Program-made: the position numbers and the translations under genes
DNA from: Mimachlamys varia
Lineage: Eukaryota > Mollusca > Bivalvia > Pectinida > Pectinidae
Reading direction: 5' to 3'
DNA length: 64,000 nt
NCBI GenBank assembly: GCA_947623455.1
Contig: OX392527.1
Coordinates: 29,256,201 to 29,320,200 of the forward strand
Notes under the pieces: generated by a model
Seen by the model: the letters and a program-made list of their open reading frames with translations, nothing else
Database searches by the model: none
Told to the model about the DNA's origin: nothing
In this document: positions 1-64,000 of the stretch, piece by piece
How the letters are laid out: every line of letters begins with the position of its first letter
Position numbering within the stretch: position 1 is the first letter of the stretch

Positions 1-1679
1 AACTTCTCAAGTCCGCATATCATATATTTGTACGTACTTTTGCAATTTGTCTCATTTTGGTGCTTATCTTGTAAAGTGTGTGTTGTCTTTTTAGTATGTT
101 CGGGTGACCGTTATGTAGGTAATTTGCTACTTTCCATATGTTAACGTTATTTACCTCTCAGTTAACTGTGTTTGGATTGGTTTGTTATGTTCATTTTTTG
201 TTAAATGTTGGATCTTTCTTTACACTTGAACTAATCAGGAGTAAATAATTGATAGAACAATAAAATATGATTGTTATAATTACTGTAACGATTAAAGGAG
301 ATGCATTGTACCTCCTTTGGGATAAAGGACTTACAATTACCACCAAATCAAATTGAATATTGAATCAATCATTTATTACCGTAGCTTTTGTAGCAACACA
401 TATCAGATTTGAAAAAAAGTACGAAAAGAAATCAGGATCAGGAAGCAACTTCCGTTACAGGTGTTGAGAAAATATTAAATGTATATGGTATAAGTACCTG
501 GTAATATTGAGAGATATTCGAATTCGAAAGCGCCTTTGAGACGAGTCCGGTGTCATAATTAACACAGTATAGAACAAAAAAGAGGATGAGTAGCGAATAT
601 GCATTTTAAGTGAAATCAAATGATAAAATCTGTAAATTACAGCTCAGATATAATTCGGAATAGAAATTAACTTTTTCATTTGAAAATGTCCTGAAACACT
701 CCCTGACTCACACATCCATTTAATGTAAACCATTATTGAAATTTTGAATCAGTAAATTTCCATTCCTTCAGTCGTACTTTTAAGTTCATTTTAAAAGCAG
801 CATAAATGTATTTGTAATTTACCGTACCCACTTGGTACCCCCACAACCCATTTTTAGTCGAACCTTTACCTTAGTTTATTTTCCGCATGTTATGCAATAA
901 CAGTCAATTGAACGAATTCAGAAGGTAGCAATCCAGTAACCCGGGGCCTACAAAAAAGTCCTACAGACACTAATAACTGTAACACAACACCAAGTCATGT
1001 TGGTGACCAACTCTCGTCTCCTGACTCCGTAATCTACTCAGGTATATGGTTATACAGGTACAAAATCGTGATAATGGCATCGATCAAGTAAGCGATTAGA
1101 AATTAACTCTTATAAAACATATCTCAGAATTTACATACAGTCCTAACAGGAACCCGGCACAGGGGACGCGGCAGTACACGAGTCCCCACTGAACTTTGAC
1201 ATGTTATAGTCATTTTTATGACAGTCTTTCTGTTTGATTTACCTGGCTGTCCGTGTTTGTTTACCTGGGAACCTTGTACGTGATATGCATAAAATGACGG
1301 AGTTTTGTTCCAGAATGAGCGTCATGTTAGGTGTTTGGGGACTTAATATGGTACCTGGTAACCGTCAGATGGGGTTCACAATCTGGGTACAAAATATGTT
1401 TATTTCTCATTCTACGAGTTGTCCGTCCTTAAAAACGACCTAGCACGTGACGAACGAAGATCAACATTTACATTGAGAAGATTAACATTAACCAAATATA
1501 ATGAATCTTTTACAAATCAGTAAGACGATTTAAAAAGTATTCATATTGGAAATTAAACAGGCGTTGTTTTGGTTTGTTCTTGACTAAACGCAATACGGAA
1601 AAGCAAACATTGCTGATCTATTCCTCAACTCTTTGCCTCTAACAATTCGTTCGCTAGACCATAACTCATCGACATAATA
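1..1679. other. Intergenic, no gene recognised
   Basis: AT-rich sequence with only short frames (69 codons at most, at 1234-1443, without splice context or recognisable motif). A short (AT)n microsatellite follows at about 1678-1704. I see no gene or structured repeat here. Confidence 0.6.
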
Positions 1680-1812
1680 TAATATATATATATATATATA
1701 TATTAAAGCACTTTCTCGTATTTTTGACGATAGAGACTATTCACAATTTAATTTCTTCTGATCGATTTATATATCAAATACGTCATGCCTAGATGATGAG
1801 GCTACACGTGGA

Positions 1813-3440
1813 GTAGATTGTGTGATACAGGGAATTATGGTGTGGATGATGAGGGCATTATGGTTTGGATGATGAGGGCATTATGGTTTGGATGATGAGG
1901 GCATTATGGTTTGGATGATGAGGGCATTATGGTTTGGATGATGAGGGCATTATGGTGTGGATGATGAGGGTATTATGGTTTGGATGATGAGGGCAATATG
2001 GTGTGGATGATGAGGGCATTATGGTGTGGATGATGGGGGCATTATGGTTTGGATGATGAGGGCATTATGGTTTGGATGATAAGGCCGTATATGGTATATA
2101 TATGGTGTAGATGATTAGGCCATTAATAGTGTAGATGATGAGGGAAATACTGATATAGATGATGAGGGCATTTATGTAGATAATTAGGGCATTTTTAACG
2201 TAGCTGATTAGGGTATTAGGCCTAATGGTTTAGATGATATAGGAGATATTAATTATGTAGATGATGAGGGTATTAATGATGTAGATGATGAAGGTAATAA
2301 AGGTGTAGATGATGAGGGCATAATTAATGCAGCTGATAAGAGTATTAATTATTTAGATGATGAGGGTATTAGTGGTGTAGATGGTGAGGGCATTTATCAT
2401 ATAGATGGTGAGGGTATTAATGGTGGAAATGATGAGTATATTATTGGTGTAGATGATGAGGTTATAAATGATGTAGATGATGAGGTTATAAATGATGTAG
2501 ATGATGAGGGCATTAATGGTGTAGATGATGAGGGCATTAATGGTGTAGATGATGAGGGCATTAATGGTGTAGATGATGAGGATATAATTGATGTAGATGA
2601 TGAGGGCATTAATGATGTAGATGATGAGAGTAGTAATGATGTAGATGATGAGGGCATTAATGATGTAGATGATGAGGGCATTAATGGTTAAGATGATGAG
2701 GGTATTGATAGTGTATATGATGAGGGTATTAATGGTTTAGATGATGAGGGCATCAACGGTGTAGATGATGAGGTTATAAATGATGTAGATGATGAGGGCA
2801 GTAATGGTGTAGATGATAAGGGTATGAATGGTGTAGATGATGAGGGCATTAATGGTGTAGATGATGAGGGTATGAATAGTGTAGATGATGAGGGTATTAA
2901 TGATGTAGCTGGTGAGGGCATTATTCATGGTGTATATGATGAGGGTATTAATGGTGTAGATCCTGAGAGTATTAATGGTGTAATTGATGAGGGTATTAAT
3001 GATGTAGCTGGTGAGGGCATTACTCATGGTGTATATGATGAGGGTATTAATGGTGTAGATCCTGAGAGTATTAATGGTGTAATTGATGAGGGTATTAATG
3101 ATGTAGATCTTGAGAGTATTAATGGTGTAAATGATGATGGTATGAATGGTGTAGATGATGAGGGTATCAATGGTGTAGATGCTGAGAGTATTAATGGTGT
3201 CAATGATGAGGGTATGAATGATGTAGATGATGAGGGTATTAATGGTGTAAATGATGGGGACATTATACATGGTTTTAATGATGAGGGCATTTATGGTGTG
3301 GTTGATAAGGTACAGGTGATGAGAATATCGATGAGTCCATATATGTTGTGAATGATGGTGTGGAGGATACGGCCATATGAAGCCATTTATGTTACAAATG
3401 ATGAGGGCATATATGTTGAGGATGATCAGGCATGTATATA
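1813..3440. repeat. Degenerate minisatellite, 23-bp then 24-bp unit
   Basis: Tandem array of about 65 units. From about 1835 to 2085 the unit is 23 bp, of the type GGTTTGGATGATGAGGGCAT plus TAT. From about 2250 to 3300 it is 24 bp, of the type GGTGTAGATGATGAGGGCAT plus TAAT. The zone between (2085-2250) is irregular and copies decay after 3300. Because 24 is a multiple of three, this half reads open over long stretches on both strands; the + frame gives an acidic eight-residue repeat close to GVDDEGIN. A 99-bp higher-order unit (four 24-mers plus one extra codon) is duplicated at 2902-3000 and 3001-3099. A stop near 2690 splits the + frame, and there is no start or splice context, so I treat it as non-coding. 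Confidence 0.9.
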
Positions 3441-4490
3441 TCCGATGTAGATCATGATGCTTTCTTTCTAAATAAAGAAGTTGGGTTGGGGTGAAAAGAG
3501 GATCTTACACAAGTGTAAATTTGATATGAAACTTATTAAACGAGTTCAATAATAAAATATGTAACAAGCTTTTAGGCGAATGACAAATGAAAGTATTCAT
3601 TGAGTTTAAAACATTCCATATTACATTGACACGTTGAGAGATACTATTTATCTACAACCTATATTTACTATAATATACACTAAAATTCTCTAATTCATTT
3701 CCCTGTAATGAAAGCAAATTTCTGCTATGGCGGTACGATTTTCAGAAAACGAGAACGAGAAAATCATGTGCACATTTTTACAAATACGTCAGTTATTTAT
3801 GACGTCACAAAAGTGTTATTACACATGTGTAATATCATACCTTACTAACTGACCATGTGGGTCATTTAGACTGCATTTCCAAATAACGAAGTGTGTAGTT
3901 AAGAAAGCTTAAAAGAATGCGATTCCCATAAGAATTAAGCAAAGCAATTAAAATTAAATAATCTGATCTTGCCATACAATAATTATAAACATTTAGGAAA
4001 AATCTCATCTTTAAATACAATAATTATAAGCATATGGATAAGTGTATATCAAACAATTAAACATATGCCGTATAATTGTTATCATTAGAAGGATTTTCTT
4101 CGGAATGAAATGCGATTTATTTTCTATAGAGAAGCTAATACACTAAGATATCTCCACTTGTCTCAGATTGGGAGGGGGTACTATGAGCGACAGTACAGTA
4201 GTAGGAGTCAAGGACGACACCAATGAGTGTAATTTATGTCATGAATTCCGTTATCGCCATGAGTCTGTATAACCGTCCATATATCTTTAATCCCTTACCG
4301 AAAAGTAAAGATAACAGATTATCACAAACAAATTTTGGGAGCAGTGAGAGACCTAACATTGTAAGGTGCCCCAATTAAACGATGGACACACAACACACGT
4401 GGTACCTCGCCGGCACGCGCCTATACAGAACCAAAAGGGGACATTAAACGCCATTAACCTGCTCAGCATCTCGAGTTAACCGCCGTCACC
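3441..4490. other. Intergenic / upstream region of the SLC5 gene
   Basis: AT-rich spacer between the minisatellite and the SLC5 promoter. No coding frame or clear repeat was recognised. Confidence 0.5.
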
Positions 4491-4499
4491 ATATATATA
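4491..4499 (+). promoter_or_regulatory. TATA-like box of the SLC5 gene
   Basis: ATATATATA lies 134-142 bp upstream of the SLC5 start codon, in an otherwise mixed-composition stretch. It would place transcription initiation near 4520-4530. Position is the only support; there is no transcript evidence. Confidence 0.4.
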
Positions 4500-4632
4500 C
4501 CACAGGTCACTGTCACAGCACTTATGTAAATGTTGGTGTTGTTGACTTAAGGTAGCACTCACCACATGAGCACACTCAGTAAGTCAGCGACTACAGGTAA
4601 AGACAGAACTTCATACCCCGAATTAAACAGCC

Positions 4633-7600
4633 ATGGAGTCGGATAAATACAGTTTCCAGACTGGAGTGAAAAACACTTTTACGACAGTGGACTATGTTTT
4701 ATTCGGAGCTATTCTGTGTGTGTCGGCATCCATTGGTCTGTTCTATGCCATCAAAGATCGCAATCGCCAGACCACGCGGGAGTTTCTAATGGCCGGGGGA
4801 GACATGAATCCCTTGCCAGTTTCCCTTTCGCTGTTGGCTAGCTTTATGTCCGCTATTACTCTCCTGGGTGTTCCCGCCGAAATGTACAACTACACGACCA
4901 TGTACTTCTGGATTGGACTCGGCTATCTGTTTGTAGCCTTTGGAGCTGCGCATGTTTTCATCCCAATATTCTACAGACTTCGGGTAACAAGCGCGTACGA
5001 GGTAGGTGTCGGAATCTCTAAGCTCATCCGCACTTTTTGAGATATTTAAAAGCGTAACAAGGTTAGGCCATTGAACGCTAATAGTGACATAATTCATTTT
5101 ATAACTATCATTAATAGCTATATTAGAGTACATAGTTCCATATATTTCCGTCAATATCATAATGGAAATAGTTTCCAATGGGATGAATATAACAAGAGGA
5201 AACAGGGACATTGTACTACAATAGGCATTGACTCAACATATGCTAAACGGGCGACGGTTGATTGGACCTAAATCACCAAGCAGACGCATGCATTGACATT
5301 CCCTTTCCTAATAACAACCATCGCTTGTTTTCATATACGAAACAAATAAAAGATGACGTAACACACATATATGCTGCACCGTTTTAATTTAGTAATAGTA
5401 ATAGCAATATGCCGAAAAAAAATCAAATTGCATCATACAGCTGTTTCGTCCTCCTAGGGCTCTTCAGTGTTGCTAGGGGCCAAAAGATGGGAATCCAAAA
5501 TTTCTAAATTAAGTTACAAGCAGAACGGTATAGTGCGTAAAATCCCTTTAATTTATGAATTTAGAAGTAAAATTAAACTTGCTCAGTATAATTTCAAATC
5601 GTGTATTACGAATATGTGCATATTATGTACCGTGCCACTACTAAAATTAGATTAACTATGGCTATGGAGGCTCCAGCAAACCTCGGGGACTAAAACATCC
5701 ACCAGCAGTGTCTGCTAACCCCTCTCATTACAGATATGCTGCTTCTTTTAAATTCATTGATGAAAATTGCACACCACTAGTTCTGTTGAAGAGCTACCTG
5801 TAACATTTTATTTCACAAACGAACTCAGCATTACGTTTTGATACATGTAAATGACACATATCCCAACACAATCCGAGTCAGGTGTTTCTACCGGAAACAG
5901 GCTATCTAAATGTCTACTTGTTGATGGTTTTTATGGGAAATAATCAAGATATGACAAACACCACTGGTCAGGACCCACACATCGCTATACAAACAGGAAG
6001 ACAAACATACTCGAAATCACTCAATGATTCAACAGATGCCCACAACCCTTTCACTCTCAAAATAAAACAAGGACGACGATTACAAGTTTCATCTTGCATT
6101 GCCATACATTCGATAATTTATAGAAAATCAGGGAATTGATTTTGAAAGCGAGCTAATGGAAATCAATCTAAGAATCTTTGGGGCGGATCAATTGAAAAAG
6201 CACCACTTAACCTGATTGGGAAGTTGTCAACAAGACGATGATGTAATCTTGGACTTTGAAAGGAAAGCAAATTAACTATTAGACCAAATGCCGTTTAGAA
6301 ATTATTCGATTAGAGTACATGTATTAATAATAAATAATAATAATATACAACATTTGATATAGCGCCCTATCTAGCTAACATAAGCCACTCTAAATCGCTT
6401 TACAGTACATAGATGTACAATTCTCATACAATCAATACAATTAACACATACAGTTCTATCATATACAATTCTGAGGAGTTCTATGTCCTGGAGATGAATT
6501 GTGTTCTGTTTGTAGTGGGACCGTGTTTCCAACAGCATCTTTTTGAGGGCCACCTTACTTGAATGCTACAGCACAGATACTGCAACACCCACCCCAGACC
6601 ATTTTATACTCCACCTGGGTTGTTGGAGTTGTGTGGGCAGGAGAAAAACACTTTCTCTGAATGTTCCATGCGTATGACAATTACGGGGATCGAACCCCGT
6701 CCGCCTGCATGGAAGGCCAGAGTTTTAACCCCTCGACCAATCCGCCCATATTCGGGAGGGATAAACGACTGAAAGAAGCATGCATGTACATATATGTAGC
6801 TTTGTATTGGTCAATAATGTAGCTCATTATCAGATTAGTTCGATATGTAAAGTCGCGGATTGAGGATTGCATCCTTGATCGGCCTCGTCCTTAACCTGCA
6901 TTGCAAATTATATTATAAGAGAAAAGGAAACTGGGAGATTACTGGACTTGAAGTATACACCATCTAACAAAACGTTTACCATAAGGAGTAAAAGAATGGT
7001 ACGCATAGATACATTTACAATGATATTAAAAATAATTCTCTCTTGGCTGACGAACTAGTTACCTATAACTAATTGTTATCGGTATATTTTTCATCAAATG
7101 AGCCCGATGAACAGGTGCAATGTACGTGTTTGAAACACAATGATTTGGGAAATGATGTGGTGTAACATAGAAAACAAAACTGTGATAATGTCAGAAATAA
7201 ATCATTTGTAACGGTACAATTATTTAGGTTTCGTAATCCAGGATCATCTTTTGAGTTGTGCGGGTCATGAGTTAAACCCCATCAAAAATACGTGAGACTG
7301 AAGTCGGTTCCCAGTTCCTAGTTAGTTCTGTTTAATATAAATGAAACTGGGAACTAGGAACTGGGAACCAAATTCAGTCTCCCAATAATGTTGTGTATCA
7401 GCCACTTACCAGGAGTGACTTTGGATGCCCTTCCTTAGTTACGTGATTCTCTATCCGTCAGTGACATTATTTAACATTTCTTTATTATAACTTCGGATTT
7501 TATCATTTATCGTTCCTCCATTTCACCTCGGGTTATGTGAATCAATATCCACCAGAACATTTATTTACCGTCATTGTATATAACTCAGAGTTGTATAAAT

Positions 7601-10600
7601 CTCTATCGACCAGAATCATCATTTTCCATTATTTCATAAAACCTTGGTATGCGAGTCCCTTCCAATAATGTTACCTTCACACAGGTTGTATGTGTAAATA
7701 CAATTTTATCAATTATGTGTTCCAATCCTCTACAACACCTCCATTGATACTAGTTACTGTCTAATGCTCTAATGTCTCTCCACAGTACCTGGAACTACGA
7801 TTTAGCAAGGGGGTACGGACGGCAGGATCTATGACGTTTTCTGTACAGATGGTAAGTCCATGGTTTCTGTATAGGATACGTTGTACTTGCACTCGTATAT
7901 GGTGTAAATACAAACAGAACACAGGACTGATACCCCGTTAGGTCGATAGGAACACACTCCCTACGTATCAATACAACGTACATGTATGTTTTGTTTACGT
8001 TTGTTTAAATCAGTTAGAACGATAAACATATCTCCACGTAGGTTTTCAACAGCCCCCTAAGATTGTAGAATTAACGGCGTGTTTGTCCTTTCCGTACATC
8101 TACACCACGCAATGTATTCGGTAATTAAATCATCGTTTTTGTGTAAGTAAGGATCACTACTCTACATGCATGGACGACACATTGATCAGTTTCCTTATAT
8201 CCTAAAAGCATGATATCAAGTAATTTTATTGGCATCTATGACTGTTATGTATGTATTACCAATAACAATATCTCAGTAATATCATTATGTTTTGAATGAT
8301 AACAAAAAGTTTGGTTGCTAATATTGGTAGAGTAGAAAACACAATCTCTAACGCCGTCCCATGTAATAAACGGCGTTCACTAACAACAAAGTTTATTTAC
8401 TTCCTGGTATATTGTATTGACACTGTACCAATTCGGATGATATATATACATATGTATATTTACTCTTTGACCAATTCAGAGTCAGAAATGGTAATAAACA
8501 TCGAGATATCAAGTGGATATTGAAATCTGATATATTCCGGGTGCAATAAAACACTTATTAACATCTATTGACTGTAGAATAAACATATTTGTTATTATAT
8601 TTATATAATATATATGAATATAATATATATGACGGGATGAATTACTGTTCCTAGATAGAACGGCAAGCATCGGGGGATTGACAGATCACTAGCAGAGTAA
8701 GCCAATCTTTCACACTAAATAATTGTAAATATAAAGCATTCATTGGAAAATATAAAAACAAAAGCCGATGCAGAAAGTCACAGAATCAATATTACCATAC
8801 TACAATATACAGACATTATGTCCTTTAAGATCCCTTAAATGGAATGTAAGGTAAAAGGAATTAAGAAATGTCGTACCTGTTTCCATTGTAATAGACAAAC
8901 AGAACTAAAACAGCAAAACAAATTTAAAAATAAAAAACAAAAACAAAAAAGAAATAATAAAGGAAAATGAGAGATTAAAACGATACGAACGACTACGACA
9001 AATTATTTTGGTATTCCAAGCTACAAAGTAACGGCCAATTCGGCGAACATTTGTTCAATGAAAACAATCACATATGCTATTAAAAGAAAAAAAACATCCC
9101 AAAATATATTTACGCGGTCGGTCCACAAAAAAACCCAAAACGATGAACGTCTTATTGCAGCCTATTTATATTTTAGTGGTCCAAATTTACGTGTATTGTT
9201 TGGACTATCTATTCGTTTTATGTTTAAAACAAAAAAACGCCATAGACTACTTTTAAAGTACACATGTTAAGCGACACATGTAGTTATTTACATTGTACAT
9301 GAAAAAAGTTCGATACATCGAAAACTTCGATTTATAAAAATTCGAATCATACATAGGTTCTTTAGTAGTGTTATATAGTGAGAAATTCGGGACCAAGCAA
9401 AAAGTTCGATACAGCGAGAACTTCGTATCAACGAAGTTCGAATCATCGAGGTTTGACTGTATATAAAATAGTAAGATTTTCGATCAGCATGGAATAGACA
9501 TTTGCAAAAGTGGAATGCTTCAAAAGAAGTTTGGTGTTTCATATTAAATTAAATGTTAAGTTTGCTGAAATGAAAGTCTTATTGTGTATCAAACTAATGT
9601 GTAGTAAAACCTCCCTGTTGCATTTCCCTTGTCTGCTGCTTCATTCCGCACGCACGGAAATTAAATGGCTGACTTGTTGGGGAAGAATGCGTTTAGAGAA
9701 ACTGGACTGTTGATCGGTAACAGGTAGTTGTAATTGGAGGTAGCGAATTTGAATCACGGTCTGACTGTTACATGTTTCCTTCTTGTTGTGTGGCAAGCGT
9801 TAGTTCATCAACAGTATTCTATGTCTAGTATAGAATGTTATCTCTGATATGCTGCTTTATGATATTGCATATCATGCATTATGGTATTTCATGAAATTTA
9901 TATGTAAGGTTAACTCATTTAATGTACGTAAATATGCAAAAACAATAAAATATAATAAATTAACTGTACAAGTGGGATTTTTCGCGGGGGTGGTAATTTT
10001 CGCTTATTTCGCTGGCATGAAATATCCGCGAATATATCCACACGCGAACATATTCAACAATGCTCAAACGCTACAGTGTGTAATAGTATTATAGGTATAC
10101 AGTGCCCAATAGCATGACTGCAGCGCGAAAATGTCCACATCGTGAACAGTTTGGAGGCTGACTAAGCGAAAAATTCCACGCACGAAAATATTGGCTTTTA
10201 AAGTATAACATTTGTACAATAACAAAGTATATGTTTGTTTCCAGCTGCTGTATATGGCCCTCGTGTTGTACGCTCCGTCTCTAGCACTCAATGCCGGTAA
10301 GTACAAAGACTAAATAGATAACCTTTGTCCTCAGTGTTTAAACTGTCTAACAAACAATTGGTTGTTATAGAAACAAGAATTATAAAAGTAATTCTAAAGA
10401 TGTATACAAGCCAATGCTACTTTTACAGTATATGAATGTGTCTTAAACGATATAAAAAGGATATACGGTTTAAGGAAGAAACATTGTTTCATATTTATTT
10501 TTCTCTTCATATTTTGATTTGATGAATTTGAAATATAGGAACATTTTCTTCAGGTTGCACATGCCAATAGAATATACTGTAAGTTATAACAACCATTAGG

Positions 10601-13600
10601 ATATTTAATACTTTTGATATTTTGATAATAAACATACAATATAGATGATTTCATGCATACTTTATACAGTGAACATATTCCACACATAAATATAGCATCA
10701 TAGGAAAAATATTATAGTCCCACTTACTGCTGACCCTTCCATATATTTAAACAGTGACGGGATTCACACTATGGGGATCTGTAATAGCTGTTGGAGCTGT
10801 CTGTACACTCTACACATGTCTGGTATGTATGGTTAATAACATAAAACTATTTTTAGTAAGTATGACTATACAGTCACTTATATCTGCCTGGCATGTTTGT
10901 GGAACACTCTACACCGGGTACATTATAGCTGGTGTAAGGTTTTGTTTCCAAGGTTAATAACTGTGTTTTAGAATCTGGCCATGACAAATAGTTATTATTA
11001 TGTACGATCATTCTGGTTAATGATCTTTTGTTAACAGTATAGTATCAATCGTATAACAACTGGTCGTTATCTTATCACATCTACAGAAAACAATTGATGT
11101 TATTTCATTCTTCCCTTAGGATATTTTTATACTCCATACCTAATATGTAAGATATCTTCCTTTTTTCAATTCTACTGTAACTTGCTATTACATTTTATTA
11201 CCTGAAATTCGATTTTTTTCTTATGGTCTTATAAATGTATGATTACTTATATTATATATCAATATATGGAATTCAGCCATAAAGGACACATTATTATAAC
11301 TGAAAAATAATAATTCGAGGTTTTCATTTACCGTTTTATCACAACCTAGTCCGTAGGTCGACTCAAGGCGATTCAGATATGTTTATCTGTGGTTAAAGGA
11401 TCTGTGAAGTATTCAACTGGCTAACGCGGAGTAAAGTATCCGAAGACAAAACACATCGTTGTGCCGTGGCCCAAGCTCGCAATCCTTTGGTTACGAGTCC
11501 GGCGACCTACAACTAGAGTCTTGTACCTCCTATGCGTATGTCTTTATGGTTTAGAGTCATATATTTTACATTTTGGGTCCGTATGACAACTTGCTAAACT
11601 AAACTTTGTAGTGCCTGTCTGACTTGCAATATATTTACCTGTCCCACCTTTCTGTATTGACTAGGTATGAAAATTTCAGAAGTGAAGCGCTAGTAGTGAT
11701 AAGCTTGGTTCGTTAATTTACCATCACCAAGAATCCACTAACAGGTACATGTGATAAGAAAAAGGATCAAACTCACATAGTTCGCGGTTGCACTGTTATT
11801 TGTGGAGTAATAAAATTATCCACCGCAAAACCCACTGTCTAGGATTGTTGACATCTTTTCAAGCTGTCATGGTTTGGTGTATAGGTAAATGACATATATC
11901 AGAAATTAAATATTCAGAGACTTCGCGATGACTACGTACTAAATAGAAACATTGTTTCCTATCTAAAGACGATTTCTTAACACAGTTTTAGCTGCTTTGT
12001 TTATAAGTTTTGGTATTGGATTTTGTTAACTACAGTATTCTATCTTTCATTAATAAAATCAAAATGAAGTAATGTTTTCGACTGATCAGAATATTCATAT
12101 CTCATTGATATTCACATCGTCGAAAACCCACGGTACACTTCTCTGACGTTTGCATACCGTGGGCCAAAATCGATCTAAATCTTCGTTTCCCCGAATCGAA
12201 GTTTATTCGGAGATTTCTATCAATCAGAATGGTCGTTTCTTGTGACACTCTGTTAGACCATTCTACCTTGACCACGGCCAGTATATTTGTTTTAGACATG
12301 ACACCGATGCCAATCTCCTTATAGCAGGACCTCATAATTTAATCACAATCGACAGGTTTTGTTGACAAGCGGTGCTACAAATTAAACGGGACGCCCCGGC
12401 TGGATGTCCCGGCTGGATGTAGTCACGGATGAAACTATCGATAATGATTGGCTACTATTTTAGTACGAAAACGAGAGTTTTTATTGATTCTGGTCCACGG
12501 TATGCAAACGTCAGAGAAGTGTACCGTCGGTTTCCGACGATGTGATATTAATAGATGTGCATCGTAGTTCTAATGGATAAGCTGTCCGATCTCGAAGATC
12601 GAAAGTTCGCCACGCACTTAGGCAAGTTCTTTTTGAAAATGCATTTTTGCTTCAAAATAACAAGGATATCCTGTGTACAGTATAGTACAGTACAAGTACA
12701 GTTGGCATACCTTTGATTGAAACTATTTCTTGGCGATTAATGTTCGCAAATTGTAATCAACCTCGAAATAAGTTGATTGACAGTATACAGAAATATGATA
12801 TTTAATTTTGATATTGAAGAACATGTAAAATAGTGTTGATGTTGTAATTCATTGCTGGACTAAATGCTGTTAAAAGTAATTCATTTTCTGGGGGATTGAT
12901 AAATCGACTCATCAAAATAGCAATATATTTCATACATGTATAAGGACACCTTTTTTAATTAAACAACCTGTATATAAGATATCTAAGGTGATATCTCTGA
13001 CTGATTAAGAATGTGCTTGTTTCAGCAGCATATCAACGCAACAATATAAAATCCTTTGATGTCTAATCAATAAAAGATACTAGAAAACATTTTTCTCTTC
13101 AAACACACCATTGTTCATATCTAAATATACAAATGAAAAAAAAAGCTATCTAATTAACTGAAATCCTGAGAGGGATACTAGTCCATAAAATAAATAAATG
13201 ATCATAATAACATACATAAGCTACAATCCGTAAACTGATACAACTTGATTAAGAGCTTTCTTAACTTAGGAATCTAAGCGTTTGACCGCTACATTAATTT
13301 CAGTACTTTGATTATTCTACTTTTATACCGTATAATATTGTAATTGAAATAATTGACACATGTATTTTGTTACAAGACTATGCACTAAATAATTGTAACT
13401 CGTTGTTTGATTTTGTTCTACTTGATCTGTACAGGGTGGTATGAAGGCAGTCCTGTGGACGGATACTTTCCAGGTCACCATGATGTTTGCTGGACTCATT
13501 GCTATTCTAATCAAGGGCAGCATAGAAAGTGGAGGCATCGGGGAGGCATGGCAACGGGCAGTGGAAGGAGAAAGAGTTTTATTTGACGAGTACGATCGCT

Positions 13601-16600
13601 TATATTCGTAGACATTCAAAGAGTACGATGCTGATTTACGTATATTCATATGGTAATTTTTGTCTATAAACATTTGACGAGTTCATCACTACGTTTCCTC
13701 ATTTTCTTTTCGTAGCTTTGATCCAAATCCTGCCAAACGCCACAGCGTGTGGTCCCTAGTGGTTGGTGGGACCTTTACGTGGGTCGCTATTTACGGCGTT
13801 AATCAGGCCATGGTTCAACGATGCTGCACGTGCTCTTCGCTGAAACAAGCCCAGCTGTGAGTACATATTAAGCTCATGATTATTGGCATTATTTCTGAAA
13901 ATTCGAAATAAGATTCAAGTATCAATAAGTCTGGCATCTTAAGGAGTTATTCACTAAGGGATTTCGAACAGGATATGAGAATGATCACACGAATAAAACA
14001 AAGTGGCAAAACTCGTTCATGTAAGGTTTACTTACACTGAGAAGGGAGTCATTAACATTGGGGCCATGGAATAGCATTCACTTGCAAATTAACACTTAAC
14101 ACATATTGGAATTAATACGAAGGGTTATAGGGGTTGGTATTCTGGCACTAGATGTATATTTCCAGGAATGACACTAATGATGAAGTACATTTTGTATGTC
14201 ATTAAACTTTGGAAACTTCATATGTGTAAGTATTATTGTATTACAGGGCGATATGGTTGAACTTTCCGGGCTTGTGTCTGATCCTGTATCTTTGCTGTTT
14301 GATTGGTATTGTGATGTACGGGTTCTATAGAAACTGTGATCCCTTTAAGTTTGGTCTCGTCGAGTCCTCAGACCAGGTAAGCTTCAAAACTTCATTTTGC
14401 TGTATCTATGACTTTCATAAGCATGATACTGGTACGTCTATTGTGATCACTATTTGACGTGATACCAATAATATAAAGACTACATGTTTTGAAATTTACA
14501 ATCCCTGGTATCCTGAAACTTACTTTCTATCATTGAACTCTTTATATAAAGTTTTTTTATGTATTTGTTATTAACTCATTTCCATCCCTGAAAATTACGT
14601 TCAACATATTCTACATATTGAAAATGTTCTCATAAAATGATTATTTTAAACTCTGTTAATGAGCACAAAACTTTTCGAAAAATCTTTTTGTCAGTTGCTT
14701 CCCTTGTTTGTGATGGATGTGCTTGGAACGGCCCAGGGATTCCCGGGACTCTTTGTAGCCTGTCTCTTCAGCGGAGCTCTCAGGTAAACAATGCACTTGT
14801 CATGTACTTAAGATAAAGCCAAGCATTGCTCCCGTATATCCGGTATTCATCATACTGATGCTCTATATCGTGTTAACCTCGACTGGTCATACAGTTTAAA
14901 GGTAAATTACAACCCCGATACTCCATCTTTCATTCATGAAATAAAGTCATGGTAAGATTGGAGAATCATTTTGCGCCACCTCCTAGATCGGAAAACAAGT
15001 TTGACCCTTTGATGTACATCAAAAGAATTTCATTATAGCGTAACAGTAAATTATCTGGATTTGAAGTGGAGTCGCGCCTTTGTATTTTCAAATTAATGTT
15101 TTTTCTCCTTGGGTCAAATCAAATAGCTACACTTTGTTGTTGCGCACTTTAAATTTGACTGTAATTTACAAGTATTCCAGAGTTGCAGATAGCAGCAGTG
15201 AGCATTCCTGTAGACTATCTAGAGTCTTGGACTTTACATGCATTAATTTAAAGTCAATATAATAGTATTACATTGCTCTCCCTGTACACTTTGTAATCCA
15301 ATACAATACAACATAAATTTAAGCACCAATGTGTCGTTTCAGTACCATATCGTCCGGACTAAACTCCCTGTCGGCTGTGGTATTACAGGATGTTATCAAG
15401 TCATATTTTATACCAGACCTCACCGAGCAGCGTGCCACTCTTGTTTCAAAAATTCTAGGTATTTGTCATTTTCCCGATATATGGGAGCATTTTTCTTCTC
15501 TTATTGTCAATGTTATAACGTAATAATTTGCTTTACTGCAATACGTTTTATATGTTTACTCGACAGATGTTCATCATTTGGCCCTTATAGCCTAATTGCA
15601 ACTAAATATTAGATAACTCTTCTATATTTACTTTTACTGTGAATCATCTTTTATCATATGATACATTTTGGAATAACACAAAGGGCAAGACTATGGTGAA
15701 GACATTATCTAGATAGAATTGTACAATGCGTTCAAAACGCTCAGCCCTCTTCTCTTATAACATGTCATCATTATAAAACAAGAATGCAATGGATAGAAAT
15801 GTAAATGAAGGCTTTGCAACCTTCTAATGTTACTATAACGGAATTCTTTCTCAACACATAAGCGTAGATATGTCTGGAAACAATTTTCACACTAGTTACT
15901 GCAATCATGACCTCAAAGAAGGCTACCAATAACCATACAATTATCTTGATATCGCCGGTAAAGGTGCTTGGAAATGAAATGACTGTTGAAAACAAAATAG
16001 TTCAGTTGTGATTCTCGGTTCTCAAACAAATCCCACACACACTAATGATGGTATCCACGTATACCACCTAACGTTCTAATGTGTGCTTTGTGTTTCTAGC
16101 TCTGGTGTTTGGTGTGATCTGCCTGGGACTGACCTATGTGGCATCTTTACTAGGAGGAGTGTTACAGGTACAAGTATTGACAATAAATATCTCTGTATGT
16201 CACCGTTTTATGAACAATATATTGAGTCTGTTGTAGCAGACTGACTTCCCACCAGTCTATACGATGAAAAGCGTATTCAAATTTTGAATTAACTCGATAT
16301 GAAATATCCTGATATTGTTATATTGCTTAAAACGTTATTGTAAAGAAACGAATATAATAATGAAATGTTTTGATTCTATTCTACTGCAGTGAAAACGTTT
16401 TTGAATTGATAATAGGAAATTGATCAGATGTAAATAGCCTGTATCCGAATCGTAAATTGCTTTGTTTTCTCGTATCACGATACACTATAATGTTTGTGAC
16501 ATCATGTTCGTATCCTGAAACAATAGATAAACTTGAGAACTGAAACGAAGTATCGATTTCATATTTGCCACGAAGAACTCGTTGGATATATAGAGGTTAC

Positions 16601-19600
16601 ACAACGAGTGGCTGTTGGATATGGAATTTATTTCACTCGAGTTAATTATTTTGTAAAAGTTATAAAAGACACGAGCTTTAGCGAGTGTCTTTTGTAACTT
16701 TTAGAAAATAATTAACGAGAGTGAAATAAATTCCATATCCAATAACCACGAGTGTTGTGACCTGTTTCTACCACAATATTAAATCGGCAGTGTCAGTGTT
16801 GATTTTTGGAGTGAATCGCGGACTATTTGCGCGAAAACGCATCATCTCGCATATATTCCCGCCAAGTTGTGACGTCGTCAACAATCGATGACGACGTCAA
16901 CAATTGTGATTTTCGGTCAAAGTTCAACTTCTCAACCAATCAAAAGTCCGGAAGGTCATATTCCACTAGTGGTATATAACATATATTTATCCAACAGTAA
17001 GCACGTTTATCCAATGGTCTGAGAGTGGAATAACACGGGGTATTGTGGTAGAAAAACCTGTATACCATTCGCGTTACCTTGTTACGTATTACCATTATTT
17101 ATTCCGCAGGCTGCTCTGTCACTGTTTGGTATGATCGGAGGACCACTGCTGGGGCTCTTTATCCTCGGAATGATGTTCCCCTGGGCAAACAAATGGGTAA
17201 GAATATTCCATTTAATAGCATATAGAGGATATTCAATGGTTTGGCGTTTAATATCGAATATATTTCACGAGTATGGCAGATGTTTTTATATTTTCACGAG
17301 TGCGTAGCACGAGTGAAAATATAAAACAAAATCTGCCATACAAGTGAAATATATTCGATATTAAACGGCAAACCATTGAATTTTCTTTTTATTACATTTC
17401 GAAAGAGGACTAAGATACTTTCATTATATTTTTCTTGGTCTACTTGCCTACTGCAAAGGAGCTAAGTCTACTGTAATCCGTCGAAATCACAACCGATCGG
17501 GTCCAGTACACAGCTGATTGGGATAAGCTGATCGGAAAAGTTGAACCATTCTCATCTTTCAATTCATCTCATATTTAATCCTGCAGCAGTTCCTACCAAT
17601 ATGTACTATTGATGCCATTTCGTCAAGACCATCTTTCCCCAAGAGATGGGTGGTCGGGTGGTGCAGTGGATAGCGCACTTGCCTTTCACCAAGGCGGCCG
17701 GGGTTCGATTCCCCGACTGGACGTGAAAAGGGATGGGGTCACCTGCCCGACCACGTGGGTTTTCTCCGGGTACTCCGGTTTCCTCCCACAATAAGACCCC
17801 TCGCGCGCTAACATCCGAGCCAACAAGAGTGATTAATATAAGTTGGATAACTTGTTTCATAATTGTTGTAAAATAAATAAAGTTTATATTTTCCCCAAGA
17901 GACAAGTTCTAGCAGACGACAACAATGGCGAGCCTCCAAGATCCGATCAAGGGGAACAACTCATACAAAAGTTTCGGTGTTACGTGAAAAAAATGACCCA
18001 GTTGAAAACTACCCACCGTTGAAAGCTACGGTGGGTTACTTTTTCACGGGACGAATTACGGAAAAATCGAATGGGGTCGTTTTTCTACAGATGGCCGTGT
18101 ACGATTTCTACTGTTAAACAACGACCCCGGGTAACTTTTGCAACGTAGAATAATGACCCGGGTGGTATTTTATATTCGGGTCACTTCTTCACGTTACACT
18201 GAAAAAGCCTTACATTTTCACTGCAAAATCTTATATTTTCACGGCAAAATCTTATATTTTCACGACAAAATCTTATATTTTCACTGCTCATCAATGCAGT
18301 GAAAATATAAGTTTTATCAGTTTGATAATTTTCTATATTTCACTGGCGAAAATGTAATAAAACAATTTACTCTAACAATTCAACGAACAACTCTTACCCT
18401 ATTGACATGTCATTTCATTCCCAGGGAGCGTACGTCGGTCTACTGTTTGGACTTGTGTTTATGTTCTGGATAGGCGTAGGAGCACAGATATATCCGCCGT
18501 ACATCCCTAAGGCTCCTATCTCCACCAGGGATTGTAACTGGAATCTCACCATAGCGCCAAATGTAACCACCTTCAATGCCACATCGAGTAATCCTACACA
18601 GGAAGACAGGTTGGTACCTAGGTTCCTTTTACTCGACAGGAAGGCATAAAGGCATTGTTCGTGTACACAAAAACAAGCGATTACCAAAGTATCAAAAACA
18701 ACATAATTCAACTCGCTGTCGATAACATGGCAAAATGTGAATAAATGTACTATTTACACAGGGACGTCTGCAAAAATAATAAATAATAATAAAAATAATA
18801 ACAGCATGACTTGTGTTCCCGATGTCCAATTGGCTTCTATCTTATTAGCATCGATGATAACGATCAATATATGTTAATTTGCATTTTAACAGAATACATT
18901 GTATTATTGGGTATTACAGCTCATTACTTCACAGTAGGTAAGATTATAATTATCAATCAATGATGTTTTATACATACGGAAAATATCACCTTGAAATAAG
19001 GTTTTCGGGGTGGAGTTAAGATTTCCCTATATACATGTACAGTACATTAACCAAAACTCAATTATTTGTTTATTAGTATACATGAAACGGGTTAAGCTTC
19101 CTATTAGATAGACATGTAGACAGATGTCATGTTTTATGTGACGGATTTGCGTCTCTTTGATATAGCTACATATATGTAAATGTAGCTAATAAGTTTATCT
19201 TCCATCCGTTTGAAATGCACATCCTACTGAGTGTGTCGTTTGTTACAGCAATCCTCTGCACAAATTGTACACATTATCCTATATGTGGTACAGCGCTACG
19301 GCTGTCCTGGCCACCTGTGTGGTGGGACTAATTGTCAGTGGAATTACAGGTAGGTTGCGTAATCAGGCAGGCATCAATTAAATCTCAAATCATACATAAG
19401 TAATTGATCTGTTTCTTAGTGGGAAAATTTGTGAAAAATTGTACATGTATTTGTAACATAGTTACTTGAAGTAACGATATTGATAAACAGTCTTAATAAA
19501 TACCAAAACTCAACCATCAATCAAAAGACATGATTAAATCATTAAGACTAAACACTTGATCAAACACCTCTCCAGTTTATGGTATATTAAGGTTAAAAGC

Positions 19601-20929
19601 TGCTTGATATTTAGTAATCATATAAGCATCATTAAACACTCACTTAAATAGAATAACATTACAGTAATTCCTATGTTGACAGGATTCAATGATCCCGTGG
19701 AAGCTGATGCCCGTCTGATCTGTCCATTGTTTGACATTCTGTTCCCGTATCTACCCGAGGTGATACGCAAACCTATGCGTTTCGGTGTGGACTACAGCAC
19801 TCTAGAGGTAGTTCTTTTACTTGAAGGTCTCTCACTTTACGTTCTGCAATAGACAAACACAAACACATGTTGGCCTCATTAAAATGTGTTACACACTTCA
19901 TAAGTAAGCTACAAGATATATATATATATACTGAGTTTGTTTTGTACACAAATAGGAATTGAAAACTTAATTCGCAAGTTTTCGAAAACGTCTGTTTCCT
20001 TTGTCAAGCAAAGAGTAGAGTAGCCGAGTGTCGGTGTTCTGACCGCTGACATCAGCTCACTACCCGACATAGAGCGAGTGAGAGAAGTCAGCTGTCAAAA
20101 ACCTAGCGCGACATTTCGTCCAAATGCACTCTAATACTACAGGTAGACAGAGGGACGGGCAAGATGTTTACCCATTTCGCTCATATTGTACTCTTTGCTT
20201 GACAAAGGAAACAGACGTTTTCGAAAGCTCGCAAATTAAGATTGCAATTCCTGTTTGTGTTCAAAACAAACTCAGTATATATCATTCATACCAACCTGAT
20301 GGATCTTATTCCTAATATAAGATATATAATTGTACAATGTAGATTATGAAGGCAAATTGATCACAGATTTGTTTCCTTCTCGTGATATGATATTCTTATA
20401 TCCTTTTGTATCGTTCCATAATCTACATAACCTTGTTATATACAGAAATGGATTTGGATGAGTTTGTATCTTACTGAAGCTTGTACGACCCGGCCCCCGG
20501 TTTCATCGGCGGCCTTAACCTAAGGAAATTCCATAAACTTAATTATCTAGAGGAAAGCATTACATAATTTAAGGAGAAAATCTCAGGCTCAGGATCTTCC
20601 ATTAACTTCTGTAATGCTTACTATGGGGAATTGTAAGTTAAGGAATGTCCTTAGGTTATTAAGGATCCCTGTTGTCGTTAGCTTTACGTCATTTCTTTTG
20701 TTTACTTCAGACATCGGAATCCAGTATTGAATCTGAACTCAATGTGACTCGATCATCAGACGTCGACAAGAAGTATCAGAGGAGCTTTGATAAAGTAAAC
20801 GAGATAGAAAGTGGCAGCAGGTCTGCGAGTCAAGACAGTGGTATAGGACAGGAGGGAGGTGACGGAGCTGATAATGACCCACCCTTGTACGACCAAATCA
20901 TAGACTCGGCGGTCGTAACTAAACTGTAA
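4633..20929 (+). CDS. SLC5A8-like: SLC5-family sodium-coupled transporter (SMCT/SMVT-like), complete, 15 exons
   Basis: Plasma-membrane Na+:solute symporter of the SLC5A5/6/8/12 branch; substrates in that branch are monocarboxylates, iodide or biotin/pantothenate, and the sequence alone does not choose. Exons: 4633-5001, 7786-7851, 10245-10296, 10755-10822, 13435-13589, 13716-13856, 14247-14376, 14695-14783, 15343-15458, 16100-16167, 17110-17196, 18425-18609, 19249-19349, 19683-19807, 20711-20929. All junctions are GT-AG, phases agree throughout, and the total is 656 codons, near the family's 610-640. The start ATG has a strong context (AGCCATGG). Diagnostic stretches: [19 protein letters not shown] in exon 1, YLELRF at exon 2, [10 protein letters not shown] at exon 5, [10 protein letters not shown] in exon 6, [20 protein letters not shown] across exons 8-9, and [12 protein letters not shown] in exon 11. 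Exon 12 carries an extracellular loop with several N-x-T sites. The hydrophilic tail ends VVTKL, a class I PDZ ligand pattern. The exon 5 donor (GTACGA) is the weakest junction. Confidence 0.93.
6318..6768 (-). mobile_element. tRNA-derived SINE in SLC5 intron 1
   Basis: Read on the minus strand, the head at about 6768-6680 is tRNA-like: an A-box-like TGGTCGAGGGGTTA and a B-box-like GGTTCGATCCCCG. A non-tRNA body follows, then a tail with the GCGATTTAGAGTGGC-type motif, ending in an ATT/AAT microsatellite at 6322-6350. No reliable target duplication was found. Confidence 0.7.
7294..7381. repeat. Short foldback repeat
   Basis: GAGACTGAA..GGTTCCCAGTTCCTAG at the left is repeated in inverted form at the right, giving arms of about 32 bp around a short AT-rich loop. 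It is a small MITE or hairpin in SLC5 intron 1. Confidence 0.75.
9297..9462. mobile_element. pogo/Tigger-like MITE fragment
   Basis: The right end, read in reverse, is TACAGTCAAACCTCGATGAT followed by repeats of TTCGAA and AACTTCG, the usual style of pogo-type termini. Related TTCGATACATCGAAAACTTCG sequence lies at the left end. No transposase frame is present. Confidence 0.5.
9975..10190. repeat. MITE-like repeat with CGCGAA motifs
   Basis: Repeated TTCGCG and CGCGAA motifs occur in both orientations, with weakly inverted ends, just upstream of SLC5 exon 3. It looks like a diverged MITE. Confidence 0.45.
12109..12548. mobile_element. MITE with about 60-bp terminal inverted repeats
   Basis: CACATCGTCG...GGTACACTTCTCTGACGTTT at the left is found inverted at 12480-12548 with few mismatches. 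The element is about 440 bp, has no ORF, and lies in SLC5 intron 4. Confidence 0.8.
16591..17051 (+). mobile_element. MITE copy A, left end missing
   Basis: It matches the full element at 23602-24126 but lacks its left terminal repeat. It contains a foldback of about 70-bp arms at about 16607-16748 and ends in TGGAATAACACGGGGTATTG plus TGGTAG. It lies in SLC5 intron 10. Confidence 0.8.
17231..17381. repeat. Foldback MITE
   Basis: ATTCAATGGTTTGGCGTTTA at the left pairs with its inverse at the right. The two arms are nearly perfect, about 70 bp each, around a short GTAGC loop. It lies in SLC5 intron 11. Confidence 0.85.
17647..17889 (+). mobile_element. tRNA-derived SINE with 13-bp target-site duplication
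   Basis: The head has an A-box (TGGTGCAGTGGATAGCGC) and a B-box (GGTTCGATTCCCC). A conserved-looking body follows (GTGGGTTTTCTCCGGGTACT and TTTCCTCCCAC), then a short AAATAAATAAAG tail. The flanks TTTCCCCAAGAGA at 17634-17646 and 17890-17902 are identical, which fixes both ends. The body resembles SINE central domains known across invertebrates. It is not a functional tRNA gene, because the 3' acceptor half is absent. Confidence 0.88.
17977..18199. mobile_element. Small MITE
   Basis: Inverted termini of the form GTGTTACGTGAAAAAAATGA and, inverted, GTGTAACGTGAAGAAGTGAC. It is about 223 bp, with no ORF, in SLC5 intron 11. Confidence 0.75.
18207..18355. repeat. Short direct and inverted repeats (TTATATTTTCAC)
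   Basis: Three or four tandem copies of AAATCTTATATTTTCACGGC-type units of about 21 bp, then an inverted copy at about 18296-18315. They lie immediately downstream of the 17977 MITE and close to the acceptor of exon 12. Confidence 0.7.
19931..20275. mobile_element. MITE with about 90-bp TIRs, TATA-flanked
   Basis: CTGAGTTTGTTTTGTACACA at the left and the inverse at the right, with homology extending through the TTTTCGAAAACGTCTGTTTC block. TATA sequence flanks both ends, consistent with TA target preference. No ORF of note. It lies in SLC5 intron 14. Confidence 0.85.
20513..20664. mobile_element. Short MITE
   Basis: CCTTAACCTAAGGAAATTCC at the left matches the inverted right end CCTTAATAACCTAAGGACAT with small gaps. 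It is about 150 bp and sits 46 bp before the acceptor of the last SLC5 exon. Confidence 0.65.
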
Positions 20930-21441
20930 AATGTATTCACACTCGGCGGCCTTAACTAAACTGTGACATTAATACACACACTATATTGGGCATTAAAAAT
21001 AATACAAAAACGTCGCTTTCCATCCCATCAATCGGTATATGTGAATGATCAGAAATGTCGCAATACAATCGTCTCTCCATCATGTGATAGGACGTAGAAC
21101 GAAAACTTTATTGCGAATGGACAAAGGATGGGTGCCAATTTGGGCTTTCTGGTGGCTAACACCGTTAGGTTTTTTGGGTTTTTTTATGAAAACATTTGGG
21201 TTAGGTGGTAGGGCATGACATGACATCAGGTCGGAGACAGTATATACCATTAAATGAAAAAACATTGTAATGTTAATCATATGGTTGTTTTAAGGGTAAA
21301 AAGCTATGTTTGGAAAACTTATTGTCGATATTGCAATGAAAGTTGGCACAATCTGTGGAGCTTTTGATTTAACCCTCATTTTACTAATATGAATATGTAA
21401 TGCACATAGAATATAAACATGAAACGACAAATTATAGAACG

Positions 21442-21447
21442 AATAAA
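21442..21447 (+). terminator. Candidate poly(A) signal of the SLC5 gene
   Basis: AATAAA 513 bp after the SLC5 stop codon is the first canonical signal downstream on this strand. ATTAAA at about 20992 is an alternative. Confidence 0.4.
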
Positions 21448-21995
21448 AAATATAAACATGTATGATGGCTGGATCTAGAGGAACGAGAAAGTGGACATTT
21501 TTGAGTTTGAAGCAAAGTACTAGGCTTGTGTTAATAACTGAATGTATGGTTGCTGTTTTATATGGACATATTGAGACATTATAACAGAGTATCTGATAAT
21601 AGAGACTCGTCCATTATAACACGAAGAAACCATGCACAAGTGTAACGTTGATTCCGTATCAGCGGATCTGAAAGTAAGTCTTTTACTCAATTGTTTTTAT
21701 TCCAACAAGGAGGAATAAAAGCAAGACTCAAAGCATACATATAGTAATTTTAACGTGGAACCATATATCGTATTCATGGATTTCCCTTAAAACGATTGTG
21801 TTTAATACAATGACTAGAAATGAGTGTGATTATTGAATTTGGCCGACAGTCAGAAATGTATAGTTATGTATATATCATTTCCTGTGAACATGAAAAGAGA
21901 GCAGGAATTGGTATACGTGTTCAATTGTAAGAAAACATAGAATGCATTGTAGTCCTCCCCCCCCCCCCCCCCCACTCCTTGAAATTAACTTTTTA

Positions 21996-22500
21996 TTAAA
22001 ACAAGAGCAAGAGACTCAAGAGGCCTTGCATTGCTCACCTGCATACAGTTGTATATAAATAGTTATGGCAGAAAAAAAAGATCCAAGAGACAGGGGCATC
22101 GACGCACAGACCAATTCTTGAAGTCTATAGTATTTGTGTAAAAGTTTGGTTATGGGGAGGAGATACCAATTGTTCCCAAGCTTAACTCAGCTTAACCAAG
22201 GACCAATTCTAATATTATGATATTGGTATAATAATTGTGTATGTTCTTTATACACAGAAATTTTATATATAGTTTTGAGCTGGGATTTTTAAGCATTTCA
22301 AAGTTATGATCCAATTTGGGCTCCGTCTGCCAGGGCGTTGTAGAACCAAGGACCAATTCTTATATTATGATTGTGTTTGTCTCTCTTTGCTCAGCAATTG
22401 TATATAATAGTTTTGGGGTGGGGTCATAACCGTTTCAAAGTTATGACCAAGAAGGACAAGTCTACATGGGTAGGGCAGACCCCGGGATCAATTATGATAT
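21996..22500. repeat. Diverged interspersed repeat ('caagaggcc' family)
   Basis: It begins with ACTCAAGAGGCCTTGCATTG and includes a partial tandem duplication (ACCAAGGACCAATTCTTATA at about 22195 and 22347). It is related in style to the repeats at 47968-48720 and 48891-49611. A poly-C run precedes it at about 21957-21973. Confidence 0.45.
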
Positions 22501-23601
22501 CATAGTTGTGTTTGTGTCTTTTTGTCCAGCAATGGCATACATACTTTTGTCTTATTTTGTTGCAGATTCGTCATTGACTCATATGTAGAATAAATAATGT
22601 ACAGAGAATATTGATAAAGATAATACTGCACCGTCGCTTGGGCTGAACCCAGGCTCTTGCTGGATACTCGTACGACAACTTTTGATACCGAATCATCTTC
22701 GGGTATCATAAGCTATGGATCTATTAAAGATAGCTTTATCATAGTTTGTATTTTTGGAGAGACACATACAATTTGTTGTACGTGTATTGTGGTGTGTTCA
22801 TACCTTCCTAATAGTTCATGCGTGTTAAATCATGTGTTATCTGAATGAGGATGTACAACATTTTGATCTCAGAATAAATGCATTATAAATCTGAAGACAA
22901 TTTATACATTTTCTTTGTATTCATTGTATTATAAATATATTACCATTATAAAGATATACTACATGTGTGTAATGCACAGATACACATTTTTATACAAGTA
23001 TGTTGCTTCGTAGACCGAATGTTTAACATTACATGTACTTGCTACAAAAGTTCAATTTCGAAAATAATACTTTATATTTTACATAACATATACAAATTAT
23101 CATACACCACTCAAGCTACCCATTACATGTAAAAGGTCACCAACGTACGGGGTAGTCTAACTTCGCATTCAATACTTGGGACCTGCCATCATTATCGAGA
23201 AAGATTCGTTTTTGCCATGAAATTTTGCATTGGACAGTTCTGTCGGAATATGGTGAGGTCTTCCATCGTGATAAACGTTCTATTGGAGTTACCTTTCGTT
23301 GATTTCTTCTTGAGATACATACGATTTCCAACATTCCTGTTGTGACTCCTGATAAACTGCTATTTGTTATATTTAGGCTTATCGATAAGAAAAGGTCCAG
23401 AAATATTCAAGTTTGCAGGGGAGGGGGTGCGATGTTGCAAATGAATATGATTGGTCCGAGTTAATTGATTCATCACTGACATCTCAATGTGCTTTGCGGT
23501 AACACGTAGAGTTGCACCTCCAATACTTTCCGAGTTCTGAAAGACCACTTTTAAAGGACTCTACCTTATACTGAACAGTACGACATTGACTAATATAATT
23601 T

Positions 23602-24126
23602 CTACCACAATACCCCGTGTTATTCCACTCTCAGACCATTGTATAAATAGAGGTTTACACAATGAGTGGTTGTTGGATATGGAATTTATTTCACTCGTCG
23701 AGTTAATTATTTTTTTAAAGTTACGAAAGACACCAGCTTTAGCGAGGATCTTTTGTAACTTTTAAAAAATCATTAACGAGTGTGAAATAAATTCCATATC
23801 CAATAACCACGAGTCGTGTGACTACCACAATACTATTAAGTCACAGTGGCAGTGTTGTTTTCTGTGAAACGCGGATGATATTTGCGCGAAAACACATCAT
23901 CTCGTATATATTCCTGCCAAATTGTGACGACGTCAACATTCGATGACGACGTCAACAATCAGCACGTCGCATTGACCCACGTGATTTCCGGTCAAAGTTC
24001 AACATCTCAACCAATCAAAAGTCTGAAAGGTCATATTCCACTAGTGGTATATAACATATATTTATCCCACAGTCAGCACGTTTATACAATGGTCTGAGAG
24101 TGGAATAACACAGGGTATTGTGGTAG
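23602..24126. mobile_element. Full-length MITE (reference copy of the family)
   Basis: Terminal inverted repeats of about 45 bp: CTACCACAATACCCCGTGTT at the left and its near-perfect inverse at the right. The interior holds a foldback with TTGGATATGGAATTTATTTC arms. It is 525 bp, with no ORF. Copy A (16591-17051) and the inverted partial copy (24606-24857) belong to the same family. Confidence 0.88.
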
Positions 24127-24288
24127 AAACACGCAAAATTTCCGTGTCTCATATGGCGGTCTTCCATTAAATTTAGCCATCAAATGACAGCAAAAGATCA
24201 GCACGCGGGGTGACGTCAACCTAATGAATATGTAACGAAGTTGCCTGCAATGCGCGACAGCTATGAGACACGGAAATGTTGCGTGTTT
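24127..24288. mobile_element. Small MITE abutting the previous one
   Basis: Inverted ends AAACACGCAAAATTTCCGTG and AAACACGCAACATTTCCGTG, about 160 bp, starting directly at the right end of the 23602 element. Confidence 0.75.
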
Positions 24289-24415
24289 TTGGAGGAAATG
24301 GAGATTATTTCTGCGGAAGGAGGATACTTTTGACTTGCATTTAGGAGGTTTATGAAATAAAAATTATCCATCTTTCCAACGGTACCAAGCGGTTTTTCGT
24401 ACCTCAACTAGAAAT

Positions 24416-24580
24416 GTGATTTTTGATGCAAGAAAGGTAGGTGGGGTCGATTTTTCGATCTGGAAAGCTTTCCACCCTTTAGCTTTTATGACCATTGAGG
24501 GGGCATTTTTATCTTACCCCCCCCCCCCCCCCCCCCCCCCCAAATGTGTAAAATTACTCTTAACACCCTATTTTAGGTCC
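24416..24580. repeat. Poly-C-containing repeat
   Basis: A stretch ending in a run of about 22 C, then AAATGTGTAAAATTACTCTT. The same sequence style occurs in the foldback at 31431-31592, so both belong to one family. Confidence 0.6.
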
Positions 24581-24605
24581 AAAACTAGCTGTAACAAATT
24601 CTCAG

Positions 24606-24857
24606 GTCCCTGTGTGCGAGATGATGCGTTTCACTTCAAAAATCAACACTGACACTGCCGATTTAATATTGTGGTAGAAACAGGTCACACGACTCGTGGT
24701 TATTGGATATGGAATTTATTTCACTCTCGTTAATTATTTTTTTAAAGTTACAAAAGACACTCGCTAAAGCTCGTGTCCTTTGTAGCTTTTAAAAGATAAT
24801 TAACTCGAGTGAAATAAATTCCATATCCAACAACCACTCGTTGTGTAACCTCTATTT
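24606..24857 (-). mobile_element. Partial MITE copy, inverted
   Basis: Reverse complement of the left and central part of the 16591/23602 family, including its foldback and the GCCGATTTAATATTGTGGTA segment. Terminal repeats are missing. Confidence 0.8.
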
Positions 24858-24869
24858 AGCTCCGCGGTT

Positions 24870-26978
24870 GATCATAATTTAGGACCGGAGAGTCAATGGT
24901 CGAGGATTAACACCCCAGCGACGGCAATATCTTAATTTATCACTATTCCTTGTCCTACTACTAATCATACATGTATCAAAATCATACCAGAGGGTCTCTC
25001 CATTGTAATGTTACAAAAATGTTACACTTGTAAGCCATGTATACATTTTGTATAGCGCCATTTCCGGGTCATTGTTGAAATAAAGACTCTTAAGTTGAAC
25101 TTGGACACGTGTTACACTGTTACCTATATATAAAGCTAGCTAATTTGCAACCGAAAATCAATGAACAGCTACATGTAGCATGCTTATAATTTCATAATGC
25201 AACTATATGTCTGCATAAAAGCTTTATACATTATATAAGGCAATTTCCAATGGGTATTATACACCAATGCAACAACATGTACATAACAACGTAAGGAACA
25301 CACGTCTTAACCATGAAATAATACAAAAGTGTGCCCGGATGAAATTCATAAGGATAAAATTCACCTGACACCGGTTTAATATTTGTACTGTAATGATGGA
25401 CAACATACACAGATGCATAGAACTTTGAGAGTCCTGACAACGTGTGTATCTCGCTCACAAATACGGATTCGTGGTGAAAGGAACTACCATGGATTTACTG
25501 GTGAGATATATAGGCCTACTATAAATAGTAATAGAATAGCATGCGTTTTGTAGACATAGGTCAAGTTGTCGGGGTTCATGGGTTGTCTGCACATTCAGCA
25601 AATACAGATACGTATCTTAATTAGAAAATTAACTCTTGTAATTACAATGTACGTATTGCATATGGTTACATGTTTAATAGCTTTACCACTTGGCTTCAGT
25701 CGACTTGCTTTAGCGGTAAATTCACATGTGTACACATACAATTACATAATACATGTAGGTGTGCCTCGTTTTCAAAATGAAAGTAGAATATATATTCGTC
25801 TGTATTGGAGTAAAACTTGATTGTACGTATACGTCATTGTTTTGATAATGAGATATTTAGATATATACATTTGCATGTAAACACTTCTACGGTAATTTTT
25901 TAAAAGTTTATTAATTGTTACTAGGAGAGGTATAACATACACCAAAATAAAAAAAATAATAAAAAAAATCAGCTAGGACTTCAAAAATTCTACAGACAAG
26001 ATCCCTGGAACTCATTACCGGCAGGCCTAGAAGTTGTAACACTATCCAGCCCTTGTTAACCATCCGAGGAAATGTACAACATCATTTTGGTAACAGCCAA
26101 ATTACATGCGGTGAAATGGATAATTTTATTTGGATTATAAATTAATACATTATTTTCAACATTCGAATATATATATAAGAAACTAATCGTTTACTCGTAT
26201 TAGAAATAAGAAAAAAAATATAACGTAACCCAATTCAGCGAATAGTACTCTTTAATAAATATGTGCAGAGATTCATATGAGATAAACATGCACAATAAAG
26301 TTTAATTTAATTGAATTGATTTTGTGGAGGGGAGGGTGGGTGTACCAATCTACATGTACTACATTGTATAAAAACATACCCCTCGCTCTAATTTCCTCTG
26401 TGAATACATTTAGTGTACGTTGTCAATTACAAGGTTTTCCCTGACTCAACCTGCATTTTGATTTCTAAATTGCCAAAAGACTCCCAAAATTGATAAAGCT
26501 TTATTGGTGATTGGAGTCCCAGTACTCCTAAATCTAAATATATAAAATGTGAGGGTCACAGGGCAAACTCTGCAATTTAATTGCAGAGTTTCCCTGTGAC
26601 CTTCAAATTGTAGGAGTATATATGGATCATGAGGAAGTTTTTCTTTCTTTAAATTTAATTATCAAAACAATATATATAAATCGGTATGTTGAATATAAAT
26701 ATAATTAGCACAATATATATTAAAAGATTATTTTTATTCAAGGATTTTTTTGTTGATATGCCGATGATTTTTCCCCATTTCTCTCAGGGGCCTTTTCCCA
26801 ATTTACCTAGAAAAAGTTCTGAATTATAAAGCCACTCCATCGATTCCGTGTGTAGAACATGTACAGTGAGGCATTTCACTAACACAGCCTCCTATAAGAC
26901 CGTACATATACGCGTGCGCTTATCTGTACATGTACGTTAAATATTGGTTTTTAACTAGACTTTATTTTAATTTTACAG
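24870..26978. other. Region upstream of the CSKMT-like exon
   Basis: AT-rich, no confident exon. An ATG with good context at 25489 (ACCATGGATTTACTG) is directly followed by a GTGAGA donor at 25501, but its phase (0) does not fit the acceptor at 26979, which needs phase 1. It could be a first exon only if another exon intervenes. Confidence 0.4.
26525..26617. repeat. Hairpin-forming inverted repeat
   Basis: GGTCACAGGGCAAACTCTGC at 26554 is followed, after a few bases, by its almost exact inverse ending at 26601. Weaker pairing (CTCCTA/TAGGAG) extends to the outer limits. Confidence 0.8.
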
Positions 26979-27610
26979 ACGAGGCCCTGAGCCAGAAGTC
27001 CTACTGGACCAATAAGTATGACACACAGCGGGTTAGAGCTGTAGACTGGCTAGCTCCGGCTGACGTCATCGCTGATCACGTCGTCAGTAAAATAAAAACC
27101 TTGTCGGCCGGAGGGGCCGGGTCATTAGTACGCCTCCTGGACGTGGGGTGTGGTACTTCCCTTGTACCTCTTCATCTCCTACAGTCGCTACCATGTCCAA
27201 TCCAGCTTGTCTGTCTCGATTATGTTCCCAGTGCAGCTCAATGGCAATCAGATGTGCTCGCCAAAGACTCGCCGTGTAACAAACTGTCGACGTACACATG
27301 TATCACTGGCGATGTACGTGCATTACCTTTTATAGATGATACTTTCCATGTGATCCTGGACAAAGGGACACTGGACTCGCTGCTGAAGGACAGACGGAAT
27401 GCACTATCTTACTGTAATAAGATGATTGGCGAGTGTCTGCGGACCCTCCATACAGGCGGAGTGTTATTACAGATCACGGATGAAGACCCGGATTTAAGGA
27501 TACAGCTTCTAGAGGAAATATTTCGGAGAATCGGGGTTAGCGCCCATGTTTCCTACAGTCAGGTCGAGACACAAGGATACCAGTGTTTCATGTACACAGT
27601 ATCACTGTGA
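26979..27610 (+). CDS. CSKMT: CSKMT-like (METTL12-type) methyltransferase, main/last exon
   Basis: Class I SAM-dependent methyltransferase. CSKMT trimethylates a lysine of citrate synthase in the mitochondrial matrix; that substrate is inferred from family resemblance. The exon follows a clear acceptor (ATTTTACAG, ending 26978), opens in phase 1 and runs 209 full codons to TGA. Visible motifs: an entry stretch KSYWTNKYD, SAM-binding motif I LLDVGCGTS (about residue 45), an acidic residue after the second strand (LVCLDYVPS), a GDVRALPF segment, then DKGTLDSLL and ECLRTLHTGGVLLQITDEDP. The DKGT and SDEDPD-like motifs are what point to CSKMT rather than to the EEF1A methyltransferases. The 5' exon(s) with start codon and mitochondrial presequence were not located; an in-frame ATG at 26930 lies in intron-like sequence. 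The gene is convergent with the SDR downstream. Confidence 0.78.
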
Positions 27611-27692
27611 CGTCATGACGAGTTAATATGATAATCACAACGTTGTCCAACTTTTCCACGTAAACAATATGAAAAAAATATATGTACGGTTA

Positions 27693-27698
27693 AATAAA
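27693..27698 (+). terminator. Poly(A) signal of the CSKMT-like gene
   Basis: AATAAA 83 bp after the stop codon, on the coding strand. Confidence 0.6.
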
Positions 27699-28074
27699 AT
27701 ATTGTGATTTCGTACATTGTATTTGTACTATAGTCTTGTCTATTGTTGTTGTTATAAATAGGAGATATTGTTAACGGTTTGAAAGTCATCAACCTTTCAA
27801 CTTTTGTCCTCTGCACGTGGTCTTCCGTCGGTTTAGTCACCAGTACTGTCATTCACGCCATGACACATTCCATGCCTGCTCTACCTCACCTACACCTCAC
27901 TTGTATTGCATTTGCTGTTTCGTGTAAACCAATCAGATGTTGCCCCTACTCCCTTCCATTGGGCTTGATAGTACTAGTGTACATTGGGTCCAGTCTTGTG
28001 GTCTATAACTGTCCATCAGTCCATGTTGATTGGTCTATTGAACATCGACATTCACCGTCAGTTCCGGCATTGGT

Positions 28075-28522
28075 CATCAGTCCGTACACCAAGACCTGGC
28101 CTTGTTCATCATTCAATAACTAGAGTATGGTATCTTCATCAGTCCGTACACCAAGACCTGGTATTGTTCATCATTCAATAACTAGGGTATGGTATCTTCA
28201 TCAGTCCGTACACCAAGACCTGGCCTTGTTCATCATTCAATAACTAGGGTATGGTATCTTCATCAGTCCGTACACCAAGACCTGGTATTGTTCATCATTC
28301 CATAGTTAGGGTATGGCACATTTATCGGTCCGTACCCCAAGACCTGGCCTGGTTCATCATTCCATAACTATTGCATGGCACATTCATCGGTCCGTACACC
28401 GATACTTGACCTGGTCCACCATTCCATAACTAGGGTATGGCATCTTCATCAGTCCGTACACCAAGACCTGACCTGGTCCATCATTCCATACCTAGGGTAT
28501 GGTACATTCATCGGTCCATACA
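28075..28522. repeat. 62-bp tandem satellite reaching into the SDR stop codon
   Basis: Seven full units start at 28075, 28137, 28199, 28261, 28323, 28385 and 28447, each of the type CATCAGTCCGTACACCAAGA...GGTATGG. A partial eighth unit at 28509 (CATCGGTCCATACAC) overlaps the last codons and stop of the minus-strand SDR. The first four units are nearly identical and later ones are more diverged. Confidence 0.93.
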
Positions 28523-31500
28523 CTGCGGCTTGACATTGGCCTTCATGGCTGCTATAACGAAAACGTCCTGTATACAGTTGGGTAGGGCGCCAAACATGTT
28601 ACTGAGGAGACACATGGCCCGGCCTGGGACGTACCGACTTTTGGGGTGACGTGCTAGGACGGCATGCTCTAGGCATTCTATGACTTCATGTATCCGCTTT
28701 GAGGACAGAGATAGGTGTACCTTGAGCGTAGCATGGAACTTTCGGAAGTATTGCTCGCCGTAGTCGTCTCGGATATGTGGTGGAGTTGTGGCCCAAGACT
28801 GTTCTGCTTGGCCCAGCTGCATTGAACGCTCCGCCATTGGCGTCCTGGAATGCAAAACGATTGTTTGAGTTGCTTTATGTCCTCACCACTACGTGTAGTT
28901 TGGTTATAGAGCAGACAAATCAATACAAAACGAACACTGACGCACAATATGGTGACATGTCCGAACTCATATGTCTAGATACTCAGGGTAACCAGGGATG
29001 TAAATACGTATACATATACGTCCCTGGGGTAACTAAATCATCAATTTTTCAAATTGACAAAAGGGAAATATTCAACTCCGGAAGGAAGGGATATCGAAAG
29101 AGGGTTTTAAGGCTTAGAAATGTTACTGATTTAAGTTCACAAACATTGCGATTCGCCGTTACCAACATTAAAACCCATTAGGGTTACAAAATGTGTCTGA
29201 GCTACCTACAAATATACAGACCTGTACATGTTAGGCTCAATGGTCACGACATCCACTTTAAACTTGACCATTTCCCGTCGAAGACAGTCGGAGAATCCAA
29301 CCACACCATATTTTGTAGCAGAGTAAGCGGTGAACCCCGGAAGGCCAACACGTCCTAAAACATGAAATGGTAGAAGCAATTACGAAACTATGCTTTTCAT
29401 TACTGTACGGAATTATGGAGTCAATTAATGAACGAGCCTTTACTCGTTTGCACACACTAACAAATGAAACCGCTCAAAAAAATGTTCTGGGACCAGTTGA
29501 GGTTGGTGATATGGACCTTCTGCCCGTGAGACGTTTACAAAACAAACATTTCCTGCTGTAACTTTCATTTGACTTTCAGGCGAACGTTGTCGTGTAAAGT
29601 TGTGGCAAATATATGGAAAGCGCGCTTTGCGACGTGCTAAATATCATGCGTTATGCGAAATTCTCTCTGCTTTTTGCTTTTCACCAAATGGTTTTTGCTT
29701 TTCTTGTCAACTGTTTTATTTTTTTGTGGTCTTTATTATTCTGACAAAGCTACCAAATGCCAAGAAATGTTATAAGTCGACTGAATGCAGGAATAACAAC
29801 AACAAATGTAGACTGTTTCTTGTGAGTACGATACCACCACCCCAATGTATAGCTGCCCAGTGTTTGCGTGCAGTCGCTTTATAACATTTCCTGGCATTTG
29901 GTACTGTAGCTTTGTCAGAATAATAAAGACCATAAAATATTTTCGCAAAAGAAAAAAGAACATTTCGCATAACGCACGGTATGACATGTCGCATTGCGTC
30001 CTGGCTTTCAAACGTGTTAATGTACCTGCTAAACTGGCGACATTGACCACCCGCCCTCGTGTCTGTCTGACCAGTGGTAGGAAAGCTTTTGTCACCCGTA
30101 TGGTCCCGACCAGGTTGACCTCTATTGACCGTTGGTACGTGTCCATTGAGCACCATTCACTCTCCGTGAAAACGGCAATCCCCGCGTTATTAATCAAGCC
30201 CCACAGTCCTGTAATTGACAAGCATTGTACTTGATACCTGAACTGTACAACAAAACTTTTATGAACTTTCATCATATTACTTCTGATATGTATTTTGTCT
30301 TTATCAGCTGCCGTGGTTTACGACAGAAAATTGAGGGAACTGTGTAGGCAATGGCGGGTGTCGTCGGTGAAGCAGAGGACGCTTACTCTTCTGGAACTTC
30401 TCTAGACCTGTACTTTTTTAAGAGTTTCCTTGTAAATATTGCCTTTGTCCGTATTTTGCCCCTGGTTTAATCGATTTTGAGTTCTGCTGATGGTTTTGCT
30501 GACGCTTTGGTATTCTCTATTTTGTTTTGCGAAAAGGGATTCTGTAAAGTTTTAAACATGCATTTTTCAGCGTCGTAGTTCGTTCAAGGGGTTCTTCTGA
30601 CTATCTGATCCGCTAAATATTTGGGTTGGTGGCGGTTCGATACCAGCCATTAAACTTCTGAAACATTCTTAAAAAGTACACAAAGTTACCTTGCTCTTGT
30701 GTCCTGGCGGCTACCATTCTTAGTGCTTCTTGTACTTGGTGGTCACTCGTGACGTCAATCTGGACAGTCTGCACATGGGACGTCTCTCTTACTAGTGTCC
30801 TGGCGCCTTGACCATTGGCGTCCAAACAGCCAGCCAACACCACAAACCCGAGGACGTCGAGACGCCGGGCAAGCAGATTGCCAAACCCTGTATCACAGCC
30901 TGTATACAAGTCAGAACGTCACCATCTCAAAGTTTACGTATGTTTTACAGTTCATGTTACAATAGTGATTTATGACAATGCATGGGTAGTTTTATCATTA
31001 ATGATAATTTCCCCAAATGCTGAATAAGTAAATATAGTGTTAATTGGGTAGCGAGAATAATGCCATGTATTACTATTGCCAGATCCGCTTGTTAGAACCA
31101 TATATCTGTGTTTCTTCTTCTTTAGAGAGACATTAGATCATGTGGGCTTTCCCCAGATATGGTATACACCGTGCTTTATTTCCGACCTTAACCATTTTTG
31201 AAAGTCAACACGTTTAGAATAACTTCATGTATAAGTTGTGTAAAGGATTGCTTAAATCCAATTTTAAAAGTATATATTATATTATATTGCCGACCTTTGC
31301 CAATAACTAGAATTAGAATAAAAAGTCGTGCGTTGTACCTTGTACCATCTGATGTGAAGACAGTGTTGTTCGAGCCACATGCAGAGATCTCTGATAATTT
31401 GTTACAGCTATAGTTTTGGGCCTGTAAACTAAGGTGTTTAGAGTAATTTATTACTGTTGGGGATTTAGATCAATTTTCGGAAAAATGCCCCCCCCCCCCT

Positions 31501-34500
31501 TTCATGGTCATAATGGCTATGACCATCGAGGGACATTTTTTTCGAAAATTGATCTTAACCCCCAAAAGTGTAAAATTACTCTAAATACCTTATTCGAGTC
31601 TAAGTTTATAACTCGTTTTGGAACTATGTTAATAGACATGCTTTAATTTGAGACTCTCATTATATTTTGTAGTTTTCATGTGGTTTTCTGCTTGAATCTT
31701 CAATAAAAAGAACTCTATAGCTTTACCTAAAATATGAAATATTAATTTGATCTAAAAATATTCAGTTGGATTATGTTATACACAATAGGGCTGTAATGCT
31801 TCGACATAATTACATGTTGTTTGTAAATGTGAGGTTTTATTTTGTCAAATGAATTCTGAAACTGTGGCAATTGTGTTATATTTATAAAGCCTCAATTATT
31901 GAAAAGGGAAAAGCAGAACTTTCTTTTTACTTCTCCTTTAAAAATCAAATTGCTTTCTGTATAAGCATTGGGTCTAGATATTTGTCAAATATGTAGTTTG
32001 TTCATGTGAATGGATATGAGTAGGTCTGGAAAACTGGTCACATGGATCAAATATGCTAAAATGATTGTATATATAGGTCGTCAGACAAAGACATTTCCCA
32101 TTGCTTTACTTGGTGATATCCGTTTTACTACCTTTTTTTTTATTTTGTTTTATATGTTATCTGCATATATAGGAACGCAATTTCAATCTAAAGCAAATAA
32201 TGCAATCAAATCTTCATAATTATGTAAAAAAAATCCATTTCCAATATTTGACATGATAAAAAAAGTAGTTTATCGGTTCTAAAAGCGATTCTACAGTATT
32301 TAAAATAGAAATGTACACATATATATTATAGGCAATTAAAAAGTTGAAGACATTTTTAGCATCAAAATAACAGTAATTTGATATACAAATTATCGGGGCT
32401 CTGCTATGGCACGTCAAACGTTTCAATATTAAAAAAATATATTGATTCAAAAAAAAAATATATGTTCAAAATTTACAAATATATATGCAATATTGTTCTA
32501 TATATATTCAAAAAATAAAAATATATGTGCAATATTTTAAATATATATGTGATAATTTCAATATATATATGTGATAAAACAAATATATGTGCGATATTTC
32601 AAATATATATATATGTGATAAAAAAAATATATGTTCAATAATGTCAAAATATATATGTGAAAATGAGGTAAAAAATATATACATTCAATAATTGCATTCT
32701 GGGTAATGTTTGTAAAGACGGATTTCATTGGCTGTTGCAATTCAACATGTCTGCGCCCTATTTACAACGTGCAACTCAACAAAGTAAGTATTTTTTTTAA
32801 TGGGATCAAGAAATGTGGCACTGAATAGTATAGATATCTAGCTTGGTACCTATGATCGGACGTTCTAGACAAGTTGAAATCTTTACATGTTCCCAAAAAT
32901 ATCAAAAAATAGCTACTGTACTTGTGACGTGTAAAAGTAGAGGTTTTATGAGGGGTACTTATTTTTCATAACTTAGTAGTAAGTTGGCGGTGTGTAACCA
33001 ATTAGCCGACAGGGGAGGTAATAAGTACCCGGATGTCGAACGATCAAAACTTTTGTAGTCGGACAATCTCTCGTGTTTCAGGTAAGTAACATGGATTAAC
33101 ACAAAGAAGAACAATATGGTTAACGTAGTGTTTGTCAGAAATGTCGGTCCGTTGAATTGCATGAGTAGTTATTTGGAGTTCCCGTGCGGGGGTTTTCTGG
33201 TTATTTATATGTACATGTTGGTCAGAAACAAGCCAACAATTTTGTTCCCGCCATTACCGAGCAGTATGGTGATTATGTAATCGGTGACCAGAAATGCTTT
33301 TGTATAATCATGTCCATGGTTATGAGGTTTACGATATGATAAATATTGTATTCATGTAAATTGTTATGCATTTATTCCCCGATTACAAAATTATGCTGGA
33401 TTTGAGAATTCGCCCGTTCAGAACTTTTTCATTGCAATCTCTACCCAGAGTTGTCGCGCCTTGTTCAAGTGTAGAGAAGTGCGCGGTGTAGGGCCTACAA
33501 GTATTAACAAACCAAAATGTGCGTAAAATACGATAGAAATTGTCCGACTCACGATCAGTTTACCCAGTTCCAATAACCAGAGTTGCCTACTGTACCCATT
33601 GAACTTCTACCGTTGCACAGTTACTAACAATTGGCGGGTAACAATGTTGGAAATTATTTATTGAAACTCGGTTTATGATTATTTGACTATGAGTTGATAT
33701 TAATTAATCTCGATGAAATTAATTGATGTAAATGATATTTCATAATGATGAAATGTGCATTAATTAAATAATGGACCATGTATATTAAATATGAAGAGTT
33801 AGTGATTTCTCAATAAGGTCTGAGGAATTCGAAATTTACAGTATACTGTGTTCTCATTGTATCGTGGGTTCCACTGTGACGTGGTATTTGCATATGTCAA
33901 CACTGCACATGTGCAGCTCCACCTATTGGTCGCTATTTTTGGAAGAACAACACAAAAAGCATGTTGCTCCATTTTGACCGACATGTCAAGACAACTGGTA
34001 AAAAAATAATATTAGTTTCCAAAATCATGTAATTAAAAGCCTAAAACTAATACATACCGGTACTAATTTGCGTGCCACGATACAATGGGAACTGTTTTTT
34101 CAGAGGTGAAAATAGGGTGCTTGGCTTTGAAAGGCTGTGTGGTTTTTATCTGTTGATCAATTTACATCGTTCTTTTTGTGATTTATTCTTCACTTCTTTA
34201 AGTCAATAATATAACCACACATAATAAACGAGGTGAGTGTCTTTTTTGTTTGAAAATAACAAATACATTTCCTGAAATCCATTTTTATTCAACAGTTTTT
34301 GGAAGAGTTACTGCCCTCTTGTCTATTTCAGTATTTTATTTTTGTCCGGAGATCTCTTCTCTCAGTTTTGAACCCATCTCTTTGAAACTTGGTAGATTCA
34401 AGAAGCATGATATGGAGTTGTGTTATCCTGAACGGCATATTGATTCAACAATTTTTGGTTGAGTTATTTCCCTTTTGTCTATTTCAGTATTTTAATCTTG

Positions 34501-37500
34501 TCCGAAGATCTCTCTAATTGTATAACCATTTTCTTTGAAACTTTGTCAATTACTCTTACCCTTTGTGTGTCGTAGGTTATAGGGCGTATTATGCATCCGT
34601 GGGCGGTGCTCTTGTTTATTGATTGTACATGTACATGTCTGCATGCACTCCCAGTTATGTTTCCATGCTGTCCAAATATTCACACTCGGTTCTAATGTCC
34701 AGCTGCCCACTCGATTTGTTCGGGATATCCCTACCAAATTTAGAGCCGATAATAATATATCATCTGACAACTTTGAAAGCGAGGTATACATAGTTTAGAG
34801 GAGAATCTGGGTTAATGCAGTGTGCGAATTTAACGGTAGACCGATAGACCGAGTCTAGTAGATTTGCCGTCTGTCTATGAAAAATAAATAGACAGAATGT
34901 CTATGAGGATTTTTCCATTGGTATACTGTAAAAAGTAAAAAAATGTATTAAAGGATGTTTTAAAACAGTTTAATCAACCAACAGGATTTTCCCGTAAAAA
35001 TGTGATCGATATTTCAGTGAACGGCCCAACTAGTCTCTATATTCCCAATTCTCAATATTTCCCTGGTTTTATCGGTTGTTTTCTTCTATTCAGGTCTTGG
35101 AATGTAAATGAGTAGTTCGAATGGTATTATAAATGAAAAAGAAAAAATCTACGCTGCTGGTAACAGTGGTTTATTAAAGTTGATTTTTAGTTGACGCCTC
35201 TTGTCGGTGTTTTGTATCAAAATAATCTGGCATGGTGATTATTCACCTTGGTAGTATTCAAGTAACTTCCGGTCACCTTCAGAGATGTTTCGTTTACAAT
35301 ATAACTATTCGAATCAATACTGTCAACACGTAATTCTCCTCCTCAAATTTTTGGCGAAAAAATATAGGTCTATGAAGTTTTGAGAAGGTCTATGACATTT
35401 TCAAATCCCATAGACCCATTGTCTATGAAGATAAAAATCTGAAGTTCATTGACTGTTAATGATGATCAGATTAACAAGGTACGTCTTATTGTAAATCATT
35501 TTGCCTGAACTATCTCCAAATTAAAAGGACCGCATGTATATATAGATATCTTTGTTTCCATGAGCTGTCCTTTATAGGTTTAGGTTGAAATATACAATAC
35601 ATAATCATAATATTGATAATTTTTCTATTTTCAGATAGTAACATAGAATGAGATGTTTGCTAGAGTGGTGTCTCATCCCCAAGGGAATGTTATTAAAATT
35701 CCGCTGTCTGCTGATTGCAGACTTAGCAAGGAAACACTGTGCTCTCAGTTCTCAGGAGCTGTTGGGCTTAAATATCAAACTGATGAATGTTGGAGTGCAG
35801 TGCCAGTCCAAAGCAACCATTTCATTGTGCCTCGGGGAGATCCATTGTTAGTCGTGGTATCTAACACAGCAGGTTAGTTTGTTCTCTCATCCATGTTGAG
35901 GTTTTAGCCCACTATCATCAGATGGTGGGAGGCTGTTCAAATCGCCGTTGTCTGTCGCCTGTCCTTAAACAATTAATTCTTGTTATCGCTATTACTTCAG
36001 AAGTTTGGGTTTGATCTTTCTCAAGTTTCATATTTCAGTTCCCCTTGGTCCTAGTTGCACCCTCTTGAGTTTGGGACTGATTGGAAAAACAAAATGGCTG
36101 ACAGGCGCCATCTTAGATTTTGACAATAGCTATTTCTTGAGGTTTTTGTAAAATTTCATATGCAGGTTTCTCATGGTCCCTTTATATATATATATTTAGT
36201 GCGACCATTGACAGTTATAAAGATTAAATATTATATTTCCATCTCTTTTGACTCTTAAAAGGAATATGTCATTATATTAAGTGCACATACGATGAAAGGA
36301 CGTGAAAAGATACAACTTTTAAAGAACATAAGGATCATCAAGCGATCAATGAATCGTCTGTGTTATGGCAATTACAATGTACAATGTGTTAATTATTTTG
36401 GGGCCAATTCATCCACCAATGCTCGGATGTATTTTACAAAACATGGTTACTTATATTATTACTTTAAAAAAAAAAAAAAAAAAATGTTAAGGGTAGGTTA
36501 TAATAGGCAAACAAAACAGTAGGGTACGCGTACAAGGTTCTGAAAGCAGAATTTACATAATCATTTAATTACATGCATGTATAAACAAAACTAAAGCATT
36601 GGAGCTAGTATATATGATGTATGATTTTAGGTTCTATCCTGTTTGAAAGGTACAATGTACTGTATCATTGTTGATCAACTTGTGTTTTATTTTTATGTTT
36701 AGGTGCACGGCAAATTTTGAGCAGTTCTAATAGCCAGGTTGGTTTAGCAAATCAAGTTTCAAAACTTTTCAAAAATGAAAAGACAAGCTTCCAGCCTAGG
36801 ACAACCGCACCTTACAGTTTCGATTCCAGAGGAAATGTTATGAGAAAACAAGCAAGGAATCGGGGAAAGAGCAAACAATCAAAGATCTTTTCTAAGACGT
36901 ACAAAGTGGTTTTTATAAAAGACGTGGATCTGCCGATTATATACAGTCGGAATCAAGTGTTAACTGAAGGCATATTTATTCTCTCATCAGATGATGATGA
37001 GAGGACCATTAAATCAAATCTTGTGGGAATTGTCAAAAATTGCACTGAGCTGCCCATGTCATCACTCTGACTCGAAGAAAGTGATCTCACAATTCTTTCA
37101 GCTGCATGTAAGCAACTATCTTTGCCATGTCTTCCTGATGGATTTGAGTGGGATGGAGAAAAACTCCGCACAAACATTGGACAGGGAAAACTTTATGTTT
37201 TAGTGACTTCCACAAATGCACCGGTGAGTAAACATTATATATGATCTGGCATGAATTTTCATTCATATTAGAACTAAGATGCAACATTTTGATGTACTTT
37301 TTTTAGCCCACCATCATCAGCTATTCAAATGACCTCAGTCATGTGGTTCTTCCTTAAATAATTCTTGTTAACGTTATTTCTTGGAAAGAGCTGGAGGGAT
37401 CATTCTCAAATTCCATATGTAGGTCGCCTTTGGTCGCTAGTTATGCCCATTACATTTTGAGACTGATCTGAAAAACAACATGGCCACCAGAAGGCCATCT

Positions 37501-40500
37501 TGGATTTTGCGAGTTAATTGCAGTTTGTTATCGCTATTCATTATTAAATTCCTGGAAGATAGATAACCATATTAAATGGGTCATGAGACTTCTTGTTGCA
37601 TATGGTATATTTGATATTTGTTTGCAGTTCCTTGAATTAAATTCTTGCTGTAAAATAGTTGATTTCATATTTTATTGAAGGAAGTTAATGACCCTGATGA
37701 CTTGCCAGATATCCAACCATGTGACAATGCAGGACTGGAGGTAAGAATACATATTAAATCTTGAATATTTTTGTTTCCCTTATCCATGAGGGGAAATAAT
37801 TTTTACTGTCCTGATTCGAGATGCTCTTGCCATATAGAAGTCATCACTAATCATTTGTTTTTTAACAATATGGCACATCCTTAATTATAAATGACTCCAG
37901 CTGTAAATAGGATGTACAACAATAAAAAAAACAAAAAGCATGTTTTTTAATGCAAAGCTTACTTTCAAAGCTGTGTATTATTGAAGCTTGCAGGTGGTTT
38001 GACCCAATTGTACTAATTTTCACAATGATGACACCTGTAGTCTCACTCTGCCATATCGAGGCTGCCGTCATTACCTGGTATCTACCAGACAAAATTTTCA
38101 CTCGTCTATGTAATTTTATAATATCGCCTTGAGCGGAAGACTGCTTTTTATCCGTTTTACCTGTTAGGAAGAAACCTATCCCTGTTCAAGTCAATGGATA
38201 CTCTATTGTAAGGATAATATGAAGCAATAACTTTTTGTCTTAATATTATTGTTTAAAAATTCTTGCTGTAAAATAGTTGATTTCATATTTTATTGAAGGA
38301 AAAACTGTATGTGATGGTGAAGTCATCTAAAGAACATTTACAGGTAATGTTTGAACAATATCCTTTCATATTATTCCCCTGTTGTTTGAAAATGGCAGGA
38401 CCATATGTTTCCCCTCCGTTTTTATCATCTGTCTGTCACGCACCAGTTTTCCAGACTTTTTTTCGTTGATCACTTTCGAGATAGGTATATTGAACTGAAA
38501 TTTAGACTAAATTTTAGTGGATGTCTTTCCATATTTTCAAGAAAGTAGTTACCACGACTACTTGCACAATTATATACATGTATATAGAAGATCTAACAGA
38601 AGTGTTCATGTAATATCAAAACCAGGAGTGTAATAAATTCAATATTACATGAACACGGGTGTTAGTGCCTTGTTAAAGTTTTCCTCAATACTTCTCTTTA
38701 ATGATACTTTAATGATTTTATTTTCACTAGAATGTGGCAACAGTCAATTGCATTTTTGAAAATAAAATTGACGTCATATTTATCGTTTTTATTGCATGGT
38801 AATATTACATGGGTAATCACTCAGGTGTTCTTTAAAAGATTGACAAATAATTTCCTCTCACAATTTTTGTCAAGAGTTATAATCCTTGCATTAAATGTAG
38901 ACTTAAAAGAATTTTGTCAAGAGTAATAAATATAAGGCAAGAATAATGGATGAAAAAAAATTCTACTAGACGACAAACGGACAATTTATGACAGATAGGC
39001 CTCGTCAGTGCCGGAACATATACGTAGTGGAGGCAGGGTATGGATAAGTGTATAGGTATACATAAAATATATGGGTTTGTGAATATAAGTTAGCCTGTTG
39101 CCTTCAAGACTTTGTATGAAGATAAGAATGGACATGCATGTGATTGAGAAAATTATGTATTCAATTCTTTTCTATTTGTATTACAATGCACTTTGTATAA
39201 GGATATTTGGAATGAAAACTAACATACAATAGAAATACATGAATATTGGCATTTAATATAGATGTTTGTTTTAGAGTGTATTGAAGAATTTTACATTCAT
39301 CTTGGAATTTGAAATCATTTTAACAGATGGTATTCAGGAATTTTGCACTCAGCTTGGATAAGTAAGATTAAGAAACAAGCAAGCTAAAGCACAACATGAT
39401 TGCCCTTGCTTTTTAATTCGTATTTCACTTTTCTAAATTCATATATACATTATTTACCAATATTAATTTCAGTCCTCCTTGACAGATCAACGACCTACAC
39501 CGTCTAGATCTGCAGACGAACAGCAAGCACCATCAACAGACACACGGCAAGCACCATCAACAGACACACGGCAAGCACCATCAACAGACCCACGGCAAGC
39601 ACCATCAACAGTCCCACGGCAAGCACCATCAACAGACACACGGCAAGCACCATCAACAGTCCCACGGCAAGCACCAACAGCGGACCCTAGGCAAGCACCA
39701 TCTTCAGATCTAAGGCAAGCACCGTCAGCAGACCCTAGGCAAGCACCATCAGTAGATCTAAGGCAAGCACCGTCAGCAGACCCTAGGCAAGCACCATCTG
39801 CAGAGCTAAGGCAAGCACCGTCAGCAGACTCTAAGCAAGCACCATCGGTAGATCTATGGCAAGCACCGTCAGCAGACCAAAAACAGGCAACCTCTGTAGA
39901 ACCAAAACCAGGTTGTAGTTCAATGTTGACTTTGGTGAGTTTATAGTTGAACAATTTAATGCTCCAATGCATCATAAAACTTGTAAAAATGGAAGATGCT
40001 GCTCATTTTTGAGGCTAAATAAATTAAAACACCATGTTCAGCAAGTCCTAACATGTTTTTATAAGCAGACATATTGGTAAATGGTCGATTGTAAAATAAA
40101 ATACACAGTGTGATTGTACTTTTAAAAAACTGTACAGTAGATAATTACAATGTATAGTACGTAGTATGTTTGTTGTTTAAGCTCACCTTGGTCGAAGGAC
40201 CAAGTTGAGTTTATGCTATACCTTTGCTACCGTCTGTCCGTCAACTCATCAACAATTGACCGCTGATCGGAATTTGACCAAATTTGGTGAGGCTGACCCC
40301 CCAGGGGCCTGAGGGGTGGGCCCAAAATAGGGTTTAACCGGGACAAAATTGCAACAGAATATATTTTTAGTTTTTTTGAAAGGTTGATACCTATACTTTC
40401 GTAGAAAAAAAGTCCTAAGAAATCTTCCTTTGGGAAACTGTTTTTTTCGCACAAATTAGGGGTCAAGAAATTTAGCATAATTGCTTACTGGGCCAACTTT

Positions 40501-43500
40501 GAAGTGGAATTACTTATCATTAGACAATTGTGATTGTGAAATGAATAGCTATATTTCATAACTAGTTTATGTATAACATAGATTAACTCAAAATACTTTT
40601 ACTGGTATGTCATGTTGACAAAATATTGATCTATCAATATCGTTAAAAATCCTTTTTACTTGACAATAAGTAACTTTTTCACATTTTAGATGCAGAAAAT
40701 ATCATTTAATAATATCCGTAACAAAATAAGTTCATATTTAATCTATAAAATAAGTGCATTTAATTTAATTGTTTAATTAGACTGATGATTCATTTACATA
40801 CAAAAAAAGTTACTACCGTATTTATCCGCCAATAAGCCCATGCCTGGTAATAAGCCCACCCATGTCTTTTGCAGTTCAGTAGAAATCCCAACCAATGTTA
40901 TTTCATTGTCCTGCAATAAGCCCACCCCCTACTTTGAGTCAAAGTTTATATCTTGGCCCCCTGGGCTTATTGCAGGATAAATATGGTAAACATCAAAGTC
41001 GTCAAAATGTCCTGATTTTGCACGTTTTCAAAGTCCATATTGAATGCTTTACATATTTCTTTCACTTTTGATTTAATTATAAGAAAGGCAAATGCTTAAG
41101 TTATTCTTATTTTCATTAAAGTATAAGTACTTCCCATGGGCTTTTTGTTTTCATTATTATGCAAAATTTATGATAATTGCAGAGAATCCAGCATTGAAAT
41201 CATTGATTCGGAGGATGAAGAATTACAAAGAGTTCTTGACGAGAGTCTACGTGAAGCAGTTGAGTAAGTTCCAATGCCCCTGTCATAGTCTGCTTAAATA
41301 TTGCCAATATTTGTATGCTGCTATTATAGATCAGAGTGTAACCATGAAAGGTATTTTTTGAAAACTTGATGTTTGTCATAGGAATAAGGGTTCATGTTTG
41401 ATGGCCAAATGTTCAAAGGTGATATTTAATGGTCACCGTGAACAATTAAGTTGAATAATTTGTTAATGGGTGGGCCAAATTTGATCAAACATTGAACAAG
41501 ATGGTAAGGGGTTCATATTTCTATTAATTGATGGGAATGGCCCTGTTAGGGGAATAAGCAAATCATTTTCCTGCTAACCAAATAATCAAAGTCCGTTCCG
41601 AATGGTCAGTTTGACCACTTGCCTTGTTCGGGAAAGCCTGATAAAAATAGTGCTGATTACATGCCCTGATGCCTCTTCATTATTTAAAAGAAGTAGTTTA
41701 TGCTCTCTGATTTCATTCTACAGAAGTACACATAGTCTACCTTCCAAAGGCATGAAAGCAGTTTTAAAAGACTTGAAAGGCAAAATCAACATGTTTGACA
41801 CACAAGAGATAACCATCAAACGCAGAAATGTCCTTGGAAGTGTTTTCAATGCTCTTAGAAGGTCTTCATTTGATCCAACATGCAAGTTATATGTCAAATT
41901 CAGCGGAGAATTAGGACTGGACCATGGAGGACCAAGAAGGGAGTTATTTAGGTAAATGCCTTTGGAAATCTCTCCATTCCAGAAACTCCCCAAGATAGGT
42001 TTGAACCACTATTAAGTTAAATATTATTAGTTTAATGAAGCAAGCTTGGTGATGGTGGGTTATTCAAATTACTCTGTGTCCGTGGTCCATCCGTAAACAA
42101 TTCTTGTTATCGCTATTTCTCACAAATAACTTAAGGGATCATTCTAAAATTACACATGCAGGTTTCCCTTCGTCCTTAGTGGTGCATATTGCATTTTATT
42201 GTTCTAAGGATAAACAACACATGCTAGGTTTAGTGATGCTGGATTTGACCTATATTTTCTGCTTGAATGATCATGTTTGAGGACTATGTGATGATAAGGT
42301 TAGGAAGAATGGATGAGTCAGTTGTGAAGTAACAATAATACTTCACAACTGCGACTTCTGGCTGGTTCAGAAACATTATAATTACATCTATAAATACTGA
42401 AAGATTAGTCCAGATTAATTATTTTACACAAATTTCCATTTTCAATAATTACTATAGAGCTGCTGATTAATGTATATATATATATGTTTGTTATAACTTT
42501 CATTTCTGAATATAAGTTTTAATTATAATTATCATTCAAAACTATTAGATCGATTGACTATTAATTAATTGGCTTCCTTATGAAATACCAAAGTTACTAC
42601 TTTATATTTTAATATACATTTTTGCCACTTGTGTAATTAGGAATATGGAGAGGGCTTATATAGGCTGTGCCTGTTGCCCAATCCCATTGACAATTCATCA
42701 TCAAATGTCAATAAAATTTGTTGAAATGAAAGTAACAATAAGTCCTACAATAATCCAACTAAATTACATATGGCTGATCTATCCAAGGATACACATCACA
42801 TTCTAGGGTTTGGATATATATACTTGACATTGGAAAGTTTACTTCTTTTTGTTTATTTCAAAATCTGCATGTTTTTACTGGCCACTTTAAAAGAGTTATG
42901 TAGAGGTTTATTGAACATTATTACTTGACATTTTTCGTGAATATTCATGATATTGTATAGTTATAGTGTATACTACACAGCAAATATAAATTACGAATTA
43001 TATGTGTACAGGCAAGCATTGGGTAGCTTTGACACCATCTCTGGTTTCAAGAGCACTTACCCATGCAACTTGGACATGAATTTACATACCGGTAGCTCTG
43101 TGGTGAAGTGAGATATTGATATCTAACAACTGAAAACTTTCCTATTTCATTACACAACACATTGACATTGTGTTTTTTAAGTATAATACCAGATTTCTTT
43201 TAGAAATGTGATTAGGGGTCAACAAATTGAAATTGAACACAGTATTGGTATGTGTTACTCCAGTGTAATTCCACAATTTCACATATTATTGAGTTTTGGA
43301 AAATATCTGGAGTTCGAGTCATAAGATATGAATCTAAAAAATTTCAAAATTACCAGTATTTGATTCCTATCAAGTTGCATACTTACCTAATACAATATAC
43401 TGATCATCATTTGACAGTTACATTGATTGAATTAATATGAACGTTTTGGTGCAGTGAAAGTAATGAATGAAACTTAACAATTCTGTCCTTAAGCAGCAAT

Positions 43501-46500
43501 TGAGTGATAGCTGTTAGAATTCCCAGAGATCTTATTGAGCTTTTGCAGTGTTCAAGAACTTGCCTTTGTTTATGTTTTTGCTTGCAGCTAATTTCACTTT
43601 CTAGAAATTTACTATGAAGTTGGGTTTGTAATTAATTATGTACCACATACTTGTAGTATAGTTTTATATAATCATTTTATTGTGTAACTGACATATGACA
43701 TACTTGATCATTTAGAACATCATTTTCACTTTAATATTTTTGTATAGATTAGCAATTAGAGAACTAGCTACCAGCAGCCTTTTTGAAGGGGGAGCAAAGA
43801 GCAAAGTATTCAGCCATAATCTGCAGAAACTTGAGGAAGGGCATTATGGTTTTGCTGGAGAATTAGTTGGCATCAGTCTTGCAAATGATGGACCAGGGAT
43901 CTGCCTTTGCGAGGAATTGTTTGCATGTATGACAGGAGTAGCTGAAATTGTGTTGACTGACATATCGATAGTCCCAGATGCAGACAACAGAGAGGTCCTA
44001 CAGGAAGTAAGTTCATATAATTGTCACTGGTCAAGTTCTCGGATTAGAGCCATAATAAAGGGTCAAATTTTCAAGGTTTATTTTTTCAAAGCTTCTTCTT
44101 TAAAACAAATTGAACAGTTTAGTGGATTTCAAATAATTTTGACATGAACATCTAGTAGGGACATGTATTTAACACCAATGTACTCACAACCTGGGGTCAA
44201 AATATTTTACTGCTAAATGTTTGATAGTTTATGTTGCGCGATATCCTTCAGGAAAGACTTCTGGATTGAAGAATGTACATGTATATGAATTTGATCTGTA
44301 GACATAAAATAAATGCAGACATGCGAAGTTTCAACTATTTATAAAAAATGGTCATTTAATTGTTGCTCAAGGTATTCTGGGACCTAAAATACAAGCAGTT
44401 GTACTGCTCATGTGAACTGAGTTTTATGTTTTGTGAAAATACATCCATTCATACCTATATTTATTTAAGTTAATATACTTTGTAAGGTAAAATTAAAATA
44501 TTGCATTTACATTGATACCTCACCAAGCCCTGAAGATGATGTATATTCTGTTGTTTGTTTTTCCTAAGCTAAAGAACATTGCAACAATGGATGAGAGGGA
44601 TACTTTTTTGGCTAAACGAGGAGATTGGTTAGTTGACCAAGGCTTTCAAGGAGCATGGAATTTGGGGATAGGAGAGGTTGAAAAGGCAAAGGCTATAGGC
44701 TTTCTTGTGAAGCAGCAGATATACTACAGGTGAAATAATATCAATAAGTATATATACTTAAGTCCCTGGGATAATAAATTCTAACATGCCTAGAGAACAA
44801 ATAATAGCAATACTACTTTTTCTAAACAACTGTCTTAACGATGTCGTTTATAATACTAGTTATGACATTCGGGTGGTCATTAATTTTCCAAAATGTGTTA
44901 CGTCTGTACTGATCTTCAAAAAAGTGTCACCAATGGAGCGTTCTAAATTAATTAAGAAATGATTTAATTTATACTTCAAATTTTTGGGCTGTTGTGGAAA
45001 TGTGACAATAACTTCATCAGCATAAGAAATAATGAAAATCCCTTAATCATTGGTTTTGTATTTAACATCACTTTATCACACTGTTCATCAGTCTGACCTT
45101 CTTTTGTGAGCATTACTTACTGGTTTGAGTGTATTCAATTGGTAACTTTTTCATTTATTTGAGACAAATTTCTAAATTTCAAATGGGTTATGTTGGTGAA
45201 CTTGAAGAATAGAATTGCTTTTTGAACAATTAAACACATCTACAATCTGTAAATAACATGCCAATGTTATTTTGACCAAAAAAAAGTAATTTTGAGTTAC
45301 ATCCCTTTTTGTTTTATGTAGGATATTGTATGATCTATTATTGTACATTTCCATTCCAGAACTTCAGCTGAAGTCAACCAGTTCTGTTCAGGTATGAACA
45401 AGGTCTGTGGTTTGTGGGATTTGATCAAGAAAGATCCAAGTTCTTGGAAGACTGTTTTTTGCGAGACAAGAATTGTTACCAAAGCCTTTTTTCTTGAAGA
45501 AATTCAGGTTGTATACAGTGCAGAAGGAAGCAATAGGCGGATGAAGGAGGATGACACCATATATTCCTGGGAAATCTTTCTGCAAGACATAGAAGGTATA
45601 ATTGAGCCCCGAATCAGAGATACAGGTGCCCTTAGTAATCAGGTTGTAAATTTGATTTTGATAAATATTTTATTACAATGTTATGAAATAATCAAAAAAT
45701 AAAAATCAACTAACCAAACCTCAAAGTCAATAGTCAAAGGTCAAGGTCATATTTTACCATTTTTTCCTGGTAAACATTTTGTTATATAAACATTATGAAG
45801 GAATATTGGTCGAAAAATAAAAGGAAAATAGATGTCAACTGGCCAAACCTCAAGGTCACTAGGTCAAAGGTCAAATTTTACCATTTTTTCCTGGTATAAA
45901 ACACTTTGTTATAGTTCTGACAGTTATTTTTTTTTTATTTTAACCAACTTTAATAATGTTAAACATTATTTATTAAAGTTGGTTAAAATAAAAAAAAATA
46001 ACTGACCAAACCTCAGTCATCAGATGAAAGGTCAAGGCCAAATTTTACATTCATCAACTACATAACATTGTTATAAAATTTTAGTTTAAAAATATTTCTT
46101 CTTTTTAAACCATAATCTTCCAAGTATAGTTGAGCATTAATCCTCACAATCATTATTTTGTTTCCATTTCAGAAAAGGCAGTTGACATTACCTTCGGTGA
46201 TCTTCTTGGCTTCATTACAGGAGCAGATGAAATTCCACCAGCCGGATTCTCAACAAAAATTTACCTTGAATTTTATGATTTGGAGCCTCCTGAATTAAGG
46301 TTACCACATGCTTCAACATGTGCTTTAACTTTGCACATTCCAAGGGCTTGTGAAGTGGATCAGTTACAGCGACTTATGTTGACAGCTGTGAAAGAATGCC
46401 AGGGATTTGGAAAATGTTAATCATGTTACGTGAAACTGTACAGTTAGTACACATCTTTTAATGAAAACTGTTTTAATTATACATTTTAGCTCACCTAACC

Positions 46501-49500
46501 CCAAGGTTCAAGTGAGCTCATGCCACACCTTGAAATCCGTCATTTATCCAGTGTCAACATTTTACCTCATAACTGGGAAACCTTGGGCATGAAAACCCAC
46601 CAAGGTGGTTAATGACCAACTCGCTTTCATCATACATGGTCAAATATGTATAAACATTAAATGACTACTACCCAATTCTAGCAAACAGTCCATCCAAAAT
46701 TATACTGAGCAAGTGGCAATCTGGGATGAAGGGCTATAGAGAATGTCCAAATGAATGTTCAAATCTTTTGGTAATTCAAAAGTCCTCAGGTTATGAAATT
46801 ACAAATGCAAGTGTGAGATCAATACCAGATGAACAAGTCAGAACTATTTTGCCTCTTGTATGTGTAATCGGCATTATTTGTGGTAGTACAATTGGTAGGC
46901 TTTAAAAAATATTTCTATGTTGCAATTTGTTATGAATTGAGCATTGTTATTTTATAATTTCATGTAGCACATCCAGTAATGAGCAGTAATGAGATATTTT
47001 TTGGTGATTATCGTTATTGCAAATTTGCAAAGGCAATAATGTTAGAACTGTTTTGAGCATGCTGAACTGCATATGTTATTTGTGTTTGTGAAATTAAGTT
47101 CAAAGGGCACTGATGGAGCCAGACCAAGGCCAAAATCCATGCATGTCTGTAAAATTGTTTGAATATTTGTAATAAGTAACAATAAAAGCTTTCTGACTCG
47201 TCAATTTTCTTCGATTTATTACTTTACCTGGTCCACAAAGGGCTAAATGAGCTTATGCTCTCATACAGTATCTGTTCTCTTGTAGATGGACATTTCATTT
47301 AAATGACTTTTTCCACAGCAAAGGTATACATTACCATTCTGTACATTTAAAGGGGCATGCCGCGAAAGCAAACTTTTTTCAATTTTTTATTCTAAATACT
47401 ACATACATATATCAAGTGGGTATTCTTATGGACTATGGCGATCTGATTTTGCCCATATGTATTCATATAAAACGAATGCTTTCATAATAGTTAGCGGAAT
47501 TTCTACCTGTCTGACCAGACGTTTTGCTCCACCACTGTCACGCTAAGTGATCAGCGCTATGTTTATCAGGCTTTCCCGAACAATACGAGTGGTCAAACTG
47601 ACCGTTCGGGCGGACTTTGATTATTCGGTTAGTAGGAAAATAAAATTGATAGTGTAAACAGCATGAACATTCAAGAACTGAAATTTTGACTTTCGCGGGA
47701 TGCCCCTTTAACAAAATTACTAATATTCAACAGATATAAAACTACATGTACAAAATTAATATTCCGAGTCCAAAGTGCTTGAGCAACTAAACTTTGACCA
47801 AATGCATATATATCAGGACTAGTGGATTTTATGATACGGTGACTTATCAGCATCTGTTGCCACTAAATTTAGATAGTGAATAATGGGCACTTGATGCGTT
47901 ATTAATTATCAATTATTTAGATCAGAAACATGATTATGTCAAGAGGACAGCATTGGCCAAATGTACTAAAACAACAAGAGGCCCATGGGCTTTAACAGCC
48001 ATCTGACATCTACATACAAACCTACTGGCCAAATTACATTACCCTGGACCTTTCAGCTAGTGAGAAGATTGTTCAAGGTTTTTACATGTTTGCCGTGGTG
48101 ACCTTGAAAGTGGGTCAAGGTCATTCATATGAGGAAACTTTGTAGCACTGTGTCCAAGGTACGTACTACCCAAATATCAGTACCCAATGTCTTCAGGTAA
48201 TTGAGAAGAAGATTGTTAAAAGTTCATTTAACATTTGACCCCAGTGACCTTGATACTAGGTCAAGGTCAATTGTGTGAGGCAACTTTGTAGCACTCCATC
48301 CCAGGTACCCACTGAGCAAATATCAGCACCTGGGCCTTTCAGAGTGAGAAGATTAAGGAATATTTACATAATTGACCTCTTTGACCTTGAAGTAGGTCAA
48401 GGTCAATCATATGAGAAAACTTTGTAGCAATCCATCACAGGTACATACTGGCCAAATATCATTACCCTGAACCTTTTGGTTAGTGAGGAGAAGATTGTTA
48501 AAGGTTTTTACATATTTGACCCCTGTGACCTTGAAAGTATGTCAAGGTCATTCATATGAGGAAACTTTGTAGCACTCCATCCCAGGTACCTACTGGCCAA
48601 ATATAAGCACCCAGGGCCTTTTGGTTATTGAGAGGAAGATTGTTCAAGGAAAAGTTTACGAATGGCACGAAGCACGATGACAATAGGTCATCCTGACCCT
48701 TTGCGTCAGATGACCTAAAAAGTCCATTTGTGCAATCATTATAGTCCAGTGGTTCTGTAAATTAGCAATTTACAGGAAAACATGCTGTAGACAATAGACA
48801 CAACACCACGACTGGAGGCTAACCACACAGATGCATAATATGCCCGTTACAGTGTTAAAATACCAATGACTTAAATTCCAAAAGATGTCGCAACAAGAGG
48901 CCCAATGGGTCTGCATTGCATTATACACTTTACAATCCGTAACCCAAAATGTGTCGAGGTAAAATTTATTTGACATGTGACCTTCAAAGCAGGTCGAGGT
49001 CTGCGTCGTGATCCTACACCCAAAGGTTCTTCAGAAGTCATTTGAAAGTTTTTATCTTTTTGACCTCTGTGACTTTCCATATAGTATAGGTCAAGGTCCT
49101 TTTCGTTTGAGAACCTTGTTGGGCTTTATCAAAGGTAGCTACTGCCATGGCCAAATATGATCCTACACCAAAAGGTAGTTTAAGAACACAACTTTATGTT
49201 ATGGTGATTAAGCCTGCCAGGTTTGAAAAAGATTGATTGATAACTGGAAGGAGATCTGTGGACAAGATCAACACATGAAAACAAGGGGTAGCAACTCTTC
49301 CAAGTAAGTCAAATAAAAATGTTACAGGTCGAATTGTTCATCAATACTGATTAATATGGTATATGTTTCATATGCATGTATATAACAGTAAAACGTGACA
49401 TGGCAAAGACCAACATATAGGTCACAGATCAAATTCTCCATGTATACATTTCATTTGCACATCTTATAACAGTAGTGAGTTATGCCAAAGGTCAACATAT

Positions 49501-52500
49501 AGGTCACAGGTCAAATTGTCCATCTATACTGATCAAAATGGTATATGTTTAATCACGACGCACGCACAACGAACGAAACCCTATTACATTAGCTCAACTG
49601 AGCTAAAAAAAAGGGTTTGTTGAAAGTTGAAACTGGGAGATCTCTGGACGAACGAAAGTTTTCCTCCGGTTGAACGGACGGACAGATAACGCCATATATT
49701 TACAAGTATTTTTTTGACAGGCGTATGAAAACACCATTAAGGTTTCAGTACACATGCATGTAACAGGCATACCAGTACTTCAGAAAAACAGTACAGATAT
49801 AATATATATTACCGTAATTGTAATTTGTCCATTCTATACACATGTACTAAAAACACTTGATTTTTTTTTTATAACTTGTGCCATATTCCAATTTTGAACA
49901 ATATTTTAATGAAGAGAGAATAAAACAAAGACAGTTTCGTAATTTTCTTCTGATAAAATGTTTTGTTCAATACTGTGGTGGTGTCAGCATGAATTGTCCA
50001 ATTCACTGTAATACTGTAAATAAGAGATATAGTTTACATGTTTAAGAGAGACTGAATATACTGTCTAACTGCAATATAAATATCAACACCATAATCTTCA
50101 CTGTATTCTACTGGATCAAAGTGAGCTTGCAAAGCATTTATCAGGGTTTCTTGATCCACTTGAACATCTGGAATTACAATTGGATTTGAATTATCTTGGT
50201 TCTCTGTATATGGAAGCTCCTCAAAATCAATTCCGTACATAACATCATCAATGTCTTGATTCATCATCCCACTTACAGCTGTTATGTCCAACCCATTTCC
50301 CTGAATCATTCCATTTGTCCATATCTTGTGAGGTGACCAGTTGTGCTCACTTCTGATACCATGGCGATTGTATGCCTCGCTAAACTCTTTTAGTGAATGA
50401 TTTATACGAGGCAAAAATACATAATGTAAGCAGAAAATGTCAGTTTCATTGTCAGTATCCAACAACTCCAGGTTCTCCAAGTGATAAAATAGGGCATAAT
50501 AAGTCTGAATCACTGCATAGTATACATCACGCCAAAGTCGTTCTATTCTGCTATTATGAACGGATCTTCCAGCTATAAAGCTTCCCCTATTAGTACCTCG
50601 GAAATCTTCCATGAAATGTGCAACATCAACATTTTCACTGCCTTTGTCTCCTCTTACTCTTGATGGAATTCCATATTCATTAGTTGCATCCAAAAAGAGC
50701 TTTAAAACAGTGGCTGCTCTATTATTGTAAGAACACTTCAGATAAACAATCAACCTGCTAAAACCATCAATTGCTCCATGTGTTACCATTCTCCATCGAA
50801 TGAGTGCATGATGCCCATCCATATGCCACAAACTATTTGGTCCCGGTACACTGTATGATCTTCTTTTTGCTACAAGCCCCCATCTTAAGACTGAACTTGC
50901 AGGGTCAATTGTGCGAAGGGCTTGTCTAACCCGTTTTTGCTGCACATGAATGTCTTTGGCACGCAGATGACCTATCATCATGGTGATTCCACAGTGAGGG
51001 TGATTATGATATATGCTGTGGATTTCTCTGAGCAACTGTTCATCATCTAAATCAGAGTATCGAGTCATAGTAACATTACTTTCCTTCAATCTTCTCCAAA
51101 GTGTGGTTTTACTAATCAAAAACATATTTGATATATCTATCAGTGTGAATCCTTGAGAATACAAGAAGACAGTTTTTTCCATTTCTATCTGAATATAAGG
51201 TCTCCCTGGTCCATTAGAATAAACATTTGATGTGCTCAAACTTGCAAGTGAAGTGGTCAAAGTACTACCAATGCGTATGCAAATTTCATCCCATGTAGAT
51301 TGAAGACAATGGAAAACAAGCAGCAATGTTTGTATAGAATGCAGCACACTATTACTTTCTTGATGGGTCTCCCTAAAATACGCCATAGGAGAAAATACGC
51401 CATAGGTACGCCATAGGATATTTTCGGCGCCATAGATAAATGAACGTAATATATCTTCAAAATACATAATTATATTCCTTGATTGGTGCATATTACACCA
51501 TCTGGTGAAGTTTCATTGAAAAAAAATGTGTACTTTGTACCAAAAAAACGATCTTATATCGGAGGCTCTCAGACACTAAAATACGCCATAGGAATCTAGT
51601 CAAGCAAGTGTTAAATATCACTGTTTTATGCAACAAATAACTGATTAACTACAGTTATATATGTCATTTGAAAGTTATGGTTAAGTTTAACTGTTAAAAA
51701 AATGTGCACTTTGTAAGAAAATCGGTAAAATTACCGTGACGTGAAAGTCCGAATCAAGGGGCGTAACTCTAATTATACGCCATACTCGCTCTCTCTTTAT
51801 ATACTATTGGTAATCCTATGGCGTATTGAAGACTATATATTTCCTATATTGATATTTATTTTGTTCATTAATACACTCAAGCATTATATTAAGTACTGAA
51901 AAATATATATACCTAAAAAGCACAACAAAAACTTTCTATTTGATACCATTTTCTATGTTATATTAAGACTATGTATTTTTGATATTAATATATTTTTTTA
52001 TTCATTTATTTACAAAAACATTATTTTTGTTACTTAATATATATGATATAAATACATGTATGCATACATAAAAAACACAACAAAAACTTACATTTTATAC
52101 AATTTTATTAATATTTTTTTCATAAAAAAGTATTCACACGCAGTAATTAACATGAACATATATCGTAAAACATTATGTATAATTTTGCAAATAATTAATA
52201 TTCATCAAATTCACTATATTGAAAATTCCATTGATATTTTATATCATCCAGGTACATATTTTAGATAATAGAAATTATATTATCTAGCATTCACAAATAT
52301 AAATCCTGGAATAAAAATAGTATTTTCATGAATATAATAAAAATACATAATGTAAATTTGTAAATTGTAAATGAATGGAAAAAATGGAAAAATTTCACTG
52401 AAACTTCCTGATAATGTCATAAGCTGATATATATCACACTATCAAATTTTACGTCTTATAATAGTATTCTTCACGTATGTTTATTACTGTTTCTTTCCTT

Positions 52501-54493
52501 TTTCTTACGCTTCGTTGTCTTTCAAAGTCAATACCTTTCTTTGTCTTTTCTTTTTTTTGTTATTTGTTTTGCCTCCATGATTCCTTCTTTTTCTGTTTTC
52601 ACTTCACTGTTTTTTGCCTCTTATTTCCATGATTTCTTATAGCAATACAGTAGAAATCTTGACAAACAACAATTGTTTTTAAGTCAGATATCAATATAAG
52701 GTATTTATTTATAATGGATGAACATTGTTCCTGTATAATATTGTAATGTTGGCATACCCAGTTTGCATGAATATTGATGTACACAACTGGTACATATTGT
52801 AGTACTGATAATGTATGAATATTGGTATGCTAAGGCGTTACCGTGGTATATACTATAGTATAGTTACAGTCTACATTGATACTCACTCCATAACCATTGT
52901 ACTGCAAACTAGAGTTATTTTCCACCAACTATACTTGAGAACGTGCAAAATTTCTATAACGTCGACAACAATATATGTGGGCGGAGCTATGCAAATTATC
53001 CCGTTCGAATCACAATTGTATGACGTCATTAACAATTGACATGGGCAGAGCTAGCTACGGCTTATGCAAACTTCATGCTGTTACATTTATTGAACTGTTT
53101 TCACCTTTGTAAGTTTGGAAATGAAATATATGTCTGCAGATGGGGCTAAATTGAACAGAAATACTGTAAATATAAGGATTAACCTTTGATTTTGTTTAGT
53201 TTATTAGATCATAAATCCAATGGAGCCGTCGGTAAATTTAACGTAAACGCTTTGCGTTTACGCAATTTACCTCGTGCGTTGGAAAATTGGTTAAGAAATT
53301 CCAATCAATCATCAGTTAAAATTGGTTGTAATCAGATTGTTAACATAATGAAATTTAGATTTTTTTTTGCCTTACAACAAATACCAATAATCAAATCTGT
53401 ATTGGTGGATCATCTGCTGCTGTCTGACTGAAAAACCACAACATCAACATGTACTTGAGAGGGAATTATCCTGGGGACTATGGCCACCAACTTGTGCACT
53501 TCTATGACTCTAGACTGTACACAGCTTTATGCCCTAAGACAGCCATTTCTTAGACATTTGTAGATTTCTTTTAAAGGCCCAATATACGTAACTTCAGGAA
53601 ATATTTCGTCAATCTGAAAAATTCTGAAAAAAATCCAGTTGATAACCATGCAAAAATAAACCTAAAACGAAGTAAACCTGAGCGGTAACTAACGAGAAAC
53701 TCCAGACAGAAAAATCCAAAGAATTGAAAATAATTAAAGTGGGGCCCACTTCAATAACAAACCGCACGCAGAAGACAGTCAAAATGGTCGCGTGTTTACA
53801 AATATCGAGTTTCAACTGCTGCCGTACCGGTCACCGCGTAAGAAGTCATCTTGGATATTGCTTATATCAGTTAATCTTAACTAAATCTATAAAAATAATA
53901 AGTTATTAGGCTTGATTTTCGCATCAAGTTTTGCCGAAAGTTACGTTTATTGGGCCTTTAATTTGCAGCATCCAAAATAGATTAAGTAAATATTGTTTGT
54001 GTGAATTAATGTAGTAATGCCTTTGAAATTGAATACACATAATTATGTGAAAATGAATTTGATAAATATATATATGTTGAAATAGAGTATAGATATGTAA
54101 TAAATGTGATGAAGAAATAATTCAAATTTAAATATAAATTTAATATAATTGTTTGTTTATTGAACTCTTCACTCAGAACAAAAAAGTTTTAATATGTGAA
54201 TAAAGATATAAATATCAATGATATTATGAGATGAATGTTTTGTGTTTATGAAATCTGCCATGATGCTTCACAGAGTATTTATGTATAGAAATTTTTATTG
54301 CAATTATATGAATTAAAAAAAATCTGAATGAAATCTGATGTATGCAAAAATGATCATTTAACGTGGAGTTTTTATTTTGTGCATGTACCATATTGTTTAT
54401 ACACTGTATTTATTAGTATGAAATGTATTGTTTGTGCACAGGGGTTTGTACTTAATGTTTATGATAAAAATAAAAAAAATATAGCCGTGATCA

Positions 54494-54529
<36 letters not shown>

Positions 54530-56861
54530 TGGTCACAGCTGTATTTTTTATTTGTATCATGAACATTCAATACAAACCCCTATGGTTTGTGTAAAAAAAA
54601 AAAAAAATAAATTAATATCAAATGTAAATAAATATATTATATATTGATTGACCAATCCATGGGAGAAAATACAACATAGTTAAAGATATATATTGGCATT
54701 TTTTTTATGAATGTGGTAATTTAATAAAATGTGTATAATGATGAATAAAATCATTATTAGTAAAATTATACATAAATAATATTTCTTTTTTTTTTATTTT
54801 TCCCTTATATTTTTTTTATTTTTTTCCCCTTATCAATTAAAATTTTATTATTTTTTATTCCATTTTAAAAATATGAATGAAATTTTCCCTTTCAGGGTTG
54901 ATATCTGTATGGCGTATTGTTCATGTCATTTACAGCTTGTGAATATATCTTTATGATTAAATAGTAACATAGGTATTAATAAAATGGTATCAATAAATAA
55001 TTTTGTTGTGCTTTTTATGTATGTTTATTTGTTAGCATTAAATATAATGCTTGAGTGAATTGATGAACAAAATAAATATCAATATAAACAAAAATGTTGT
55101 CTTCATTATTTATTGGTCACTTAACAGGAGAAAATACGCCATAAGATTGCAAATAAATAGTATATAGATAGACCGAGTTTACATCTGTATGGCGTATAAT
55201 TAGAGTTACGCCCCTTGATTTGGACTTTCACGTCACGGTAATTTTACCGATTTTCTTACAAAGTACATATTATTTTAACATTAAAACTTAACCATAACCT
55301 TCAAATGACATATATAACTGTAATAAATTAGTTATTTGTTGCATAAAACAGTGATATTTAACGCTTGCTTGACTAGATTCCTATGGCGTATTTTAGTGTC
55401 TGAGAGCCTCCGATATAAGATCGTTTTTTGGTACAAAGTACACATTTTTTTTCAATGAAACTTCACCAGATGGTGTAATATGCACCAATCAAGGAATAAA
55501 ATTATGTATTTTGAAGATATATTACGTACATTTATCTATGGCGCCGAAAATATCCTATGGCGTACCTATGGCGTATTTTCTCCTATGGCGTATTTTAGTG
55601 TGACCGTTCTTGATCATATTGATAACTGTGAATATCTAGAATATAAAGTTCAATAAATTCAAGTGCATGGACATGTCTTCGAAGGTTTTCTTGACAATAC
55701 TCAATCTCCCCTGCTGTCAAGTTTGTTTCAAGTGCCCTTTCTTCACAAAAAGTTAACAAGGCTTCCAAGGAGGAAAAAAAGGCTAAGAAGTCGGGAAACC
55801 CTCCATTAACCATGTAACTGCCATCTTGATCTTCAAATTCCATAATTTTGTTCTGCAATGTAAAAACATAACGTGGATTTGATATGTGTAAAATTACTAT
55901 CAAATGAAGTAGCACACATGTTCAATTATTTCCATAATACATAATTTACCAACATCAAGTAACAATTTTAAGTATTAAAACATGAATAACGAATGTGTAA
56001 AACCAAAAAAAGCTTGCAATACATACATTACAGTATCTACCCTGCCATTCCACCGACATAACAACAGAAAAACAAATCAAACTTACTGGCAAAAGGTAGC
56101 ATGGGAAGTTTTCCTGGTGGAACTGTGCCTTTCAATAAAAAACCAGCGAATGTAATATAGGCCTATACCGTAGCTGCGCTCTCCATCGCGGCAGCATGCC
56201 CGGTTACAAAGCAACGTGAGCGCAGACATGTTGAATTGCAACAGCCAATGAAATCCGTCTTTACAAACATTACCCAGAATGCAATTATTGAATGTATATA
56301 TTTTTTACCTCATTTTCACATATATATTTTGACATTATTGAACATATATTTTTTTTATCACATATATATATATTTGAAATATCGCACATATATTTGTTTT
56401 ATCACATATATATATTGAAATTATCACATATATATTTAAAATATTGCACATATATTTTTATTTTTTGAATATATATAGAACAATATTGCATATATATTTG
56501 TAAATTTTGAACATATATATTTTTTTTTTGAATCAATATTTTTTTTAATATTGAAACGTTTGACGTGCCATACTCTGCATAAAAAGATTTCTTAAATAAT
56601 AATAATAAAATAGAAATATATATTTATATAGCTTAACCCAACATTAAAAAAAAAACGAAGGTACATGTATTATACTTTACACGACAGACTTTCTTAAATA
56701 GGGTTAGTAATTCCCATATCACCGGTCGACTTACCTGTGATAAAAACTACTTTTCCATGTGGTTCTACTATTCTTGATCTTCGAATATGCATAAAAATAT
56801 AAATTCCCAAACAACAAACAGCTGACACAATCAACAATGAAACATACATATCTACACACAT
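28508..56861 (-). CDS. Short-chain dehydrogenase/reductase (17beta-HSD6/RDH/BDH1-like), 5 exons
   Basis: NAD(P)-dependent SDR of the SDR9C-like group, which acts on steroids, retinoids or hydroxybutyrate; the substrate is not decidable here. Exons, in order on the minus strand: 56861-56735, 30899-30690, 30208-30026, 29354-29222, 28844-28508. Lengths 127, 210, 183, 133 and 337 give 330 codons including stop, all phases agree and all junctions are GT-AG. Exon 1 encodes a hydrophobic signal-anchor ([18 protein letters not shown]) followed by GKVVFITG. Exon 2 completes the cofactor motif as TGCDTGFG. Exon 3 has [10 protein letters not shown] and NVASLAG. Exon 4 has the catalytic YSATK, with Tyr at 29323-29325 and Lys at 29311-29313. 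The 329-residue length is normal for the family. Intron 1 is 25.8 kb and is almost entirely the transposon at 32405-56572. The start ATG follows an in-frame stop a short way upstream. Confidence 0.9.
29624..29997. mobile_element. MITE in SDR intron 3
   Basis: Inverted arms of about 125 bp: GCGTTATGCGAAAT outermost, then TGGTCTTTATTATTCTGACA and AGAAATGTTATAA. The internal loop is about 100 bp. It ends 29 bp from SDR exon 3. Confidence 0.85.
31431..31592. repeat. Foldback MITE with poly-C
   Basis: AAGGTGTTTAGAGTAATTTA at the left is found inverted at the right; the inner arms share TTAGATCAATTTTCG-type sequence. A run of about 13 C lies in one arm. It belongs to the same family as 24416-24580. 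Confidence 0.7.
32399..32404. repeat. Left target-site duplication CTCTGC
   Basis: Six bases directly outside the left terminal repeat, identical to 56573-56578 just outside the right one. Confidence 0.88.
32405..32756 (+). repeat. Left terminal inverted repeat (iteron-rich)
   Basis: It starts TATGGCACGTCAAACGTTTC and ends AACATGTCTGCGC. A 183-bp stretch (32558-32740) is identical at translated level to the inverse of 56236-56418. The central part is about eleven degenerate copies of an AATATATATGTG-type motif spaced about 20-26 bp. The inner end is less AT-rich and includes an ATTGGC (inverted CCAAT) box at about 32728. Confidence 0.9.
32757..35634. other. Space between left TIR and first HECT coding exon
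   Basis: No coding exon recognised. A donor-like AAAG/GTAAGTA at about 32782 could end a non-coding first exon that starts at the TIR edge and splices to the acceptor at 35634. A partial tandem duplication of about 180 bp lies at 34262-34540 (repeated CTTTTGTCTATTTCAGTATT). Confidence 0.45.
35653..46420 (+). CDS. HECT E3 ubiquitin ligase with UIM-like motif (transposon cargo), in-frame stop
   Basis: HECT ligases take ubiquitin onto a catalytic Cys and pass it to a substrate. Exons: 35653-35872 (coding part of a segment opened at acceptor 35634), 36703-37223, 37681-37740, 38299-38343, 39473-39934, about 41183-41263, 41724-41951, 43748-44006, 44569-44729, 45360-45595, 46173-46420. From the UIM exon to the stop all phases agree. 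The exon at 41183 encodes [20 protein letters not shown], a good ubiquitin-interacting motif. The HECT N-lobe has [18 protein letters not shown], and the C-lobe has [17 protein letters not shown] with the catalytic Cys codon at 46319-46321. Exon 39473-39934 is a 24-bp coding VNTR (RQAPSADP type). Problems: a TGA at 37068-37070 is in frame with continuing coding sequence on both sides, and the exon ending at 39934 (phase 0) does not match the UIM exon, so an exon may be missing or the copy decayed. The HECT part resembles the expanded G2E3-like genes of fish, corals and molluscs. Confidence 0.8.
35897..36185. repeat. Interspersed repeat, copy 1 (three copies in HECT introns)
   Basis: It starts TAGCCCACTATCATCAGATG and shares TTCTTGTTATCGCTATT, AAATGGC and GCCATCTTAGATTTT stretches with 37303-37515 and, more weakly, 42045-42230. 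A common intronic repeat; no ORF. Confidence 0.7.
37303..37515. repeat. Interspersed repeat, copy 2
   Basis: Same family as 35897-36185: AGCCCACCATCATCAGCTAT at the start and GGCCATCTTGGATTTTGC at the end. Confidence 0.7.
37638..37680 (+). repeat. Duplicated splice-acceptor segment, copy 1
   Basis: A stretch of about 42 bp (AATTCTTGCTGTAAAATAGT...TTTTATTGAAG) directly preceding the exon at 37681. It is repeated without change at 38256-38298, directly before the exon at 38299. Confidence 0.9.
38256..38298 (+). repeat. Duplicated splice-acceptor segment, copy 2
   Basis: Identical to 37638-37680, offset by 618 bp. Both copies serve as 3' splice sites of short HECT-gene exons that begin with GAA. 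Confidence 0.9.
39525..39895 (+). repeat. 24-bp coding VNTR in the HECT gene
   Basis: About 15 units of a 24-bp repeat such as CGGCAAGCACCATCAACAGA plus a few bases. Each encodes an eight-residue unit of the form [16 protein letters not shown] or RQAPSVDL. Two sub-types are clustered: CGG-CAA...ACAGAC units first, AGG-CAA...GCAGAC units later. The antisense strand is also open across the array, which is a by-product of the period. Confidence 0.93.
40180..40500. repeat. Interspersed repeat ('agctcaccttggtcgaaggacc' family)
   Basis: It starts AGCTCACCTTGGTCGAAGGA, a form seen widely in bivalve DNA, and includes GACCAAATTTGGTGAGGCTG. A related start (AGCTCACCTAACCCCAAGGT) occurs at 46488. Confidence 0.55.
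40816..40986. mobile_element. Small MITE
   Basis: Ends CCGTATTTATCCGCCAATAA and, inverted, CCATATTTATCCTGCAATAA, about 170 bp. It lies between the VNTR exon and the UIM exon of the HECT gene. Confidence 0.8.
41560..41665 (-). repeat. Fragment of the TTAA MITE family
   Basis: It matches the inverse of about 47560-47655 (AATAATCAAAGTCCG and TTCGGGAAAGCCTGATAAA blocks). No ends are present. It sits in the HECT-gene intron before 41724. Confidence 0.8.
45720..46040. repeat. Partial tandem repeat plus hairpin in the last HECT intron
   Basis: AGGTCAAGGTCATATTTTAC and TTTACCATTTTTTCCTGGTA recur at a spacing of about 115 bp. A strong palindrome with about 40-bp arms (AGTTATTTTTTTTTTATTTT and its inverse) lies at 45922-46003. 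Confidence 0.75.
46488..47170. other. 3' flank / UTR of the HECT gene
   Basis: No ORF. It begins 68 bp after the stop with an interspersed-repeat start (AGCTCACCTAACCCCAAGGT) and leads to the poly(A) signal at 47181. Confidence 0.5.
47181..47186 (+). terminator. Candidate poly(A) signal of the HECT gene
   Basis: AATAAA in AACAATAAAAGCTTTCTG, 761 bp after the HECT stop codon, on the coding strand. Confidence 0.45.
47351..47707. mobile_element. piggyBac-like MITE with TTAA duplications
   Basis: Ends AGGGGCATGCCGCGAAAGC and, inverted, AGGGGCATCCCGCGAAAGT. It is flanked by TTAA at 47347-47350 and 47708-47711. It is 357 bp, with no ORF. A fragment of the same family lies at 41560-41665. Confidence 0.88.
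47968..48720. repeat. Tandem repeat of about 136-146 bp with AGGTCAAGGTCA motifs
   Basis: Starts AACAAGAGGCCCATGGGC. Four to five units follow, marked by AACTTTGTAGCA at 48136, 48282, 48418 and 48563. Each carries GACCTTGA..GTAGGTCAAGGTCA. The array ends GCGTCAGATGACCTAAAAA. Confidence 0.8.
48891..49611. repeat. Second 'acaagaggccca' repeat
   Basis: Starts CAACAAGAGGCCCAATGGGT, contains AGGTCAAGGTC and repeated CATATAGGTCACAG(G/A)TCAAAT segments, and ends AGCTCAACTGAGCTAAAAAA. Related to 47968-48720. Confidence 0.6.
53575..53957 (+). mobile_element. piggyBac-like MITE, copy 1 (nested)
   Basis: Ends AGGCCCAATATACGTAA and, inverted, AGGCCCAATAAACGTAA. TTAA flanks at 53571-53574 and 53958-53961. 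383 bp, no ORF. About 90% similar by eye to 62531-62916. Confidence 0.92.
54440..54581. repeat. Palindrome around an (AT)n core
   Basis: AGGGGTTTGTACTTAATGTT at the left and its inverse at the right, with arms of about 55 bp that continue through GATCAGCATATATA into an (AT)n core of about 30 bp. Confidence 0.9.
56220..56572 (-). repeat. Right terminal inverted repeat (iteron-rich)
   Basis: Reverse complement of 32405-32756, one base longer; ends GACGTGCCATA. The inner edge (GCGCAGACATG) faces the integrase gene and carries a CCAAT box (CAGCCAATGAAA). Confidence 0.9.
56573..56578. repeat. Right target-site duplication CTCTGC
   Basis: Identical to 32399-32404. Directly adjoins the right terminal repeat. 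Confidence 0.88.
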
Positions 56862-57243
56862 GCCTGCTGTATTGGTAATAATGATTATAACTCCTAATTA
56901 ATGAACGCCCGGTTGTATGGTCCAGGTAGTGTGATCGTTGATAGGACAACACACTCCATTTCAAACAAATCAAGAACACTTGTCAAGACATGTACTGTAC
57001 ACGAACAGTATATATCGCATAAAGGGGAAAGAAAACAATTTTTAATAAATTAAATTAAAATCGTAGATCCGAACAGTAATTTCGATTTTGTGTATGCTGT
57101 ACATGTGCAGCTTGATGTGTCCGTCATGTAAACGAGCCAACAGTAGGCCTAAGTGTGCATCAGCCGTGACACGTGCACGTGGTGACTTGTTGTGAAGAGT
57201 TCAGCATGCGGAGGTAGAAAAAGTACGCGTTGATACCAACAAT
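56862..57243. promoter_or_regulatory. Divergent intergenic region, SDR / DNAAF5
   Basis: 382 bp separate the SDR start (minus strand) from the DNAAF5 start (plus strand). The right part is richer in G+C and CpG than its surroundings (CACGTGCACGTGGTGACTTG near 57170). No TATA is seen close to the DNAAF5 start. It probably serves as a shared, bidirectional promoter. Confidence 0.5.
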
Positions 57244-60200
57244 ATGGCGACCATGGATCAAAATTCCAATTCGGTCCTACAAGGGATTGCCCGGCATGTT
57301 AACTGCTTAAGTGAAGATAACCGAAACACAAGGAAGCGATCACTGGAAGGAATAAGAAAAGACACCATTGGTCGAAAGCCCCCTCTTGAACAAGCGGCAG
57401 TTCGGGCCATATTCAGTGAAATAATCAAACCATTGTTAAAATGCTTTTCGGACCCCGTAGAAAAATGTCGAGAACTTGCTGTTCGTTTGGTGAAAGATTT
57501 TTTACAGGCCATCCCAGAGCCACAGGAAACCCTCCCTTACATCGTCCCGATCCTTGTTCAGCGTCTCGGACAGCAAGATATTGTAGAAACTTCAGAGGAA
57601 TTGCGATTAGATTTGATAGGACTACTGTTGGACATCGTGGAATTTTCTGGAAAGAAAATGGCAGCTTATTTAGATGATTGTATAAAAATACTATCGAAAT
57701 CGATTATAGACCCATTTCCAGAGGTGAGGAAGGAAAGCTGCAAATGTGCAGCTAAACTGGCAAAAGCAATACCAGAATACTTTCAAATGATGTCCGAGTC
57801 ACTTATCAAACCACTGCTGATGACAATCACACACCAACATTCAAGAGTCAGAGTGATCGTCATAGAAACAATAGGTGGGTATTGCAGCCAAAAGGTCCGA
57901 TTTTTTCAATGAGAGATATACTGCTGATGTAGCTTCATACTTTTTCTTTGTAAAATTCAACAGTGACAGATTACTTAATTGTTAATTTTGTCTAGCATTC
58001 TTATTCCAATAATTTAACGGCTCACTTGGGATAATGTTTGAAGATCCAAGGCGATTTTGAGACTGATACTGTATATGTAATGTACAGGGTTGTGGGGAAT
58101 TTTTATCGCTATATATATCATTGTTACAGGTGATGTGATTTTGTATGGTAATGGTAAGTCAGTGGAGACTGTTGTTTCCCACCTTGCACAGCGATTGTTT
58201 GACCAATCACCCACTGTCAGGAAAGCTGTCATTAAAGTTGTTGGTACTTGGCTTCTTGACCTACCTGACCGCTACTCCTTTCACCACAAGCTGATCCCTC
58301 TCCTGTTGACTGGCATCACAGATGAACAGCCAGACATTCGAGAACTGGCTGACACCTTGTGGTATGATACCGGTAAGCCACATGAATTAGTAAAATGAAT
58401 GATATATGATGCAGAATTGTCTTTAAGCTCCAACAATAGTAGGTCTGTATGATGAAGGTGTTTGGTCAATAGCATACTGGATAGAAGAATTAAGGCTACC
58501 AATTAAGCTTGTGAAATGAATGCTGGTGACCCTTGGCTACTTTTATAAGTTCAAAGGGTAAAATTAAATTTAAAGATCCTTGAACTGATTCTGAATGGAC
58601 AAGATAACAAATAAAGGCTATTAGGGTGAATAATAAAGCTAGGCTGATAGGCTAGCAGCAGTGAAAGGCTACCAGGGGGATACATTTCAATATGATAAAT
58701 TCAAACCTCATCATTAAAAAATTTCAGGGAAATAATATACATCACAACTGAATACAAATTTACCATTCACAGGCCAAACATCATGTTGAATTAGTGCTGT
58801 GTTAGATTGTTGTCAAGGTTGTTGAAATAGAAGATAAGTTTGACTATGAGTATGATTCACTATAAATGACAAAAATGTGCAACTATATAAGCAGCATTAA
58901 AATTCACAATAATAAGTAAGTAACATTGCATACAACTGTTCAAGGTGAGAAATACAGGTCGAATAAGGCATTTTTGTTTCTATATTTGTTACAACTGAAT
59001 TGAAAGGTAAGACATTCTTCAAGAATAATCTTTCAAATTAACGGTGTAGCATGGTATTTTGAATCATGGTGAAATGACCTCGGGGTAAAAATACCATTAT
59101 AGTAAAATGACCCCGGGGTCAAAATACCATTATGGTGAAATGCCCCCCCCCCCCCCATGGTAAAGTGACCCCCCCTTACAAATGTCACTAAAATATGCTT
59201 TTTCATATATACAGTTTCACATATTTTTATTAGAACTATGTTGTATCAATAAAAACAGTGCAAATTTGGATGGGAAAAAATTAAAAGAAGAGCAAATTAT
59301 AGGTGAATGTGTGAAGAGGGGGGGTGGGGGGTGGGTGGGTGGGTCACTTTATCATGGCCAGTAAAGCCTTTTTAAAAGATTTTTTTGGTAAGTAAATTTT
59401 TTTTTGGGGGGGGGGGGTCTGGTCAATTTACCATGGCCATGGTATACTTTTAATGAACCACATTAAAAGTATATACCCCAAACCAATTTTGCTGTTTAAT
59501 AATGTATAGAATAATAAATTTAAGTTTACTGTTGAAAATTTAATGGAAAAAAGTAACTTGCCAAAAAAATTGTATAAGGCTTCATTTCATCATGGCCATG
59601 GTAAAGTGAACCACTCATCTCTACATGACGAACATGAAAATTACCTATCCAAAACAAATTCAAAAGAATTTTTCTTTAAAGAATAATGAATGAAATAAAC
59701 TTAAAAAATATTTTTTTAGAAAATATTGCTGACATTGTCACAGGGGAAGGGAATGGGGGGGAGGGGGTCATTTTACCATGGCCATGGTAAAGTGACCCCC
59801 CCCCCTCCCCCATCCTCAAACATTCACCATTATTTTGTTCTTTATTCAACCTACCCATCCAAACTTGCACTATTGTTATTGCTGCAACATTGTCCTGATA
59901 AAAATATGTGAAAATATATATGAAAAAACATATATAGAGACATTACTAAGGGGGGGTCACTTTACCATGGGGGGGGGGGGGGGGGGGGGGTCATTTTACC
60001 ATAATGGTATTTTGTCCCTGGGGTCATTTTACCATGGGGTTCAAATTACCATACTACACCGGTATAAGAGTGCAGTGTGTGTCAATTGTGTTATGCATGT
60101 TGTATAACTTCTCAGAGACTGTGCATGCTCTCCTTTTCATTTTAGGTTTGAAATATGAAAAGGAGAATGAAGAGGAACTAAAAGATAAAATTGACTTTGA

Positions 60201-63200
60201 AAAGGAGGCACCTCAGCATTATCCTCCAAATGGTAGGTTATTTAATTAGTTTTAATTATTATTTTGTCTGCTTGCAACACCTATTATCATAGATACATAG
60301 GGTTCTTGTTAAATGGCTATTTTCAAAATATGTTCAAGTCTAATTTTCTTGCCATTCATTAAAAGTTGTACTGGTGACTGGTTCTGAAAAATATACAAAT
60401 CGATCCTGCTTCTGTGATCAATATAAACATGTTTCACCTATTTTGACTTATGTTAGTCAATGTATGATCATTTGTGTTTCATAAGAACATGTGCCTGTGT
60501 TCAAAAAATGTTTCAATATTATCTTACTGATATCAAGGCAGTCATTTAAAATGTAGCATCACTAGCAGTTAATGATAATTGATATGATAAACATATAAAT
60601 TAATACAATGCTTTAAAGATCTATTTTAGACTTTGTTTTACAAGGATGACATGGAAATATAAATCTTTTAAGATATTATGGTAGCTAAATTGTTACCAGT
60701 TAATGAATGCATTTGATTTGAACCTGATTTAATAGGTCAGTTTATCAATACTAGTACATGTATTGAATTTTATATTAGATGATTTACATGTAAAGTTCTC
60801 TTTTATCCTTATATTGCTGCCCCACAGAACTCCTTTTTTTCAAGATTGAAAAATGTTTCTGGTAAGACAAGTTCCATCATTGATATGATATTGTATTGCT
60901 GACATGTTTCAGTTGAACGACCAAATTTTGGATGTCGCACCTTGATGATGCGCCATTTTTCGAAGATCCTGCCCGGGTTGATGCGTGATGTGTTGGACTG
61001 GGTAGTGGAGACACGTATCAAGTCCGCCTCTCTGCTCTACACTCTACTAATCAATAATGAGGACTACGTGACACAGCATCTGGAGCCCCTCCTCACCGGC
61101 ATGTACCGAGCCTCCGTGGATGAGGAGAAGAGTGTTGTTGTGGATGTAAGGCGAAAGTCTAGAATCTTAACACTGATGTACAACAGGTTTACATAATCAA
61201 TGTACAACAAACATGTATTTAATTCAAAGCATTCATGCACACATTCTTGTGCATTCATGCACACATTATTAACAATAATACATGCACCCCTTAAATTTTA
61301 TAATTGAAGTATTCTGACCTTTGAATACAAAGAGATCAAATGTGTTCATGGGCGAACAAGTTAAACTGTGATTGATGACTTGTTTAAACATTGTATATAC
61401 TCTTGGACAGTTACACAATACTTTAATACACATCTGATTTCTGATGTCAACACAAAGGTACAACAATGTCTCATTAACCAGTAATGTCTACTTGCTTTAA
61501 GATTGAAAACTAGCTAAACTGTCAATATCTTTTGTTAGGTAAGAGATGAGTCTATTTCTATAAATTAACATATGATTGATGCCTAACATTTAAGCATGTA
61601 GGAATTAAAAGTGTAGAACTTTCAAATGAGATGTCCTTAAATCTAAATATTTACATGTAGGCAGACAGTAAGACAACTTTCTTGTTAACAATTCACGTTC
61701 AAAGAGAGTACCCTATATAAATCACTGTTTGTGTCTTATGCCTGTCAATTATCTTTTAATTATGCTCAACTGCTTTAATAAATATTTCCTATTGATAAAG
61801 TTTTATAAACAATAAGTAAACTGAAAAGTAATTGTTCTAGTTTTTCTTTCTTTACATCAAAACAATCGTGAAACATAGCATATTTGTTTGCTACATTTGC
61901 CTCAATTCTGATGAAATTGCTTTTGCCACATTCAGATGAAGAAGTCTGCAACATTGGTGGGATATTTTGTGTGTCCAGACATATGGTCCAAACTAGTGTT
62001 CAAAGCTGTGAAAACAACCCAGTCCTTTGGCTGTGTAATGGTTTTAGGGGGAGTGATCAAAGGCTCAGAGCGTGCTGCCCTTCAACCGTACCTCGACAAT
62101 GTGTGTAGCGTCATTCTGTCTCCAGATGTGTGTCACACCATTCAAGTAAGTTTCCTTTTCATTGCTTCAACATTTATCATATTAAAATGACTTATTACAT
62201 AGATTATACTCAAAGCCAACTTTGCACCACAAAAAAACTGTGTTTAATAAAAGATAGGTCAAATTTCTGGAGGCAGTTTACAAATTTTATTATTATGTAT
62301 TACACCTGACCATTGACCTGTAGGTACAGATGCATACGGAGCTGCTGTCGTGTATAGAAGGAATACTGACTGTAGCCCAGGAGGACACTGCATCAGTCAG
62401 TCAAAAAATCTTCAATCTTCTCCTCACCATCCTTGCTCAGGCTCAGAATGAGGAAACAGCTAACAAGGTAAATATATTGGCTGAGACTGTGAACATTCAC
62501 TATTTAAAAGTTTCATGATATCTTTATTAAAGGCCCAATATACGTAAATTCAGGTAATATTTCGGTATTCTGAAAAATTCTGAAAAAAAAATCCAGTTGA
62601 TAACCATGCCAAAATAAGCCTAAAACGAAGTAAACCTGGGCGGTAACTAATAAGAAACTCCTGACAGAAAAATCCAAAGACTTGGAAATAACTCAGGTGG
62701 GGCCCACTTCAATAACAAACCGAAGTTAGAAGACAGTTCAAAATGGACGCGTGTTTACAAATACCGTGTTTCAACTGCTGCTGTACCGGTAACCGCGTAA
62801 AAATTCATCTTGAATATTGCTGATATCAGTTAATCTTAACTTAATCTATAAATATAATAAGCTATTAGGCCTGATTTTCGCTTCAAGTTTTGCCGAAAGT
62901 TACGTATATTGGGCCTTTAAACAATATCAATTTGACCACAATGTTTGTATCAGAATATACATTAGTAAATAACCTGAAATGTCATCTTATTGACCAACAA
63001 CTATAGATATATTTTGCCACTACATAGCTACGTACATGGTCTTTTCCAAAAGTTTTATATCTGACATTACATACACAAAACCAGGTATACCAGCTGCTTG
63101 ATGAGCTTTGCAAAGTCCAGACCCTAGAGTCCAGAGTACAACTGTTTAGCTGCCATACCCGGCCACTCCTTCTCAGCTTTACAGAGACATATGACATGTG

Positions 63201-64000
63201 GAATCTTCATTCAGTGGAAAGACAGATCTTTGACACGTTGGTCCTAGAAGCAGGTAAAGTAAAGCATGTTTAGTTATGTCACAGACAAGGGTGACATGAT
63301 CATTCTGAGTTTAGTGGGTGTAGAAGTCAGGTTTATCAATGAAGAGATATCAAGTTCATTAGTACAATGGAGAGTATGTACATAATGTAGTGTAATGAGG
63401 TTATATGTTTTAATGTAATAAGGTCCTAGTAAGTCCTGGTGAAAGGTTGTATTGTAATGCTGGGTATATGCATAGTGTCAACATCGTGATGTAATGGTAT
63501 GTATATGATGTCATGTTATAATAATGAAAGATCTAACAACTTCAGTATTAAATAGCTAGTCTTATGGTTGCTACTGGTTCTGTGATGGGTAATCTTGTTT
63601 TATTCTTCACATGATTTTACATCCTCAAAACAACAGTCATATAACAATGTCAGTTTAAATGGGTAGTCTCGTGATTAAGTATTGATTGTTACAGAGCCTT
63701 CAATTAGTAGTCTCGTGGTTAAGTATTGATTGTTACAGAGCCTTCAATTAGTAGTCTCGTGGTTAAGTATTGACTGTTACAGAGTCTTTGATTGGTAGTC
63801 TCGTGATTAAGTATTGACTGTTACAGAGTCTTTGATTGGTAGTCTCGTGGTTAAGTATTGACTGTTACAGAGTCTTTGATTGGTAGTCTCGTGATTAAGT
63901 ATTGATTATTACAGAGCCTCTGATTGGTCGTCTCGTGATTTAATATAATGATGATTAATTGTTACAGGGCCTGTGATTGGTGACCTACTGGATGATATCA
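57244..64000 (+). CDS. DNAAF5: Dynein axonemal assembly factor 5 (HEATR2), 5' part
   Basis: Cytoplasmic HEAT-repeat protein needed to preassemble axonemal dynein arms before their import into cilia. Exons seen: 57244-57874, 58130-58372, 60146-60232, 60913-61145, 61936-62145, 62324-62467, 63085-63253, and 63968 to beyond the window end. All junctions are GT-AG and phases agree. About 583 codons are present; the vertebrate protein has about 855, so the last third lies outside. The whole product reads as antiparallel helical HEAT repeats, for example [18 protein letters not shown] and [20 protein letters not shown] in exon 1, and [19 protein letters not shown] in exon 2. The start is the first ATG in an open frame (CAATATGGCG), and a second ATG lies three codons on. 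Introns hold MITEs and a satellite that multiplies the acceptor of the last visible exon. Confidence 0.93.
59042..60062. mobile_element. 1-kb MITE with poly-C/G runs in DNAAF5 intron 2
   Basis: Ends CGGTGTAGCATGGTATTTTG and, inverted, CGGTGTAGTATGGTAATTTG. The interior is built from GGTCACTTTACCATGGCCAT-type inverted units with several runs of 8-23 C or G. No ORF is credible. Confidence 0.85.
62531..62916 (+). mobile_element. piggyBac-like MITE, copy 2
   Basis: Same family as 53575-53957. Ends AGGCCCAATATACGTAA and TTACGTATATTGGGCCT, flanked by TTAA at 62527-62530 and 62917-62920. Lies in the DNAAF5 intron after 62467. Confidence 0.93.
63664..63967 (+). repeat. 44-bp satellite carrying repeated splice acceptors
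   Basis: Seven units start at 63664, 63708, 63752, 63796, 63840, 63884 and 63928 (TAGTCTCGTGGTTAAGTATT...GTTACAGAG). Each of the first six ends in TTACAG followed by AGCCT or AGTCT, close to the true junction TTACAG/GGCCTGTGATTGG at 63967/63968. The last unit is longer and leads into the real exon. Confidence 0.92.

Follow-up and report, generated by a model that had tools for sequence, protein, structure and literature searches.

A 24-kb DNA transposon, probably of IS3EU/GingerRoot type, with a convergent HECT E3 ligase gene in the bivalve Mimachlamys varia

Structure of the element and its two genes

The window analysed in this study is a stretch of 64,000 nucleotides from the genome of Mimachlamys varia. 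As shown in Table 1, it contains an element of about 24 kb with terminal inverted repeats (TIRs) of 352/353 bp and a 6-bp target site duplication (TSD), which together span 32399-56578. An earlier note on this DNA had described the two TIRs and the CTCTGC motif flanking them, and both were borne out: the alignment of the left and right TIRs had 354 columns, no mismatch and 3 gap bases, and CTCTGC was present at both ends. The insertion was flanked by minus-strand exons that, read by eye, resembled those of SDR genes (30616-30918 and 56697-56897), and a DNAAF5 exon was located about 0.6 kb away from the element. Elsewhere in the window, a 24-bp unit forms a 1.2-kb array with a strong GC skew at 2093-3310.

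Table 1. Coordinates of the element, its genes and the nested insertion in the window.
Feature	Position	Strand	Remark
Target site duplication, left	32399..32404	.	CTCTGC
Left terminal inverted repeat	32405..32756	+	starts TATGGCACGTC
HECT gene, N-terminal exon region	35647..35874	+	TDP-43_N-like domain, PF18694, 2.1e-10
HECT gene, second exon region	36703..37223	+	putative borders, from splice-like sites
HECT gene, probable spacer exon	39470..39934	+	24-bp repeats (QAPSADPR..); putative exon, from splice-like borders
HECT domain exon 1	41724..41951	+	putative borders
HECT domain exon 2	43748..44006	+	putative borders
HECT domain exon 3	44569..44729	+	putative borders
HECT domain exon 4	45360..45595	+	putative borders
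HECT domain exon 5	46173..46420	+	catalytic cysteine (LPHASTC), PF00632 2.9e-13
Integrase-type transposase, main part	50034..51364	-	PF24764 rva_4 6.5e-88; D, D, E conserved
8-bp duplication at nested element, left	51357..51364	.	TTCTTGAT
Nested inverted-repeat element	51365..55606	.	4,242 bp; interrupts the transposase gene
8-bp duplication at nested element, right	55607..55614	.	
Transposase N-terminal piece, from ATG	55607..55843	-	cut off from the main part by the nested element
Right terminal inverted repeat	56220..56572	-	terminates ..GACGTGCCATA
Target site duplication, right	56573..56578	.	CTCTGC

The element carries a HECT E3 ligase gene and an integrase-type transposase gene that are convergent. 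The earlier note had already placed an integrase and a HECT gene between the TIRs. The identity of both was confirmed by their Pfam domains (Table 1), and their extents were revised: the integrase was found to include an N-terminal piece, and the HECT gene to start further upstream. The best relative of the HECT protein was P0122 of the oyster Saccostrea, in which a TDP-43_N-like domain is followed by the HECT domain in the same order as in the window gene. The catalytic Cys was kept in all 14 aligned HECT sequences, including that of the window. The window HECT gene has one in-frame stop (37068-37070), which lies in the N-terminal region; in C7 and C11, the two further copies read at this position, the frame was open.

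The transposase gene is interrupted by a nested element that was missing from all eight other copies read at this place, each of which has one copy of the 8-bp sequence. The nested element, which may be Merlin-like, has long imperfect inverted repeats with GG..CC-like ends (CGGTCACAC.. and GGGTCTCCC..). Since it has no long open frame, it is probably non-autonomous. The residues D190, D247, and E282 of the transposase were invariant in 37 sequences. Its structure model had a pLDDT of 80.7, and the top structural matches were a retroviral intasome (2.9e-06) and IstA (8.6e-06), with TM-scores of 0.2-0.3 over the query. A search of solved structures by sequence gave no real match, and viral contigs, scanned once with the integrase, yielded nothing. 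Among the family's 14 transposase loci, 7 had an uninterrupted frame of 545 aa, and the rest were stopped, broken up, or shorter, the window copy being shorter. With the nested insertion in its transposase and the stop in its HECT gene, the window copy has damage in each of its two genes. Copies open at the transposase split and copies open at the HECT stop exist elsewhere in the genome.

Copies of the element and evidence of movement

The 975-Mb genome was searched with the left TIR, and the best 40 of 47 matches were scored. Twenty-eight of these were 98-100% identical, the window ends included. The element family comprised 15 loci, namely 13 full inverted pairs, a copy on C11 whose right TIR is just 41 bp long, and a copy on C6 (12.6 Mb) with a single TIR end. 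Exact and mutually different 6-bp TSDs were found at 10 of the 13 full pairs and were missing at C13, C3 (36.0 Mb), and C3 (38.9 Mb). The termini TATGG..CCATA were present at 25 of the 26 TIR ends of the full pairs, the exception being the altered left end at C13. At C3:36048748 and C3:38939152, both without matching duplications, the 6-mers of the left flanks were reverse complements of each other (CGATAC / GTATCG). This could reflect a 2.9-Mb inversion between the two copies, but the right flanks do not fit.

The joined flanks of ten insertions were used in a search for empty sites. Paralogous empty sites were found for three of them (C6 13.5 Mb, C17, and C4 57.3 Mb). These three insertions sit in repeats, and other copies of the repeats cross the join with a single duplication; for C4 57.3 Mb there was one such place, which was 93% similar and had 7 extra bases. 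No empty site was found for the other seven insertions, the window's own site included (best 40 of 1,337 candidates). The earlier note had proposed a giant DNA transposon, to be checked by further TIR copies and empty sites. The 15 loci, their TSDs, and the empty sites uphold the transposon and its copies, and the empty sites were recovered in part, as paralogous sites for other insertions and not for that of the window.

Indels aside, the left and right TIRs of an element differed by at most one substitution in 11 of the 13 pairs, and two substitutions were counted in each of the remaining pairs. This near-identity suggests that the elements moved recently. Long colinear blocks of the nine other copies read inside were 98-100% identical to the window. 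Six of these nine had deletions that removed the HECT gene's 5' part and kept the transposase. Two of the six, at C12 and C3 38.9 Mb, had a common deletion junction (33189|42647) with different flanks, so the deleted form itself was moved or copied. The presence of one deleted form at two places suggests that the HECT ligase is not needed in cis. The C11 copy had no transposase side and the C6 (12.6 Mb) copy had no HECT side. Overall, the transposase was present at 14 of the 15 family loci, the 3' exons of the HECT gene at 14, and both genes at 13.

Two further observations were made on these copies and their relatives. Near window position 41133, the C17, C4 (57.3 Mb), and C7 copies had about 3.95 kb of extra DNA compared to the window copy, and the C11 copy had about 1.8 kb extra close to the same position; this DNA is either an insertion that the copies share or a piece that the window copy has lost. 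At C7:5213638, C18:4285301, and C18:4324001, the distance between TIR relatives (68%) and HECT matches (41%) was about 8.6 kb, with the same polarity as in the window, and no rva_4 match lay beside them among the matches listed.

Relation to known transposon superfamilies

IS3EU elements have been in Repbase since 2013. They have TA..TA termini and usually 6-bp TSDs (PMC10045372), and fungal members are described with the termini TAYGG..CCRTA (PMC12730594). The window element is alike in its TA..TA termini, which are of the fungal type, in its 6-bp TSD, and in its integrase-like DDE transposase. Since the termini, the TSD length, and the transposase type match, the window element is most likely a member of IS3EU/GingerRoot, an assignment made by hallmarks rather than by a tree. 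For the same reasons the separate class of transposon considered in the earlier note was not retained (PMC10045372, PMC12730594). However, the window element differs in its size of about 24 kb, its 352/353-bp TIRs, and its HECT E3 gene. Fungal TET+ IS3EU families, as described in PMC12730594, likewise have a second gene opposite to the transposase, an alpha-kinase, with TET between them. Their cargo is a kinase and a dioxygenase, whereas that of the window element is a ubiquitin ligase. The superfamily and the fungal IS3EU cargo were already known, and the new part is the HECT partner gene.

Ginger1 elements also tie an integrase-type transposase to the ubiquitin/SUMO pathway, through OTU and Ulp1 (PMC2836005). 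However, they have a 4-bp CCGG/CCGT TSD, TGTNR ends, and a length of 2.6-7 kb, whereas the window family has varied 6-bp TSDs and TATGG ends. In Ginger1 the protease is fused to the transposase, while the window element has a separate ligase gene.

The earlier note had also considered a reduced relative of Polinton/Maverick, which would have kept the integrase and the long TIRs. Long TIRs, shared by the window element, are a feature of Polinton/Maverick elements. These elements also have a 6-bp TSD and a size of 15-25 kb (PMC10045372, PMC6431247), and the window element resembles them in both and in its RVE-fold integrase. However, the window family differs in its TATGG..CCATA termini and in having no PolB match in any copy. 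Of the 18 PolB (PF03175) matches found genome-wide, every one lay more than 1 kb away from all 15 family loci, and no virion or PolB domain was present in the 21 element open frames scanned. The transposase was assigned to rva_4, as were the best 120 of its 2,602 relatives. The Polinton relative was rejected on the termini and the absence of PolB from the copies, and we regard a reduced Polinton as highly improbable.

The HECT gene as a partner of the transposase and its possible role

Close HECT exons of the window family were found at 14 loci, all inside elements. The only other HECT places scored with the window-family query were on C13 and C18, and these were 34-42% alike. In a second family, the transposase was 37% identical to that of the window family. 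The one copy of this family that was read was 20,386 bp long and had TATGG TIRs starting TATGGAACGCC, a CAAAAC TSD, a SAM-HECT gene, and a convergent transposase. The HECT gene was located about 5 kb from the transposase at all 11 loci of this family. A weak tblastn lead to a SAM domain in the family-2 transposase was unconfirmed by direct comparison with the family-2 HECT or by Pfam. An intronless open frame, named by eye as casein-kinase-1-like, lies at C4:31481881-31482801, 2.5 kb outside the family-2 element. No TIRs of a third family turned up in the two stretches examined.

The pairing was examined genome-wide among the matches listed, which were collapsed by hand into at least 96 rva_4 loci and at least 84 HECT loci. 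An rva_4 locus was called strong at 235 bits or more. A HECT match was present beside 32 of the 35 strong loci, at 4.1-11.9 kb, and the two were convergent in all 32 cases. The number expected by chance was 0.18, a figure that assumes independent loci, and 25 of the 35 strong loci come from the two families (14 + 11). The other ten appear to form further groups or singles and were 38-49% identical to the window transposase P0001. No HECT match was found at the strong loci C6:12601020, C13:26930045, and C6:13615564. The weaker rva_4 loci had a HECT partner at 1 of 61 (0/24 at 100-235 bits; 1/37 below 100 bits, at 22.8 kb and non-convergent). Because families 1 and 2 supplied two of the HECT queries, more distant HECT genes beside the weaker loci could be missed. 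The occurrence of the same convergent pair at 32 of the 35 strong loci suggests that such elements probably carry the ligase as a standing component, which would help them spread.

The pair may also be present in the oyster Saccostrea cucullata. The transposase encoded by LOC134283391 matched at 53% over 86% of the query, and the HECT protein of LOC134283390, which was the best HECT match outside this genome, at 55% over 68%. Their neighbouring gene numbers and equal contig size indicate that the two likely lie together on one contig of 41,066 bp. The earlier note had predicted that integrase and HECT genes are paired elsewhere; this was seen within the present genome and is likely in the oyster. 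A second HECT search with alignment returned eight proteins and no further pair. Among the papers listed in literature searches, we found none joining IS3EU and HECT and no transposon with HECT cargo, although an earlier Repbase record is possible. A word look-up did not find HECT in the text of the coelacanth paper that it covered (PMC4255032).

We consider it very probable that the window holds a DNA transposon of IS3EU/GingerRoot type with a resident, convergent HECT E3 partner gene. From what is known of the family, the transposase would bind the TIRs and move the element, cutting the target DNA with a 6-bp stagger by DDE chemistry, and copies deficient in one of the genes would be moved in trans. 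The ligase is predicted to act in trans via its N-terminal domain, which is TDP-43_N-like in the window family and SAM in family 2, and to ubiquitinate, and thereby mark for destruction, host factors that restrict transposition or keep the element silent. Host restraining factors as the target are the least sure step, with about even odds; they are preferred because the targeting end differs between the families.

The main rival is that the ligase acts on the element's own transposase, for its removal from the joined ends or for its dose, rather than on host factors. The strict convergent two-gene pairing over families down to 37% transposase identity is in its favour, as is the opposite activity carried by Ginger1 transposases in their OTU or Ulp1 domains; the authors of that study suggested a role of the ubiquitin pathway in transposition (PMC2836005). 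However, in family 2 no alignment was found between the SAM domain of the HECT protein and the transposase, and we judge this rival possible but rather doubtful. The HECT gene might instead be a host gene caught by chance by one element and carried as neutral cargo, which would agree with the loss of its 5' part in six of the nine copies read and of the whole HECT side in one more. We find this quite unlikely, since the pair recurs in sequence-divergent families with convergence in every case, is likely present in the oyster too, and has retained the catalytic Cys throughout the aligned sequences.

A wider proposal can be put forward tentatively, at slightly less than an even chance. Animal IS3EU elements would be two-gene machines in which, across families, a dedicated HECT E3 is inherited along with the DDE transposase. 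The 'G2E3-like' HECT genes that are multiplied in aquatic animals would then largely belong to transposons and manipulate ubiquitination so that the element can move. The element appears to be a natural case of a transposon that keeps its own ubiquitin ligase, and the role of ubiquitination in transposition, an old question, becomes testable.

For one genome, the present data offer a concrete source of multiplied HECT and integrase-core genes: 32 of the 84 HECT loci (collapsed by hand, among the matches listed) adjoin a strong rva_4 locus. Such HECT genes are marked as parts of transposons and not as expansions of host E3 genes. Two multi-copy HECT groups were observed without a strong rva_4 nearby among the same matches. 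One was at C10:19717979, C18:25211456, C5:46868405, C17:5506443, C18:4522013, and C18:21403900, and the other at C15:21809818, C16:27832302, C18:1173113, and C35:18991; both may ride on other transposons.
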